A stretch of DNA of 64,000 nucleotides from assembly GCF_003268635.1 (NCBI RefSeq), contig NZ_CP029639.1, positions 4,537,501-4,601,500 of the forward strand, read 5' to 3'. The position numbers and the translations under genes were made by a program. Below are positions 1 to 64,000 of this stretch, one piece after another. Position 1 is the first letter of the stretch, and every line of letters starts with the position of its first letter. The DNA comes from Paenibacillus sp. DCT19. Its GTDB lineage: Bacteria > Bacillota > Bacilli > Paenibacillales > Paenibacillaceae. The notes under the pieces are model-generated. The model worked only from the letters and a program-made list of their open reading frames with translations. It had not been told where the DNA came from and did not search any database.

Positions 1-386
1 TCTTCAGCAGTGATTGCATCACCGTTGCTCCATTTTGCTTCCGGGTTCAGGTTGAAAACATATTTCAAACCATCTTCAGAAATTTCCCATTTTGTAGCGA
101 CACCTGGTGCTTCTTTACCATCAGCATCGATGCGTACAAGACCTTCATACAAGAATTTCAAAACTGTGTTGGTTTGGCTGTCTTTTGCTTGAGCCGGGTC
201 CAACGTAGGAGGTTCAGCTGTCAGGTTGATTTTCAGCACTTGATCTTTCGCAAGACCATTACTTTCGCTTGCAGAACCAGTATCGGTGTTGTTACCTGTG
301 CCTTCATTTTTCGATCCGCACGCTGCAAGTACGGTACCGAACGCCAAGATCAGCGTCAAAAGGACTAATAGACTTTTCCTTTTCAT
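1..386 (-). CDS. Oligopeptide ABC transporter substrate-binding lipoprotein, N-terminal part
   Basis: This gene runs off the left edge; only about the first 128 residues are visible. The protein starts MKRKSLLVLL, followed by a hydrophobic signal segment and a lipobox (LAAC, Cys23), so it should be a lipoprotein on the outer face of the membrane. A Ser/Asn/Gly-rich linker leads into a segment with EPPTLDPA and WEISEDGLKYVF, typical of the family 5 (OppA/DppA) peptide-binding proteins that deliver oligopeptides to an Opp permease. The start is supported by an AGGGGG ribosome binding site 10-15 bases upstream. A TTGTATAATC sequence near 428-437 (minus strand) could be its -10 box. The rest of the gene and any permease genes lie outside the window. 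Confidence 0.85.
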   Translation of the reverse strand, partial: MKRKSLLVLLTLILAFGTVLAACGSKNEGTGNNTDTGSASESNGLAKDQVLKINLTAEPPTLDPAQAKDSQTNTVLKFLYEGLVRIDADGKEAPGVATKWEISEDGLKYVFNLNPEAKWSNGDAITAE

Positions 387-445
387 CTAACACTTTCCCC
401 CTAAATTGATGTGGTTTATGTTTATAGATTATACAACCACCGGTC

Positions 446-480
446 AAAAAAATCTACATTACTTTTTCAGAAAGTAATGT
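446..480 (-). terminator. Rho-independent terminator of panE-DUF3397
   Basis: A perfect 10-bp stem (456-465 with 471-480, five-base loop) is followed on the minus strand by AGA and seven T. It lies just past the stop of the DUF3397 gene. It also separates that operon from the leftward oppA-like gene. Confidence 0.8.
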
Positions 481-537
481 TTTTTTCACTTTTCGACAAA
501 TTCGACACATTTTTTAACCCTTTTGCGTTATGTAACC

Positions 538-912
538 TTACATCACTTTCACAAAATATCTAAAAAGTCCAAATATAGTAAACAAAATGTAACCAAAACT
601 CATCATTACAAATGCCATACGCCAAACTGCCCGGAACATTCGTCCCCCATCCACTTTACCTTTTAGTCGATTTTGCGCCCCTCCTACCAATCCAAGTGCT
701 ATTAGTATGAAAATAAGCGTCAAATAAAAACCAAAATTCGTTTCAAATGTTAAGTTGAATAACGCAGATACAGAGAAAATTAGAAATAACGTTGTAACAT
801 CCATCGCTTTTCGAACCGCAACCCGTTTATCCTTTTTCCAAGCATACATAACCCAATAGACAATAATGAAAGGAAAGAAGGGCAGTATACTCAACGTGAT
901 AAAAAAGCTCAT
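538..912 (-). CDS. DUF3397-like integral membrane protein
   Basis: A small membrane protein of 124 residues with about four hydrophobic segments (roughly residues 2-22, 40-58, 62-80 and 98-120), joined by short basic loops such as WKKDKR and QNRLKGK. It resembles the DUF3397 family, whose function is unknown and which I recall near panE in Bacillus relatives; this assignment is from memory of sequence style and context. The ATG at 912 is preferred over the TTG at 915 because AAGGAG sits seven bases upstream of it. The ATG shares one base with the panE stop codon (TGATG), so the two genes are translationally coupled. A terminator follows. Confidence 0.65.
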   Translation of the reverse strand: MSFFITLSILPFFPFIIVYWVMYAWKKDKRVAVRKAMDVTTLFLIFSVSALFNLTFETNFGFYLTLIFILIALGLVGGAQNRLKGKVDGGRMFRAVWRMAFVMMSFGYILFTIFGLFRYFVKVM

Positions 913-1880
913 CAATTCACTCCTTCCGGATGCATACCTTTGATTAAATGCAGCAATGTTTCATGCAACGGAGCAGTCAGTCCACATTGGTGCGCCAAAT
1001 TTACAACTTGCCCATTAATGGAGTCAATCTCAGTACGGCGTCCTTCCAGAACATCTGCAAGCATTGAGGAGGTATTCGAAGCCGTCGCCTGGCATACGGA
1101 CAACAGTTGTTCCCAGAGATCTACATCCATCGTAATTCCGTTTGCTTTATATACCCTTGTTGCCTCATCATAGAGCTGGCGCATGACCATGGTGCGTTCT
1201 TTATTTTGAAGTAATTGACCATTTGGTACTCGCCAGATTGCCGTAAGTGGATTAATGACTGCATTGATGATCAACTTCCTGTATATCAGCTTATCGATTT
1301 GATTCGACACTGTACAGTCAAATCCTGCCTGTTGTATAGTCTGCACCAAACTTATTAGTTCATTCTTCCCTATCTGCACTACAGAACGGGGTGAAGCATC
1401 TGCGCTTTGACCAATCCAAGTCTGGCCTTTACCAGCACGAATTACCTCGTTACCTAGTCTTTTTGCCCCTTCTGTAGTTATTGCATTATATATAGTAGCT
1501 GTTGGCGTAGCTTTTTGTATTTTCGAGACATGCCCGATCCCATTTTGGAAACATACAATATTAAGAGGTTCCTGCTCTATCGTACCAATGTCACGAATGA
1601 GTTCATCCATTGCTGTCTGCTTCACCATCAGAAGTAACCAATCCCCAGGTGAATGTGCCCATGTCTCGCCCAACTTCTTGATGCAATAGGCCTGAATGTC
1701 CCTTCCGCTTATTCGCAGCGCTTCTGCTTCGCTCGGCTCTGTAATTTGCAATCCACGCTTCTTCATGTCGGACGCTTGCTCAGAAGTTCTAGTCCAATAT
1801 CGCACCTGATAGCCAGCAGCATGTAGTTTACTCCCATATAACAATCCAAGTGATCCTGCGCCTATAATGTCAATAATCAT
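912..1880 (-). CDS. panE: 2-dehydropantoate 2-reductase (ketopantoate reductase)
   Basis: Reduces 2-dehydropantoate to pantoate with NADPH, a step of pantothenate and coenzyme A synthesis, in the cytosol. The N-terminus has the dinucleotide-binding glycine motif IGAGSLGLLYG. The middle has CFQNGIGH, the conserved family segment, and the C-terminal helical half has the catalytic-domain pattern KLIINAVINPLTAI with the conserved Lys and Asn. At about 322 residues it has normal family length. The ATG at 1880 is chosen because AGGAAGGTG lies just upstream; the longer reading frame adds seven residues with no ribosome binding site. It is the first gene of a pair with the DUF3397 gene. The upstream RsfA-like gene suggests the ylbO-ylbQ neighbourhood of Bacillus subtilis. 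Confidence 0.9.
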   Translation of the reverse strand: MIIDIIGAGSLGLLYGSKLHAAGYQVRYWTRTSEQASDMKKRGLQITEPSEAEALRISGRDIQAYCIKKLGETWAHSPGDWLLLMVKQTAMDELIRDIGTIEQEPLNIVCFQNGIGHVSKIQKATPTATIYNAITTEGAKRLGNEVIRAGKGQTWIGQSADASPRSVVQIGKNELISLVQTIQQAGFDCTVSNQIDKLIYRKLIINAVINPLTAIWRVPNGQLLQNKERTMVMRQLYDEATRVYKANGITMDVDLWEQLLSVCQATASNTSSMLADVLEGRRTEIDSINGQVVNLAHQCGLTAPLHETLLHLIKGMHPEGVN

Positions 1881-1951
1881 ATGACACCTTCCTCTCGCCA
1901 TTCTCCATTTCTTAGATTATATCTATATATCATAGAACAAAATGGTCAAAC

Positions 1952-1998
1952 AAAAAACCCGCACACACCGCCGTATATAACGGAAATGTGACGGGTTT
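1952..1998 (-). terminator. Terminator of the RsfA-like gene
   Basis: An outer stem pairs AACCCG near 1957 with CGGGTT near 1992, with further pairing inside (CACA/TGTG and CCGT/ACGG). On the minus strand it is followed by a run of T. It sits directly after the 2032 stop codon. Confidence 0.75.
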
Positions 1999-2031
1999 AT
2001 TCCTATATCAAAGACTAAGCACGTATCTTTA

Positions 2032-2682
2032 CTACTCAATTCGCTCCAAATTTCCGTTAGCATCCATTTTAAAGCGTGTTTTGAGCTCCTCTTCTTCTTC
2101 TGACAAAAATGCAAGTCTTCTTGCACGATCCATAATCTGAATCAGTGCCTTGTAATCGTCGTTCACCACACGGTAATCGGTTTGAACTTCATTAACCTGC
2201 TTCGATAAACGGTCATTCTCACAGCGAAGCTCATGAAGTTCGTCTTCCTTTTCTCGCAATTCTTTTTCCAGCATTTTAAGCTGACGTCCATTTTCCTGCA
2301 CAGTGCCTCTCCACTGACGTAAGAAACGGATCACCGCATCGATGGATAGAGTCTCTTCCGAAATTCCATCTGATTTATACAAGGTTTCTTCCGTTTCTAG
2401 TGTAGAGAGAGCGGCAACTTGTGGCCCAAGCAATGCAGGCTGTTTTCTAAGATAACTACGTTTCTGGCGTTGCGCTTTAGCATTACTGATGGCAGATTCA
2501 TACTTTTTCCGCACAAAACTGTTCCAGCGAAATCCGCAAGCGGCAGAGGTTCTGCCAATTTTATCGCCTACTTCCTCAAATGCAGCGAGCTGCGTGCTTC
2601 CATCTCGAATATGACGTAACGTAACCTCAGCCAAAATCAAATCGTCCTCTGTACTCCAAGCATCCTGTCTCACTGCAGTCAT
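2032..2682 (-). CDS. RsfA-family prespore transcription factor (YlbO-like)
   Basis: A 216-residue protein with an N-terminal Myb/SANT-like DNA-binding domain (about residues 1-60: WSTEDDLILAEVTLRHI, then FRWNSFVRKKY), a basic linker with QRQKRSYLRK, and a C-terminal coiled coil (about 120-190) rich in Glu, Leu and Arg. This is the architecture of RsfA, which tunes SigF-dependent expression in the forespore, and of its paralogue YlbO. The start ATG at 2682 has TTAGGAGGG about ten bases upstream; the longer frame to 2724 has none. Its place before panE matches the ylbO-ylbQ order of Bacillus subtilis. DNA targets cannot be read from the sequence. Confidence 0.8.
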   Translation of the reverse strand: MTAVRQDAWSTEDDLILAEVTLRHIRDGSTQLAAFEEVGDKIGRTSAACGFRWNSFVRKKYESAISNAKAQRQKRSYLRKQPALLGPQVAALSTLETEETLYKSDGISEETLSIDAVIRFLRQWRGTVQENGRQLKMLEKELREKEDELHELRCENDRLSKQVNEVQTDYRVVNDDYKALIQIMDRARRLAFLSEEEEELKTRFKMDANGNLERIE

Positions 2683-2922
2683 GCTATAATACCCTCCTAA
2701 CAACATCCTAAAATAACCGTTCACATCACCGATCTCCCGGCTTGTGAATGAGGTATAAAAGCTGCTTCATTCATTCTTATGCCTCTCATAGAGTTCATAG
2801 AATTGATTTCATACTAAAATGTATTTCCACATTTAAGGGCACTCATACGTCACATGTGTAAAAGAAAGCATAATTGAGCCTTTCCAGGCAAAAAAAAGAA
2901 TTCGCTTTCATATCCAATTTTG

Positions 2923-2951
2923 TTTACACCTTTTTCCTTTCCCGGTATAAT
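2923..2951 (+). promoter_or_regulatory. SigA-type promoter of the DUF2626 gene
   Basis: TTTACA (2923-2928) and TATAAT (2946-2951) are separated by 17 bases, a near-consensus vegetative promoter. It stands about 45 bases before the GTG start at 2997. The rest of the 2683-2996 gap shows no gene. Confidence 0.75.
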
Positions 2952-2996
2952 GTTGTGTAGACAATCTATGATCGTACATAGAGAGGAGGACTTACC

Positions 2997-3233
2997 GTGG
3001 CACGCATGTTTCGAGTACTCGGGTTCTTCACACTCACGATTGGCCTGATGGCTTTTGCAGGAGATTTGGTCGAGATGGCCTTGCTTTTTTTCTTGCAGAC
3101 TGCGTTTTTCGTCATTTTGGGATACCTGAAATTCACCGAAAGAACGTACATATTGCTCTTCTGGGGTTATATGATCGTTACCTTTACGGGGTTCAGTTAC
3201 TGGACCGTATTCCAAATGGATTTGCCGCTCTAA
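2997..3233 (+). CDS. DUF2626 family membrane protein (YqgY-like)
   Basis: A 78-residue protein with two or three hydrophobic segments (about 8-22, 26-42 and 50-72) and the sequence start MARMFRVLGFFTLTIG. It matches the small DUF2626 family, of which Bacillus subtilis YqgY is a member; the function is unknown. The GTG start is supported by GAGAGGAGGA eight bases upstream and by a strong promoter. It is a single-gene transcription unit closed by a hairpin terminator at about 3246-3282. Confidence 0.8.
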   Translation: MARMFRVLGFFTLTIGLMAFAGDLVEMALLFFLQTAFFVILGYLKFTERTYILLFWGYMIVTFTGFSYWTVFQMDLPL

Positions 3234-3245
3234 TCCGCCAACAGC

Positions 3246-3282
3246 AAAAAAGCGATCCAGTTCACACCGGATTGCTTTTTTT
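3246..3282 (+). terminator. Terminator of the DUF2626 gene
   Basis: The stem AGCGATCC/GGATTGCT (one G-T pair) is flanked by A and T runs, ending in seven T. It lies just after the stop at 3233. Confidence 0.8.
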
Positions 3283-3431
3283 GTGTTTCAATATTGATGA
3301 CAACTCTGGTGATTGAAGTGCGGTTTAACGCGTTATGTAACCACTAAGGATATTTCACAGGTTTGTTTCATATATTGTTTGAAAGAGAGAAGCCTGTACA
3401 ATAGATATGAACCAAGGAAAGGAGAATGATA

Positions 3432-4514
3432 TTGGTGAAGCGTCGATATAACATACTTGTTCTACTTATCTTCATCCTACTTTTTGTCCAACTTACATCG
3501 ACTTCCGTTTATGCCGATCCCTCTCCTGAGGAAACACGTGAAATATTGCAAAAGAGCTTGTCCATCGTCGAAATCGATAACGAGATTGAGCGTATCACGC
3601 AAAGACAGAAAGATTTGGATCAACAGCAGCTTACGTTGGCGAGCCAGCTTCAAGAGCAACAGGAACAAATACATATCCAGCAAGAACGGGCGGGATCGGT
3701 TGTACGATCCTATTATACAGGGGAACGTGATAGCCTGCTCATGACCGTTCTTGGCGCGAGATCGTTTAAAGATCTATTCATTCTTTACGATTACTATCAG
3801 ATTATTATCGGCAGAGATCAGGCGGTATTGGATAAGTATCAGGAGAGATATCAAAGCATGCAGCAAACCTCAGCTCGCATTGCTCAAACGACCCAAGAGC
3901 TTAACGAACTAAAAACCAATTTGCAGAATCAACGGGAGCGTGTAATCGCCTTACAAAAAGAAGTGGATGGGCAAGTTGCAGCGAGCGGTAATGCAGACGC
4001 CATTCAAAAGCTAATGAACGAACTTACGATCTATTGGGAGAATATCGGGATATATGAGGTTAAACGTTATTTCAAAGCTTTGGCATCAGCCATGCAAAAT
4101 CTACCCGACTTTATTCAAAATCAAAATGGTGGAATTTCTACAACGGGAACAACCTATACCATTCGAATTGGACAGAATGAGCTTAATCAATTTTTACGTG
4201 AGCAGAATTCTATTTTTAATGATTTTGCTTTTCAATTTGAAGAAGATCGAATTACAGCTTCGGGTAAACGTGACCAATTAGAGTTAAGCATTGAAGGTCA
4301 TTATACCGTGGAGAACGAACCCCAGAATTCCATTCGATTCCATGTTGATAAACTTGTATTTAACCAATTGGAGCTGCCTGATACAACACGAAGGATGCTG
4401 GAAAAGGAGTTCGACCTCGGATTTTACCCACAGAAAATCCTTTCTTTCGTGAGGGCTACAGAAGTATCTACGAGCGAAGGTGTGCTTGAAGTGAAATTAG
4501 CAATCTCATTTTGA
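3432..4514 (+). CDS. Secreted coiled-coil protein, CwlO/PcsB-like N-terminus, no catalytic domain
   Basis: About 360 residues. A signal peptide (about 1-28, ending near VYADPS) is followed by a long coiled coil (about 35-195, rich in Gln, Glu and Leu). That coiled coil contains the stretch VVRSYYTGERDSLLMTVLGA and the motif SFKDLF, features of the N-terminal domain of PcsB/CwlO-type peptidoglycan hydrolases and of FtsX-regulated proteins. The C-terminal third (about 225-360) is a predicted beta-rich domain that I do not recognise; there is no NlpC/P60, CHAP or M23 domain. The start is uncertain: GGAG precedes a TTG at 3432 by seven bases and a GTG at 3435 by ten; the in-frame ATG at 3426 is too close to the Shine-Dalgarno. 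It converges with the next gene with one base between the stop codons. Confidence 0.7.
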   Translation: MVKRRYNILVLLIFILLFVQLTSTSVYADPSPEETREILQKSLSIVEIDNEIERITQRQKDLDQQQLTLASQLQEQQEQIHIQQERAGSVVRSYYTGERDSLLMTVLGARSFKDLFILYDYYQIIIGRDQAVLDKYQERYQSMQQTSARIAQTTQELNELKTNLQNQRERVIALQKEVDGQVAASGNADAIQKLMNELTIYWENIGIYEVKRYFKALASAMQNLPDFIQNQNGGISTTGTTYTIRIGQNELNQFLREQNSIFNDFAFQFEEDRITASGKRDQLELSIEGHYTVENEPQNSIRFHVDKLVFNQLELPDTTRRMLEKEFDLGFYPQKILSFVRATEVSTSEGVLEVKLAISF

Positions 4515-4515
4515 T

Positions 4516-5799
4516 TCATTTGGATAAGCCTCGTAATTCAACAATACTGTTCATGTACTGAATCGCTGAGATCTGGCCTTGGATAAATTGCTTTATCTTC
4601 TGTTGAACCTTTCCAGTGGGCACATAGGTTATCTCAGCTTCGGATGATGCAGGCTTTGTAGCAAACAGAGCTTTAACGTCCATTTTGTCAAAAAGTGAAG
4701 CCAATTTGCCAGACTGAGCATTCATCTCCTCTTGTTTGGCTGGCAAATAATGCGCTTGTTGAAACCATTCGGACTGTACTGAAGCGGAAGTCATGCCTTC
4801 AATCCACCGACTGGCTCCATCTGTCTCAGAAGAACCTGTTGTAATGACAAAGCTTCGCGACTTAACAGGCATCAGAGCTGTAAGCGCTATCTGCTTTAAT
4901 GAGCCCGTGTTCTGCATTATTATCTTATTCTCATCAAGAAGCCTGGATAATGACATAACGGTCATCGGAACCTCATTTTGTTGAAGTTCTCCTGAAAATT
5001 CAGCATTCTCTGCTTCCAGCTGCAGGTGTGGTTGGATCTGCTCTATTAGCTGTAACTCCTGTTGGTAATCCCCCTCTAAAAGACTTCCCTGTTCAGCATT
5101 CATCATCCGTTCTGTCGCAAGCCCAGGTTCAAAATGATTTAACCACGCACTTGTTGCATAGATATCATTGCTGTCAATCGATAACAGCTTCGTCCCCGCG
5201 CCACTCGTTTGCTGTATAAGTTTAATCCATTGATCTTCCTGTTGTGGCAATGTGTCTAGACCCACTTTAGTAAGAAATGCAGAACGCGCCGCAAGCACAT
5301 AAGTGTCAAAATCAAACGGCATTGCCCATTGGTAGCCATTCCATTCTGTCTTTTCGCGCAATGGAATTATGGTTTCTCCAAGTGACTTCGATAACGTAGT
5401 CCCATTCAGAGGGTACAAATATCCTCTTTTGGCATAATCCTGAACCTCGTTACTATCAAGCAGAATTACATCTCCACTGTCCCCAACCGCAAACTCTGAA
5501 TCAAGCACACTCTCGAATGTATCCTGCTCCACATTACGCAACTGTATTTCTACACGAGTTGTAGCTGCAACTTGATTCGCTATCGTTTCAAACACAAGAA
5601 AATCCTCTGAAGGCATGGAAACAACAATTTCGACTGGCGCATGCTGATCCTCCCCACGGGATGTTTGATTTGGAAACGTAGTACGATCTGGATTACGCTC
5701 TTCGCTCGATTGTGATCCACCAAAATCAAAGCTTGGAGAAAGTATAGTTAATGAAAGCAGCAACACTGCAAACAATACAATTTGATGTCTCCGCTTCAT
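4516..5799 (-). CDS. Extracellular solute-binding protein, family 1-like, without lipobox
   Basis: About 427 residues. An N-terminal hydrophobic segment (IVLFAVLLLSLTIL) is followed by a polar linker and then a periplasmic-binding-protein fold: APVEIVVSMPSED, DVILLDSNEVQDYAKRGYL, WAMPFDFDTYVLAAR. These match the family 1 (sugar-type) ABC transporter binding proteins. Two things are odd. The signal segment has no cysteine, so it is either secreted or anchored by its N-terminal helix rather than lipidated. No permease or ATPase gene lies nearby. It may have a sensing rather than transport role, but that is inference. The ATG at 5799 has AAGGAGGAGAGG upstream; the longer frame lacks this. Confidence 0.7.
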   Translation of the reverse strand: MKRRHQIVLFAVLLLSLTILSPSFDFGGSQSSEERNPDRTTFPNQTSRGEDQHAPVEIVVSMPSEDFLVFETIANQVAATTRVEIQLRNVEQDTFESVLDSEFAVGDSGDVILLDSNEVQDYAKRGYLYPLNGTTLSKSLGETIIPLREKTEWNGYQWAMPFDFDTYVLAARSAFLTKVGLDTLPQQEDQWIKLIQQTSGAGTKLLSIDSNDIYATSAWLNHFEPGLATERMMNAEQGSLLEGDYQQELQLIEQIQPHLQLEAENAEFSGELQQNEVPMTVMSLSRLLDENKIIMQNTGSLKQIALTALMPVKSRSFVITTGSSETDGASRWIEGMTSASVQSEWFQQAHYLPAKQEEMNAQSGKLASLFDKMDVKALFATKPASSEAEITYVPTGKVQQKIKQFIQGQISAIQYMNSIVELRGLSK

Positions 5800-5956
5800 T
5801 ACCTCTCCTCCTTGCTTCCTAATTATTTCCTGCGATGTCCATTGTAACAAATTCATAGTGCTCTTGTCCTACTCTGCCTAAAAACTGTTTTTCTAACTTT
5901 TGCATAATTTGAGCATATCGAGTTCTGAACATTATGCGCTGTTCCTTTTTTTCGCA

Positions 5957-5986
5957 ATAAAAACCGGCTCAAAAGAGCCGGTTTTG
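5957..5986 (-). terminator. Terminator of ylaK (phoH2)
   Basis: A perfect 11-bp stem (AAAACCGGCTC with its complement, loop AAAA) is followed by T-rich sequence on the minus strand. It lies after the stop codon at 6032. Confidence 0.85.
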
Positions 5987-6031
5987 CTAGAAACATTTTC
6001 CGGGAAATAACCACTTCTGTATTCACATGAA

Positions 6032-7366
6032 TCACAACAAATCTGCCGCTAATTGAGCAAGCTTGGAACGTTCTCCTTTTTCGAGCATAATATGTCCGCT
6101 GATTCCTTCTTGTTTGAATCTCTCCACAATATAGGTTAGGCCATTACTCGCCGAATCCAGATAAGGATGATCAATCTGCTCAGGGTCACCCATCAGAATG
6201 ATTTTACTGCCTTCGCCAACCCTTGATACAATTGTCTTTACCTCATGACGGGATAGGTTCTGCGCTTCATCAATGATAATGAATTGTCCTGGTATGGAGC
6301 GCCCACGGATATACGTGAGGGCTTCAACTTGAATACTACCTAGACCCATCAGGATTTTATCAATATCTCCTGCTTTTTTGGTATCGAACAGAAACTCCAG
6401 GTTATCATAGATCGGTTGCATCCACGGGCGTAGTTTCTCTTCTTTCTCCCCTGGTAGATACCCAATATCTTTTCCCATCGGAACGACAGGGCGAGCAATC
6501 AATAGCTTTTTATATTTATGATCATCTTCTACTTTTAACAGTCCAGCCGCCAGTGCCAATAAGGTTTTGCCTGTTCCTGCTTTTCCCGTTATCGTCACGA
6601 GAGGGATATCATCGTTCAGCAATAGCTCAAGAGCCATGCGTTGTTGTGCATTACGTGCACTAATTCCCCACACATTATCATTACTAAGAAAAAGCGGCTC
6701 AAGCTTGGTACCCTCTGTATTTACCTTGAGCAAAGCTGATTTATTCGTACCCATCTCATCTTTGAGAATAACAAATTCATTGGGATAGAGTGAATAGGAT
6801 AGCTGCAATGGTTTGATCGGAAGAAAGCGATAGGTGTAGAACTCATCAATAACGGATGGGTGCACCTTCAAGGCTGTATACCCGGGATATAACTCATTCA
6901 GCCCAGCTGTCCGATCTGATAGGTAATCTTGTGTAACCAGACCAAGGACATCGGCTTTGATCCGAACAAGAACATCTTTACTAACCAGAACGACCTGTCG
7001 TTCCGCAACCTCTTTTTCATTTTCTTCAATCTGATAATTCACAGCAACAGCCAAAATACGATTATCATTGGATACTTCTCCAAACATCTCCTGTACCTTT
7101 ACGAAACTGCGATGATTCAACTCTACTTTTAGGTTCCCTCCATTGGCAAGAGGCACACCACTATGCAAATGCCCTAGCTCACGTAGTCCATCGAGAAGCC
7201 TTGATACGTTGCGGGCATTGCGGCCTATTTCATCGGCATTTCTTTTCTTGGAGTCGATCTCCTCCAGTACAACCGCGGGAATGATTACCTCATGTTCCTC
7301 AAAGGCAAATATGGCATTGGGGTCATGCAGAAGCACGTTGGTATCCAATACAAAAATCTTTTTCAT
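6032..7366 (-). CDS. ylaK: PIN-domain PhoH-family ATPase (PhoH2, YlaK-like)
   Basis: A 444-residue fusion of two domains. The PIN ribonuclease domain (about 1-140) starts KKIFVLDTNVLLHDP, giving the first catalytic Asp, with EEID and a later SNDNRILAVA acidic segment. The PhoH ATPase domain (about 230-444) has Walker A GKAGTGKT and Walker B IIDEAQN. PhoH2 proteins of actinobacteria are reported to be ATP-dependent RNA helicases and RNases; the same is likely but unproven here. The start has GGAGGGGATTGA upstream. It is divergent from a YlaJ-type lipoprotein gene, with a YlaL-type gene next, reproducing the ylaJ-ylaK-ylaL neighbourhood. TTGACA near 7480 (minus strand) may be its -35 box. Confidence 0.88.
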   Translation of the reverse strand: MKKIFVLDTNVLLHDPNAIFAFEEHEVIIPAVVLEEIDSKKRNADEIGRNARNVSRLLDGLRELGHLHSGVPLANGGNLKVELNHRSFVKVQEMFGEVSNDNRILAVAVNYQIEENEKEVAERQVVLVSKDVLVRIKADVLGLVTQDYLSDRTAGLNELYPGYTALKVHPSVIDEFYTYRFLPIKPLQLSYSLYPNEFVILKDEMGTNKSALLKVNTEGTKLEPLFLSNDNVWGISARNAQQRMALELLLNDDIPLVTITGKAGTGKTLLALAAGLLKVEDDHKYKKLLIARPVVPMGKDIGYLPGEKEEKLRPWMQPIYDNLEFLFDTKKAGDIDKILMGLGSIQVEALTYIRGRSIPGQFIIIDEAQNLSRHEVKTIVSRVGEGSKIILMGDPEQIDHPYLDSASNGLTYIVERFKQEGISGHIMLEKGERSKLAQLAADLL

Positions 7367-7519
7367 TCAATCCCCTCCAAAGCGGCGTCGTTAAAGGCAT
7401 GGATAAGTGCGATCTTTCAGCAGCGGCATGGACAATCATGCTCCCATACATAAATGTATTCGACTAGGACAAAATAATTGTCAACCATTCTGAAAAACTC
7501 CAAGAAAGGATGAACATTT

Positions 7520-8224
7520 ATGAAATTTGGGATATGCACGCTGCTTCTGATCTTTATACTTACAGGCTGTAACAGTGCTTCGCATAACGCTTCACAGCAG
7601 CAAGGTCAGCATGCTAAAGGTTATGGAGGTAATGTTACAACTCAGCAAGATCGGATGAGAGGATCTCATATGCTGGACGCACAGGATGATCTTAGAAACC
7701 CTACAGGACTTGAACCAGTTCCTGAAAATACAGGTGAAGTCCATGATACAAATATCGTAGATGATGCACAAACAGGCCGGATGCCTAATGATCAACGAAT
7801 TCTTCACCTTAAAACACTCGCCAAGCAAGTGGAAGGTGTGGAGGATGCCAGTTGTGTCATCCTAGGTAATACCGCAGTAGTTGGCATCGATGTTGATGGT
7901 GAGCTTGAACGTGCACGCGTAGGAACCATCAAATATGCTGTTGCTGAGGCCCTTCGTAAAGATCCTGAAGGTGTAGATTCTATTGTTACGGCCGATGCGG
8001 ATGTCACTGAACGAATCAAAGAAATTGGTGAGCATATCCGTCAAGGACATCCGATCTCCGGTTTTGCTTCAGAGCTTGCTGATATGGTGGGACGAATTAT
8101 CCCGCAGCTCCCAAAAGACGTTCAGGTTCGACAAAATCCTGATGAACAGCATGAGCAGGAACCACAGATGCAGCAACATCAGCAACATCAATCCAATGAC
8201 AAAAGACAACAAAAAGCCCAGTGA
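7520..8224 (+). CDS. ylaJ: YhcN/YlaJ family sporulation lipoprotein
   Basis: A 234-residue lipoprotein with signal peptide and lipobox LTGC (Cys17), a Gln- and His-rich low-complexity stretch (about 20-70), and a conserved core (about 85-180) with AKQVEGVEDASCVILGNTA and VGIDVDGELERARVGTIK. This core is the YhcN/YlaJ domain of spore inner-membrane and germination-associated lipoproteins. The last 40 residues are again Gln/His-rich. An AAGAAAGGATG ribosome binding site precedes the ATG. It converges with the YlaL-like gene and shares a bidirectional terminator with it. Confidence 0.85.
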   Translation: MKFGICTLLLIFILTGCNSASHNASQQQGQHAKGYGGNVTTQQDRMRGSHMLDAQDDLRNPTGLEPVPENTGEVHDTNIVDDAQTGRMPNDQRILHLKTLAKQVEGVEDASCVILGNTAVVGIDVDGELERARVGTIKYAVAEALRKDPEGVDSIVTADADVTERIKEIGEHIRQGHPISGFASELADMVGRIIPQLPKDVQVRQNPDEQHEQEPQMQQHQQHQSNDKRQQKAQ

Positions 8225-8243
8225 TCTCTCACTAGGCTTTTTT
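8211..8243. terminator. Bidirectional terminator between ylaJ and ylaL
   Basis: AAAAAGCC and GGCTTTTTT arms with inner GTGA/TCAC pairing form a hairpin with A and T runs on both sides. It overlaps the ends of both convergent reading frames. Confidence 0.8.
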
Positions 8244-8684
8244 CATCGCAGTAAAAACCTGCTCATCTAATTTTTCAGCAGCACGCTGATCGTATATTTT
8301 GACATATTGAGGCACAGACGATAGCTGAGCTCCATAAAACAACGCATTTCGCACCGCTTCGATTGAAATGTCGAAACAGCACATATTAAATGGAACATCC
8401 TGTAATGGATCTTGTCGCACTGACGCACGACCGTTAATGGCATACACCATTTCTTCTCCAAATACAGTGACGGTTATGAATGGATTATGCAGCATATTCT
8501 TCACGAGACGTGAACGATGATCCAGCGCAACACGAAGAGTGGATGCATTCTCTGCATAGATCCAAGAAATAGCAGTAGATGTAGGGCCTCCGAATTCCAG
8601 ATCAACGGTGTTCAGGAGGACAAATGTCTCATGTTTGAACTGTTGCAAAAGAGATTCAGTTAATTGTGTGACGGCTTCGGACAT
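8232..8684 (-). CDS. ylaL: Pyridoxamine 5'-phosphate oxidase-like flavin-binding protein (YlaL-like)
   Basis: A 150-residue protein of the split-barrel PNPOx-like family. Recognisable parts are the N-terminal helix ending LLQQFKHETFVLLNT, the segment TAISWIYAENASTLRVALDH and FITVTVFGEEMVYAINGRA, typical of the FMN-binding barrel. The substrate is unknown and it need not act on pyridoxamine phosphate. The ATG at 8684 has only a weak GGGGCTGG site upstream. Its place beside YlaJ and YlaK supports the YlaL assignment. Confidence 0.75.
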   Translation of the reverse strand: MSEAVTQLTESLLQQFKHETFVLLNTVDLEFGGPTSTAISWIYAENASTLRVALDHRSRLVKNMLHNPFITVTVFGEEMVYAINGRASVRQDPLQDVPFNMCCFDISIEAVRNALFYGAQLSSVPQYVKIYDQRAAEKLDEQVFTAMKKA

Positions 8685-8782
8685 TCAACCAGCCCCTAAT
8701 CTTCTTTAGGCAAGACTTACTTCACTGCTTAAATCATTATAGCATACCGTCAAGCTCGCTTCCAATCCCCAAAGAATGAGAG

Positions 8783-9837
8783 TTATTCTGCTGCTGGAGA
8801 CGCAGTCACTTTACCGGATAACGTATCCTGCAAAGCTTGCTTCGCATTCGCCAGCTCTGTCTCGTTAATATATACATATGGACTTCTCCACTCGCCTGTC
8901 ACTGGAATATAGTGTACATCCGATTTAGAAATATCCCAATACGTAGAAATAAAGTTTTTCATTTGTTCTGATTCCACATCTGTGGTCATATTGTCATCCA
9001 CTGCTCCAATAACCTTACCGATTTTGGTTACACCACCTAGTGATTTCATCTGATCCAGCATTGAATTCAGCACTTGGTTTTGGCGTTTATTTCGGTCAAA
9101 ATCGTTGGATTCTTGTGTTTTGGGATCACAATTAGATTTACGGTAACGGACGAAGTCAAGCGCCTCTTTACCATCCAAATGTTGCGGGCCTGCTACGAGA
9201 TTAATATCCGTACCATCTCTTGTATCTCGGTAACACATATTTTTATCTACAGTCACGTCTACGCCACCAACTGCATTAACAGCATCGCGGAAAGCTTGGA
9301 AATTCAGGACAGTTGTGTAATTGATGTCCACACCAAGATACTTGCCCATCATTTCTTTCATCTGATCTTCCGCTTTTTTACCGGAGGTTTTTTCTTGTGC
9401 CTTGAATTTTGGATAGTATGAGTTCAATTTATTCGATTTATATCCATCCAATACAATGCGTGTATCCCGTGGTAGCGACACAATCGTTGCCGTTTTGGTC
9501 TCAGGATTCAAGGAAGCCACCATCACCACATCGGATAGATAGGTTCCTGTCTCAGGACGATTATCTGTACCTAATAGCAGCATCGTAATCGGTTTGGTTT
9601 TGGCTGACATACCTGGAGGTACCGGTTTATCAATACCTGTATCCGCTACTTGGTTGTAGACCCAGTAGATATATCCAGCCCCACCAATATGCCGATGACG
9701 AACAAACTGAGGACAATCTTCGCAAATGCTCGCAATCCTTTTTTCTTTTTCTTCGGTTGACCCTTGCTATTCTTCGATCCAGAAGTACTTGATTTCGTCG
9801 GTGCCTGTCTCCGTGGAGGTAAGCCGTTTGAATTCAT
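8783..9837 (-). pseudogene. LytR-CpsA-Psr (LCP) family cell-wall transferase, frameshifted
   Basis: LCP proteins attach teichoic acids or other anionic polymers to peptidoglycan at the outer membrane face. The N-terminal part (start 9837, AAAGGTG upstream) has a Lys-rich cytoplasmic tail (QPKKKKKGLRAF) and a transmembrane helix (IVLSLFVIGIL). The catalytic domain is in another frame (8783 to about 9690): MLLLGTDNR, SLPRDTRIVL, and later HLDGKEALDFVRYRKSN with the conserved Arg residues. The frames join if one base is added to the C run at 9679-9682, giving ILVGAGYIYWVYNQ across the junction and a protein of about 351 residues. A sequencing error is more likely than real inactivation, because the same defect recurs in six other genes here. 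Confidence 0.85.
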
Positions 9838-9929
9838 ATCTTCAACACCTTTATCACATCTGTTTTTTTGTCTAAATAAAAGACAACCGCTTTCCCGAGG
9901 GAAAACGGATGGATTGTACAAGACAACAT

Positions 9930-10226
9930 TTATGAGTTTCGTGCGGAAGTTTCCGCCTTTTTCTTTTGTCGACCTTCAATAAAATAGCGCACTCGTACTA
10001 ACAACATCAAACCAACCGCTACCAGCAAACATTGAATGATGGGAAGCTTATCGATCTGAAAAATAAGAAGCATGAATGTGCCCATCGCCATCAACAGATA
10101 GAGGAAAATTTCCTTAACGAGTGGTAACTTCTGACGTACCCGAAACACCTTGTTGTATACGTAAGTTATTAGCACAAAGATGACGATATAGGCTACGATC
10201 GGGTGTGATGCGAACCATGCTTGCAT
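9930..10226 (-). CDS. ylaH: YlaH-like membrane protein
   Basis: A 98-residue protein with three hydrophobic segments (about 8-24, 42-56 and 60-80) and a basic C-terminus (EGRQKKKAETSARNS). It fits the YlaH-like family of unknown function. The ATG at 10226 has AAAGGAG ten bases upstream; the longer frame to 10292 lacks a site. Its place directly after typA (YlaG) on the same strand is the ylaG-ylaH order of Bacillus subtilis and is the main support. A hairpin around 9888-9905 followed by T-rich sequence on the minus strand may end transcription. Confidence 0.75.
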   Translation of the reverse strand: MQAWFASHPIVAYIVIFVLITYVYNKVFRVRQKLPLVKEIFLYLLMAMGTFMLLIFQIDKLPIIQCLLVAVGLMLLVRVRYFIEGRQKKKAETSARNS

Positions 10227-10347
10227 GTTAAGGCATCTCCTTTCGTGATCATGCTTGTATAAGTAAACTGGTTGATGGAACAACACTGCCAAGTTGATTA
10301 CAAAACCGTCGTATGAGACCGTTCCGGATTCGGATCGTTCTTTCGAT

Positions 10348-10408
10348 CGCTGTTGTCTCCAGATTTCCTAAATAATTCTTCAAAGGTTGAAATCCGGAGA
10401 CAAAGGCG
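10348..10408. repeat. Imperfect inverted repeat in the typA-ylaH gap
   Basis: Arms of 20 bases at 10348-10367 and 10389-10408 pair with three mismatches around a 21-base centre. The sequence beyond the right arm (GAACGCTTCGCTTC) is GC-skewed and unlike the flanks. There is no T run, so it is not an ordinary terminator. The rest of the 10227-10533 gap shows no gene. Confidence 0.6.
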
Positions 10409-10533
10409 AACGCTTCGCTTCTATCGAATCGATTCCGTATCCTACACTACTTTAGCGGTTTAATATCAACCTTGGCAGTGTAAGTCAAAACATCAAACGT
10501 TAACTTATACATTCTATTTTTTGTTAGTTATGA

Positions 10534-12381
10534 TTAAGCGTTATTTTGAGCCATTTTGCGTTGTTTTTCTGCACGCTCACGCTCGGATTTGTTCAGAAGT
10601 TTCTTACGAAGACGAATGGATTTCGGCGTGATTTCACAGTACTCGTCATCGTTCAAATATTCAAGCGCCTGTTCCAATGAGAAGATAATCGGAGTTTTAA
10701 TTTTAACCGTATCATCTTTACCAGCAGAACGAACGTTACTCAGTTGTTTTTCTTTACAGATGTTAACTACGATATCATTGTCACGTGTATGCTCACCAAC
10801 AATCATACCTTCGTAAATTTCTGTTCCTGGCTCAAGGAAGAGCGTACCACGATCCTCAACACCCATCATTCCGTAGAACGTAGATGTACCCGTTTCAGTT
10901 GAGATCAGTACACCTTGGTGACGTCCACCCACTTGACCGGATACCACTGGAGCATAGCTGTCAAATGCATGGTTCATTACGCCATAACCACGAGTCAATG
11001 TCAGGAAGTTGGTGCTGTATCCAATCAGACCACGTGCAGGAATCAGGAACTCCAGACGTACTTGACCAGTACCATTGTTGATCATGTTAACCATCTCTGC
11101 TTTACGTGCGCCCAGGCTCTCCATGACGGAACCCATGCTTTCTTCAGGGATATCAATCAACAAGCGCTCAAGAGGTTCCATTTTCTTACCGTCGATTTCC
11201 TTAACGATAACTTCTGGTTTGGAAACTTGAAGCTCATATCCTTCACGACGCATATTCTCAATCAGGATACCGAGGTGAAGCTCACCACGTCCAGAAACGA
11301 TAAATGCATCAGGGCTCTCTGTTTCATCAACACGAAGAGATACGTCTGTTTCCAATTCTTTTAACAAACGCTCGCGCAGTTTACGGGAAGTTACCCATTT
11401 ACCTTCGCGGCCTGCGAATGGACTGTTGTTTACGAGGAATGTCATTTGCAGTGTTGGCTCATCAATTTTCAGAACCGGCAAAGCTTCAGGGTTGTTCGGA
11501 TCAGCAATCGTTTCACCGATGTTGATATCCTTAATACCCGCGATCGCAACGATGTCACCTGCGCCAGCTTCCTCTGTCTCCACACGTTTCAGACCTTGGA
11601 AACCAAACAGTTTCTCGATACGAGCTGTTTTGCTTTTGCCATCACGCATAATAACAGTAACGGATTGGCCTTGACGAATCACACCGCGGTTTACACGACC
11701 GATAGCGATACGTCCGAGGTATTCATTGTAGTCCATCAGAGTTACGAGGAATTGCAGTGGCTCTTCAACGTTCTCTGTTGGATGAGGGATATGACTTACG
11801 ATGGTATCGTAGATCGCCATCATGTTGTCATCTTGTTTGGCAGGATCGTCTTCCATGCTGGATGTTCCGTTCAATGCGGAAGCATATACAACAGGGAATT
11901 CAAGTTGTTGATCGTTGGCACCCAGTTCGATGAACAGGTCAAGTACTTCATCAATAACCTCAGCCGGACGAGCCGCTGGACGGTCAATTTTGTTTACAAT
12001 AACGATTGGAGTCAGGTTGTGCTCAAGTGCTTTACGAAGTACGAACTTCGTTTGTGGCATACAGCCCTCATAAGCATCAACAACGAGCAATACGCCGTCA
12101 ACCATTTTCATGATACGTTCTACTTCACCACCGAAGTCGGCGTGACCAGGTGTATCTACAATGTTGATCAGGAAATCTTTATAAGTTATAGCCGTGTTTT
12201 TGGCCAAAATCGTAATACCGCGTTCACGCTCCAAATCGTTGGAGTCCATTGCGCGCTCCTGTACCGTCTCGTGATCACGGAATGTACCGGATTGCTGGAG
12301 CAACTTGTCGACGAGTGTCGTTTTCCCGTGGTCGACGTGGGCAATAATCGCAATATTGCGAATGTGTTCTCTTGAATGCAT
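10534..12381 (-). CDS. typA: Translational GTPase TypA/BipA
   Basis: A 615-residue ribosome-associated GTPase of the EF-G superfamily that helps 50S assembly and stress adaptation. The G domain (about 1-200) has G1 AHVDHGKTT, the switch region RERGITI, G3 DTPGHADFGGEVER and G4 NKIDRP. It continues through EF-Tu-like domain II, EF-G-like III and V domains, and the BipA-specific C-terminal domain (GLIGYSTNFLTLTRG, then VRSAGKDDTVKI). Length is normal. The ATG at 12381 (MHSREHIRN) gives the usual N-terminus; the upstream TTG in frame adds ten residues. A promoter at 12504-12531 leaves a leader of about 115 bases with two hairpins. Confidence 0.95.
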   Translation of the reverse strand: MHSREHIRNIAIIAHVDHGKTTLVDKLLQQSGTFRDHETVQERAMDSNDLERERGITILAKNTAITYKDFLINIVDTPGHADFGGEVERIMKMVDGVLLVVDAYEGCMPQTKFVLRKALEHNLTPIVIVNKIDRPAARPAEVIDEVLDLFIELGANDQQLEFPVVYASALNGTSSMEDDPAKQDDNMMAIYDTIVSHIPHPTENVEEPLQFLVTLMDYNEYLGRIAIGRVNRGVIRQGQSVTVIMRDGKSKTARIEKLFGFQGLKRVETEEAGAGDIVAIAGIKDINIGETIADPNNPEALPVLKIDEPTLQMTFLVNNSPFAGREGKWVTSRKLRERLLKELETDVSLRVDETESPDAFIVSGRGELHLGILIENMRREGYELQVSKPEVIVKEIDGKKMEPLERLLIDIPEESMGSVMESLGARKAEMVNMINNGTGQVRLEFLIPARGLIGYSTNFLTLTRGYGVMNHAFDSYAPVVSGQVGGRHQGVLISTETGTSTFYGMMGVEDRGTLFLEPGTEIYEGMIVGEHTRDNDIVVNICKEKQLSNVRSAGKDDTVKIKTPIIFSLEQALEYLNDDEYCEITPKSIRLRKKLLNKSERERAEKQRKMAQNNA

Positions 12382-12434
12382 GGTTTGTATCCATATCCTT
12401 TCCAATTTCAATTCTTATCTTATCTACTAAACTT

Positions 12435-12486
12435 CCCGCAAAATCGCAGGTTACTCACAAAATAAGCGTCGGTGATAACCCGACGC
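12435..12486 (-). promoter_or_regulatory. typA: Two hairpins in the typA leader
   Basis: Hairpin GCGTCGG/CCGACGC (12465-12486) is followed on the minus strand by TTATTTTG. A second near-palindrome (12435-12450, CCTGCGATTTTGCGGG) lies closer to the start. The first could be a weak terminator of the upstream gene or an attenuator or cold-responsive element of the leader. Confidence 0.5.
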
Positions 12487-12503
12487 ATGTCTATATCCCT
12501 TAT

Positions 12504-12531
12504 ATTATAGTTTATCATAGGTAAAAATCAA
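12504..12531 (-). promoter_or_regulatory. typA: SigA-type promoter of typA
   Basis: On the minus strand TTGATT and TATAAT are separated by 16 bases. The start of transcription would fall near 12497, ahead of the two leader hairpins. Confidence 0.65.
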
Positions 12532-12562
12532 GATATTTCGCTTGAAATCAGCACTGAGATTA

Positions 12563-13057
12563 TTACCAGCCCTTACCGCGACGTCCCCGTCCTAGTAATA
12601 ACCACACTCCACCTAAGATCAACAGGACAGCAAGTACGTAGACAATCCCTGTCTGAAGCAAGGTAAATCCGAGCAATATGACAGCTACTGCACCTATAAT
12701 CATTCCAGCAGGTAACACATACTCAGGTCTTCGACGTTCAGCTAGTCCGTATTCTAATAAACCTACAGCAACACCTAACAGAAGAACCGGCCACAACCTT
12801 GCCATCAGTCCCGCTCCCCATGTGTTCGTTATGCCGAATAATAAGCCATATACCGTTAGAATTCCCGCAGGAACAAGTGACCATGAAGGCGAGAGTCGTG
12901 CATAACGCAGCGCATGAAGAGCAATACCCGGAAGAAGGATCAACAATGGCCAGAAATGGCGCCCAATGAATCCAAACACCCCTAGCTTACCGAGCAAAAT
13001 TATCACACCTGCAACAACTATAAAAATCCCGATTGCTTTTTCATTTCTCATTCTCAT
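12563..13057 (-). CDS. LiaI/LiaF-like (DUF5668-type) multi-pass membrane protein
   Basis: About 164 residues, almost entirely membrane segments (about 6-26, 35-52, 60-80, 90-105, 115-132 and 135-152), with the repeated pattern FWPLLILLPGIAL and RLWPVLLLGVAVGLL typical of the LiaI/LiaF-like transmembrane region. The soluble C-terminal domain of LiaF is missing and the protein ends in RGRRGKGW, so it is closer to stand-alone DUF5668 proteins. No Lia-type kinase or regulator gene is beside it. The start is ambiguous: AGAGGTGAC precedes a TTG at 13066 and ATG codons at 13057 and 13051. The 300-base gap upstream holds only a terminator and no obvious gene. Confidence 0.6.
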   Translation of the reverse strand: MRMRNEKAIGIFIVVAGVIILLGKLGVFGFIGRHFWPLLILLPGIALHALRYARLSPSWSLVPAGILTVYGLLFGITNTWGAGLMARLWPVLLLGVAVGLLEYGLAERRRPEYVLPAGMIIGAVAVILLGFTLLQTGIVYVLAVLLILGGVWLLLGRGRRGKGW

Positions 13058-13293
13058 TTTCTGCAAGTCACCTCTTATCCCATTTGGCTATGTATCTCGC
13101 CTGGCTAACATACAGTCTTTTTTCGCGATGCCAGACATGCATCTATAGTATCTAGTGTAGCTGAAGTTTCGGCAAAAAACTATCCTTTATGTCATACGCT
13201 GCGGCTACTCCATATTGTAGGTTCTCTGATGTCATTCGATGATAGGCATATACTTCCTATTCTTCTCAGTAACCTTCTTGAGCAAACCAAATT

Positions 13294-13324
13294 CAACAAA
13301 AAAACCGCTCTAACCCGAGCGGCT
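13294..13324 (-). terminator. Terminator of the leftward TerC gene
   Basis: The stem CCGCTC/GAGCGG is followed by seven T on the minus strand. It lies downstream of the stop at 13370. Confidence 0.85.
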
Positions 13325-13369
13325 TGGACTTCTTCGGAGATGTGCGATCCACTTTTACAGAAAGTATAT

Positions 13370-14029
13370 TTAAATGTTTCGCCTTACAAACTTATTTGCT
13401 CCTCCAACAGCAAGAACCAGACAAGCCATGGCTGCTGGGAGCAGCGTATGTGCTTCGGTTGTCATTCCATTTAACCACTGCCCAAGCTTCGGATCGTTCA
13501 TTACCATCTCACCGGCTGTAAAAGCCAAAATTCCAGAACCGACAAACACCAAGATCGGGTATCGCTTCAACAGTCCCACGATCAGACCACTTCCCCATAC
13601 AACGATAGGAATGCTGATGGCAATACCAATAACGATCAGCGCCAGATCACCTTTGGCTAATGCAGCAATGGCCAGAACGTTATCTAAACTCATGACAAAG
13701 TCAGCGATCAAAATCGTTTGAATCGCTTTCCACGTCGTCTTTGCTTCACGAATATGTACCGCATCCTCATCCTGAAGCAATAGCTTCATGGCAATCCAGA
13801 ACAACATCAGTCCACCAGCAGCTTGAATGAAAGGAATCCCCAGCAATAAAACTGCGGCAAAGGTCAATACACAGCGTAATACTACCGCTCCAAATGCCCC
13901 CCACCACACGGCTTGCTTACGCTGCCTCACAGGTAGATCCTTACTAGCAAGCGCAATGACAACCGCATTATCTCCACTCAAAACCAGATTGATCATTAAT
14001 ATTTCCGTCAACAGCCATAAAGTATCCAT
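13370..14029 (-). CDS. TerC family integral membrane protein (YjbE-type)
   Basis: A 219-residue membrane protein with about seven helices. The N-terminal helix carries the TerC signature LVLSGDNAVVIALA and the second repeat carries FVMSLDNVLAIAALA; the acidic residues in these helices are thought to bind divalent metal. Bacilli members are linked to manganese efflux or metallation of exported enzymes, a family-level statement only. The ATG at 14029 has GGGGGG six bases upstream; the ATG at 14035 would be too close. It is divergent from a second TerC gene only 104 bases away. I saw no yybP-ykoY manganese riboswitch in that gap. Confidence 0.85.
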   Translation of the reverse strand: MDTLWLLTEILMINLVLSGDNAVVIALASKDLPVRQRKQAVWWGAFGAVVLRCVLTFAAVLLLGIPFIQAAGGLMLFWIAMKLLLQDEDAVHIREAKTTWKAIQTILIADFVMSLDNVLAIAALAKGDLALIVIGIAISIPIVVWGSGLIVGLLKRYPILVFVGSGILAFTAGEMVMNDPKLGQWLNGMTTEAHTLLPAAMACLVLAVGGANKFVRRNI

Positions 14030-14133
14030 AATCATCCCCCCACTCTAACTTGTATGTCAAAGTTGTCCATGCTATTCTTATCGATTGAACAAGCTTATTT
14101 TAGACAGGCAGGTAAATGAAGGAGTGACAGCAA

Positions 14134-14835
14134 ATGGACATATTTAGCGCTGTTTTTTGGATTGCTTTAGTTAAAATTGTATTTATTGATCTAATGTTAG
14201 CCGGGGACAATGCCATCGTCATTGGTTTAGCTGCACGTAATCTCCATCCCTCAGTGCAGAAAAAAGCGATTCTATACGGAACAGCAGGTGCACTCCTCAT
14301 ACGAATTGTAGCAACCGTCGTTGTACTCTGGCTCCTTAAAGTGCCTTGGTTGCTCCTAGCTGGAGGCGTGCTTCTCGTCTGGATTGCCTATAAATTGTTA
14401 GCAGATCAAGGAGAAGAGCACAGCGATATCAAAGCAGGTAACTCGCTGTGGGTTGCAGTACGCACCATTGTTATCGCAGATGCAGCCATGGGACTGGATA
14501 ATGTCATTGCTGTCGCTGGCGCAGCCGAGCAGCATCTCCTACTCGTTATCCTTGGACTTCTTATTAGCGTACCTATTATCGTGTGGGGCAGCACGCTGTT
14601 CATTAAGCTGATTAATCGTTTTCCATGGATTATCTATCTTGGCGCGATTGTCTTAGGTTACACCGCTACCAACATGATTACAGAGGAACATCAGCTTGTT
14701 CCTTTCTTCACTGAGCATCCGGCACTGCGGATATTGTTCATCATTCTTGTCGTTGCCGGCGTTGTATTGGCAGGGTACCGGAAACGTGTAAGTCATGACC
14801 GAGCAGCCAAAAAGCACGAGCGATCCTATTCGTAA
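14134..14835 (+). CDS. TerC family integral membrane protein, second copy
   Basis: A 233-residue protein of the same family, with the signatures LMLAGDNAIVIGLAA (first helix) and AAMGLDNVIAVAGAA (middle), and an extra C-terminal tail that is basic and polar (RKRVSHDRAAKKHERS). The two copies differ enough to be old paralogues rather than a recent duplication. AAGGAGTGACAG precedes the ATG. The divergent layout suggests shared control from the short intergenic region. A bidirectional terminator follows. Confidence 0.85.
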   Translation: MDIFSAVFWIALVKIVFIDLMLAGDNAIVIGLAARNLHPSVQKKAILYGTAGALLIRIVATVVVLWLLKVPWLLLAGGVLLVWIAYKLLADQGEEHSDIKAGNSLWVAVRTIVIADAAMGLDNVIAVAGAAEQHLLLVILGLLISVPIIVWGSTLFIKLINRFPWIIYLGAIVLGYTATNMITEEHQLVPFFTEHPALRILFIILVVAGVVLAGYRKRVSHDRAAKKHERSYS

Positions 14836-14895
14836 AAAGGATTGCGATAATCGAATTAATCAGCTCTGCTGAACAATTTAAATGCTATTATTTTC

Positions 14896-14936
14896 AAAAA
14901 AAAGGACTGATCGATTAATGTCGACCAGTCCTTTTT
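14896..14936. terminator. Bidirectional terminator between terC and thiI
   Basis: Arms AAAAAGGACTG and CAGTCCTTTTT, with inner TCGA/TCGA pairing, lie between convergent genes. A and T runs on both sides suit both directions. Confidence 0.85.
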
Positions 14937-15035
14937 CTGTTTAACTTTGTCATGTTTTAAGATGCGGGTAAACATATTCCTTGTTATGTCTTTCCAACCA
15001 CATAAGATCATTATGATGATTAGACGATTAACTTG

Positions 15036-16277
15036 TTAAAACCAGTCTTCTTTGATTTCAGAGTCGTCACTAGAACTCGCTCCAGTCACAGGTTCACCTG
15101 CATGTAAAACAATCGTTTCGGTCTGCGCTACGGCTTCATCAACCCATGCGGGCAGATGACTCATCGTCGCCTCAATTTTATCCACAATGCGTAGGTTAGG
15201 ATTCGTCGTTGGCGATTTTGGCACAAACAGGGTACAACAGTCCTCATAAGGCAAAATGGAGATGTCATACGTTCCAATTTGCTTGGATAGCGTAATAATT
15301 TCCTGTTTATCCATCATGACTAGTGGTCGCAGCAACGGTAGTTCCGTTGCACGCCCAATCACGTTCATGCTGGGAAGTGTCTGACTGGCAACCTGCCCCA
15401 AGCTATCGCCTGTAATCAAAGCAAGCGCACGTTCACGTTCAGCCAATTTGGTTGCAATCCGCAACATAGAGCGCCGCATCAGTGTAATAATTAAGTTGTC
15501 CTGTCCGAGCTGTGTGAATGCCGTCTGTATTTCGGTAAACGGAACAAGATGCAGCTTAATTGTACCCGCATGATCCGCGAGTGCACGGGCAAGGTCGATG
15601 ACTTTCTCCTTCGCGCGCTGGCTTGTGAACGGATAGCTGTAGAAGTGTACACATTCTACTTCGAGTCCCCGACGCATCGAAGACCAAGCTGCCACCGGAC
15701 TATCGATACCACCGGACAACAGAAGCATCGCTTTTCCGTTTGTTCCCAATGGGAACCCACCTACAGCAGGTATTACTTCATTGAAAATATAAGTACCCTG
15801 CTCACGAATCTCTACGCGCAGCTCGATATCTGGCTCACGCACATCCACGCTTAGATCCTGAAAGGTTCGGAGAATGGGAGATCCCACCATATGATTCATC
15901 TCATGAGAGGAATGCGGGAACTCTTTCCATACTCGGCGGGCATTTACTTTGAAAGTCATACCGCCTTCGAACTCGTGCTTTCTCTCCTCCATAAAAGCAA
16001 CCGAAGTCTCCACAATGGCATCCCGCTCAGAAGGAGTCACTTTAACCGGACTGATCGACATCACGCCGAAAACTCTCTTCAATACCTTGATCATATCCGT
16101 ATAGGATTCATTACCGAGATCCACATACAGACGACCAAACTCTTTTCGCAAACTCGCAGTTGGGTAAGGCTTGAGCAAGGAACGTACTTGAGTAATGATC
16201 GTTTTCTCGAAACGTGCACGATTTTTGCCTTTTAACATAAACTCTCCAAAACGGAGAAGTAACATATCGTATTTCAT
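15036..16277 (-). CDS. thiI: tRNA 4-thiouridine sulfurtransferase ThiI
   Basis: Makes 4-thiouridine at position 8 of tRNA, using a persulfide passed from a cysteine desulfurase. 413 residues: ferredoxin-like and THUMP domains (about 1-165) and the adenylating PP-loop domain with LLLSGGIDSPVA (about 183-195). The C-terminal rhodanese domain of the E. coli enzyme is absent, as in Bacillus subtilis. The C-terminal segment has ILPYEDCCTLFVP with paired cysteines. AAAGGCGG lies upstream of the ATG at 16277. Only six bases separate it from the nifZ-type gene, so the two should be cotranscribed and supply sulfur directly. Confidence 0.95.
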   Translation of the reverse strand: MKYDMLLLRFGEFMLKGKNRARFEKTIITQVRSLLKPYPTASLRKEFGRLYVDLGNESYTDMIKVLKRVFGVMSISPVKVTPSERDAIVETSVAFMEERKHEFEGGMTFKVNARRVWKEFPHSSHEMNHMVGSPILRTFQDLSVDVREPDIELRVEIREQGTYIFNEVIPAVGGFPLGTNGKAMLLLSGGIDSPVAAWSSMRRGLEVECVHFYSYPFTSQRAKEKVIDLARALADHAGTIKLHLVPFTEIQTAFTQLGQDNLIITLMRRSMLRIATKLAERERALALITGDSLGQVASQTLPSMNVIGRATELPLLRPLVMMDKQEIITLSKQIGTYDISILPYEDCCTLFVPKSPTTNPNLRIVDKIEATMSHLPAWVDEAVAQTETIVLHAGEPVTGASSSDDSEIKEDWF

Positions 16278-16283
16278 TTGACT

Positions 16284-17432
16284 TTACATCCGCCTTTCCA
16301 ACGGGCGCAATTGCGCCATCATCTGATGTATGGCCTGCTTCAGCAGGGTTACATCTTCTTCTGTGTGTTCATCACCTAGACTAATACGTAATCCTCCAGC
16401 TGCACAAGCCGCATCTTTGCCCATCGCAAGCAGTACGCGACTTGGTTCAGCAGAACGGGAAGAACATGCTGACTGGGTGGATACCGTTACCCCAAGCTGC
16501 TCCAGTGTATGAAGCACTACTTCGGCTTTCATGCCAGGATAAGAGAAATGAATGATATGAGGTGCTCCCTGTCCATCACTATTTAGGACTAGACCCGGGA
16601 TTCCCTTAATAAACGCCATGATCTCGTCACGATACACCGTCACACGTTCAACAAACTGGGGTTGACGCTCTACAGCAAGACGTATCGCCTTCGCCATACC
16701 TACAAGCAATGCTACATTTTCCGTACCTGCTCTCATGCCGTTCTCCTGTGAGCCTCCCGATAATAGCGGAGTAAGTTCAATCCCACTTCGCACGTAAAGC
16801 AGTCCAGCTCCTTTGGGGCCGCGGAATTTATGAGCAGATAGACTATATAGATCGGCATGCCATGAGGCAGGTTTGGCTTCCAGTTTCCCGACTCCCTGCA
16901 CACCATCTACATGAAATAAAACACGGGGAGCTTCTTTTTTGAGACGTTGACCGATCTCAGCAACCGGGTGAATCGCACCTGTTTCATTGTTGACATGCAT
17001 TAAGCTTACAAGGACAGTATCCGGTCTTAACGCTTCGATAACCTGCTGCGCGGTTACCCTCCCAAGTGAGTCCACAGGAATCCATGTGACTTCCCATCCC
17101 CACTGTTGCAATTGGAGGAAGCTCTCATACACTGACGCATGTTCGGTAGCTGTAGTTATGATGTGTTTGCCTCGGGATTGGTAGCGTAATGCCGCCCCCT
17201 TAATCGCGAGATTGTTGCTCTCCGTTGCTCCTGAGGTGAAAATAATCTCTTCAGGCTTAACCCCGATTGCTGTAGCACAACCCGCTCTCGCTCGCCGCAA
17301 TAGTTGGTGCGCCCGCTCACCGTAGCCATGGATGGAAGAAGGATTCCCATACTGTGCCTCCATCACTTCAGCTATGGTTCGTACGACTTCAGGATCTGGA
17401 GGCGTCGTAGCTGCATAATCAAAATATTTCAA
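16284..17432 (-). CDS. nifZ: Cysteine desulfurase (NifZ-type partner of ThiI)
   Basis: A PLP enzyme that takes sulfur from cysteine. About 382 residues: YFDYAATTPP at the start, PLP contacts TSGATESNN, the DGVQ motif, the PLP-binding lysine in LSAHKFRGPKG (near residue 200), and the active-site cysteine in the loop TQSACSSRS. The direct coupling with thiI matches Bacillus subtilis nifZ-thiI, which serves tRNA thiolation rather than general Fe-S assembly. The likely start is a TTG at 17432, twelve bases after AAGGAGG; the ATG at 17462 lies upstream of that site. Confidence 0.9.
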   Translation of the reverse strand: MKYFDYAATTPPDPEVVRTIAEVMEAQYGNPSSIHGYGERAHQLLRRARAGCATAIGVKPEEIIFTSGATESNNLAIKGAALRYQSRGKHIITTATEHASVYESFLQLQQWGWEVTWIPVDSLGRVTAQQVIEALRPDTVLVSLMHVNNETGAIHPVAEIGQRLKKEAPRVLFHVDGVQGVGKLEAKPASWHADLYSLSAHKFRGPKGAGLLYVRSGIELTPLLSGGSQENGMRAGTENVALLVGMAKAIRLAVERQPQFVERVTVYRDEIMAFIKGIPGLVLNSDGQGAPHIIHFSYPGMKAEVVLHTLEQLGVTVSTQSACSSRSAEPSRVLLAMGKDAACAAGGLRISLGDEHTEEDVTLLKQAIHQMMAQLRPLERRM

Positions 17433-17514
17433 AACGAGGTTAAACCTCCTTATCTTGTGCATTCAAACTTCATGATTCTACAGTGAGCATTGTAACACGA
17501 TACCGCCACAACAC

Positions 17515-17577
17515 AAAAAGACCAAGCAGAAGCAGGTAGAGAAGCTCCCTACAGGTTCCTGAATTGATCTTTATGCT
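17515..17577 (-). terminator. Probable terminator of the transglycosylase gene
   Basis: A long imperfect stem (GACCAAGCAG with pairing in CAGGTAGAG/CTCCCTACAGG) is followed by TTTTTGTG on the minus strand. It lies 30 bases past the stop at 17608. Confidence 0.5.
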
Positions 17578-17607
17578 GAACTCACTGTATGTGCATTACA
17601 TCCCAAG

Positions 17608-18367
17608 TTACAGCGTATATTTCGCTTGCGCCTTCTCTACCTTCGCGATATAAGCTTGCGTCTCGGTAGGCAGAAGCTTCAGTGCATTCATCAGTTCTGC
17701 GTCATTGGATACACCCAGGCGTGATACACGTCCCGGTCCCGCATTGTACGCGGCGAGAGCCATTTTCACTTCTCCCCCAAAACGTTGAAGCTGAAGCGAA
17801 AGATACTTCGTTCCCCATCAATATTCTGTGCAGGGTCGAATGAATTGCTTACTCCAAGACCAGCAGCCGTTCCGTCCATCAACTGCATTAAGCCCTTGGC
17901 TCCGGCTGAGGAAACTACGTTTGGATTAAAATTGGATTCTGTATCAATAACCGCCTTGATTAACGACTCAGGCACCCCATACTTTGCACTCGCTGCAGCG
18001 ATTAAGGAATCATAATCGGTGGGTACAGTCTCTTCCCGTTCGTTGACACTGCATTCAACAGAGAGGAAAGGGATACAGTTGGACTGCTGCTTGTGGATTC
18101 TGTCAGTGGTGTACCCGAATCTGAACTATATTGGCTTCCCAATTGTAACCATAACAACCCGTCATTTGATCGTTTGGACAAACCAAGAGATGCTGAAGCT
18201 GCATCGCTACTGCTTGATCCACGGTTTCCAGTGCCTAATAGCCCGTCCATCATGTTAGCAAAATCTACAGACGAATTGGCCGCTCCGGCAGACCCGCTTG
18301 ATGGATTGGCAACGTTGGACAATTGCAGTTCAAGCAACTGCCGTGACCCAGTGGGATCAATCTGCAT
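17608..18367 (-). pseudogene. Lytic transglycosylase (SLT domain), broken by two frameshifts
   Basis: When repaired the protein has about 253 residues: a Ser/Ala-rich N-terminal region (about 1-130), then an SLT lysozyme-like domain with YGVPESLIKAVIDTESNFNP (catalytic Glu), SAGAKGLMQLM, and MALAAYNAGPGRV. Such enzymes cleave peptidoglycan between MurNAc and GlcNAc; YjbJ/CwlQ-type proteins are relatives. The three pieces lie in different frames. Adding one base to the C run at 18035-18037 joins pieces 1 and 2; adding one at 17813-17816 joins pieces 2 and 3. No signal peptide is seen. The ATG at 18367 follows GGGAGTGG by about eight bases. Two equal lesions in one gene favour a sequencing artefact. 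Confidence 0.85.
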
Positions 18368-18485
18368 GTGTATATCCACTCCCGTAAATTAAAACTATAT
18401 TCTGCCTTTATTCTACATCGTTTTACATGAATCTGCCATCATTTTCAAAAAATAAGCGCATATATATTCTTTTTTTGCACATAGA

Positions 18486-18528
18486 CGAAAAAACCTTTTT
18501 CCATCCCAGTGTCGGGAAAGAAAAAGGT
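18486..18528 (-). terminator. Terminator of the 18586 gene
   Basis: The stem ACCTTTTTC/GAAAAAGGT is followed by six T on the minus strand. It lies about 60 bases past the stop codon. The remaining 18368-18585 gap shows nothing else. Confidence 0.7.
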
Positions 18529-18585
18529 CATCATATAAAGTACTGTGTTCGTTTAAGAAGCTGCAAGAAGCATGACCTTTCGCTT

Positions 18586-18990
18586 TTATCGCGCGAATGG
18601 AATCATGAAGAAATAACTGAGCGTGGCTACAATGCCTAAACCAATTGACCAGGCACCTGCCGTTTTACGCCCATTCACAAAAGCATAATATCCGAGTACA
18701 GCCGCGACGGGTCCAAGCACGATCGACCACATGAATAATGAGGCAATCCCTGAGGCTAAACCTACATAACCTGCAACTCTGCCTGTGGATTCCATCATTG
18801 CGTCTGCCTCATGATTTTCCTGTGTACTTACCGGACGCTCAGAACGCTCGGTACGCAAAGCAGATGGAGGAGCAACCTCCGCACCGTACTCTTCTCGATG
18901 TTCGCGTCTTGGATAGTCAACGCGTTCCCGAGATTTCTTGTCCTCTGCTTCAGAGCGCTTAATCAGAAGATCTTTGTAATCATTTTTCAT
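18586..18990 (-). CDS. Small membrane protein with charged N-terminal half
   Basis: 134 residues. The first 65 are highly charged and probably disordered (KRSEAEDKKSRERVDYPRRE). The rest forms two hydrophobic helices (about 70-98 and 108-130) with a Gly-rich turn, similar in style to DUF4190 membrane modules. AATGGAGGTGCTTAGTA precedes the ATG, so expression is likely. No function can be assigned. It is 35 bases from a DUF1540 gene on the same strand and may be cotranscribed with it. Confidence 0.6.
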   Translation of the reverse strand: MKNDYKDLLIKRSEAEDKKSRERVDYPRREHREEYGAEVAPPSALRTERSERPVSTQENHEADAMMESTGRVAGYVGLASGIASLFMWSIVLGPVAAVLGYYAFVNGRKTAGAWSIGLGIVATLSYFFMIPFAR

Positions 18991-19025
18991 TACTAAGCAC
19001 CTCCATTAAGAATAGGAATGACTGC

Positions 19026-19244
19026 TCATTTGGGTTTGAACGTGTGACAGCATGTGGCAGAGGATGTTCTGGCATGATCGTGATGATCGGAATCGAATGT
19101 CTCTCCAGCGAATTCCTCATGTAGACGGCGGGTAGCATGCTGATCGATATCAATCATGATGGCATCCGCCTGACAGAAGTTGTTTTCGCCCCAGTAGTTA
19201 CAGTTAGAGACGCTGCATTTAACGATTGGCTTTTCATGACTCAT
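19026..19244 (-). CDS. DUF1540 cysteine-containing small protein
   Basis: 72 residues with the Cys pattern VKCSVSNCNYWGENNFCQA near the N-terminus and CCHTF at the C-terminus, plus a His/Asp-rich middle. This is the DUF1540 family, small proteins found mainly in spore formers and probably metal binding; the role is unknown. GCGAGGTGATAA precedes the ATG. Confidence 0.8.
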   Translation of the reverse strand: MSHEKPIVKCSVSNCNYWGENNFCQADAIMIDIDQHATRRLHEEFAGETFDSDHHDHARTSSATCCHTFKPK

Positions 19245-19353
19245 TATTTATCACCTCGCACCTATTGTCTCCACGGTAATAATCAGCTATTCCCGTTCAA
19301 AATGTCAGATGATGACATGCATCTATTCCCTCTCCCAGCTATTGGTCAGAACA

Positions 19354-19381
19354 CAAAAAAGCCGCCAAAATAGGCGGCTTC
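19354..19381 (-). terminator. Terminator of the ypuI-like gene
   Basis: The stem GCCGCC/GGCGGC with loop AAAATA is followed by six T on the minus strand. It lies 37 bases past the stop at 19418. Confidence 0.85.
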
Positions 19382-19417
19382 ATTCATTGATATCTTTAGT
19401 TTACATGTAATCTGAGC

Positions 19418-19924
19418 TTAAGCGTGGTTACGTTGGTTCTGCATCCGACGCTGAGTCAAGTAATCACTTTCATAGAAAGCCAAGTCGTCGCGCAATTCTT
19501 CATACGTTTTGGAAATCTCAAGAATGACGTCACGGACTGCGCGGATAGGCTTGTCACGGAAGCGAATTGCATCTTGCCCTGTGTAAGCATATCTGCCGTC
19601 TTCAGAATAACATTCATTTTTGGGATAGAAAAAGCTATTCACACTTTGGTGATACGTATTATAAAGCGCCTTTTCTGCAAAATCGACATCGAAATTAGCA
19701 CGACGCAGCACAACGCCAAGTTTTTCGTAAGAAACTTCAGAAAAAACAAGCAAATGACGGAGATCCGAAAGAAATCCTTTGTAGAACGTTGTTGATTCTT
19801 CCGTCTGATTCTGATCCAGTTCAGGCAAAGCATTTTCGTTCAAAAATTGTTCAATCCGGTCGATAGCAGGTTTTAACTTTTCCCTAGTTGACTCACAAAT
19901 TTTCTGTACATTGGCTGCTGACAT
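19418..19924 (-). CDS. YpuI-like (DUF3907) protein
   Basis: 168 residues, mostly helical and soluble, with FYKGFLSDLRHLLVFSEVSYEKLGVVLRR in the first half (given as two adjoining blocks FYKGFLSDLRHLL and VFSEVSYEKLGVVL) and FFYPKNECYSEDGRYAYTG in the second. This matches the DUF3907 family of Bacillus subtilis YpuI, of unknown function. It has its own terminator and starts with a typical AGGGGGAGCTACC site before the ATG. The 292 bases up to the protease gene show no further gene. Confidence 0.7.
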   Translation of the reverse strand: MSAANVQKICESTREKLKPAIDRIEQFLNENALPELDQNQTEESTTFYKGFLSDLRHLLVFSEVSYEKLGVVLRRANFDVDFAEKALYNTYHQSVNSFFYPKNECYSEDGRYAYTGQDAIRFRDKPIRAVRDVILEISKTYEELRDDLAFYESDYLTQRRMQNQRNHA

Positions 19925-20216
19925 AAAGGTAGCTCCCCCTTAAATAAGTCCTTACATATAGGTAGGTCGGGCGGTGAACTTCACCTGACCTTCAATTCTC
20001 AGGTACTATCCTACCATAAAAAGCTGACGAGCGGTATCCCATAATCCAAGCGTTGTATTCATGTGTTCCACGATCTTCATTGCAAAACGCTACGCATGGT
20101 CTAGATCTGCATAAAAATATCTGCTTTTCCTAACGATAGAACTATGCACGGACAACGATGAGAACCTAAGCAAGGTTCAGATTATTGTCCTAATTCCAGA
20201 GGAGGTTACCATCTCG

Positions 20217-22106
20217 ATGTCTAAACCAAAATGGATTAACTGGGTTATCGCTGCAGGTGTAGGAACACTTGCACTAACCCTGCTTCTACCAACATCCAAC
20301 AATCGCACACTGCCAGAACACAGTGCGTTACCTGATGCTCCTCACGTGGAGCAAGGGAATAAACAGCGCCTGAAAGTACAAGACGTAAAAAAAACGGATC
20401 TCCTCACCCGAATGGATGCGAAACAGCATCTAAGCACGATGTTAGAGAAAACCTCCAGCATGTCAGATTCAGAATTGCGTAAGTATGTGCAAGACCTTCA
20501 ACATTCTCACACACACATTCGTTCTCTCATGTTCATGGACAATACATCCGGTTCACAGCGTCACCAGTTTGGCAAAGACCTGCCACAAGGAAGTAAATTG
20601 GAGCAACAACGATTCGATCATTCTCTTAGCCTAGCCAAAAAAGCCGTTATGAAACGTCAGAGCTTCGAGTCGTCTTCATTTTCCATGGGAAAAGAAAAGT
20701 ACTTTGTGCTAGGTCAGCCTTCCAAAGATGGCAAACAAGCAGTCATCGCCCTATTCAGCCAAAACGTGCTTAATGCAGTCGAACAGCACCAACGTAAAAA
20801 TCTACGTATGATTCCTTATCCTCGAGAAGGCAAATTCAAAATCGAATCGGTGCATCCGGATACCTTAAACGAAATCACGGTCAAAACAGGGCATGATAAC
20901 GCAAATGCCAGCCATTTTTATGAAAATGAAATCGTAATTCGTTTCCGACAGGAGCCGGGTGAACGTGACATGCGTATCATTAAATCTGACTTGCGAACAC
21001 AGTCTGCTCGCAAATTGGGATACACGTATGTTTTCCGGTCAGAACATATGAATTATGAACAGCTGCATTCCTATTTCGAACGTAAATGGAATCCACTTTA
21101 TATGGAGCCCCACTACATGTATTTAACCAATGAAACACTGTCTGAAAAGGATAATTCGGCCGAAGTCACCGTTCCTAACGATATTTTGTTCACCGATTAT
21201 CAATGGAACCTGCCTGCGATCGAAACCAACCGAGGGTGGAACATTTCAAAAGGAAACAAGGATGTTATTGTGGCCGTGGTGGATACCGGGGTAGACGTCA
21301 ATCACCCTGATCTCAAAGGTAAGCTGCTTGAAGGATACAATGTAATCGACCCAGCTAGTAAACCTCTTGATGATGTCGGTCATGGTACACACGTTGCTGG
21401 AATTATCGGGGCGATCGTTAACAACAATGAGGGTGTAGCTGGAATGAGCTGGTACAATAATGTACTTCCAGTTAAAGTTCTGGATAGTTCGGGTTCAGGC
21501 ACGACATATGCTGTTGCTGAAGGGATTATCTGGGCAGCAGATCATGGAGCCAAGGTCATTAACATGAGCTTAGGAAACTACGCCGATGCTCAATTTCTTC
21601 ATGATGCAATCAAATATGCATTTGACCGCGACATTGTGCTGATCGCCGCCACAGGTAACGATAATACAGAACGTCCAGGGTATCCGGCTGCCTATCCTGA
21701 AGTATTTGCCGTCTCTGCTACTGATCCTGACATGAATAAAGCCTCTTACTCCAACTATGGAGACTACGTTGATGTCATGGCACCAGGCACAAGCATTGCG
21801 AGCACCTACCCGGACAACCAGTATGCCGCATTGTCGGGAACATCCATGGCGAGTCCCCATGTGGCCGCGCTTGCTGGTTTAATTCGTTCGATTAATCCTG
21901 ATCTAACGAATACTGAAGTGATGGATCTTATGCGCCAGAGCGTGATTGACCTTGGCGATCCTGGTCACGATAAATATTATGGATACGGCCAAGTGGATGT
22001 CTACAAAGCATTGCAAGCGGCATCGAGCAACAGTGCCCCTCTGCAATTTTGGCCACAACATGTGAGACAGCAAATGGACAATACGATGAAAAAATATACG
22101 AAGTGA
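20217..22106 (+). CDS. Subtilisin-like serine protease (S8 family) with long N-terminal propeptide
   Basis: 629 residues, exported. An uncleaved or cleaved signal helix (about 5-25, INWVIAAGVGTLALTLLL) is followed by a propeptide region of about 310 residues, including EIVIRFRQEPGERD. The peptidase domain (about 335-600) has the catalytic triad: Asp in VVDTGVDVNHPDLKG (near 356), His in GHGTHVAGI (near 389) and Ser in GTSMASPHVAALAG (near 543). It ends soon after the domain with no anchor or repeats. Secreted S8 enzymes degrade extracellular protein or process surface proteins. GAGGAGG lies about twelve bases before the ATG, and a terminator follows at 22132. Confidence 0.92.
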   Translation: MSKPKWINWVIAAGVGTLALTLLLPTSNNRTLPEHSALPDAPHVEQGNKQRLKVQDVKKTDLLTRMDAKQHLSTMLEKTSSMSDSELRKYVQDLQHSHTHIRSLMFMDNTSGSQRHQFGKDLPQGSKLEQQRFDHSLSLAKKAVMKRQSFESSSFSMGKEKYFVLGQPSKDGKQAVIALFSQNVLNAVEQHQRKNLRMIPYPREGKFKIESVHPDTLNEITVKTGHDNANASHFYENEIVIRFRQEPGERDMRIIKSDLRTQSARKLGYTYVFRSEHMNYEQLHSYFERKWNPLYMEPHYMYLTNETLSEKDNSAEVTVPNDILFTDYQWNLPAIETNRGWNISKGNKDVIVAVVDTGVDVNHPDLKGKLLEGYNVIDPASKPLDDVGHGTHVAGIIGAIVNNNEGVAGMSWYNNVLPVKVLDSSGSGTTYAVAEGIIWAADHGAKVINMSLGNYADAQFLHDAIKYAFDRDIVLIAATGNDNTERPGYPAAYPEVFAVSATDPDMNKASYSNYGDYVDVMAPGTSIASTYPDNQYAALSGTSMASPHVAALAGLIRSINPDLTNTEVMDLMRQSVIDLGDPGHDKYYGYGQVDVYKALQAASSNSAPLQFWPQHVRQQMDNTMKKYTK

Positions 22107-22131
22107 GCGTATATATATATCCTACAACAAC

Positions 22132-22166
22132 AAAAGCAGCTGCGCCCCGGGCGTATGCTGCTTTTT
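22132..22166 (+). terminator. Terminator of the subtilase gene
   Basis: The stem AAAAGCAGC/GCTGCTTTTT contains an inner GCGCCC/GGGCGT helix and ends in five T. It lies 26 bases past the stop codon. Confidence 0.85.
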
Positions 22167-22209
22167 GATATGGTATCACTGTTGTTATTCCCGGGGGCTT
22201 AGGCTGCGC

Positions 22210-22473
22210 TTAACGTTTACGCGAAGCTGTACGGGATTTGCTTGATTTTTTGGCAGATTTCTTTTTGCCTTTGTAGCTGGATACATAACCCATGCCCATG
22301 TCTTCTTCTTTCACTACGACAGGATACATATGGTGAGGAATCGGCACGCAGTGGTGTTTTTTGATAACCTCGATTGGATGAATCACAGGTACGATTTGTG
22401 GAATGTAGTAGTCTTGCACAACCTGGATAGGATCACAGACAATCGGGCAAACCGGTGGACAGAAATGGTTCAT
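22210..22473 (-). CDS. CotD-like spore coat protein
   Basis: 87 residues: a Cys/Pro-rich start (FCPPVCPIVCDPIQVV), a Tyr/Pro/Val-rich middle with HHCVPIPHHMYPVVV, and a very basic Lys/Ser/Arg tail (KGKKKSAKKSSKSRTASRKR). The first half is the pattern of the CotD inner spore coat family; the basic tail is unusual and may bind polyanions such as DNA or coat polymers. AAAGGGAG lies eleven bases before the ATG. It is a single gene and expression is probably late mother cell, though no SigK promoter was verified. Confidence 0.75.
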   Translation of the reverse strand: MNHFCPPVCPIVCDPIQVVQDYYIPQIVPVIHPIEVIKKHHCVPIPHHMYPVVVKEEDMGMGYVSSYKGKKKSAKKSSKSRTASRKR

Positions 22474-22558
22474 TTCAAAACCAACTCCCTTTCAAGTGAT
22501 ACTATAACGTATTGCATGAGGACGAAAGTGGATTGGATGTATGTCCATTTTTGAGAAA

Positions 22559-24079
22559 TTAAATAAGCGGGAGCCTGTCCGCACTCGCCCCTCCCTTAAG
22601 CGGGGCTTCGTTTGCGATCACATGACATAAGACACGCAGACCTTCGCACAAATGCTCCTGGTCTGTCACTGTGAAACAAATTCGCAGACTCGAAGTGTCC
22701 GGTTCCCCTACATAACAAGCTGAGCCCGGCAAAAAGGAAACCCCTGCTGCCAGCGCGTGTCTGTGCAGTTCCCGCATGTCCATGCCATCAGGCAGTTGCA
22801 ACCACAGGTTCAACCCTCCGTCCGGTAAAACCCAGAACATGCCTGGTGGTGCATGTGCTTCTAAGACAGCCGATGCCGCACGCAATCTAGCGCACAGCTC
22901 ATCTCGAAGCTTGCGGATGTACAGGCTATACTGATGCTGAATGAAGGACTGCAACGCTTTTTGAGTTAACAGCGGACTGCCTAGATCTGCCGTAGATTTC
23001 GCAGCTACCAATCGGGTTAGGACACTCCCATCTGCAATAGCACAGGCGACACGACAACCTGGTGATAATACTTTGCTGAACGTTTTCAGGTATACGACAT
23101 GCCCGGTTGTATCCATCGACTTAATGGAGGCTGGAGGCGGATCGCGGAAATAAAGATCAGAGAACGGATCATCCTCCAGAATGAGGCAATGGTAGCTTTG
23201 AGCCAAATTCAGCAACTGTGCTCGCCTTTGAGCACTCATCGTGATGCCCGTGGGATTATGAAATGTTGGAATGGTATAGATTAACTTCGGCGGATGAGTA
23301 TCGCATAACCTCGTCAACAGATCAATGCGCATCCCTTCATCATCCATTGGTACGGTAATAATTTTGGCGCCTCTGCTCGTAAATACATCGATGGCTCCCG
23401 TGTACGTCGGGGCTTCCATGTAAACCACATCACCAGGACCTACAAATGTCCGAGCCACCAGATCAATGCCTTGCTGCGTACCGCTAGTAATTAACATGCG
23501 CTCAGGCATAACCTGCAGACCTCTTTCTGCAAAATGATCCGCAAACGTCTGACGAAGCTCTCGATCTCCTTGGAACGAACCATATGCAGCCATCCGTTCC
23601 GGATGATCTGAAGAGAGGCGATAAGCACTCTCAATAATCTCGCGTGTAGGCAACAATTCAGGCTGGATGGCAGACATATGGAGCTCATACCGCACTTGTG
23701 GGGAAGCGTCGAAGTGTCGCCAGAGCTGAGCCCGGGGTAAATAATCTACTAGTGCCATCTGCCAGTTCCACGGTGTGTTTTTCTCCCCGTTTCCTTGAAC
23801 AGGATACATTTTATCTATATTTTCGCTTCTCTCGGACTCCTGCACTCCCCGAACATAACAACCTTTGCCTTGAGAACACGTAATTAATTGAATTGCTTCA
23901 AGCTCCGCATATGCTTTGGACACCGTCACTAAACTTACACCAAGGTCTGAGGTGAGCTTTCGGACGGATGGCAGACGGGTTCCTGGTTCAATAAGCCCAG
24001 ATCGGATACGATCTGCAAGAGTAAGTGCAATCTGTATGTACAATTTCGTGCGACTTCCCCGTTTCAGTTCGATATGCAT
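22559..24079 (-). CDS. MocR-type GntR regulator with PLP aminotransferase-like domain
   Basis: 506 residues. A GntR winged helix-turn-helix domain (about 1-75: YIQIALTLADRIRSGLIEPG, then LPSVRKLTSDLGVSLVTVSKAYAELE written here as two parts) is followed by a fold-type I aminotransferase domain (about 130-490) with LITSGTQQGIDLV, IYTIPTFHNPTG, EDDPFSDLYF and the PLP lysine in KTFSKVLSPGCR. MocR proteins sense PLP or a PLP adduct and control nearby genes; the divergent aminotransferase gene is the likely target. GGGAGGACGGG precedes the ATG. Confidence 0.88.
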   Translation of the reverse strand: MHIELKRGSRTKLYIQIALTLADRIRSGLIEPGTRLPSVRKLTSDLGVSLVTVSKAYAELEAIQLITCSQGKGCYVRGVQESERSENIDKMYPVQGNGEKNTPWNWQMALVDYLPRAQLWRHFDASPQVRYELHMSAIQPELLPTREIIESAYRLSSDHPERMAAYGSFQGDRELRQTFADHFAERGLQVMPERMLITSGTQQGIDLVARTFVGPGDVVYMEAPTYTGAIDVFTSRGAKIITVPMDDEGMRIDLLTRLCDTHPPKLIYTIPTFHNPTGITMSAQRRAQLLNLAQSYHCLILEDDPFSDLYFRDPPPASIKSMDTTGHVVYLKTFSKVLSPGCRVACAIADGSVLTRLVAAKSTADLGSPLLTQKALQSFIQHQYSLYIRKLRDELCARLRAASAVLEAHAPPGMFWVLPDGGLNLWLQLPDGMDMRELHRHALAAGVSFLPGSACYVGEPDTSSLRICFTVTDQEHLCEGLRVLCHVIANEAPLKGGASADRLPLI

Positions 24080-24095
24080 TGTTCCCGTCCTCCCA

Positions 24096-24123
24096 ACTGT
24101 TATGATCTACATTTTACTGTTAT
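24096..24123. promoter_or_regulatory. Candidate MocR operator: ACTGTTAT direct repeats
   Basis: ACTGTTAT occurs at 24096-24103 and again at 24116-24123, exactly 20 bases apart, in the region before the mocR-type gene. A third copy in inverse orientation (ATAACAGT) lies at 24237-24244, before the aminotransferase start. MocR regulators often bind spaced direct repeats, so this is a plausible operator set. Confidence 0.4.
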
Positions 24124-24167
24124 ACAGTTTCGGTCTATTATAGAATATAACATTACTTTAAGTTCGT

Positions 24168-24228
24168 GTTCAAAGGTTCGTTTTTCGTACGAAGACGATG
24201 GAAAAAGCTGCAAAACGAACTTTATGAA
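24168..24228. repeat. Short inverted repeat, related to the 25509 element
   Basis: A left arm beginning GTTCAAAGGTTCGTTTT is mirrored by AAAACGAACTTTATGAA at the right. Its beginning resembles the left end of the 205-bp element at 25509 (GTTCAAAAAGTCCGTTTTT), including a nearby TACGAA. It lies in the divergent promoter region of the mocR-type gene. Confidence 0.5.
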
Positions 24229-24267
24229 GCACCTCTATAACAGTGAATAACAGGAGATGAGAACACA

Positions 24268-25493
24268 ATGAATATCCCTTGGTCTAAAATGGCACTAAAC
24301 ACACCCTCCTCTGTCGTTCGCGACATGTTGCAGGCAGCTCAGGCTCCGGGCATGATTTCATTAGCAGGAGGTTTACCCGCACAATCATCCTTCCCTTTGG
24401 AAGCGATTCGGGTGGCGTATGAAAAAGTATTTGCGTCCGGATCATCCGCTCTTCAATATGCAGAAACGGAAGGATATCGTCCGCTTCGTGCCAAAATCGC
24501 GGAACGCCTTGAATCCAAAGGCATCCCCGCTTCTCCAGATCATATGCTTCTGACTACAGGATCTCAGCAATCCATTGACCTTGTATGTCGTATTCTGCTT
24601 GATCCGGGTGACCGTGTACTGGTTGAATCACCAACCTATCTGGCTGCGCTTCAAGTTATTCATTCCTACCAGGCAATATCTCACGGTGTAAGCTGTGATG
24701 ACGAAGGAATGTTACCTGAATCATTAGAAGAACTGCTGCAATTGCATCGTCCAAAATTGGTCTACATCAACCCAACCTTCTCTAACCCTTCGGGTAAAGT
24801 GTGGAGCCGTGAAAGACGTCAGAGAGCAGTAGATCTTTGCCGAAAATACGGTGTCCTGATTTTGGAGGACGACCCGTACGGCGAGATTCGTTTTAATCCA
24901 GAAGAACTGGATGCACCAGCGCTTGCAGAATTGGATGCTGCTTATGAAGGACCTTCCAACGTTATCTACACCAGCACCTTCTCCAAAACAGTTGCTCCTG
25001 GACTTCGTACAGGCTGGATCCTAGCTGCACCAGACATTGTTAAAATAGCGGCAAGAGCTAAACAGGGTGCGGATCTACACTCAAGCAGCATTGACCAAAG
25101 AGCCCTTCATGCACTGATGGAGACATTTGATCTGGATGAACACATTCGTGGAATTTCCGCTGATTATAAACAGCGTATGGAGAAAATGACTGAGCTTATG
25201 ACGAAGAAAGCTTGGGAAGGGATCTCGTGGAATTCACCGCAAGGGGAATGTTCCTCTGGCTCGAATTACCTGAATCGATGTCTGCCAGCAATCTGTTCAC
25301 TTACGGCATTCAGGAAAAAGTATGTATCGTTCCTGGTGATTCCTTCTATGCCGGCACGCCTGAATTGAACCGGATGCGGATTAACTTCACCCACACCGAT
25401 CCAGACCTGCTGCCTGAGGCTGTAGAACGTATGGATCGCGCGATTAAACGCTGGCATGCTTCGGTACAATCCGATGCTACAGTGACCATGTAA
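24268..25493 (+). pseudogene. PLP-dependent aminotransferase (LysN/2-aminoadipate type), frameshifted
   Basis: Repaired length is about 408 residues, a fold-type I aminotransferase. Visible elements: ISLAGGLPAQSSFP near the N-terminus, TTGSQQSIDLV, YINPTFSNPSG, LEDDPYGEIRF, the PLP lysine in TSTFSKTVAPGLR (near 235-247), and the C-terminal NRMRINFTHTDPDLL with the substrate-carboxylate Arg. The N-terminal 330 residues and the last 80 are in different frames. Adding one base to the G run at 25243-25246 gives SPQGGMFLWLELPES across the junction. GGAGATGAG precedes the ATG. The substrate is unknown; it is probably controlled by the divergent MocR-type regulator. Confidence 0.85.
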
Positions 25494-25508
25494 TTACTGA
25501 TAGAGGAC

Positions 25509-25713
25509 GTTCAAAAAGTCCGTTTTTGATTACGAAAGATGCGCGAGCGGCATCTCAGCATCGAAGATGGGATTCAGCCGAAATAAGTGGAGGCTTACGA
25601 AGCTTGTTTCCTTCGGAAACAATGTAGTTGCTCACGTAGGTTTGCCTACGCTCCGCTACTCCATTTCTACCTTCATCCCATCTTCTCGGTACTGAAAACC
25701 GTCCTTTTTGAAC
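25509..25713. repeat. 205-bp MITE-like element with terminal inverted repeats
   Basis: The ends GTTCAAAAAGTCCGTTTT (25509-25526) and AAAACCGTCCTTTTTGAAC (25695-25713) are inverted copies with small differences. Inside are further paired segments: GAAGATGGGAT near 25565 with ATCCCATCTTC near 25675, GTTTCC/GGAAAC, and CGTAGG/CCTACG. It has no reading frame of note. The folded form would be a branched cruciform or RNA. It fits a non-autonomous mobile or palindromic intergenic repeat. Confidence 0.7.
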
Positions 25714-25720
25714 ACGCACC

Positions 25721-25765
25721 GATAGTCGCATTTATATTGCATATTGCAGTATAAATGCGACCATC
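25721..25765. repeat. Long hairpin upstream of rnpB terminator region
   Basis: GTCGCATTTATA and TATAAATGCGAC arms extend to TTGCA/TGCAG with single mismatches, a stem of about 20 bp. There is no T run on either side, so its role is unclear. Confidence 0.6.
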
Positions 25766-25791
25766 GCTCACTTGATCAATAGCAAATAAAT

Positions 25792-25830
25792 ATGGCGTCA
25801 GATTCCGTAAAGATCGGATTCTGACGCCAT
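25792..25830 (-). terminator. Strong hairpin downstream of rnpB
   Basis: The arms ATGGCGTCAGAATCC and GGAATCTGACGCCAT pair over 15 positions with one mismatch. On the minus strand it is followed by ATATTTATTTG, a weak T tract. It lies about 80 bases past the rnpB 3' end and probably terminates it. Confidence 0.5.
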
Positions 25831-25910
25831 CTCTGTTATTACGCTATGTTCATCATGAGAATTACCATTCACATGAATGAATTCCAAATGACTAGCTGTT
25901 GTTGCAGTTA

Positions 25911-26320
25911 GGAAAGCTTACCGTAAGCCGGGTTCTGTGCTCTTCGTGGTCCATACGGGAACTACCCTCCCACCACAAGCGACAATCATCTATCTAGGCC
26001 ATACATTGCTGTACAGCTCAAGCGACCAACCTAGACACACCTCGGGCTAAGGCTGTCTCCTCCAAAGAGTCGACTGTGTCCCATTAGGTCTTGCTCCAGA
26101 TGGGGTTTACCAGGAACGAAGTCACCAGCGTTCCTCGGGGTCTCTTACACCTCGGTTCCATCCTTGCCTGTGCCGGAAAATCCGGCCATCGGCGGTCCAT
26201 TTCTGTGGCACTATCCTTCAACTCGCGCTGACTGGACGTTATCCAGCATCCTGCCCTGTGGAGCCCGGACTTTCCTCTCGTGGCAACAAGGCCACCAGCG
26301 ATTGTCTGTCAAGCTTTCCG
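25911..26320 (-). ncRNA. rnpB: RNase P RNA (A-type-like)
   Basis: The catalytic RNA that trims tRNA 5' ends. On the minus strand it begins GGAAAGCTTGACAG and has the universal segment GAGGAAAGTCCGGGCTCC, then GTGCCACAGAAATGGACCGCC, GGTAAACCCC, GCAAGACC, CTAGATAGATGATTGTC and ACAGAACCCGGCTTACG. The 3' end GTAAGCTTTCC pairs with the 5' end as helix P1. The order of these blocks follows the ancestral A-type RNA of E. coli rather than the B-type of Bacillus subtilis, which has GCCACAGTGACG and a different middle. Ends are set from helix P1 and are accurate to a few bases. Confidence 0.93.
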
Positions 26321-26334
26321 AAACAACATTACAT

Positions 26335-26363
26335 AGTATACAAGGATTTCAGTTTACAAACAA
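26335..26363 (-). promoter_or_regulatory. rnpB: Promoter of rnpB
   Basis: On the minus strand TTGTTT and TATACT are separated by 17 bases. The -10 box ends about 15 bases before the start of the RNA. It lies between the yqfO stop and rnpB. Confidence 0.65.
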
Positions 26364-26398
26364 GCTTAATATTAATGGAAGCATTGGAACAAGCACGT

Positions 26399-27514
26399 TT
26401 AGAGGAAACGGAATACTTCTGTATTTACCTCTGATGCTGTCACCTGTGTTTCATAACGTTTATGAACTAAGCGCTCCCGCAGCCAATCGGCTGTTTTTGG
26501 CTTCATAATTTTCTCGGCATTATGTCCAACATCAATGATGCTCATGCCTGCCATCAACGCATCGTGAGCCGTATGATAATCGATATCCCCAGTTACGATC
26601 ACATCTGCTCCTTTGAAGCGTGCGGTAAGTGTATAACGGCTACCTGAACCACCAAGAACTGCCGCCTTTTTCACCTTACGGCTTAAGTCTCCTACCACGC
26701 GGACGTGAGACACGTCCAGTTGGGTCTTCACGACGTCAACCAGCTCTTCGAGTGTCATTGATTGTTTGAGCGGTCCCAAGCGCCCCAGACCAAGCGTACG
26801 GCCTTTTAAATCCATAGGATACAGGTCGTATGCAACTTCTTCATAAGGGTGAGCCTTTAACATCGCTTGTATAACCTGACTACGCAGACTTTGCGGCACA
26901 ACCGTCTCGATACGCATTTCCTCTACACGTTCCATCTGTCCCTGAGTACCAATAAAAGGCTGTGTGCCTTCTCCAGGTACAAATGTACCCGTTCCTTCTG
27001 TATTGAAGCTACACTTGTTATACTGCCCAATGCTGCCAGCGCCTGCTTCTAGAATAGCGTTTAACACTTGTTCATGATGTGTACGAGGAACGAATACCGC
27101 CAGCTTGAAAAGATGATCCGTATGTACATCTTCCAGTGACTCTTTGCTATCGATTCCGATCGCTTCTGCCATCCAATCGTTCATACCGCCCTCTGCTACG
27201 TCTAGGTTCGTATGACTGATGTACACCGCAATATCATGCTTAATCAGCTTTTCGTACAGTTTTCCCATAGGTGTATCGGTTGTTAGAGATTTAACTGGAC
27301 GGAATATAATGGCATGATGCGCAATAATGAGATTGGCACCTATGCGAATCGCTTCCTCAACTACTTCATCAGTGACATCCAAAGCAACAAGAACGTGTGT
27401 TATTTCCTTTTGCAGACTCCCCAGCTGCAGTCCGATTCGGTCATCAGGTACAGCTAAATGTTTGGGAGCAAGCTGCTCCATCAATTGAATTACAGTTTGA
27501 CCTTTGGCAAACAT
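26399..27514 (-). CDS. yqfO: Nif3-like dinuclear metal centre protein (YqfO)
   Basis: 371 residues. The Nif3 domain halves flank an inserted domain, as in Bacillus YqfO. Metal ligands are seen in LIIAHHAIIF (two His), YISHTNLDVAEGG and, near the C-terminus, GDIDYHTAHDALMAG and IDVGHNAEK. The insert (about 130-230) contains VVPQSLRSQVIQAMLKAHPYEE in pieces typical of the PII/CutA-like domain. The family is annotated as GTP cyclohydrolase 1 type 2 homologue, but the physiological role is unsettled. GGAGGTATTGGC lies upstream of the ATG. Its first 25 bases overlap the end of trmK, which indicates coupled expression. Confidence 0.9.
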   Translation of the reverse strand: MFAKGQTVIQLMEQLAPKHLAVPDDRIGLQLGSLQKEITHVLVALDVTDEVVEEAIRIGANLIIAHHAIIFRPVKSLTTDTPMGKLYEKLIKHDIAVYISHTNLDVAEGGMNDWMAEAIGIDSKESLEDVHTDHLFKLAVFVPRTHHEQVLNAILEAGAGSIGQYNKCSFNTEGTGTFVPGEGTQPFIGTQGQMERVEEMRIETVVPQSLRSQVIQAMLKAHPYEEVAYDLYPMDLKGRTLGLGRLGPLKQSMTLEELVDVVKTQLDVSHVRVVGDLSRKVKKAAVLGGSGSRYTLTARFKGADVIVTGDIDYHTAHDALMAGMSIIDVGHNAEKIMKPKTADWLRERLVHKRYETQVTASEVNTEVFRFL

Positions 27515-28247
27515 GCCAATACCTCCTTCAATTTCGCAATCAGTTGTTCTACATCCGCGGCCTTCTCACGAGCAGATTCTTGATCGGATTTCATGATCGA
27601 CTGCACCACACCCTGCAGCTTAACGATCTCACTTTCCCATTTGGCGAAAAATACGTCTGTCGGTTGATCTACCAGATATGGCCCCATGCGAAGCAACAGT
27701 TCCTCCGTCAACTCTACATCATTCGTGATGAGACGGGGCTTGTATACTTCTTCATTCGCAATGGGACTGCTCGCTTGTGGCATAGCCGTAATAATTTCAT
27801 AGATCTTGCCATCTTCCTCAAGCAGCTTCTCCGCAACGACCACCCAGTTGTGAGCTAGAAGCCACCGTCTCAGGATATCCTCACCTACATTGGGTTGTAG
27901 GATAAGCAGGCTAATCCCTCAAGCTTGGACAGACCACGATCCAGAATGGATGCAATTAACGCTCCGCCCATACCCGCAATTGTAATTACGTCCACTTCAC
28001 CTGGCTCTACCACATCAAGACCGTCTCCGCGGCGAACCGTAATTTTCTCTTGCAGACCTGCATCACTCACTTGTTTCCGGGCTGCTTCATAAGGTCCGGG
28101 ATTCACTTCACCAGCTATTGCACTTACAACGATACCGCTGCGAACTGCTGCTACAGGTAACAACGCATGGTCTGAACCAATATCCGCTAAACGGCTTCCC
28201 TCCGGAATTTGTACATGTATTTGCTGTAATCGATTCGAAAGTTTCAT
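27490..28247 (-). pseudogene. trmK: tRNA (adenine-N1) methyltransferase TrmK, frameshifted
   Basis: TrmK makes 1-methyladenosine at position 22 of tRNA. Repaired length is about 252 residues: a Rossmann methyltransferase N-terminus with LADIGSDHALLPVAAV, EVNPGPYEAA and ITIAGMGGALIASIL, then a C-terminal coiled-coil domain (about 170-250). The two parts are in different frames. One base added to the C run at 27916-27918 gives LEGISLLILQPNVGEDILRR across the junction, the expected catalytic-loop motif (LQPN). The start ATG at 28247 has AGGTG just before it. It lies between rpoD and yqfO as in Bacillus subtilis. Confidence 0.88.
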
Positions 28248-28377
28248 GACACACCTACACCATTCATTAAATTTATTGATTTGCATTGAACAACGAAAAG
28301 CGATAAAATAAAATCCAATCAAACATTTCAAGGATGAATTACCAAAACCAAGAAATTAAGACACTCAATTTAAACAT

Positions 28378-28421
28378 AAAGGAGACCCCGCAGCCGCGTT
28401 AGCGTCTTGCGGAAAGTCTCC
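28378..28421 (-). terminator. Terminator of the dnaG-rpoD operon
   Basis: Arms GGAGAC/GTCTCC with inner CCGCA/TGCGG pairing form a stem followed by TTTATGTTT on the minus strand. It sits ten bases past the rpoD stop. Confidence 0.7.
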
Positions 28422-28431
28422 CATAGTGTTG

Positions 28432-29571
28432 TTATTCGAGGAAATCCTTGAGTCGTTTACTGCGACTCGGGTGACGCAATTTACGAAGAGCTTTGGCTTC
28501 GATCTGACGAATCCGCTCACGCGTAACGCCAAATACTTTGCCGACTTCTTCTAGTGTTCTCGTCCGTCCATCATCGAGACCGAAGCGCAGACGAAGTACA
28601 TTTTCTTCCCGTTCAGTCAATGTATCCAGAACATCCTCAAGTTGCTCTTTCAACAGTTCATACGCGGCAGCATCAGCAGGAGCCAATGCCTCCTGATCCT
28701 CAATGAAATCGCCCAGATGGGAATCATCTTCTTCACCAATTGGCGTTTCAAGGGAAACCGGTTCCTGTGCAATCTTCGTAATTTCACGCACTTTCTCAAC
28801 ACTCAGATCCATTTCAGCAGCGATTTCTTCTGGTGTTGGTTCACGCCCAAGCTCTTGTAATAGCTGACGGGATACCCGGATCAGCTTATTAATCGTTTCT
28901 ACCATGTGTACAGGGATACGAATTGTCCGTGCTTGGTCAGCAATGGCACGAGTGATCGCTTGGCGAATCCACCATGTCGCGTACGTACTAAACTTGTAAC
29001 CTTTTTTGTGGTCGAACTTCTCAACTGCTTTGATCAGACCCATGTTACCTTCTTGAATCAGATCGAGGAACAACATGCCGCGTCCAACATAACGCTTAGC
29101 GATGCTGACAACGAGTCGCAAGTTGGCTTCAGCCAAACGACGCTTCGCTTCCTCGTCCCCATTCTCAATCCGTTTAGCGAGTTCTACCTCATCGTCTGCG
29201 GACAATAGCGGGACACGACCAATTTCTTTGAGATACATACGGACAGGGTCATTGATTTTGATGCCTGGAGGCAAGCTCAGATCATCATCAAAGTGGAACT
29301 CATCGCCCTCTTCTCTGTTGTTGTTTTCCGAATCCTCGCTCGGACGAAGAGTTACCTCTTCATCATTCTCGTTAACAACATCAATACCGAGATCGCTCAA
29401 TTGCTCATAGAACTCATCCATTTGCTCTGCGTCCTGCTCAAACGGGGAGAGTTTTTCAATAATTTCTTTGTAATTTAGCGAAGCTCTTTTCTTACCTGAT
29501 TCAATCAATTGATCTTTAACCTGATCCAGCGTCAATTCTGTCTCTAGTTCAGTATGCTGATCATTCGCCAT
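28432..29571 (-). CDS. rpoD: Primary RNA polymerase sigma factor SigA/RpoD
   Basis: 379 residues. Region 1.1 with a long acidic stretch (about 1-100), region 1.2 [16 protein letters not shown], region 2 with [14 protein letters not shown] and [17 protein letters not shown] (-10 recognition), region 3 with [16 protein letters not shown] sequence, and region 4 with [20 protein letters not shown] (-35 helix-turn-helix). Length and motifs match SigA of Bacillus subtilis. The ATG at 29571 follows AGGAGGAGGG; the longer frame adds nine residues without support. It directly follows dnaG, with 42 bases between. Confidence 0.97.
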
Positions 29572-29613
29572 AATTCGACTCCCTCCTCCTAGAAACATCC
29601 AACACTCAGACGT

Positions 29614-31434
29614 TCACTGTCTCTCTAGGGCAATCATTTCAATTGCAATTTGTGCCGCACGTACAGAATCACCTGCACGCTCTGCAGCAATCATTTCTTC
29701 TTTCTTCAAGTCGTACTCTTTCTTACGCGGATACTTCAGCACTTCTCTGATGCAATCGTCGAGCACTTGAACACTCCATTCACCCGGACCATCCATCATC
29801 GAGATTGAACTGACCGTCTTCTCAAGGCGGTCATCATGCAGCGAAGACATGAAGCGGCTAGTATCCGGGGGTTTGCCTTGCGCATAGTAGGCATATAGAT
29901 AAGCAGCAATAGCTGCATGATCATCCAAGTTGAAAGCTTCACCAAGATGCTCGTTAACATACTGGGCAGCCTCGTCGTCCTGAAGCATCCAGGCAATCAG
30001 CTTACGCTCAGCAGCGTGATAAGCCGGCAACAGATTAGGTGTAGGCACCTGCCTATTTTGTTGCCTACCATTATTCCACCTTTTCGAATTATTATCCCCA
30101 AACTGCTCGTTATTTTTCATGGCTTCTCGCTCTTCGTTGCACTCCTGCTTCAATGTTTCAAACGAAACGTCGACTTCTGCAGCAAGCTCACGAAGGTAAA
30201 CTTCCCGTTCTGTCGGGGAAGGCAAAGGTGCAATAAGTTTCACAGCTTCCTTTGAATAAGCGATTTGTCCGCCACCTTCTAGCAGTATATGGTTTTTCTT
30301 AAGGTTTATAAGCTTAAATTTTGTTGTCGTTACGGCACCATCTATAATCTGGTTCCGGAATCGTTCGCCACCATGCTTGCGGATAAAATCATCCGGGTCA
30401 AGCCCTTCAGGAATGAGTGCTACTTTAACTTGCAGCCCTGCTTCCTCAAGAATAGGGAAGTTTTTGAGCGCTGCAGCCTGTCCAGCTCGGTCGCCGTCAT
30501 AACAGATAATAACCTCATTGCACATGCCTTTCAGCATTAAAGCCTGATTCTCGGTAAGTGCGGTTCCCATTGCTGCTATACCGTTATGGATGTCTTGATC
30601 CCAAGCGGAGATAACGTCACCGTATCCTTCAAATAGTATGGCTTGACTTTGTTTACGAATTGCATTCTTGGCATGATGCAGATTGTAGAGCACTCGGCTT
30701 TTGTTAAACAACCGGGTTTCCGGAGAATTAAGATACTTAGGCTGCCCATCTCCCAAAATGCGACCTGCAAATGCAATTGGTTTCCCGCTCCTGCCATTAA
30801 TCGGAAACATGACTCTGTCACGGAATCGATCCACATAACCTTGACCTTCATTTCTCGGTGACAGAAGACCGCCCTTCTCCATCTCTTCAAGCGGAAAATT
30901 GCGTTTCTCCAAAAATTGAACCACGGTATCCCAGCGATTAGGTGCGTAACCAATCTGGAAATGGTCAATCAGCTTGTCATTGAAGCCCCGTGAGCGTAAA
31001 TAATCCATAGCCGCTTTGCCATGCTCTGTATTTTTCAATAAGAAATGATACAGCTTCGCGGTAAGCTCGTATGCCTCCAGCAGACGCTCAGTCTCCGGAT
31101 TCACATGAGCAGATTCACGCCCTTGCCAGTCACCCATTGAAATATGGCTTTCTTCTGCCATCGTCTTAACAGCCTCGGGAAAGGATAACCCTTCGATTTC
31201 CATCCTAAATTTGATGGCATTTCCACCCGTGCCGCAGCCGTAGCAATAGAAAATTTGTTTCTCTGGTGTAACTGTAAACGAAGGCGTCTTCTCAGAATGA
31301 AAAGGGCAGAGGCCTTTCATATATTTCCCCTGCTTGGTCAGATGCACAAATCGACTCACCGTATCGACAATATCATTCTGCTGTAACACCGATTCAATAA
31401 TACTTTCCGGTATACCGCCTTGTCCGGTACTCAT
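29614..31434 (-). CDS. dnaG: DNA primase DnaG
   Basis: 606 residues. The N-terminal zinc-binding domain (CPFHSEKTPSF and FYCYGCGTGG, CHC2 type) loads on template DNA. The TOPRIM catalytic core (about 255-345) has LFEGYGDVIS and the Asp motif IICYDGDRAG. The C-terminal third is helical and would bind the replicative helicase. Primase makes RNA primers for the lagging strand. The ATG at 31434 has GGTGGCCAG upstream. It lies in the conserved order yqxD-dnaG-rpoD. Confidence 0.97.
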   Translation of the reverse strand: MSTGQGGIPESIIESVLQQNDIVDTVSRFVHLTKQGKYMKGLCPFHSEKTPSFTVTPEKQIFYCYGCGTGGNAIKFRMEIEGLSFPEAVKTMAEESHISMGDWQGRESAHVNPETERLLEAYELTAKLYHFLLKNTEHGKAAMDYLRSRGFNDKLIDHFQIGYAPNRWDTVVQFLEKRNFPLEEMEKGGLLSPRNEGQGYVDRFRDRVMFPINGRSGKPIAFAGRILGDGQPKYLNSPETRLFNKSRVLYNLHHAKNAIRKQSQAILFEGYGDVISAWDQDIHNGIAAMGTALTENQALMLKGMCNEVIICYDGDRAGQAAALKNFPILEEAGLQVKVALIPEGLDPDDFIRKHGGERFRNQIIDGAVTTTKFKLINLKKNHILLEGGGQIAYSKEAVKLIAPLPSPTEREVYLRELAAEVDVSFETLKQECNEEREAMKNNEQFGDNNSKRWNNGRQQNRQVPTPNLLPAYHAAERKLIAWMLQDDEAAQYVNEHLGEAFNLDDHAAIAAYLYAYYAQGKPPDTSRFMSSLHDDRLEKTVSSISMMDGPGEWSVQVLDDCIREVLKYPRKKEYDLKKEEMIAAERAGDSVRAAQIAIEMIALERQ

Positions 31435-31481
31435 CTCTGGCCACCTTCATCTCTTTAGCACGTAAATATAATTCGCTAAAC

Positions 31482-31949
31482 TTACACATTCTCCTGCAAA
31501 TCTTTTAAAAGTTTTGTCAGTTTATGTTGAAATATTTCACGATCCTGCTCTGTGAAAGGCTTTGGCCCTTTCCCATAGTGACCTCTTTTTCGTGCTTTAG
31601 CCGCAGTGTGGCGGGAATCAAGCATGAAATCAATGTCACGATCGTTAAACTCACGACCACGAAATGATAAAACATAACAACGCTTGCCTAAAGCGAGCGC
31701 AGCCAAACCATAATCCTGTGTAATGACCACATCGCAAGGCTTAATATGATTCGCAATATATAGGTCAGCGCTTTGGTCACTACGATCTACCTGAACCGTG
31801 CGAACCCCTTCTCCACCTTGAAGCAGATGGTCAAAAGAAGAAACCAGCAGCACAGGAATTTTGAAACGACGAGCCGTTTCCGCAATCTCGGCCTTAACCG
31901 GGCAAGCATCGCCATCTACAACAATGTGGCGTACATTCAACTCACTCAA
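31482..31949 (-). CDS. yqxD: YaiI/YqxD family protein (DUF188)
   Basis: About 155 residues with the family N-terminus HIVVDGDACPVKAEIAETA, VVITQDYGLAALALGK and the C-terminal motif FNDRDIDFMLDSRH. The PIN-like fold with conserved Asp residues suggests a nuclease, unproven. The start is unclear: a TTG at 31949 follows TGGGA closely and a second TTG at 31940 follows GAGTGAG; the difference is three residues. It is the first gene of a probable yqxD-dnaG-rpoD unit. The 270-base gap upstream contains the glyS terminator-like hairpin and no gene. Confidence 0.88.
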   Translation of the reverse strand: MSELNVRHIVVDGDACPVKAEIAETARRFKIPVLLVSSFDHLLQGGEGVRTVQVDRSDQSADLYIANHIKPCDVVITQDYGLAALALGKRCYVLSFRGREFNDRDIDFMLDSRHTAAKARKRGHYGKGPKPFTEQDREIFQHKLTKLLKDLQENV

Positions 31950-32094
31950 TCCCAGACCACCCAGCTTCAGTTATAGTTCGCATGTTGTCATCTTTGTATA
32001 GATTCAAAATGCACAAAATAAACTGCATATTGTTATATACGACCTTAGTTAGGCGAAATCCTTCTGTCGAGTTAAGGTAAATCAAAGGCTAAAA

Positions 32095-32137
32095 TACGGA
32101 ACAGGTGTTTAAAGTAAATTTCACAACCCGTTCCGTA
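32095..32137 (-). terminator. Hairpin after glyS
   Basis: TACGGAACAGGT and ACCCGTTCCGTA arms pair over 12 positions with one mismatch. On the minus strand it is followed by TTTTAG, a short T tract. It lies 85 bases past the glyS stop. Confidence 0.5.
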
Positions 32138-32221
32138 TATTTATACCCTGTTATATCCCGCTTTAATACTGAAATTATGCTTTGTCCCTGAACCACCTTG
32201 TAGGGGTGCTCAGAAGAAGGA

Positions 32222-34297
32222 TTACCACACTAATTTGGAGAAATCAGCGAATTGTTTCAGATCACGATCAATTGCCGCAAGGAGTGCCAAACGGTTAGCA
32301 CGTACAGCTTCATCCTCAGCCATTACCATAACGGAATCAAAGAATACAGTAATTCCCTCTTTCCAAGCTGAAGCGATCGCTAGAGCCTCGGCAGCCGAAT
32401 GTTTGGACAACGCTTGACGATACTCTTCGCTCGTTTTGCTCCAAGCTTCGTGCAACTGGCGCTCCCCTTCTTCTGTAAACAACTCCGAATGCACGGTCGC
32501 ATTAGATGCTTTTGCAGCCAGATTGCCCACACGGTTGAATGCTTCAACGGTTGTTTTGAACGCATCTCCAGTTTGAACAGCCGACATCAACGCTTCACCC
32601 TTAGGAACAACCGCACTAATATCATCGAAGCCGGAAGAGATCACTGCATCAACCACGTCGTAACGAACTGTCTCGGACAGCAATTTTTTCACACGAAGTC
32701 CGAAGAAGTCCTGCAAATCTTTACGTATTTCTTCGTCTGCACGTTTCAACAGATTCATCTGAGCGTGCACTTCAAGTGCAACTCCGAATACGTCTGACAA
32801 CGTCAATGGAAGCTGATGATCTAGCAAAATCTGCACGATGCCTGCAGCCTGACGGCGAAGCGCATACGGATCTTGAGAACCTGTCGGAATGATGTTGATG
32901 GAGAAACAACCTACGATCGTGTCCATTTTGTCCGCAGCACTTACAATCGCACCGATCAGTGAACTTGGGGATTGATCTCCAGCAAAACGTGGCTGATAGT
33001 GTTCAAATACGGCTTTAGCCACATCTTCTTTTTCGTTAGCTTTGCGTGCGTAATCCTCACCCATAACCCCTTGCAATTCTGGGAACTCACCAACCATCAG
33101 GGTAACAAGATCGAACTTACAGATATCCGCAGCACGGCTAACCGATTCCGCAACAACATTCGACACCTGCAGCTTAGCTGCCAAAGCATCTGCAATTTTG
33201 CGAATACGGCGAACTTTATCACCAACAGTACCTAGTTCTTCCTGGAACACGATCGTTTCCAGCTTAGATAGTGCGTCTTTGATCTCTAGCTTTTGATCTT
33301 CTTCATAGAAGAATTTTGCATCCGAAAGTCTTGCACGCAATACCTTTTCGTTCCCTTTGGCAATGACCTCAAGTGAATCCGCACCACCATTACGAACCGT
33401 AACGAAATACGGCAGCAATTGTCCTTCACTGTCAAGCACAGGGAAATAACGTTGGTGCTCTCTCATGGATGTAATCAGAACATCCTGAGGAATGTTCAAG
33501 AATGAAGAGTCGAATGTACCAAACAGCACCGTTGGCGTCTCAACTAAGAACAATACCTCTTCAAGAAGATCTTCTTTGATTCCAATATTCCATTTTTTTT
33601 CAGCAGCTAGCGCTTCAATTTGCGATACAATCATCTGTTCACGTTCAGCGATGTCTACAATGACATGCTCAGAACGAAGAGTCTCTACGTAAGAAGAAGC
33701 ACTGCTGATCACAGTATCTTTGCCCAAGAAGCGATGTCCCCGAGTAACATTACCAGACTTCACGCCAGCTACTTCAATCTCAATGACTTCACTGCCGAAC
33801 AAAGCAACAATCCAACGGATTGGACGTACAAACTTGAAATCATAGGTTGCCCAGCGCATGAATTTAGGGAACGTCATCGCATGAAGGATAGACAACAGGC
33901 CTTCACCAATTACAGAGGAGGTTTCTACCCCTTTGCTGCTCTTGGTTGCATAGATGTACTCCACGCCACTAAGTTCCTTAAACGTGAATTGTTCCGGGTC
34001 TACACCCTGGCTACGAGCGAATCCTAAAGCCGCTTTGCTCCAGTTGCCGCTCTCGTCCAATGCAATTTTGCGCGAAGGTCCTTTGACTTCTTCTTCCACG
34101 TCCTCTTGCTTCTCTGCGACGCCTTGAATCAATACAGCCAATCTACGTGGTGTTGCATAGGCATTCACTTCACCGTAAGAGATACGAGATGCGTCCAACC
34201 ATTTCACAACGCGTTCCTGTAACTGCTCGATCGCACCGCGCATGAAACGAGCTGGAACTTCTTCAAGACCAATTTCAAATAATAGATCCTTAGACAT
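32222..34297 (-). CDS. glyS: Glycyl-tRNA synthetase beta subunit
   Basis: 691 residues, starting [18 protein letters not shown], the family start. Further family blocks: [20 protein letters not shown] in the B3/B4-like part, an HD-like domain with [15 protein letters not shown], and a C-terminal anticodon-binding domain. It forms an alpha2-beta2 enzyme with GlyQ that charges tRNA-Gly. Its start overlaps the last eight bases of glyQ, so subunits are made in coupled fashion. The operon is under T-box control. Confidence 0.96.
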
Positions 34298-35177
34298 GCT
34301 CAGCTCCCCCTTTCTTAATCAGCGGGAAGCCAAGCTTCTCACGCTCTTCCATGTATGTGGCAGCCACTTGCCGAGCTAGATTACGAACACGTGTGATGTA
34401 ACCTGTACGCTCTGTTACGCTAATTGCACCTCGAGCATCCAGCAGATTGAACGTATGTGAACATTTCAGCACATAGTCATATGCGGGGAATACCAAGTTT
34501 TGTGCCATTGCTTTATTCGCTTCTTCTTCATGCATGTTGAAAAGCGTAAATAACATTTTCACGTCTGATACTTCAAATGTATATTTAGAATGCTCGAATT
34601 CTGGTTGACGGAATACATCGCCATAGCTAATGCCTTCAACCCATTCCAGATCAAACACATTCTCTTTATCTTGAATGTAAGAAGCTAGTCGCTCCATACC
34701 ATACGTAATCTCAACAGCAACCGGATTCGTCTCGATTCCACCTACTTGTTGGAAATACGTAAATTGGGTGATTTCCATACCATCTAGCCATACTTCCCAA
34801 CCCAAGCCCGCACATCCAAGAGACGGATTCTCCCAGTTGTCTTCAACAAACCGAATATCGTGTTTGAGCGGATCAATACCTAGACGTTTCAAGCTCTCCA
34901 AGTAGATCTCTTGGATATTGTCTGGAGAAGGCTTGATAATGACTTGGAATTGATGATGCTGATACAGCCGGTTTGGGTTCTCACCATAACGTCCATCCGA
35001 TGGGCGACGGGAAGGCTCAACATAAGCTACTTTCCATGGTTCAGGTCCAAGTGAACGCAAAAAGGTCATTGGGTTCATCGTACCTGCCCCTTTTTCCGTA
35101 TCATACGGCTGAACAATAATACAATTGTGCCCAGCCCAGAATTGCTGCAGCGTTAGAATCATCTGCTGAAAATTCAT
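34290..35177 (-). CDS. glyQ: Glycyl-tRNA synthetase alpha subunit
   Basis: 295 residues forming the class II catalytic core: [21 protein letters not shown], the motif 2 region [30 protein letters not shown] and [11 protein letters not shown]. It binds glycine and ATP. The ATG at 35177 has AAGGAG seven bases upstream; the earlier in-frame ATG and TTG sit on or before that site. It is preceded by a glycine T-box leader and followed by glyS in overlap. Confidence 0.96.
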
Positions 35178-35225
35178 AATCATGCTCCTTTTCAATGGTT
35201 TGTTGGCAAGCCTAGAACGGTTTAG

Positions 35226-35513
35226 ACAATAAAAAGCCCCCGTCCTACGCCTGTTGTCCAGACGTAGGGACGAGAGCTATTCCCGCGGTTCCACCCTACT
35301 TGGCTCAAGGAATACAGGATATCCTGGTAAACCTAAGCCCACTTTTCCGTGTCCATTCATGCTCCCGAGTGCCCTTTCATAGACCAATTCATCCAGGCTT
35401 CCACCATCCCCGGCTCGCTCTATTATGATCGTAGAACTAATGCCCTCAATCATAAATTATAGAATTCTGTCTACTACTCTCTCGTTCAATGCATGTCTCC
35501 AAAAGAGAAATTA
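35226..35513 (-). promoter_or_regulatory. Glycine T-box riboswitch upstream of glyQS
   Basis: The leader has the T-box sequence GGGTGGAACCGCGGG (35283-35297 region, minus strand), and the terminator arms GTCCCTACGTC and GGCGTAGGAC with TTTTTATTG (about 35231-35276). Upstream, a stem-I region contains GAGGGC, giving GGC (Gly) as the likely specifier. Uncharged tRNA-Gly would bind specifier and T-box and stabilise the antiterminator, raising glyQS expression. Confidence 0.9.
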
Positions 35514-35519
35514 TAGTTC

Positions 35520-35548
35520 ATCATATATAAAAATAAGAATGAAGTCAA
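35520..35548 (-). promoter_or_regulatory. Promoter of the glyQS T-box leader
   Basis: On the minus strand TTGACT and TATGAT are 17 bases apart. The predicted start near 35513 fits the length of a T-box leader of about 290 bases. Confidence 0.75.
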
Positions 35549-35576
35549 GTTGTATTTCAGCACTGCTACAAACAAC

Positions 35577-36329
35577 TCAAATCCCGTACTTCTCCATTTG
35601 ATCGAGAAAGGAACGGGACTTCAAATTTAAGCCTAGTTGGTGATCCATAAACGAGCGCATGATTTTTTTGATCTCAGCTCGAGTACCTTCACTCACCGAT
35701 ATATTACCCAGCCGTTGCAAATCAAGCTGTGCGAACAATCTCAACAATTTCAGTGCTTTAGGACTTACTGACATGGCAGGCGGATCAAAATGCTTACATG
35801 CACGGCATAATACGCCCCCAAGTCTAGGGCTCACGAACAATTGCTCATCTGGTCGTTCCTGCCCACAAGAAATACAATCATCCAGTGCAGGCCCGTAACC
35901 AGCCGATTGCAAAATTTTCATTTCGTATAAACTAGTCATTACAACTGGATCCTTATCTTCCTTTAATGCTTGGAGACAGGCCTTTAGCTGTTTAAACCAG
36001 AAGGTACCTGTCTCCTCATCCTGCAGCACGCGATCAAGCAGCTCACACGCATAGGATGCATATGCCGCTTTGACCAGATCCTCACGCAGCTCATGGTATG
36101 ACTCAATAATTTCGCCTGCATTCAAGTTTCCCAAGCCCGTGTTACGAAAGTAAACGTACTGACCGAACGTAAACGGCTGCACAAGTGCAGCGTGTCGACT
36201 TTTGGGCTTTTTGGCACCACGGACAAGCACACCTACTTTTCCACCGCTTTCGGTGCAAAGCGTAATAATTTTGTTTCCCTCGCCATAGTCCATGCTGCGG
36301 ATGACAATCCCTTCCACCCTGTATAGCAT
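35577..36329 (-). CDS. recO: DNA repair protein RecO
   Basis: 250 residues: OB-fold N-terminus (YRVEGIVIRSMDYGEGNKIITL), helical middle, and a Cys4 zinc site with CISCGQERP and GGVLCRACKH. RecO loads RecA onto SSB-coated DNA together with RecR in gap repair. AGGTGA lies seven bases before the ATG. It follows yqzL and era in the conserved cluster. Confidence 0.95.
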   Translation of the reverse strand: MLYRVEGIVIRSMDYGEGNKIITLCTESGGKVGVLVRGAKKPKSRHAALVQPFTFGQYVYFRNTGLGNLNAGEIIESYHELREDLVKAAYASYACELLDRVLQDEETGTFWFKQLKACLQALKEDKDPVVMTSLYEMKILQSAGYGPALDDCISCGQERPDEQLFVSPRLGGVLCRACKHFDPPAMSVSPKALKLLRLFAQLDLQRLGNISVSEGTRAEIKKIMRSFMDHQLGLNLKSRSFLDQMEKYGI

Positions 36330-36362
36330 GCCTCGTCACCTAACCATTCCCGAATCCGCCAA

Positions 36363-36503
36363 TCATTGCTCGGCTTCTTCATCTTCAATCACTTCCCCTG
36401 CATGATCCGACTCTTGCTCCAATGAGCTGCATGCTTCCGCATACAGTAAGTAGGATTCTACATCCCCCGTCATCGCAAAAACCTTCCACGAAAAATCTCG
36501 CAT
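36363..36503 (-). CDS. yqzL: YqzL-like small protein
   Basis: 46 residues beginning MRDFSWKVFAMTGDVESYLLY, a pattern shared by YqzL proteins that sit between era and recO in Bacilli. The rest is acidic (EVIEDEEAEQ). Function unknown. The ATG at 36503 has AGAGGATG ten bases upstream; the longer open frame to 36566 lacks support. Confidence 0.8.
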   Translation of the reverse strand: MRDFSWKVFAMTGDVESYLLYAEACSSLEQESDHAGEVIEDEEAEQ

Positions 36504-36607
36504 CGGAATTTCATCCTCTCTTCGGAAATGACGTGTGCATCTAGAAGATAGGATGGAGTCTTGCAAGGTAAACTATGCGTTGCAATTACTGGATACAGCT
36601 CGGAGGA

Positions 36608-37507
36608 TTATTCACGACCGAAACCAAGGTCACGTAGTACACGATCCTGATTTCTCCAGTCCTTTTTCACCTTTACCCACAGATCCATAAAGATCTTGGA
36701 GCCTAACAGGTTCTGAATGTCCTGCCTAGCACGTTTACCGACTTCTTTGAGCAAGGCACCTTGCTTGCCGATAATAATCCCTTTTTGCGAATCACGCTCT
36801 ACAAAAATAACTGCCGAAATGTAGACAACGCCATTATCCTGCACCTTCATATCTTCAATCGTTACTGCAATGGAGTGCGGTACTTCTTCACGAGTCATTT
36901 GCAGAATTTTCTCCCGAATCAGCTCAGCGCAAACGAATTGCTCCGGGTGATCTGTCACCTGATCCTCAGGGTAGTATTGCGGGCCCTCTGGCAGGTATCT
37001 GCTGATCTGCTCCAGCAATGTATTCACATTACTACCAAGCTTAGCGGATACAGGAACAATCTCTGCAAAATCGTGAAGTTTACGATATTCCTCAATCAAA
37101 GGAAGTAACGCTTCAGGTTCAACTTTATCAATCTTGTTCATTACCAAGATGATTGGAGTGCGTACATTTTTTAGCTGTTCTGCAATGTAACGATCCCCTC
37201 CACCCATACCTTCAGAAGCATCAATCAGGAATAGCGCAGCTTCAACCTCGTGAAGTGTGTTCAGTGCAGTTTGATTCATGTAGTCACCCAACTTGGATTG
37301 ACGCTTATGGATACCAGGTGTGTCTAGAAAGACGATCTGTTGCTGTTCAGAAGTGTATACACCATGAATTTTATTACGTGTCGTTTGCGGCTTGTCCGAC
37401 ATAATGGCAATCTTCTGACCAATAACTTGATTCATTAACGTCGATTTCCCGACATTGGGACGTCCAACGATGGCTACAAAACCGGATTTAAATGCTTGTT
37501 TTTTCAT
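36608..37507 (-). CDS. era: GTPase Era
   Basis: 299 residues. The GTPase domain (1-170) has G1 [10 protein letters not shown]3 [12 protein letters not shown]4 NKID and G5 SAKLG. The C-terminal KH domain (about 200-299) has the loop [18 protein letters not shown], which binds the 3' end of 16S rRNA. Era is a checkpoint in 30S assembly. AGGAGGAACAT precedes the ATG. Confidence 0.97.
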
Positions 37508-37546
37508 ATGTTCCTCCTCAGGCGCCTAGGCCTGGAATGTAATGGT

Positions 37547-37960
37547 TTATTTTTGGGACGAATTCAGATCGGATGGGCCAAAAGCATATGGAATCAATTC
37601 GGCAACCGTAGTCTCACGCAGGTCACCTTTCATGTTTCCTAGAATAACCTTCATATCTGGTTCGCATAATTCAAACATCACTTGACGACATACTCCGCAT
37701 GGAGCAATCGGATCATCCGTGTCACCTACAATAGCAATGGCTTTGAAGCTTCGCGGCTGCTGCCCACCAGCAATCGCACTAAACAAAGCGGTCCGTTCAG
37801 CACAATTACCAGGCGTGTACGCTGCATTTTCAATATTACATCCATGGTGCACATTACCTTCTTGATCAAGCAATGCCGCGCCTACACCAAAATGCGAATA
37901 AGGAATGTACGCTTTGGTACGCGCCTTAATCGCTTCTTGCATCAGCAGTCCGTTATCCAT
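37547..37960 (-). CDS. cdd: Cytidine deaminase
   Basis: 137 residues of the small homotetrameric type. The zinc site is complete: the NCAERTALF motif gives Cys and the proton-shuttle Glu, and PCGVCRQVM gives two further Cys. YIPYSHFGVGAAL is the N-terminal family signature. It deaminates cytidine and deoxycytidine for pyrimidine salvage. It precedes era by 39 bases and follows dgkA, the Bacillus order. Confidence 0.95.
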   Translation of the reverse strand: MDNGLLMQEAIKARTKAYIPYSHFGVGAALLDQEGNVHHGCNIENAAYTPGNCAERTALFSAIAGGQQPRSFKAIAIVGDTDDPIAPCGVCRQVMFELCEPDMKVILGNMKGDLRETTVAELIPYAFGPSDLNSSQK

Positions 37961-38028
37961 ACTAAATTCTCTCCCTTAGGTCATATAAAGCTGCGCTCTA
38001 TAAATTAAATTCAACTACATCAAAAAAA

Positions 38029-38400
38029 TTAATACAACCCTAACCAGCTCAGTACTGGCTTGAGGAATACAACACATCCAATGATGACAGCGAATACCGC
38101 AGCCAGAAGTACTGCTCCAGCCGCGGTGTCTTTTGCCGCTTTGGCAAGCGGGTGAATATGCGGATGTGCGAGATCAACCGCAGCTTCCACAGCAGTGTTC
38201 ATTAATTCGGTCACCAGTACCAAAAAAATAGCTGTCAAAACAAACATCCAATCTGTTCTGGAAATCCCGAAAAAAAACCCGGCTACACACATGATGAGGG
38301 CTACTCCTGTATGGACTCTTACATTCCTCTGAGTTCGGAAGCCGTATGCGATTCCTTCCGCTGCATTGCGGAACACCAGACCCCAGGAGCGCCGCTTCAT
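38029..38400 (-). CDS. dgkA: Diacylglycerol/undecaprenol kinase DgkA
   Basis: 123 residues with an N-terminal amphipathic part (FRNAAEGIAYGFRTQRNVRVH) and three membrane helices. The catalytic pattern ELMNTAVEAAVDL carries the Glu and Asn of the active site and KDTAAGAVLL lies in the next helix. In Bacillus the enzyme phosphorylates undecaprenol, recycling the lipid carrier of wall synthesis. Its start shares one base with the ybeY stop. Confidence 0.93.
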   Translation of the reverse strand: MKRRSWGLVFRNAAEGIAYGFRTQRNVRVHTGVALIMCVAGFFFGISRTDWMFVLTAIFLVLVTELMNTAVEAAVDLAHPHIHPLAKAAKDTAAGAVLLAAVFAVIIGCVVFLKPVLSWLGLY

Positions 38401-38897
38401 TATCGTGTCAACCCGGCCTGAGCCAATACAGCTTCCTGCTTACCCATCATCTCAGCCTCACTGGCCTCATCCTGATGGTCATAACCGAGCAGGTGTAAAA
38501 ATCCGTGAACAAATAGAAATCCTAATTCGCGTTCAAAGGAATGTCCGTACTCCTCACTTTGCAGAATCGTACGAGGAACGGAGATGATAATGTCGCCCAG
38601 CACATCTGGCATTTCTTCCATTTCCTCATCTTCGTCCAACTCATAAATGATATCCAGTTCTTCATCCACCGTCTCATTCATGGCAAATGATAATACATCG
38701 GTTGGACGGTCGATACCACGATAATCGCGGTTCAACTCATGGATCTGCTCATCATCTACAAACGTTAGAGCTACTTCTCCTTCAGCAACACCTTCGGCTT
38801 CTCCTGCAAGATTGAGCAGCTGCTCCAACATTGCGATCATAGGCTCTGTAATTTCTTTATCCTGTTGTTCATTATTCCATGCCAGGTTAAGACTCAT
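38400..38897 (-). CDS. ybeY: Endoribonuclease YbeY
   Basis: 165 residues with the zinc motif HGFLHLLGYDH (three His) near residue 130 and the upstream RGIDRPTDVLSFAMNE block. YbeY acts in 16S rRNA 3' maturation and ribosome quality control. It carries an acidic insert (YELDEDEEMEEMPD) before the core. Overlap with dgkA and closeness to pgpH indicate an operon. Confidence 0.95.
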   Translation of the reverse strand: MSLNLAWNNEQQDKEITEPMIAMLEQLLNLAGEAEGVAEGEVALTFVDDEQIHELNRDYRGIDRPTDVLSFAMNETVDEELDIIYELDEDEEMEEMPDVLGDIIISVPRTILQSEEYGHSFERELGFLFVHGFLHLLGYDHQDEASEAEMMGKQEAVLAQAGLTR

Positions 38898-38941
38898 TCT
38901 TTCATAACTCCTGTCTACTGATTATTAGAGGTTTTATTCAA

Positions 38942-41191
38942 TTAACCTGCTTCGGGTGAAGTAGGTTTCGGTTTCTTCATTTCCTCTGGATATTCGATCC
39001 GGGAGTGGAAAATGCCCATTACCGTTTCTTTCAGAGTTTTGGCAACAATATCAAGTTCCCGCATCGTTAGATCACAATCATTAAACTGATGGTCGTCCAA
39101 TCTACCTTTGATAATCTTCTCAATCATGGACTCCACTTGCTCTACCGTCGGTTTACGCAGCGAACGAACAGCCGCTTCCACACTATCTGCTATACCAACA
39201 ATGGCAGACTCTTTGGATTGAGCTTTCGGCCCTGGATAACGGAAATCCTCTTCCGTAAAATCAGGTTCGATCCCCGCTTCTTCAGCCTGTCTTAATGCCT
39301 TATGGTAGAAGAAGTGAAGGAATGTTGTCCCATGATGCTGTTCCGCTATATCGCGAATCGGTCTTGGCAGCTTGTAATCCTTCTGCATTTCCACTCCATC
39401 TCTAGCATGAGCAACGATGATCGACTTACTCAGCTTTGGATCGATGGAATCATGGGGATTTTCCATATTATTTTGGTTTTCGATAAAATAAATAGGTCGC
39501 TTCGTCTTTCCGATATCATGATAATACGATCCAACGCGGCAGAGTAGCCCATTAGCTCCAATAGCTTCGGCCGCAGCCTCTGACAGGTTGCCCACCATGA
39601 CGCTATGATGATACGTACCAGGCGTTTCGGTCAACAGCTTACGTAATAACGGATGGTTTGGATTGGATAACTCTACAAGTTTGAGAGCAGACAAGATGCC
39701 AAACGATGTTTCAAAGAATGGCATAAGCCCAATGACAAGTATAGCGGTTAACACACCACCGGCAAAGGCGAAACCTATACCATACAATGTCGTTGTACGG
39801 TTCCAGTCACCTGTATCGATTAAAGCGAGTGTGAAGACAGCAATGGAGCCAAAGAGACATACCATAATGGCACCCTTTAAGATCGTTGAGCGCTGACTAG
39901 CCTTATGGGTTGCAAAAATAGCAACAAAGGAAACCAATACAGCGAAGAAACCAAATTCGAAGTCAAAAATCTGACCCTGATGCGTATTAAGAATGATACT
40001 TGAGAGCATGCCAATGATTATGGAACATACAAAAGCAAGTGAAGTATCCAGCAGCAAAGCAATCAGCATCGCTCCTACAGCAACTGGTGCAAGGAATCCT
40101 ACATACGACTGTTCGTTTGTCTGGATGAATGCGGTCACATGCATAACTACAATCGTAATGATGAATATAAGGACAAGCATTAGCAGCTGTGCGTTGTTGT
40201 ATTTAAAATGTGTGCCGCTACATTGCTGAATATACATGAGAATCGCCGCAGACAACAGACAGGACAGCATGAGCAATCCAACTTGCGGCCAATAATTCAC
40301 TTCATTTTTCAACAAATCATTCTCATCCAGCAGTGCATACATCTCTGGGGTAATTATTTCCCCCTTGGCAACTAGGGTGTCTCCTTGCTTGATAAACACG
40401 GTTTGCGTGTTCTCACGAGCCTGTACCTTCGCCTCTTTTGTCCCCTCTTCATCGTAGAAACGATTTGATGTCAGAACAAGTCGTCCCAGCTCCTGCACAA
40501 CCTCACGCTGTGTACGTTTGCTAAGCGAGCTTACACTAACCATCTCGGCGACTTTGGCACGAGCCGTTGTTGCATCACTGATCTGATCCGTCATCAGTCT
40601 AGAGACAATGTCCCTCGCAACAGGTTTCATCTCCTGAATATCATCTGAAGTGAGACGAGATATTTTGATATATGTCTCTTCCGGGATTCGGTAGCTTTGC
40701 TCCTGTACTACATTTCTGATTTCTTCCAGTAACGTTTCGGAGTATGTACCTGATTTCCGGTTGTTGTTGATAAAATTGGACACAAAATCCTTCTGTCGCT
40801 GCGGAATTTCTTCCCGGTAAATGTCAATCTTATCTTGACTTGATATCTGATCATCCTGATTCAATCGGTCAATACGATCAAGTAATGTCGTCATCAGATT
40901 CTCATTGCGCATCTGCACAATTTGATAAATAGGCTGCACACGTTCGGCGGCTTCTTCTTGCGCTTTTAGCGTAGCTTTATTGTTTGGAATCTGCATAGGT
41001 GCAGCAATATCCACTTCACTGCGTGTCCCTTCCTGAATATCATATCGCTCAGGAAGCAGCTTGGGAGCTAGACTTACGAAGAAGAGAATCACCAGAAACA
41101 AAAACAGAAGATAGCGTGCCCACACGCTATACTTCCATCCTGTAGCTCTATTCTGAAAAGATTTGCCTTTTGACAGTTCCTTAGAGGTCAC
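38942..41191 (-). CDS. pgpH: Cyclic-di-AMP phosphodiesterase PgpH (7TM-HD family)
   Basis: About 749 residues: an N-terminal helix, an extracellular 7TMR-HDED domain (about 60-290), seven membrane helices (about 300-500) and a cytoplasmic HD domain with HHSVMVGNLSEAAAEAIGA, YYHDIGKTKRP and AEQHHGTTFLHFFYH. PgpH cleaves the second messenger c-di-AMP. The GTG at 41191 is preferred because AAAGGGA lies ten bases upstream; the ATG at 41242 has no ribosome binding site and overlaps phoH by 35 bases. It sits between phoH and ybeY as in other Bacilli. Confidence 0.92.
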   Translation of the reverse strand: MTSKELSKGKSFQNRATGWKYSVWARYLLFLFLVILFFVSLAPKLLPERYDIQEGTRSEVDIAAPMQIPNNKATLKAQEEAAERVQPIYQIVQMRNENLMTTLLDRIDRLNQDDQISSQDKIDIYREEIPQRQKDFVSNFINNNRKSGTYSETLLEEIRNVVQEQSYRIPEETYIKISRLTSDDIQEMKPVARDIVSRLMTDQISDATTARAKVAEMVSVSSLSKRTQREVVQELGRLVLTSNRFYDEEGTKEAKVQARENTQTVFIKQGDTLVAKGEIITPEMYALLDENDLLKNEVNYWPQVGLLMLSCLLSAAILMYIQQCSGTHFKYNNAQLLMLVLIFIITIVVMHVTAFIQTNEQSYVGFLAPVAVGAMLIALLLDTSLAFVCSIIIGMLSSIILNTHQGQIFDFEFGFFAVLVSFVAIFATHKASQRSTILKGAIMVCLFGSIAVFTLALIDTGDWNRTTTLYGIGFAFAGGVLTAILVIGLMPFFETSFGILSALKLVELSNPNHPLLRKLLTETPGTYHHSVMVGNLSEAAAEAIGANGLLCRVGSYYHDIGKTKRPIYFIENQNNMENPHDSIDPKLSKSIIVAHARDGVEMQKDYKLPRPIRDIAEQHHGTTFLHFFYHKALRQAEEAGIEPDFTEEDFRYPGPKAQSKESAIVGIADSVEAAVRSLRKPTVEQVESMIEKIIKGRLDDHQFNDCDLTMRELDIVAKTLKETVMGIFHSRIEYPEEMKKPKPTSPEAG

Positions 41192-41207
41192 CTTAGACAA
41201 TCCCTTT

Positions 41208-42179
41208 CTATTCTTGATTTTCTGCGGCGTGGTTGTATGCAACGATAATTTTCTGAACGAGAGAGTGTCTTACAACATCTTGCTCTGCAAAGAACACAAA
41301 TCCGATTTCTTCCACTTCATTCAGTATCGTTTTGGCTTCCACTAATCCAGACTTCTTGCCGCGGGGTAAATCAATTTGTGTAACATCGCCGGTAATGACC
41401 ATTTTGGAACCAAAACCAAGACGGGTCAAAAACATTTTCATTTGTTCAGGCGTTGTGTTCTGGGCTTCATCCAAAATAATGAATGAATCATCCAGCGTAC
41501 GTCCACGCATGTATGCCAAAGGTGCAATTTCTATCAGCCCTCGCTCTAGCGCTTTTGCCGTCTGCTCTTGTCCCATCACATCATATAATGCATCGTACAG
41601 TGGACGTAAGTAAGGATCTACCTTCTCTTGCAAATCGCCCGGGAGGAAGCCTAGGCTTTCACCAGCCTCAACCGCAGGTCTTGTAAGTACAATCCGCTTT
41701 ACACTACCTTCCTTGAGTGCTGCCACGGCGAGCACAACCGCGAGATAGGTTTTTCCTGTACCTGCAGGACCAATACCGAATACAACGTCCCGTTTCTTAA
41801 TCGTAGTTACATAGTGCTTCTGTCCAATCGTTTTTACCCGGATCGGCTTGCCTCGATAGGTCGTTGTAATCTCACCCTTGAACAGGTCAAGAAGCTGGTC
41901 TGCACGCAGTTCCTTCGCTAGCTCAATCGCGTATTTAACATCCCTCTCCGTTAACACATATCCGTTACGAACCAATTGCAATAATACATCAAATAACTGT
42001 TCTAGCGATTCTACGTTCTGTGCATTCCCGAAGATCACGATCTCCGCTTCACGGGATGAGATCTGAGCAGGAATTTCAGCTTCAATTAATTTCAGAAAAA
42101 TATCTTGGGGTCCAAACAGAGATTGACCCTCTCCCGCGCTTTGGAGGGAGATTCGTATGCTGCGTGTTTGTTCTGACAA
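41208..42179 (-). CDS. phoH: PhoH family ATPase
   Basis: 323 residues, a single-domain PhoH protein with an N-terminal KH-like region and a P-loop ATPase: Walker A FGIGPAGTGKTYLAV, Walker B IILDEAQNTTPEQ, and GDVTQIDLPRG. It is the second PhoH-type ATPase of the window (the first has a PIN domain at 6032). The probable start is a TTG at 42179 with AAGGAG about eleven bases upstream. It follows yqfD by six bases and is linked to ybeY in the same unit, suggesting an RNA-related role. Confidence 0.93.
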   Translation of the reverse strand: MSEQTRSIRISLQSAGEGQSLFGPQDIFLKLIEAEIPAQISSREAEIVIFGNAQNVESLEQLFDVLLQLVRNGYVLTERDVKYAIELAKELRADQLLDLFKGEITTTYRGKPIRVKTIGQKHYVTTIKKRDVVFGIGPAGTGKTYLAVVLAVAALKEGSVKRIVLTRPAVEAGESLGFLPGDLQEKVDPYLRPLYDALYDVMGQEQTAKALERGLIEIAPLAYMRGRTLDDSFIILDEAQNTTPEQMKMFLTRLGFGSKMVITGDVTQIDLPRGKKSGLVEAKTILNEVEEIGFVFFAEQDVVRHSLVQKIIVAYNHAAENQE

Positions 42180-42185
42180 ATAGCC

Positions 42186-43379
42186 TCATTCTCCTTGACT
42201 ATGGACTAGCGGAAGTTCCTCCGCAATACTTTCTTCTACTTCAAATAATACTTTCATATAAACTTTACCATTCTCTTTCTTCTCATGCAAAATTTTTTCA
42301 CTTATAATTTTAGTTTCTTTCCCATTTTTAGCGATAATATCGTTTCTAGCCCCTTCCAACCCTTTGCTTCTAGCCCATTCTACACTCTGCTGAACTTCAT
42401 GTGCACGGGTTTCTCTATCTGTCTCTGTTAACCACCCCATAGGAAGAGTAAAGGATCTCCATGTGAGTGGATCATGGTTGCTGGATGTTTCATACGAGTT
42501 GAAAGGAATCTTACCATATCCCCATAGCTGTACCGCCCATTTCCCCAGCACAATATAAAATCGCTCTTTGCTCTCACCAGTCATCGTATTGAGCTTTTGG
42601 GTAAGCGGCACTTCAACTTGATATTCACGCCACACCAAGCCACGAATATCACCTTTGGCCACCACTGTTTCTGTATTTTCTTCATCCCCTAAGATGCCTG
42701 AGATCAACACTTGTCCCTTTTTTACACGCATGTTTTCCTGCACAACCGGCCGCCCCTGCTCCGCGTAAATCTGAGTAACTACTGCGTCGGATTTACTTAC
42801 TAGATGTCTAGGGTTCATTAAAGGCTCTCGCTTCGGTTGTGCCGACTCTACAACCTGAATGGTGACGTTGGTACCTTCTTTGGTTACACCAACCCATGTT
42901 ACATCCGGCAACGTCAATGCGAGCTGTTTGGAGAGCTTGTCCTGGCTAGGAAGACGAAATGACCATTGAAAAGGATATAACCCCTCTTTTTTGGCAGCTG
43001 TAAGAATTTCATCTGTTGGAATCTTCACATTGCCCTTCACTTCCACATTCCAGACCATAGACGTTAACGCAAATAATGCTGCCACAAAAAATAACATTCC
43101 ACCAAGGAAAAATTTTCTTTTCCATAGTCGGGCAACAAAAAACGGGAATCCTCTGCGATGAGTCACCTTCACTTTGCAGCCTGTCCGTTTCAGTAACGGA
43201 CGCAACTTGAAGAAATGCGGCAGCAAAATATTCATATCTGCCCGGCGCCCATCTCTGGCACGCAGGTTCCAAACTTCCAGTCCCTGCACTGCCAGCAAGT
43301 TAATTAACCCTTCAATGTCTCCCCCAGTAACCGTGATTCGGACCGCTCCACGCAGTTTGTACAGACTGGGCTGCTTCAT
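42186..43379 (-). CDS. yqfD: Sporulation protein YqfD
   Basis: 397 residues: an N-terminal cytoplasmic domain (GAVRITVTGGDIEGLINLL), one membrane helix (FFLGGMLFFVAALFALTSMV, near 90-110) and a long extracytoplasmic region with IYAEQGRPVVQENMRVKKGQ. YqfD is essential for engulfment-stage sporulation in Bacillus subtilis in partnership with YqfC. The ATG overlaps the yqfC stop (ATGA). GGAGGGAAACGA lies upstream. Confidence 0.92.
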   Translation of the reverse strand: MKQPSLYKLRGAVRITVTGGDIEGLINLLAVQGLEVWNLRARDGRRADMNILLPHFFKLRPLLKRTGCKVKVTHRRGFPFFVARLWKRKFFLGGMLFFVAALFALTSMVWNVEVKGNVKIPTDEILTAAKKEGLYPFQWSFRLPSQDKLSKQLALTLPDVTWVGVTKEGTNVTIQVVESAQPKREPLMNPRHLVSKSDAVVTQIYAEQGRPVVQENMRVKKGQVLISGILGDEENTETVVAKGDIRGLVWREYQVEVPLTQKLNTMTGESKERFYIVLGKWAVQLWGYGKIPFNSYETSSNHDPLTWRSFTLPMGWLTETDRETRAHEVQQSVEWARSKGLEGARNDIIAKNGKETKIISEKILHEKKENGKVYMKVLFEVEESIAEELPLVHSQGE

Positions 43380-43669
43380 TCGTTTCCCTCCGCTCCATTC
43401 ATATGAATATCTAAAATCTTGCCCTCCACAGCTACCTCATCCGGTAAAATATTTCGGATCATCAGTTCGGCTCCTTTAATCTCCAGTTCGCCTTGGGATA
43501 GAGCAAGCACGATGCGGTCAGGTGTAAAATGGATGACACCTCGATGATTCTCTATATACAATTGCTTATTGCCAATCAGGGTTAACCGTGGCATATCGTA
43601 AAGCACATCCTGCGGCAGATCCAGTACCTCACTAGTCCATCTGCGCAGCTTGCGGCTAATTCGAGTCAT
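43376..43669 (-). CDS. yqfC: Sporulation protein YqfC
   Basis: 97 residues beginning TRISRKLRRWTSEVLDLP, with DMPRLTLIGNKQLYIENHRG and VLALSQGELEIKG, the YabP/YqfC family pattern also seen in SafA-type coat interactors. It is expressed in the mother cell in Bacillus subtilis. GGGGGAAGACC precedes the ATG. Confidence 0.9.
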   Translation of the reverse strand: MTRISRKLRRWTSEVLDLPQDVLYDMPRLTLIGNKQLYIENHRGVIHFTPDRIVLALSQGELEIKGAELMIRNILPDEVAVEGKILDIHMNGAEGNE

Positions 43670-43776
43670 TCGAAGGTCTTCCCCCTTCCTCTACAATTCA
43701 ACTTATGCGGTTAAGCCTGAATATATGAGAACTATGGTAAAGGATGAGTTCGAAACAGATAAAAGTATTATAAAAA

Positions 43777-43825
43777 CAAAAAAAGAGCCGTCATCTGGCT
43801 CTAACACTCACCAGAGACGACCCTT
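43777..43825 (-). terminator. Terminator after the 43848 gene
   Basis: Arms AGGGTCGTCTCTGG and CCAGATGACGGCTCT form a long stem followed by seven T on the minus strand. It separates the floA group from yqfC-yqfD. Confidence 0.85.
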
Positions 43826-43847
43826 TCCTCATTCATTTTTAAGATTA

Positions 43848-44465
43848 TTACAGTTTACCCCGAGTCCCAAATGGTTGTTTGGAACGTGGGGAACCCAACA
43901 CTTCAGCCCATAAAACACCGGTACGAATATCTTCTCTGCGAAGCAGAGACTGCCCAGATTCACCTGTGGTTTCATCCCAACTGGAATCAGAGACAACTGG
44001 AGTATTGGCTGATGAAATACGATTCAAACGCTCTTGTATTTCACGTTGTTGCTGTTCCATCTGCTTCATCTGCTCTTCAAGAGAACTGCTCATCGCACTT
44101 ACCGTGCTCTGGCCGCTGTATTCATCGGATTGTCTAGAACTTGACGCAGGCTCAGAATACATGGGTTCATAACGATCATCATACGTTTCCTCGTCATACC
44201 TTCTATCATCATAACGATCATCGTATTGCTCATCATAACGAGTATCTCCCTGATTAGAGGGTCCTGTGGATTGCGTTCTCGTGTCTTCAGAAGAACGTCC
44301 ATTTCGATCAGAGTCACCACTTCCACCAAAGGTAGGCATCCCGTTGCTCGGTCGCTTTTTGTTCGGATCAGCGGACTTGGCGGCTTTTCCCAGGAATGAA
44401 AACAGCATAAATCCAACAACCGCTACAATGTACAGATTGTCAAATACCCAATCTAATAGGCTCAT
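43848..44465 (-). CDS. Membrane-anchored acidic low-complexity protein next to floA
   Basis: 205 residues, not assigned to a known family. One N-terminal membrane helix (LYIVAVVGFMLFSFLG) is followed by a Gly/Ser/Asp region with tandem YDDRYDDRRYDEE-like repeats (about 70-100), a Gln/Glu-rich coiled coil (about 125-150, EEQMKQMEQQQREIQERL), and a distinct C-terminal block LRREDIRTGVLWAEVLGSP that looks conserved and functional. AGGCGGTG precedes the ATG. It lies 13 bases after floA where Bacillus subtilis has yqfB, so it may work with the flotillin FloA or NfeD; that is inference from position. Confidence 0.7.
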   Translation of the reverse strand: MSLLDWVFDNLYIVAVVGFMLFSFLGKAAKSADPNKKRPSNGMPTFGGSGDSDRNGRSSEDTRTQSTGPSNQGDTRYDEQYDDRYDDRRYDEETYDDRYEPMYSEPASSSRQSDEYSGQSTVSAMSSSLEEQMKQMEQQQREIQERLNRISSANTPVVSDSSWDETTGESGQSLLRREDIRTGVLWAEVLGSPRSKQPFGTRGKL

Positions 44466-44478
44466 GTGTATTCACCGC

Positions 44479-45489
44479 CTATCTTCCGTTTTTGGAATCA
44501 CCCTGATCATTGGAATTGGAGCCTTCACCAGGTTTTCCTAATGTGTTACGCATTTGAGTATCTGCTTCAATATTTTTCAGGTTCATGTAGTCCATAACAC
44601 CGATTTTACCACTACGAAGTGCTTCAGACATTGCCAAAGGTACTTGGGACTCAGATTCAACTACACGTGCTCTCATCTCTACAACGCGTGCTTTCATCTC
44701 TTGCTCTTGGGCTACGGCCATTGCACGACGCTCTTCGGCTTTTGCTTGGGCAATACGCTTATCCGCCTCTGCTTGTTCCGTTTGCAAGAATGCACCAATG
44801 TTTTTACCTACATCTACGTCTGCGATATCAATGGACAGGATTTCAAAAGCCGTACCTGCATCCAAACCTTTAGACAACACCGTACGAGAGATCAAATCTG
44901 GATTTTCCAATACGTCTTTGTGGGAATTGGAAGAACCGTTCGTACTTACGATACCTTCGCCGACACGGGCAATGATTGTCTCTTCACCAGCACCACCGAC
45001 GAGGCGATCAATGTTTGCACGTACCGTAACACGCGCTCTAACTTTAACTTCGATACCATCTTTCGCTACAGCGGATACAATTGGTGTCTCGATTACACGA
45101 GGGTTAACGCTCATTTGCACGGCTTGCAATACGTCACGACCCGCAAGATCGATTGCAGCAGCACGTTCAAACTCCAATGGAATGTTTGCACGTTGTGCAG
45201 CAATCAAGGCATTAACAACGCGGTCTACGTTACCACCAGCAAGGAAGTGACTTTCCAATTGGTTGATATTCAATCCTAGTCCCGCCTTTGTTGCTTTGAT
45301 CAACGGGTTTACGATCCGACTAGGTGTTACACGTCTCAATCTCATAGCTACCAGTGTAATAATTCCGACACGCACACCGGATGCAATGGCTGAGATCCAG
45401 AGCATAACCGGGAAAAAGCTGAAGAATACGCTAAGCACGATAATCGCAACTACCGCAATTAGCAAAACCGTAATCAAGGTTGGTTCCAT
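44479..45489 (-). CDS. floA: Flotillin-like protein FloA
   Basis: About 336 residues: an N-terminal membrane hairpin (about 5-45), the SPFH-type domain with [20 protein letters not shown] and [21 protein letters not shown], and a C-terminal coiled region ([20 protein letters not shown]) ending in a polar tail. FloA organises functional membrane microdomains and membrane fluidity. The ATG at 45489 is preferred; a TTG six bases upstream is a possible alternative after GGAGG. It follows nfeD, its usual operon partner. Confidence 0.94.
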
Positions 45490-45651
45490 AGTCAAAATTC
45501 CTCCATTTGCATTTTAAATTTTGTACCAATATACAGCATAACAAACCTGAGTTAAATCTGCTGTTTATTTTGATCCCCCACTCTGGCAACAGCCTCACAG
45601 AATGGATATGTACGTTGCCGAAGACCTCATCGGCTCCGGCAATGAAGAAGG

Positions 45652-47016
45652 TTACACAGGTAGAGCTTGTTGCACTACAATACGAGTACCTTCTGCCTTA
45701 ATGACGATAATCGGTGTATCAATAGGAATAAAATCACCATCTGATACAACATCGACCCGCTCCCCATTCAACATGGCGGTTCCAGACGGACGAAGCGGAG
45801 TAAGGCTGATTCCTTGCATTCCAATCAGTTCCTTGCGTTCTGTCGCTGAGGAGAACCCACGATCAGCAGACAGCTTCTCACTCAATATGAATCGATTCCA
45901 GATGCCCTTATCCTTAAACAGAATGACAACGATCGCGATAACTACGAGCGCAGCTCCAAAGGCAATACCGAGTGATACAAACGCATCGCTTGTGTCGTAC
46001 GCTGCTCGCACAACACCAGCAACGAGTGCGATAGATCCGAGAATACCCAGTATTCCGAAGCTCGGTATAAACATCTCAAGAATCATCATGATGAGGCCAA
46101 CAGTGAATAATACCCATGTCTCTGCTCCGGCAAAACCAGCAATATAGTTTCCGGAGAAATAAAGTACAAAACATACAATACCAACAATACCAGGTACTCC
46201 GAAGCCAGGAACGATCAACTCAATGATCACCCCTGCAATACCGAGGAATAAGAGCACAGTCATAACCACAGGGTTCGTAAGGAATGTAGAGATGTTCTCA
46301 GCTGTGGTTCTTTCCACTTTGAACACATCATCCTGACTGTATCCTAACCAGGCAGCCGCCTCTTCTGGAGTGTTACTAATATGGTCTGCGTATCCAACTT
46401 TTAAAGCTTCTTCTGCCGAGAGTGCAATAATTTCACCTTTTTGCTTGGTTTTATTAATCTCTGGCATTTCTACGACCATATTAACGTCCGTCATTCCAGC
46501 GGCAATTTTGCCATCGCGACCACTTTTTTCAGCCGCTCCTTGCATTTTACTTTTCCAAAAGGCAACGAGTTTTGGATCATCTACATGTTTACCCGTACTG
46601 TCCACCATCGCTGCCGCACCAATCATGCTTCCTGGCGACATTACGATCTTATCCGCATTCAAGGCCAAAAAACTACCTGCAGAAGCAGCGTCACCGCGCA
46701 CAAAAGCTAAGGTTTCAATCGGGCTATCTTTGATCAAGATTCCCAGTGCTTCCGCAGTATCAACACGTCCTCCCGGCGTATTAATATCCAGAACAATCAG
46801 GCCAGCGTTCATGCTCTCAGCTTCTTTGAAGCCGCGCTCCATAAATTTGCCAAGCCCCTGCTCGATTGGTTTGTCAACCGGAATAATGTATACGGCGCCG
46901 CTCTTCTCAGCCGCATGTGCTGAAGGCGATCCAATCCAAACAGGAAGCAACAGCGTCAGCAGCATCAAGAGCATGAATGGCCCCGTAAGCATCTTCCGGT
47001 GCTTTCCCTTCACCAA
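45652..47016 (-). CDS. NfeD-type membrane serine protease (YqeZ)
   Basis: About 454 residues: signal peptide (to about SAHAAE), a ClpP/SDH-class protease domain with LDINTPGGRVDTAE and DAASAGSFLALNADKIVMSPGSMIG (catalytic Ser in ASAGS), four or five membrane helices (about 240-370), and a C-terminal NfeD OB-fold domain (GMQGISLTPLRPSGTAML). Partner of FloA. The start is TTG 47016 or GTG 47013 after AGGGGGATTA. The 160-base gap to floA shows only a weak hairpin near 45614-45642. Confidence 0.92.
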   Translation of the reverse strand: MVKGKHRKMLTGPFMLLMLLTLLLPVWIGSPSAHAAEKSGAVYIIPVDKPIEQGLGKFMERGFKEAESMNAGLIVLDINTPGGRVDTAEALGILIKDSPIETLAFVRGDAASAGSFLALNADKIVMSPGSMIGAAAMVDSTGKHVDDPKLVAFWKSKMQGAAEKSGRDGKIAAGMTDVNMVVEMPEINKTKQKGEIIALSAEEALKVGYADHISNTPEEAAAWLGYSQDDVFKVERTTAENISTFLTNPVVMTVLLFLGIAGVIIELIVPGFGVPGIVGIVCFVLYFSGNYIAGFAGAETWVLFTVGLIMMILEMFIPSFGILGILGSIALVAGVVRAAYDTSDAFVSLGIAFGAALVVIAIVVILFKDKGIWNRFILSEKLSADRGFSSATERKELIGMQGISLTPLRPSGTAMLNGERVDVVSDGDFIPIDTPIIVIKAEGTRIVVQQALPV

Positions 47017-47261
47017 TAATCCCCCTTTTCCTTAATTGTTATACTGTCCAGCTTATGGTTGTTATTACGTACCAATCAGCATTTCGTTTCAAAATCTTAA
47101 AATTATATTTGAATCTTGCGACAATTGCAACATTTATAATCCAATATCATGTTCAATATCCAATTTAAAGAAAAAAGTAACGCATTTATTCACCATTTGT
47201 CCAACGCTGTAAAACATAAATTTATTCCTGCTTCAAAAAGCCAACATGCTCGCTTATAGTG

Positions 47262-47300
47262 TTTCACTAAGAGTGCTTCACTAAGAGTCTTTCACTAAAG
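47262..47300. repeat. Three tandem 14-bp repeats
   Basis: TTCACTAA occurs at 47263, 47277 and 47291, each within a 14-base unit TTCACTAAGAGTGC or close variant. They lie between nfeD and yqeY. The rest of the 47017-47358 gap shows only AT-rich sequence and the yqeY terminator. Confidence 0.75.
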
Positions 47301-47315
47301 AGGTATTAACAAAGG

Positions 47316-47349
47316 AAAAAACACTCCCTGACAAGTCAGGAAGTGTTTA
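47316..47349 (-). terminator. Terminator of rpsU-yqeY
   Basis: The stem ACACTTCCTGAC/GTCAGGGAGTGT is followed by six T on the minus strand. It lies ten bases past the yqeY stop. Confidence 0.88.
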
Positions 47350-47358
47350 TTGATTGCT

Positions 47359-47802
47359 TTATTGCAGAAATTGTTGAACTGCTTGGTTAACCAGCTTGCC
47401 GTCCGCTTTGCCTTTGACTTTCGGCATAAGGGCCGCCATAACTTTCCCCATCTCGGCTTTCGAAGAAGCACCGGTTTCCTGGATGGTCTGCTGTACAATA
47501 ACTTTAATTTCTTCTTCGGTAAGCTGTTCGGGAAGGTATTGACCGATTATATCAATTTCCGCTTTTGCATTTGCCGCGAGGTCTTCACGGCCCAATTTTT
47601 CAAATTCTTGGAGGGCATCTTTGCGCTGTTTGATTTCACGACTTAGGATATCAAGCACTTCGTTGTCATCCAAATCTCTTTTCAAATCTATTTCAAGATT
47701 CTTGATCGTCGAACGAATCAACCGAATGGTGGAGAGCTTGAACTTGTCCTTGCTCCTCATCGCTTGCTTCATATCTTCGTTCAATCGTTCGCTAAGATTC
47801 AT
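47359..47802 (-). CDS. yqeY: GatB/YqeY domain protein
   Basis: 147 residues, helical, related to the C-terminal tRNA-binding domain of GatB. Family blocks: LNEDMKQAMRSKDKFKLSTIR, EIDIIGQYLPEQLTEEEI and GKVMAALMPKVKGKADG. The function is not settled; a role in tRNA amidation or binding is suggested by homology. It is 15 bases after rpsU and shares its promoter. Confidence 0.92.
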   Translation of the reverse strand: MNLSERLNEDMKQAMRSKDKFKLSTIRLIRSTIKNLEIDLKRDLDDNEVLDILSREIKQRKDALQEFEKLGREDLAANAKAEIDIIGQYLPEQLTEEEIKVIVQQTIQETGASSKAEMGKVMAALMPKVKGKADGKLVNQAVQQFLQ

Positions 47803-47817
47803 GTAGTTAAAATCCTC

Positions 47818-47991
47818 CTAAAACTTTCTCTTACGAGCAGCCTCGGACTTTTTCTTGCGCTTCACGCTTGGCTTCTCATAATGCTTACGTTTCTTCACCT
47901 CAGCCAAGACGCCATCTTTAGCGATGGAACGTTTAAAGCGACGAAGTGCAGCATCAATAGTCTCGTTTTTGCGAACTTTAGTTTCAGACAC
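47818..47991 (-). CDS. rpsU: Ribosomal protein S21
   Basis: 57 residues, basic: [20 protein letters not shown] at the start and [20 protein letters not shown] at the end. It binds the 30S platform and influences mRNA start selection. The start is the GTG at 47991, six bases after GGAGGGAAAA; the longer frame to 48045 contains the promoter -10 area and is not coding. Confidence 0.95.
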
Positions 47992-48048
47992 CAGTTTTCC
48001 CTCCCTCCGACCAGACCGTCCAAGAGCAATAACACGGTTCATCACCTT

Positions 48049-48078
48049 TCATTATAGGCGAAAGGTAATAAACGTGTC
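48049..48078 (-). promoter_or_regulatory. rpsU: Promoter of rpsU-yqeY
   Basis: Consensus TTGACA and TATAAT boxes on the minus strand are separated by 18 bases. The predicted start lies about 50 bases before the rpsU GTG. Confidence 0.85.
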
Positions 48079-48177
48079 AACCTCAACGTAAAATAGTCGT
48101 TTAATTCAAACAACATCGATGCTTTCCATCGTTAGATAGTGCAAACAATAAAAGTTGATTTTAAGCATTTCAACTGT

Positions 48178-48537
48178 TTATTTGTGCGAATCAGATAGGC
48201 TAGTCAAAGCTCCGAGTCTTGTGCCTCCAAGCAGGTGATAATGCAAATGATGCACCGTTTGCTCGCCATCCTTACCACAGTTATTGATCAGTCGGTAACC
48301 AGACTCGTCAATGCCTAAGCGTTTTGCAGCTTCCTGTGCAGCCAAATGCACTTGTCCAATCAAGGGCAGATCCTCTGCCGTTACTTCATTCATAGAAGCA
48401 ATATGTTTCTTAGGAATCACTAACACATGTGTTGGCGCAGCGGGCTGTATGTCATGGAAGACGACAACATGGTCATTCTCCAGCACCTTGTTGGAGGGAA
48501 TGCTGCCCTCTACAATTTTGCAAAACAAGCAATCCAT
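48178..48537 (-). CDS. HIT family nucleotide-binding protein (HinT-like)
   Basis: 119 residues with the N-terminal CLFCKIVEGSIPSN and the histidine triad HHLHYHLLGG (catalytic His in the second half). HinT proteins hydrolyse nucleoside phosphoramidates such as adenylated lysine; the cellular role is not firm. AAAGGAGGGTATGAAC precedes the ATG. A promoter is seen at 48581-48610. Confidence 0.92.
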   Translation of the reverse strand: MDCLFCKIVEGSIPSNKVLENDHVVVFHDIQPAAPTHVLVIPKKHIASMNEVTAEDLPLIGQVHLAAQEAAKRLGIDESGYRLINNCGKDGEQTVHHLHYHLLGGTRLGALTSLSDSHK

Positions 48538-48580
48538 TGTTCATACCCTCCTTTAAACAGCAATTATGTATACCTTTCCT

Positions 48581-48610
48581 ATCATACCGGATGTGCCGAG
48601 CAACGTCCAA
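48581..48610 (-). promoter_or_regulatory. Promoter of the HIT gene
   Basis: On the minus strand TTGGAC and TATGAT are separated by 18 bases. It lies 40-70 bases before the start codon at 48537. Confidence 0.65.
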
Positions 48611-48766
48611 TTTCATGAAATGATCACTCAAGTACAGAGATACAGGATTACTGTTTTAAAGCCATAAAATTCCATATTTTTCTTTTAATTTACACATTTA
48701 TAGTATATAATCCCCATTGATATAGTTGCTTTTATTTCGAGCGTTACCAAGGAGGATATTTAGGTA

Positions 48767-49411
48767 ATGGGCAGAGAGTTTGTTCCTTTATTTGACCAAT
48801 GGTCTAATAACTATGATCTAACCGTAACAGGACACAACGAGCAGTATCAGGAAGTGTTCGAAGATTATGAGAAAATTCTGCATTCTGTAGTCTCCGAGGT
48901 ACATGGTACGATTTTGGAATTTGGCGTAGGGACGGGAAATCTCACCGAAAAACTAGTGGCAGCAGGTCATAAGGTATATGGAGTAGAGCCTTCACGAGGT
49001 ATGATTCAACAGATTCAACGACGAAAAATAAATTTTCAATTGTTTGAAGGTGACTTTCTGGACTTCCCTCCTTTGACTGAACCCATTGATGCCATCGTGA
49101 GCACGTATGCCTTTCATCATCTAACAGATGCAGAGAAGGAACAAGCGATTTCAATATACGCCAAGCTGCTGCAGCCTCATGGGAAAATCGTATTTGCGGA
49201 CACGATCTTTCAAAATCAGGACAGTCGGCGCCAGATTGAAGAAGAAGTGGCATCTCAGGGCTATTCGGGACTGCTCACCGATCTACGGACGGAGTATTAT
49301 ACAACGATTGAGGTACTACACCCCATATTATCGAAGCATGGTTTTAGAACAAACTTCTCCCGCTTGAATAAATATGTATGGTTAATGAGTGCACAAAAGG
49401 AGATTGGTTAA
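48767..49411 (+). CDS. yrrT: SAM-dependent methyltransferase (YrrT-like)
   Basis: 214 residues, class I fold: motif I ILEFGVGTGNLTEKL, acidic loop GVEPSRGM, and post-I DAIVSTYAFHHLTD. It begins FVPLFDQWSNNYD like YrrT of the Bacillus subtilis yrrT-mtnN-mccA-mccB operon, which belongs to methionine-to-cysteine conversion; the substrate is not known. GGAGGATATTTAGGTA lies upstream. Just one base separates its stop from the mccA start. The gap upstream has TATAAT-like sequence near 48706 and an AAATTCC motif near 48667 that could be part of a CymR site, but I could not confirm it. Confidence 0.82.
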   Translation: MGREFVPLFDQWSNNYDLTVTGHNEQYQEVFEDYEKILHSVVSEVHGTILEFGVGTGNLTEKLVAAGHKVYGVEPSRGMIQQIQRRKINFQLFEGDFLDFPPLTEPIDAIVSTYAFHHLTDAEKEQAISIYAKLLQPHGKIVFADTIFQNQDSRRQIEEEVASQGYSGLLTDLRTEYYTTIEVLHPILSKHGFRTNFSRLNKYVWLMSAQKEIG

Positions 49412-49412
49412 T

Positions 49413-51470
<2,058 letters not shown>

Positions 51471-51496
51471 ATCCAATTTATATTGTAAAATAAAGA

Positions 51497-51541
51497 AATC
51501 ATGCCGCTTCAGAAGAGAACTTCTGTGAGGCATGATTTTTT
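51497..51541 (+). terminator. Terminator of yrrT-mccA-mccB
   Basis: Arms AATCATGCC/GGCATGATT enclose an inner CTTCAGAAG-type helix, and six T follow. It lies 27 bases past the mccB stop. Confidence 0.88.
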
Positions 51542-51734
51542 GAAGTTTTTCTATTCAGTAGCATCGGGGTTCCCCAACTGCCCAAAATAACCCTCGTGTT
51601 AAGTTAAGGACATAAGTACTGATCACTTCGAGTTATGTCAGCGCAATGCAAACACTACATCTATGTGCTCAATCAGAGCTCACACATCAGATATGAAAAG
51701 AAACTTTATGGCAGATCTATGCTAACTTCTCGGC

Positions 51735-52079
51735 TTAGTAGTACGGTAACAAGGTCAATGCAGTAAGGGCAAACAACGGGAGTACGAGCCGATTAAAACG
51801 TCTGCGCCCGTATCCATAATAAGGATATGGTGTAGGATAACCGTAACCTGGGTAAAACCCACGCGCATGTGCTATTGGATAGTTCGCTCCAGGCATTGCA
51901 TTCGGTGCCCAGTTCGCTTGATGCATCGCTGCTTCCGGTCCAACGGGAACAGCCAGATAGATCATGTCATCATCCACATTTTCCATAATCCCATCATAGT
52001 GACTACCATCCTGCATCTGCACACATACATACCGATGCATGTGCTCTTTACAGATCTTCTTCGCTTCTACCTTCTCCAC
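51735..52079 (-). CDS. Small protein: Sm-like N-terminus and Gly/Tyr-rich coat-like tail
   Basis: 114 residues of unknown function. The N-terminal 45 residues (CKEHMHRYVCVQMQDGSHYD, then GIMENVDDDMIYLAVP) look like a short LSm-type beta barrel. The middle and end are rich in Gly, Pro and Tyr (YPGYGYPTPYPYYGYGRRRF), typical of coat or exosporium-associated proteins, and close with a hydrophobic helix LVLPLFALTALTLLPYY. The GTG at 52079 has GGGAGGCG nine bases upstream. No partner genes are evident. Confidence 0.65.
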   Translation of the reverse strand: MEKVEAKKICKEHMHRYVCVQMQDGSHYDGIMENVDDDMIYLAVPVGPEAAMHQANWAPNAMPGANYPIAHARGFYPGYGYPTPYPYYGYGRRRFNRLVLPLFALTALTLLPYY

Positions 52080-52162
52080 TTCTTAACGCCTCCCTGATCA
52101 TTGCTCATCATCACCTTTTCATCGTATTCAGCTCTGGGCGAATTGACACTGCAAGAACAGGT

Positions 52163-52260
52163 AAAAAAAGAAGCACCCCGTGTGAGCTTCCTAGCGGAAG
52201 TCACTGCTTGCGGACGTCTATTCAGGATCATTCCTGATCAAACGTCCGCCGGGGTACTTA
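52163..52260 (-). ncRNA. Candidate structured RNA (three-way junction) downstream of sbcC
   Basis: On the minus strand an outer stem pairs AAGTACCCCG (5' end) with CGGGGTGCTT (3' end), one mismatch. Inside lie two hairpins: GCGGACGT/ACGTCCGC extended by TCAGGA/TCCTGA, and GTGACTTCC/GGAAGCTCAC with a bulge. The 3' stem is followed by a T run at 52163-52169. It could be a small RNA or a large compound terminator of sbcDC. A TATACT near 52287 could be a -10 box. The remaining 52080-52416 gap shows no gene. Confidence 0.4.
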
Positions 52261-52416
52261 CATCAAGTTTGTCGGCTTAACTGTAGTATAACAATGCGAT
52301 GAACCTGTATCTGTGATGTAACTCACTCTGTAGTCAAAATGAATTAAGCATGGGTGCAGGAGGATCGAAAATGTAGCATAGCGATGTGGAAATTTCTCCA
52401 GCCGGGTACACCACCA

Positions 52417-55400
52417 CTACAATGTTTCCAGCATAACTCTGGAGCCGCCACCAGCCTCACTTGCCGGAATGACAACCAACTTACGTGCTAGACGTGCCCG
52501 CAGTTCAGGCACGTGGCTAATCACACCAACGGCCAGGCGGTCGTCATGTAATTTTTCCAGCGAGGTTATCACCGTGTCTAATAGTTCAGGATCAAGTGTG
52601 CCGAACCCTTCATCCAGGAAAAAGAACTGCAGTGGGTACTGCCCACGAAGCTGAATCTGTGCGGACAACGCCAATGCTAGCGACAGCGAGGTTAAGAAGG
52701 TCTCGCCACCCGACAAGGTGGACACCGGGCGTTTCACCCCACCGTTTGCATCGTCACAGATGACAAATCCACCACCAGAATCGACTTCAAGCGAATATCT
52801 CTGTTTGGTCAAAAAGCGTAATCGCTGGGATGCCGCCTGGCTGACTTGCATCAGTTGCTCTTCAGCAATGTATTCTACGAATGCGTTACCGCGGAAAGCC
52901 GATTGCAACTTACTCAGCAGCTCGCCTTCTCGGCTAACGTCCACTCGCTTGTTCTCCAGTTCAGTCCAGCGTACGTGGCGTTGCTGAACATCTTCCAAAT
53001 CCCGCTCAGTCCGAGCTTTGGCGCTAAGTGCCGCTTCATCCTCAGTCCTTCTCTGCCGTAACTGTTCCGTGCATGCCATCCACTGCTCTTCAGACACCTC
53101 AGCTCCCGCAAGTTTCTGCTCCAGTTCTCGTAATTGGGACGCCAGCTCACGTTCCTGTTCGCGGTGTTGCTGGATGGCCGCAGCTAGTCGTTCTGCCTCC
53201 TCGGAAGCGATGGCTGCCTGCATTACAACCTCCTCCGAAGTGAATGGCGATTGCTCCAGCAGTTGCTTCCAGCGCCCTTGCGCCTGCTGCAGATGCTCGC
53301 CAGCAGAGGCAGCTGCCTGATGAGCAATAACGTCTTTCTTCGCTGACTCTTGTTTCAGAATATCTGCTTCCTTGTAACGCTGTGCTGCTTCTGTTGCAGA
53401 AGTTCTTAATCGATTCAGCTGAGCCTGCGCAGCAGCAATCAGGTCTTCTACTCGTTGTTCACCAACCCATTGCCGTAACCGTTCTTCCTTCTCGGCAAGT
53501 TGTTTACTGTTGCCCTGCCACTCCGTCTGCCACTGGATTAATTGTTTATCCAATTCAACCAGCTTACGCTGAAGTGATTGAACGATCTCTTGCTTCTCCT
53601 CAAGGAACGTCACGCTTTTGTTCAGACGTTCCTTGATGTCCTCGGCGCGTGCATCGCGCTCCTGCATCGCCTGAACTAAGGCCTTGGCCTGCTCCGGGGC
53701 GATGTCAGGCAGTTCCGCGGCCCAGCGATCGCGCAGCGCTGTCGCTGCCGCCTCGCTCTCGGCCAGCTTGCGCTCCGCCTGGGCGAGCCCGGCACGGCCG
53801 GCTTCCTGCGCAGCAGCCGCCTCCATGCGGCGCTGCTGTGCGCCTGAGGCCGCCTGTTGCAACGCAGCGGCCTCCGCTTGCAGCGGCGCTGCGGCGTCAG
53901 CCAGCGTCCGCGCGGCTTCGCGCAGCGCGGCGGCACGCGCCGCCCAGTCCGCCGGGGAGCGCCCGTTCACGGGCGACTCGGCGGGCTCGGGCTCCGCTGC
54001 CGCAGGCGCGGCCTCGGCTGCGGACGGAGCTTCGCCGGCCGCAGCGCCAAGCTGCGTCAGCAGGCTGCGACGTTCGTGCAGCTGCTGGCGCAGCCCAAAG
54101 CGCAGCTCCTGCAGCTCCGCGTGCAGGCTGCGCAGCAGTTCCAGGTCCGCATCGTCTGCGTGCGGACCTTCTCCCGCCGGCGCAGCCGGGAGCGGGTGGT
54201 GTGCGGAGCCGCACACCGGGCATGGCTCGCCATCGCGCAGCTCGGCGCGCAAGGCGGAGGAGAGCCGGTGCAGCTCCTGCTCACGCATCGCGCCCCGCAG
54301 CTGTTCCTCCGCCCCAGCCAGCATGCTCTGCTCGCGTCCAATGTCCTGCTCGCATGCAAGCAAGGCTTCAAGACCTGCGGCCGCCTGCCCAATCAATTGC
54401 TCACGCTGTATGCTCAGGCGGCCCTCCTCTTCCGTGATCGCCTGGAGCTTATTGGCTCCCTGTGCTGCTGATTGCTGGCTCGCCTCCAGCTCCACTTTAT
54501 TCTGACGTAACTGCTCTGCTACCGTGTCGATCCGGTGCTGTAGCTCCAATGCAGACTGTAGCTGTCTCCGCTCATCGGCTTTCACTTCATTGGGCTTCAG
54601 GCTCTCCTGTAATTCTTCCCGCCGTTTACGTCCACGCTGTTGCAACTCTTGCTCTTTCTCCAATTGTTGATTCACAACCGTCTGTTCGGCTTGACCTTGC
54701 TCAAGTAATTGCTTCAGACGTGAAGCATCTTCACGGAGCCCATCACGTTCCTTTTGCAGTTCTTTCGCCTGTTCCAGTTGCTCCAGACGCAGCATTAATT
54801 TAGGCTCTTCCTCAGACAATTGCACTCGGGTAGCCTCTGCCTTTTCCGCTTCGAGAACAGACTGTTTCTCATGTTCTATCGCTTGCTGATGCGCAGTCTC
54901 AGCTAACTGCTGACGCAGCTGCTGCTCGGCCATAGCTTCACGCATCGTTTGTAATGCAGGCAGAATCACATCCGCTGCACTAGCCTGCTTCAAACGTTCT
55001 TCACCTTCAACAATGTGTGCATCCTGTGCCTTTAACTTACGCTGTTCATCTAAGCGAGATTGACGCTCATGACTCCATTCACGAATTTTGCCCAGCTGCT
55101 CGGCTTCCTTCGTTGCCTCTTCTAGCGCTTTACGAGACAAGGCAGCAGCACAAACTGCCTCTTGAAGAAGCCGAGCCGTCTCCTCAAGCGTCTCCTTACT
55201 TGCATTGCCTAATCCTTGTTGCTCTGCAACAAGGGATTGGTGAACCATATCATTATTCTTCACTCGCCTGCTCAACTTGATGGCAAGCTGGTCTCCGTAT
55301 TTCTCCAGATGGAAAAGCCGCTGCAACATTTGACGTCGCTCGCTGCCCTTCAGTGACAGGAATTCAGCAAATTTCCCTTGTGGAAGAACAACCGCACGCG

Positions 55401-55836
55401 TAAAATCATCCATTTTGAGTCCGATTACATCTTCGACAGAACGGTTAACCTCGGCTAATTTATCCGCGAGCACATGATCTTCCCCGTTAATAGTCTCAAT
55501 GAATTTACTAACGGTATTGCTTACAGATACTTCATTATTTCGTTTGAACCGCCGCTCCACTCGGAATCGACGCGTACCTTCCGCAGATGATAATTCAAAC
55601 GTAAATGCAACCGATAATGCGTCCTCGGCATGATTCATAATGCCCTGCGTACCATTCACCGCACGTTCTACTTTTCCGTACATCGCTAGGGTAATGGCAT
55701 CAAGCAACGAGGATTTTCCACTTCCCGTAGGCCCAAAAATACCGAATAAGCCCGTCTCCGTCAGCACGGTAAAATCAATTTCCTGCGTTTCACGATAACT
55801 CTGTAGACCAGCCACTTTTAACGAAATCGGCTTCAT
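52417..55836 (-). CDS. sbcC: Exonuclease subunit SbcC
   Basis: 1139 residues of the SMC-like Rad50 type: Walker A GIFGPTGSGKSSLLDA near the N-terminus, long coiled coils, the zinc hook CPVC (near residue 540) and the C-terminal signature STLSGGETFLTSLSLALALS plus Walker B FFLDEGFG. With SbcD it opens hairpins and cuts double-strand ends. The coiled coil after the hook (about 53640-54340) is strongly Ala-rich and far more GC-rich than the rest of the gene. The start overlaps the sbcD stop by four bases. Confidence 0.95.
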   Translation of the reverse strand: MKPISLKVAGLQSYRETQEIDFTVLTETGLFGIFGPTGSGKSSLLDAITLAMYGKVERAVNGTQGIMNHAEDALSVAFTFELSSAEGTRRFRVERRFKRNNEVSVSNTVSKFIETINGEDHVLADKLAEVNRSVEDVIGLKMDDFTRAVVLPQGKFAEFLSLKGSERRQMLQRLFHLEKYGDQLAIKLSRRVKNNDMVHQSLVAEQQGLGNASKETLEETARLLQEAVCAAALSRKALEEATKEAEQLGKIREWSHERQSRLDEQRKLKAQDAHIVEGEERLKQASAADVILPALQTMREAMAEQQLRQQLAETAHQQAIEHEKQSVLEAEKAEATRVQLSEEEPKLMLRLEQLEQAKELQKERDGLREDASRLKQLLEQGQAEQTVVNQQLEKEQELQQRGRKRREELQESLKPNEVKADERRQLQSALELQHRIDTVAEQLRQNKVELEASQQSAAQGANKLQAITEEEGRLSIQREQLIGQAAAGLEALLACEQDIGREQSMLAGAEEQLRGAMREQELHRLSSALRAELRDGEPCPVCGSAHHPLPAAPAGEGPHADDADLELLRSLHAELQELRFGLRQQLHERRSLLTQLGAAAGEAPSAAEAAPAAAEPEPAESPVNGRSPADWAARAAALREAARTLADAAAPLQAEAAALQQAASGAQQRRMEAAAAQEAGRAGLAQAERKLAESEAAATALRDRWAAELPDIAPEQAKALVQAMQERDARAEDIKERLNKSVTFLEEKQEIVQSLQRKLVELDKQLIQWQTEWQGNSKQLAEKEERLRQWVGEQRVEDLIAAAQAQLNRLRTSATEAAQRYKEADILKQESAKKDVIAHQAAASAGEHLQQAQGRWKQLLEQSPFTSEEVVMQAAIASEEAERLAAAIQQHREQERELASQLRELEQKLAGAEVSEEQWMACTEQLRQRRTEDEAALSAKARTERDLEDVQQRHVRWTELENKRVDVSREGELLSKLQSAFRGNAFVEYIAEEQLMQVSQAASQRLRFLTKQRYSLEVDSGGGFVICDDANGGVKRPVSTLSGGETFLTSLSLALALSAQIQLRGQYPLQFFFLDEGFGTLDPELLDTVITSLEKLHDDRLAVGVISHVPELRARLARKLVVIPASEAGGGSRVMLETL

Positions 55837-57016
55837 TTTGCTTCAGCCTCCTCACGAACACCCGGCTCGTCCTCATCGACAAGCTCCAGGAATAACTGTA
55901 CGAGCTTCTCTTCAGGCTCTGCACCACCGGTCTGCCGCTGATAGAACTTTCGGAACAATTCATGCACAGGCAGCTCAGAGCGTTGCTCTAACAGACCTGC
56001 TGCAGCCATCTCGGGATACACCGGACGAATGTGAATGATACCTTCATGGGATCTTCGAAGCTGCTGGATTTCTTTTAACGACATCGCATCCTCTAGCCAT
56101 ACTTCCATATCCACGAAGGCCTGGGCATCTCGTCCTTCCTCTAACCAACGATGCACCTCGGCAAGCCCTCCTCGCGCCTTCCAGCGAACAAGGGACGACC
56201 ACAGGTTAGCAGCACTTCTTCCACATGTGGCACGCCACCAGGTGCCAGATCCACCATCGTCACCGATTTACTCTGTCCAGCTTCTGAGAAGCTGTAGGCG
56301 AGTGGCGAACCGCTATAACGAATAATACCGTCTCCCTTGACCGCCTGAGCACGATGCAGATGTCCGAGTGCGGTATATTGTGCACCTATAGACAGAGCTG
56401 AAGGATCCACCGTGTAGGCACCACCAACCTGAATGGGACGTTCGGAATCACTTTCTACGCCACCAAGCACATAGATATGACTCATGGCTAAATTCACTGT
56501 ATCTGGTCGGAATGATGCCGCCAAATGCTGCATCAGCATCCCTACACGCCGGCTGTAAGCTTGACGAAGTACATTCTCATCCCCATCCGTTGTCAGCAGT
56601 TCGTTTAATCTAGCTTCAGACGGATAAGGTAATGCAGCAATGTTAGCCGTTTCACCTGTACGCTTTGCATGAATGGTCACTGCTTCCGAAGTAGGCATTC
56701 CTACAAGCGTGATCCCCTGTCTATTTACAAGTGGCGTAACCGATGCAACCCGTTCAGGCTGATCATGGTTTCCCGCGATGACCACAAGCGGTCTGCCCCG
56801 CTCGGTAAGCCTTGCAGCTGCCTCATAGAATAACTGCTCTGCAGAAGCTGGAGGGTTCACTGAATCATACACATCACCAGCCATTAAAATAGCATCAGCC
56901 TGCTGATCGTCTGCCAGTTTAACAAGCTCATCCATAAAGTCTTCCTGTTCCCGCAGACGGCTCCGACCTTCGAGTGTTTTCCCCAAATGCCAGTCTCCTG
57001 TATGCAAAATACGCAT
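55833..57016 (-). pseudogene. sbcD: Exonuclease subunit SbcD, frameshifted
   Basis: Repaired length about 394 residues. Mre11-type phosphoesterase motifs are intact: HTGDWHLGKTLEG, LMAGDVYDSVNPP, VIAGNHDQPERV, and GHLHRAQ. The C-terminal 107 residues (capping domain ending VREEAEAK) are in another frame. Adding one base near 56189-56194, most simply to the run of three G there, gives CGRPLVRWKARGGLAEVHRW across the junction. The product forms the nuclease with SbcC. AGAGGGGATG lies upstream of the ATG. Confidence 0.9.
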
Positions 57017-57109
57017 TGTCCGCTCATCCCCTCTCCCAAGAACATTTCAAAAATACTGCCCTACTATCCATAAAATCCATCTCATAACTCACTAAACATG
57101 ATGTATGTA

Positions 57110-57155
57110 ACGAGATATAGACAAAATAAATAACCCCTTTTAATCTATATCTCGT
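57110..57155. repeat. 12-bp inverted repeat in the sbcD-addA gap
   Basis: ACGAGATATAGA (57110-57121) and TCTATATCTCGT (57144-57155) are perfect inverted copies with a 22-base centre. No T run follows. It lies after the addA stop and may end addA transcription or bind a protein. Confidence 0.6.
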
Positions 57156-57198
57156 CCTGATTAAGTTAGCTAAGATAATATGAAATAAATGACTATAT

Positions 57199-60100
57199 TC
57201 AGCATTTCACCGCATGTCCACCATCAAAGAAATAGAGCCACCGGTGATCAACCTTACGTCCCAAAATATCCTCAATCGCGCGGCTATATAACTCTAGCTG
57301 GAAACGATAGTTTGCAGTCAAATCGTCTAACCCTTTTACATCATTCCAGACACGATCTGTTTTATAATCTAGCAGCACAAGTTTGCCATCCACCTCATAG
57401 AGGCAGTCTATAATGCCTTGTACTAATACTGTCTCATCTACTAGTGATGCCTGAAGTCCTTCCCCTTCATCTACGGTCTGCATCCCTTCATGTGGCGTTA
57501 TATCATGCAACCACTCAGCAGGAGAATGATGTGCTGGCAGTCCGTAAATAAATGGAATCTCCCGTTTCACCCAATCTGCGCGCATAAGTTCCAATCCAGG
57601 CTCAGTCTCAAAAAAAGCAACGAGCTGCGTAGCATCAATGACCTCTGCCTGATGAGGCAGTAGAATTTGCAGTTGCAACAATCGTGCAAGCGTATTATCC
57701 ACAACCTCAACATTGATCCCTGTTCCATCCATAGGAAGATGCTGCATCAATGTATGGTACACCGTTCCTCGTTCTGCACCTGTTAGCTTCTTCTCTTCCA
57801 TGAATTTAGGACGACGCAGGTGCAATTTGAAGGACGAATCTGGATCATGGCTTCTACGATTGTCAGGCTGTACTACTGGATTCAACTTCTCATCGGGCGC
57901 ATCATCTGTAAGCAAAGTGTTACTTTCGAGCCGTCTTGCCATCTCTTCCATCACCTGTAGCGGCTGATATTCCTGCTTGGCGAGCAATGTCTTGAGCTCA
58001 GAAACGGATGTACTTGCTGCAACCTGCGTTGCCGCTGTGTGTGGATATGCCCAGGATAATCGTTGATGGACTTGCTCCATAAGCGCGACATCTGCTTGCC
58101 CATCTTCAGTAACTTCATCACCGTCACCGTTAACTTGCTGAGCTATTTCTAACACATCAACAGCTCCATCGCTTCTTTCTTCAGAAGTGCGTAACTGAAC
58201 AGGCTGTAAGGCTTGCAACGCAGCAATTCGTTCTTTTCGAACTTCTGGCATTGCTTCTTCCTCGCCCTTCGGATGCCCAAGAACCATATCCCGTGAAACC
58301 TGATCTGCAGAAATCACGGTGATGTTCCAGCGCGACTCGTCATCCATTAAGCAAGATGAATAGGAATCACTTCCTCCAGCCAATTCACGCAGGGAAGCCG
58401 CTGCTGGGTGACGAATAAGGGACGGGCCAATCCAGTCCAAATAATTCCGTCCTGCTGCAAGTAAGTAGTCTGGCAATAAAAGCTCCGGACTGTCCTTCAC
58501 TTGAGACCAGGCGGCTGCCTTTTTGGCAACATCCTTCACTGTCCCAATGAGGATCATTTTTTCTTTTGGACGAGTAAGTGCCACATACAGCACCCTCATC
58601 TCCTCAGCTAACAACTCAAACTGAGCCCGGCGTCGGATCGCCAGATTTGCGAGTGTCGGATACGCAACCCGATTCTCTTGATCCACAAACCTTGGGCCAA
58701 ACCCAAGTTCCTTATGCATGAGAAAGGGTGCATTCAGATCTTGCTGATTGAACATTTTGGATATCCCCGCCACAAAGACTACCGGGAATTCCAATCCTTT
58801 GCTTCGATGAATGGTCATAATTTTTACTGCGTTGTCTTGCTCAGCAGAACCACCAACCGTTCCTAAATCTCCACCATTCTCACGCAGTCTGGAGACATAG
58901 GTCAAAAAGCGGAACAAACCACGATTGGCCGTCGCTTCCTCATATTGTCGTGCGCGGTCGTATAACGCTTTGAGATTGCTTTGTCGTTGCATGCCGCCAG
59001 GAAGACCGCCTACCCAGTCCAAGTAACCCGTCTCTCGGTAGATCCGCCAGATTAATTCACTCAGACTGCCTTGACGAGCTTCCAATCGCCATTGCTTCAA
59101 TTGACGTGCAAACTGAACCAATTTCTGCTGCAATGTTACATCCTCATCAGGCTGCACAGAATTGTTTTCATCACTTACAAGATCAACCAATCCTGCCCAA
59201 TGAGCCGCATCTACATCACTGCTTGCTGGTTGCAGGTCATCTATACGATCTACTTCAGCAGTAACTGCCGTCTCTCGCCGTGCTTCCTCCAGCTCTGTCC
59301 AAGCTTCAGGCCAATTCATCTGAACAACTTGAGCATCTTCACTTACTTGCTTGTATTGCTCATTCGAGTTACGGTCATGCAATGGATGATCTAGTTCTCC
59401 TGTAGCGAGGATTACTGCATCATAGAAGGATTGACCTTTATTACCAAGACGAATCTGTGCCAATTCCTCTTCGTCCAGACCCACAATCGGTGACCGAAGT
59501 ACCGCAGCAAGAGGAATGTCCTGCCTAGGATTATCAACAATCTGAAGCAGGGACAACATGACCTCCACTTCTATAGCCTGAAAATATCCTTTGCTCTGCT
59601 CACCACCGGCAGGAATACCCTGTTGTCTAAACTCTTCAATCATGAGCGGTGCCCACATTAGAGCAGAACGCAGCAAAATGACAATGTCACCGTACCTTGC
59701 CGGTCGCATCGTTTTTAGTGCTTTATCATACACTTGCAGCGCAGGTTGATCTGCGTCGCCCACGATCTCTCGAATACGTTTAGCCATTGCACGTGCTTCC
59801 AGTTGAGCCGTCTCTAACTCAGCGCTCTCCAGTTCAGCAGTAGCCAGTGTATCTCCTTGCTCATCCGTGCTTTCAGACAGTTCAGAACCACCGCCTTGTC
59901 GATCAATTAATATGACCTCAGGGGTATATGCTTCGTCTTGTAAAGTCTCTGAGGGAAACGATGCTCCATAAGCAAGTTGGGCTCGTTCATCATACGCAAT
60001 CTCCGCCACACCTTCGTTCATAATCTGTCGGAAGAGCATATTGACCGAATGAACGACTTCTTCACGGCTTCGAAAGTTACGTGCAAGATCAATACGTCTG

Positions 60101-61545
60101 CCAGTGCGCTCGTTGGAGCCTTCTACCTGATCCAGTTCAGCGCTCGAAGCATATTGACGATATTTATTAAGAAATAGTCCCGGCTCAGCCAAACGAAAAC
60201 GGTAAATGCTCTGTTTCACATCACCAACCATAAATCGGTTGCCGGGATTCTCTCTGGAAATGAGTCTTACGATATCTTCCTGCACCGTATTCGTATCCTG
60301 ATATTCATCCAATAACACTTCATCAAAACGTGCACGGAATTCCATCGCCGCATCTGAAGGCATGGACACAGCTGGCGTAGAATCCTCATGACGCAAAATT
60401 TGAAGACAGTAATGTTCCAGATCACTAAAATCGACCTGTCCACGTTCCTGCTTCGCCTGTTGGTATCGTCCTCCAAACTCACTAACGAGTTTAGACAACT
60501 CGTGCATAAGTGGTGCGGCTTGCTCTAATTCCTGCCAGAATGAAAAAGCAGTTCTCCCGAACAATGATCCTTTCAGATCCGTTACTGCTTTTTTGGCTGC
60601 TTCGCGCAGCTCCTTAACTTGCTCTTGAAGCCCCGGGTCTGTCTGATCTTTCTTACAAGGTTTGAGCTTGCCAAATGCAGCTAATTGGAACACGTCTGGC
60701 AACTTGTCCCATGGCATGATCTGCACAGCAGAACGAAGCTCCTCCACCATCGCCAGATCTTCCTTAAGCGTATCCGCATAAGGTGCCGGCCCTTCTGGCT
60801 GCATTGCAATCTCAATCCCTTGGCGCAACACTCCGGCAGCGCCGCTGAGCGTAAGTGAAGCATCTCGTAAAATACTCTGTACCCAAACCGTGCGACCAAG
60901 TGCCTCTACACTCTCCACCTGAAAAGCTGACGCCATTTCTGCCAGCCAGTGATCTGGCCAAGAATGACTGCGAGAGAAATCATACAGCCGTTGTACGAGC
61001 CGATGCATTGCATCATCGTTCCGCTCACCACTGAACCAATCCACTAATTTGCGGAATGTACTGCCTTCATCCTGCTCACCATACTTTTCTTCAAAAAGCT
61101 GTTCTAGCAGTTCCTGCCGCATCATTTCAGCTTCGTTTCCGTTCAATATCCGGAAGGCGGGATTCAGCGGAATCTGTTGATAATAACGGCGAATCACTTC
61201 CATACAGAATGAATGAAGTGTCGTGATAGACGCACGCCCAAGCAGTGAAAGCTGCTTACGTAGATGCTCCTCCCCAGGCTGATCTTCCAGCGCACGTTCC
61301 AATGCTTCCCGTATACGCTGCTTCATCTCGGCTGCGGCAGCTTTCGTAAATGTGGCCACCAGCAAACGATCTACGCTGAATCCCTGAGAAGGGTCGGCAA
61401 TTTTACGAATAATCCGTTCGACCAGTACAGCCGTTTTACCCGATCCTGCAGCCGCGGCAACTAGAATGTCTTCTCCGCTCTGAGAGATCGCACTCCACTG
61501 GTCATCACTCCAGAAACTACCTTCTGGTTTTGGCATATTCGTCAT
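57199..61545 (-). CDS. addA: ATP-dependent helicase/nuclease AddA
   Basis: About 1448 residues, the helicase-nuclease subunit of AddAB (RecBCD counterpart). UvrD-like helicase motifs: Walker A AAAAGSGKTAVLVERI, ATFTKAAAAEMKQRI, DEYQDTN, and KSIYRFRLAEPGLF, then in domain 2 KIMTIHRSKGLEFPVVFVAG and YVALTRPKEK. The nuclease C-terminus has VQGIIDCLYEVDGKLVLLDYKTDR. It processes double-strand ends to Chi-regulated 3' tails for RecA. The ATG at 61545 overlaps the addB stop (ATGA) and follows AGGGAGGGGAAACG. Confidence 0.95.
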   Translation of the reverse strand: MTNMPKPEGSFWSDDQWSAISQSGEDILVAAAAGSGKTAVLVERIIRKIADPSQGFSVDRLLVATFTKAAAAEMKQRIREALERALEDQPGEEHLRKQLSLLGRASITTLHSFCMEVIRRYYQQIPLNPAFRILNGNEAEMMRQELLEQLFEEKYGEQDEGSTFRKLVDWFSGERNDDAMHRLVQRLYDFSRSHSWPDHWLAEMASAFQVESVEALGRTVWVQSILRDASLTLSGAAGVLRQGIEIAMQPEGPAPYADTLKEDLAMVEELRSAVQIMPWDKLPDVFQLAAFGKLKPCKKDQTDPGLQEQVKELREAAKKAVTDLKGSLFGRTAFSFWQELEQAAPLMHELSKLVSEFGGRYQQAKQERGQVDFSDLEHYCLQILRHEDSTPAVSMPSDAAMEFRARFDEVLLDEYQDTNTVQEDIVRLISRENPGNRFMVGDVKQSIYRFRLAEPGLFLNKYRQYASSAELDQVEGSNERTGRRIDLARNFRSREEVVHSVNMLFRQIMNEGVAEIAYDERAQLAYGASFPSETLQDEAYTPEVILIDRQGGGSELSESTDEQGDTLATAELESAELETAQLEARAMAKRIREIVGDADQPALQVYDKALKTMRPARYGDIVILLRSALMWAPLMIEEFRQQGIPAGGEQSKGYFQAIEVEVMLSLLQIVDNPRQDIPLAAVLRSPIVGLDEEELAQIRLGNKGQSFYDAVILATGELDHPLHDRNSNEQYKQVSEDAQVVQMNWPEAWTELEEARRETAVTAEVDRIDDLQPASSDVDAAHWAGLVDLVSDENNSVQPDEDVTLQQKLVQFARQLKQWRLEARQGSLSELIWRIYRETGYLDWVGGLPGGMQRQSNLKALYDRARQYEEATANRGLFRFLTYVSRLRENGGDLGTVGGSAEQDNAVKIMTIHRSKGLEFPVVFVAGISKMFNQQDLNAPFLMHKELGFGPRFVDQENRVAYPTLANLAIRRRAQFELLAEEMRVLYVALTRPKEKMILIGTVKDVAKKAAAWSQVKDSPELLLPDYLLAAGRNYLDWIGPSLIRHPAAASLRELAGGSDSYSSCLMDDESRWNITVISADQVSRDMVLGHPKGEEEAMPEVRKERIAALQALQPVQLRTSEERSDGAVDVLEIAQQVNGDGDEVTEDGQADVALMEQVHQRLSWAYPHTAATQVAASTSVSELKTLLAKQEYQPLQVMEEMARRLESNTLLTDDAPDEKLNPVVQPDNRRSHDPDSSFKLHLRRPKFMEEKKLTGAERGTVYHTLMQHLPMDGTGINVEVVDNTLARLLQLQILLPHQAEVIDATQLVAFFETEPGLELMRADWVKREIPFIYGLPAHHSPAEWLHDITPHEGMQTVDEGEGLQASLVDETVLVQGIIDCLYEVDGKLVLLDYKTDRVWNDVKGLDDLTANYRFQLELYSRAIEDILGRKVDHRWLYFFDGGHAVKC

Positions 61546-64000
61546 AACGTTTCCCCTCCCTTGTTGTGGGATAACAACTCCCATATTTGCTGTTTGCCTG
61601 GTCTCGATAAGAGATTATATTCATTACCTTCTATATTCTCATCAAACTGACAGACTGGTTTATACGGACAGAAAGTACATGCTACTTCCTGCTGGATACG
61701 ATAAGGCTCGATGCCCACGTCCCCGTCCGTAATCCGTGTACCAATCTCTTGAATATTACTTCGTACTGTTGCAAGCAGCGTATCCCATTGCTCAGGCGTA
61801 GCTACAGCCGCACTGCTGTAAAAACTACCATCTGCTTTCAGTGCAACCGGAATGATCGCAGAATAACCTTTTTCCAAGGTATGATCCATTTGAGCGATGT
61901 TATCTCGATCTGCGAGCAATAGTCCTTTCATTTTGAAACGTTTCAGCAGCTCTTGTCCTGCCTGCTCCGAGGTCATGCCATTAGAGGATTGCAGTAGCGG
62001 ATTATGCACATGGAAATATAGCGTACCCCAGGCATCGCAGACTCGCCAAGCCATTCCTCAGCCGAACTCAACAACACTTCCAGATACGTAAGCATCTGTA
62101 GTGACAGACCATAATAAACTTCGTGTAGCTTGAGATCCGTCTGGCTTGACTTATAGTCAATGACTCGTAGCAAAAGTCCATTTTCCCCTTCAGCCACATC
62201 TACACGGTCAATTCGACCAACAATCTCCATCACACAACCATTTTCTAGCTCAAAACGTAGCGGCGGCAACGGCTTGCCTGGTCCAAAATCAAGCTCCAGC
62301 CCAATCGGTTCATAACTGCCCCGTCTAGACTGTTCTCCCAAAATAACGGAAGCTCTGCTGACTATCTCCTTCAACTTGCGGAAAATATAACCGTACCGTT
62401 TGGTGCTAAGCAAAATTTCTCCTTGAAGCTGTGGAGCGATCTGTTCTACCGTCTGCTCTGCCTCTTGTCGGCATTGCTCTGGAGATAAACTCCCCCAGCT
62501 ACGATTTTCTTCACGTAAGCGCATCGCCAACTGACTGAGTGCAGCATGAAATAATTGTCCGATGTCTGGTGCTTGAAGACGGTAAAGCTGGCGATCCTTC
62601 AATCGTAATCCATGAGAAGCAAAGTGAGAGAAAGGGCATGCTACAAAACGTTCCATCCGGGAGACACTTGTGCGAACTTCCGTACCATACAATCTCCGAC
62701 TAGTGGATGTACGAAGTGGTAACGCCCGATTGCGATAAAAGACAGATCCCAGTAATCTCTCTAATAGCGGTTTGCTGCTTTCTTGCGAAGCATGCCAGTT
62801 GTACACCGCCCACCATAATTCTGGAATGTCTTCACCCCGGCGCCATCTGCGCAATTGTCCAATTAACGTAGATAAGCTCTGTTCAGGATGACGAACATAG
62901 GCCCAATGATTCTGTGAAGCTACTGATCCCTGAGGTTCCGTAAGAAGAGGCTGTTCCTGTTTGCCAAACATGTTCCGTACATGTCGTACAATTTCCGAAG
63001 GAAGCAGCGACTTCCCTTCATCATCCGCTACAGGATAACTTAACCACAGCTGGTCACTAGCTGATGTTAAGGCTGTATAGATTAGAAAACGCTCGTCCAA
63101 CATTTGTCTGGTCACACCAGGTCCCAGAGGCAAACCTCTTTCTGTTAATAAAAGCCGTTCCTGCTCAGTCAATACACCATCCTCTTGAGGTACAGCCGGA
63201 AGTTCTCCATCCACCGCCCCAAGAATAAATACATACTTGATATCCTGCAGGCGCGTCCGATCCATTGAACCAACGAGCACCTGATCCAGTGCAGGTGGAA
63301 CCAGACCCAATTTAAGTTCCGTTAGTCCAGTCTCGATCAATCCAGCAAACAAATCCAAATCCAGTCGCTCGGCTCCCATCATATCGACCATCTGATCCAG
63401 CAGATCCAGAACGGCTCCCCACATTTGCCGATGCTCGCGCGAACGTTCCGGATCACCTTGAGCGGTAGCCTCTGTAGACATCGTCTCCAGCTTCCACGGA
63501 ATCTCGGCATCTTCAAGCAACGTGTATAATGCAGCGCACTGTTCCTTGGCTGTCTTCGCCTTGCTCATTCGTTTCTCAAAAGCACCCATGGGATCTGTAA
63601 TAACCGTACGGCACTTTTCCATCAACGATAACATTTGTTCACGTCCGCGGCTCCGATTGTCCTGACCGTTGTCCTCCAGCGACAAGCTAGGCACATACTT
63701 CCAAGGCTTGCCGTCAGTCCAGCGGTATCCGTGAATACCACAAGCCAGGATGTAATTTTCGAGTTGATCCATGTCCTCACGACTCACTGAACCATCACGA
63801 GGCAGAAGCAGGTCTGTTTTGACACAACGAAATACATCTTCGTAGCGCCAGCGACGACGAACAACATCCAGTGCCGAACGAATAAACTCTGCGAGCGGAT
63901 GATGCAGCTCACTTCGTCTACGGTCCAAGAAGACAGGGATGTTATAATCTCGGAACAATGGCTCGGCAATATCTGCATAAGCATCTAACTGACGAACCAA
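61542..64000 (-). pseudogene. addB: ATP-dependent nuclease subunit AddB, partial and frameshifted
   Basis: The C-terminal part of AddB; its start lies past the right edge. Visible: the inactivated helicase region (YVFILGAVDGELPAVPQED), the nuclease motif LLRVIDYKSSQTDLKLHEV, and the 4Fe-4S ligands FVACPFSHFA and CTFCPYKPVC. The last 150 residues are in another frame: adding one base to the C run at 62026-62029 gives SAMPGGTLYFHVHNPLLQ across the break. AddB binds Chi and cuts the 5' strand. Its stop overlaps the addA start. Confidence 0.9.

Follow-up and report, generated by a model that had tools for sequence, protein, structure and literature searches.

One-base deficits at short G/C runs, most probably consensus errors, break genes across the closed assembly of Paenibacillus sp. 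DCT19

The 64,000-nucleotide stretch of DNA analysed here (the window) corresponds to positions 4537501-4601500 of the genome of Paenibacillus sp. DCT19, a single contig of 6,667,063 bases whose assembly has a completeness score of 99.98%. A scan of named genomes places the window in Paenibacillus, within the amylolyticus/tundrae group; nearest by query protein, among the 27 loci returned, are Paenibacillus sp. Root52 (98%) and P. tundrae DS1314 (97%). At the DNA level, the window is 93.2% identical to Root52 and 92.8% to P. tundrae, which are 96.2% identical to each other, and 63.1 of its 64 kb align to Root52 in unchanged order. When the 59 Root52 open reading frames (ORFs) of at least 70 amino acids from the matching stretch were compared with the window by tblastn, 56 found a match; the genes that change frame internally are exactly the seven in which a preliminary description of this DNA had located eight frameshifts, and the changes fall at the places it named. 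A ninth break was sought among the 56 matching ORFs, and none was found.

Five of the seven genes lie on the reverse strand. A LytR-CpsA-Psr (LCP) gene, whose pieces span 8786-9837, is broken at 9679-9682, within a C run that is one base short relative to both Root52 and P. tundrae (tblastn frame change at 9679-9682). The pieces of an SLT-domain lytic transglycosylase gene span 17611-18379 and are separated by two breaks, the first at 18035-18037 (frame change at 18020-18035) and the second at 17813-17816 (frame change at 17814); both coincide with C runs one base shorter than in the two relatives, the first with one flanking substitution. The trmK gene (PF04816; pieces spanning 27496-28331) is one base short of both relatives at 27916-27919 (frame change at 27891-27918), with the exact missing base ambiguous, whereas in sbcD (pieces spanning 55836-57016) the shortened element is a G run at 56189-56194 (frame change at 56162-56228). 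The addB gene, which extends past the end of the window, has a C run at 62026-62029 that is one base short relative to both relatives, the missing base again being ambiguous (frame change at 62027). On the forward strand, a class I/II aminotransferase gene (pieces spanning 24268-25490) is interrupted at a G run one base shorter than in both relatives (25243-25246; frame change at 25245), and an mccA-type gene of the CysK/CBS family (main pieces 49407-50329) is one base short of Root52 at 49602-49607 (frame change at 49604-49607), where the missing base is likewise ambiguous. Pfam confirms the names of the LytR_cpsA_psr, SLT transglycosylase, class I/II aminotransferase and TrmK products; the NCBIfam families of the others are the CysK/cystathionine-beta-synthase type, SbcD and AddB, with AddB scoring above its cut-off and the SbcD and CysK matches including some below curated cut-offs.

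Alignment to close relatives, proposed earlier as a check, showed that at every site the window lacks one base relative to each of the relatives with sequence aligned at that position. The shortfall is seen against both relatives at seven sites and against Root52 alone at the mccA site (49607), because P. tundrae retains just residues 289-318 of mccA. At four sites (9679, 17813, 25243 and 56192) the run is unambiguous and its flanks are identical, and at 27916-27919, 49602-49607 and 62026-62029 nearby substitutions obscure which base is missing. The assertion that each frame is mended by one added base rests on a one-base length deficit against the relatives at each site, the repair itself being read from this comparison of lengths. 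That losses occur and gains do not is correct for the broken ORFs and fails between genes, where the window also has run gains (for example at 13118 and 13314); similarly, the restriction to G/C runs applies to the breaks in the window and does not extend to all sampled blocks, where 8 of 48 coding one-base losses lie at A/T runs.

Frameshifts common to related strains had been named as one observation that would count against sequence error, and no break is shared by any relative examined. The transglycosylase, aminotransferase and trmK genes are each in one frame in all 31 relative rows, with no shared frameshift; these rows represent 27 distinct genomes, four of which were entered twice and one of which is Root52, the source of the queries, so that 26 genomes besides Root52 were covered. 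The LCP, sbcD and addB genes are in one frame in all four relatives compared, and mccA is in one frame in one of two, the other (P. tundrae) carrying a gene remnant and no frameshift. Among the best 120 of 3481 homologues of the sbcD piece above threshold, 119 are 389-395 amino acids long and one has 307.

Two other frame changes in the window were rejected as candidates: one at the 5' end of mccA (49407-49411), which lies upstream of the likely start codon, and one at the end of a small ORF (26164-26508) that is probably no gene. The latter overlaps, on the opposite strand, a class A RNase P RNA (RF00010, 262.5 bits; 25909-26317, reverse strand), and its frame varies in 6 of the 31 relative rows, equivalent to five distinct genomes. 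The region at 49378-51464 also displays a real difference in gene content beside the apparent frameshift, with mccA and most of its flank absent from P. tundrae. At 47260-47300, an intergenic short tandem repeat with a unit like TTTCACTAAGAG, in about three copies, is mostly absent from both Root52 and P. tundrae.

Run lengths were scored only where Root52 and P. tundrae have the same length. By this measure, 6 of the 19 G/C runs of at least five bases in the window are one base shorter and none is longer, while the 115 A/T runs of at least five bases include one shorter and one longer; the one-base G/C deficits in the window are more than chance would give. Three of the six shortened runs (8693, 22145 and 47021) are not among the eight breaks. 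The C run at 8693-8696, one base short of both relatives, lies just upstream of a 150-residue ORF (8232-8684) and breaks no frame; that at 22145-22148, also one short of both, is located between ORFs; and that at 47021-47025, with five bases versus six in both relatives, sits at the 5' edge of ORF 45652-47016. A shorter C run at 29588-29589 (two bases versus three in both relatives) is found just upstream of a sigma-70 factor gene (28435-29571), and the loss extends the apparent ORF start of this gene from 29571 to 29598.

The sample of the genome consisted of the window and 600 kb in five blocks (664 kb, of which about 513 kb aligned to Root52), located at 0-0.1 Mb (block A), 1.5-1.6 Mb (B), 3.0-3.1 Mb (C), 5.72-5.82 Mb (D) and 4.3375-4.5375 Mb (E), together with the matching stretches from Root52 and P. 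tundrae. Genes were represented by the 420 Root52 ORFs with more than 90% coverage in both DCT19 and P. tundrae; this coverage rule leaves mccA and addB outside the gene sample, and the evidence for both comes from tblastn in the window. A frame change is present in 59 of the 420 genes in DCT19, and in 56 of them it lies away from the ORF ends, at a total of 62 break points that leave out three near ORF ends. P. tundrae, used as a control, has a frame change in three of the 420, two of them among the 59 of DCT19. Broken genes occur in all six sampled stretches (5/49, 8/75, 12/65, 9/55, 8/61 and 17/115). At 51 of the 62 points the net shift is the same against both relatives, and 48 of these 51 are -1, so that the mixed lesions expected of a decaying genome are not what is found among these frame-shifting points; the remaining three are a -2 in ahcY and two gains, a +1 and a +2, situated early in the rplA ORF and in a Clp-ATPase ORF, ahead of their conserved domains. 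As to the longest run at each gap, it is a G/C run at 40 of the 48 -1 points and an A/T run at the other eight. Nine of the 11 core points whose net shift does not match between the relatives are in block E and two in block B. At the nine in block E the Root52 value is 0, probably as a result of Root52 DNA falling outside the kept alignments there, and the comparison with P. tundrae gives -1 at eight and +1 at one; at one of the two in block B, DCT19 agrees with P. tundrae, and so there is no DCT19 loss. Coding one-base losses were also observed at longer A/T runs, at 53819 of block A and 68925 and 96885 of block B (A7, T8 and A6 in the relatives, respectively), and these few cases indicate that some under-calling occurs outside G/C runs. 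Block B additionally contains a dispersed repeat roughly 60 bp long (L088:6023-6083); Root52 and P. tundrae carry dozens of copies of it on both strands, 87-100% identical among the matches listed.

Across the window and blocks A-D, the 496 G/C runs of at least four bases comprise 34 losses and two gains, compared to 15 losses and five gains in 2237 A/T runs of the same minimum length (Fisher p 2.5e-15 for G/C versus A/T). Loss at G/C runs rises with their length, from 13/405 at four bases to 12/76 at five, 8/14 at six and 1/1 at seven; in block E, 1/106 G/C runs of four bases and 4/27 of five bases are shortened. With either Root52 or P. tundrae scored as the odd one out, no G/C losses were found at runs of at least four bases, and P. 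tundrae in this role has three G/C gains. G/C runs of at least four bases are lost less often in coding than in non-coding DNA, both with a first coding mask (19/376 versus 15/120, p 0.011), which missed some coding runs, and with the looser mask adopted in its place (24/422 versus 10/74, Fisher p 0.022). The source of this overall difference is length 4 (coding 8/348, non-coding 5/57), since the two classes are alike at length 5 (10/63 and 2/13) and length 6 (6/11 and 2/3). By base, losses among runs of at least four are 2/15 for G and 5/64 for C in the window, 7/101 and 0/29 in block A, 5/86 and 2/30 in block B, 3/59 and 1/15 in block C, and 1/25 and 8/72 in block D. A bias by replication strand seemed possible, since block D and the window lose mainly C and block A loses G, but the pattern mostly tracks where G and C runs are located.

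Ribosomal protein L2 is essential in bacteria. In DCT19, the L2 family (TIGR01171) is represented only by two adjacent, overlapping pieces of rplB in different frames, with a net shift of -1 relative to both relatives and a longest run at the gap of only two bases as aligned. The large piece is missing no more than roughly the first 31 profile positions and could conceivably yield a shortened L2 by initiation at an internal start. It is nevertheless difficult to see how a cell could live with the one rplB in this assembly broken, and this break constitutes the strongest evidence against real mutation. Also broken are carA, pyrF, ricT, yabN, radA, disA, rlmB and a trpE/pabB-type gene that scores below the trpE cut-off, while the four class I tRNA synthetase genes (4/4) look unbroken. 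Three copies of the 16S rRNA gene were compared, at 12410-13962 and about 87.5-89.0 kb of block A and at about 19.3-20.9 kb of block D; they differ mutually by three to four substitutions. One C run is a base shorter in the block D copy than in the other two, a sign of the same error that does not depend on relatives.

Taken together, breaks that no relative shares, a loss that extends genome-wide, a rate that rises with the length of G/C runs and a break in the assembly's only rplB support the reading of consensus error. The eight breaks are real features of the deposited sequence and very probably not of the bacterium, and it is highly likely that the frameshifts are consensus errors of a closed assembly in which short homopolymers were called one base short. 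This assembly was probably built from long reads with too little polishing; homopolymers of modest length, chiefly of G/C, would have been under-called by one base with a probability that climbs steeply with run length, an under-call within a gene breaking its frame and one between genes passing unnoticed, and the genes of the living strain would be intact. Because G/C runs dominate, the platform may have been a noisy long-read one that resembles PacBio continuous reads more than nanopore R9; the available portions of the literature searched (including PMC4832174, PMC12007338 and PMC9262707) do not settle which platform was used for strain DCT19. Several points run contrary to this reading and are kept as caveats, namely the lower overall rate of loss in coding runs, the intact tRNA synthetases, the A/T losses and the rplB gap; the run of two bases at the latter and the eight A/T cases among the 48 losses imply that some losses are not plainly at a G/C homopolymer.

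A rival idea is that the lesions are real mutations of a mutator lineage, such as one deficient in mismatch repair, that deletes single bases from G/C runs and sheds genes. Slippage in such a lineage also predicts a bias towards loss and a rise with run length, loss at length 4 is rarer in coding than in non-coding runs, as selection would lead one to expect, and the four tRNA synthetase genes are intact; yet selection leaves no mark at lengths 5 and 6, at which the loss rate is greatest and coding runs are lost about as often as non-coding ones, the only rplB is broken, and a free-living bacterium with a genome of 6.67 Mb would have lost the use of about one gene in seven or eight, including carA, pyrF, the trpE/pabB-type gene, ricT, radA, disA and rlmB. 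We consider this account very unlikely. There is a somewhat larger, still small, chance that errors predominate and that a genuine pseudogene mutation underlies at least one of the eight breaks in the window. The likeliest such case is mccA, of which P. tundrae keeps only residues 289-318, so that the gene is dispensable in the group, and ordinary intergenic indels are present on all three branches; against this, the 13% gene breakage across the sample means that errors alone suffice for the seven genes of the window, and the pieces of the broken genes match Root52 at 90-100% identity (except for the short 5' piece of mccA), as do their unbroken neighbours.

Frames could also be truly shifted in the DNA, with proteins made through slippage of RNA polymerase or ribosomes at the runs. 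Transcriptional slippage at homopolymers rescues frameshifted genes in insect symbionts, and this precedent concerns long A runs, whereas the runs remaining here are mostly three to five G or C; moreover, the relatives hold the same genes in one frame, and rescue would be needed at 62 unrelated points, which makes the idea extremely improbable. Scarcely any credence can be given to the more sweeping proposition that a free-living Paenibacillus lineage really bears hundreds of one-base deletions, mostly at G/C runs and one of them in rplB, and survives by slippage or internal starts; if true, such survival would represent a new mode of frameshift tolerance.

Consensus error being the preferred reading, what the assembly presents as dead genes is an artefact and no new biology. 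Anyone using this assembly to infer gene absence, predict auxotrophy (from carA, pyrF and the trpE/pabB-type gene) or count pseudogenes would be misled, as the deposited sequence breaks 56 of the 420 genes sampled despite a completeness of 99.98%. Were the 13% rate to apply to an assumed total of about 6,000 genes, some 800 would be affected in this way, including essential ones. Scoring run lengths against two close relatives, on the other hand, offers a test that separates consensus error from evolution without reads.

Comparable error patterns are described in the available parts of two reports. The genome of Streptomyces albus SM254, sequenced with PacBio P6-C4 chemistry and assembled with HGAP and Quiver, contained 205 indels before Illumina polishing, nearly all of them in G or C homopolymers (PMC4832174). 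DCT19 resembles it in being one closed chromosome with residual indels chiefly at G/C homopolymers, and differs from it in density: the 205 indels of S. albus are spread over 7.17 Mb at 73% G+C and 262x coverage (PMC4832174), and DCT19 is far denser, with 62 coding break points in 420 genes. In the Kastor study, a nanopore R9.4 assembly of Pseudomonas syringae 508 had more deletions than insertions, most of them after runs of four to five bases, and many fragmented genes (PMC12007338). Genes accounted for 67% of its indels compared to 89% of the genome being coding, for which the authors suggest false detection of intergenic indels as a possible cause (PMC12007338); the overall rates in DCT19 show a similar relative intergenic excess, stemming from runs of length 4. 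The base preference is different, in that deletion errors at A/T were about twice those at G/C in that assembly (PMC12007338), while G/C dominates in DCT19, with 40 of the 48 coding losses. As in genuine pseudogenes, the frames of DCT19 are broken and their pieces recognisable; unlike in genuine pseudogenes, 48 of the 51 concordant lesions are -1, and the only rplB is among them.
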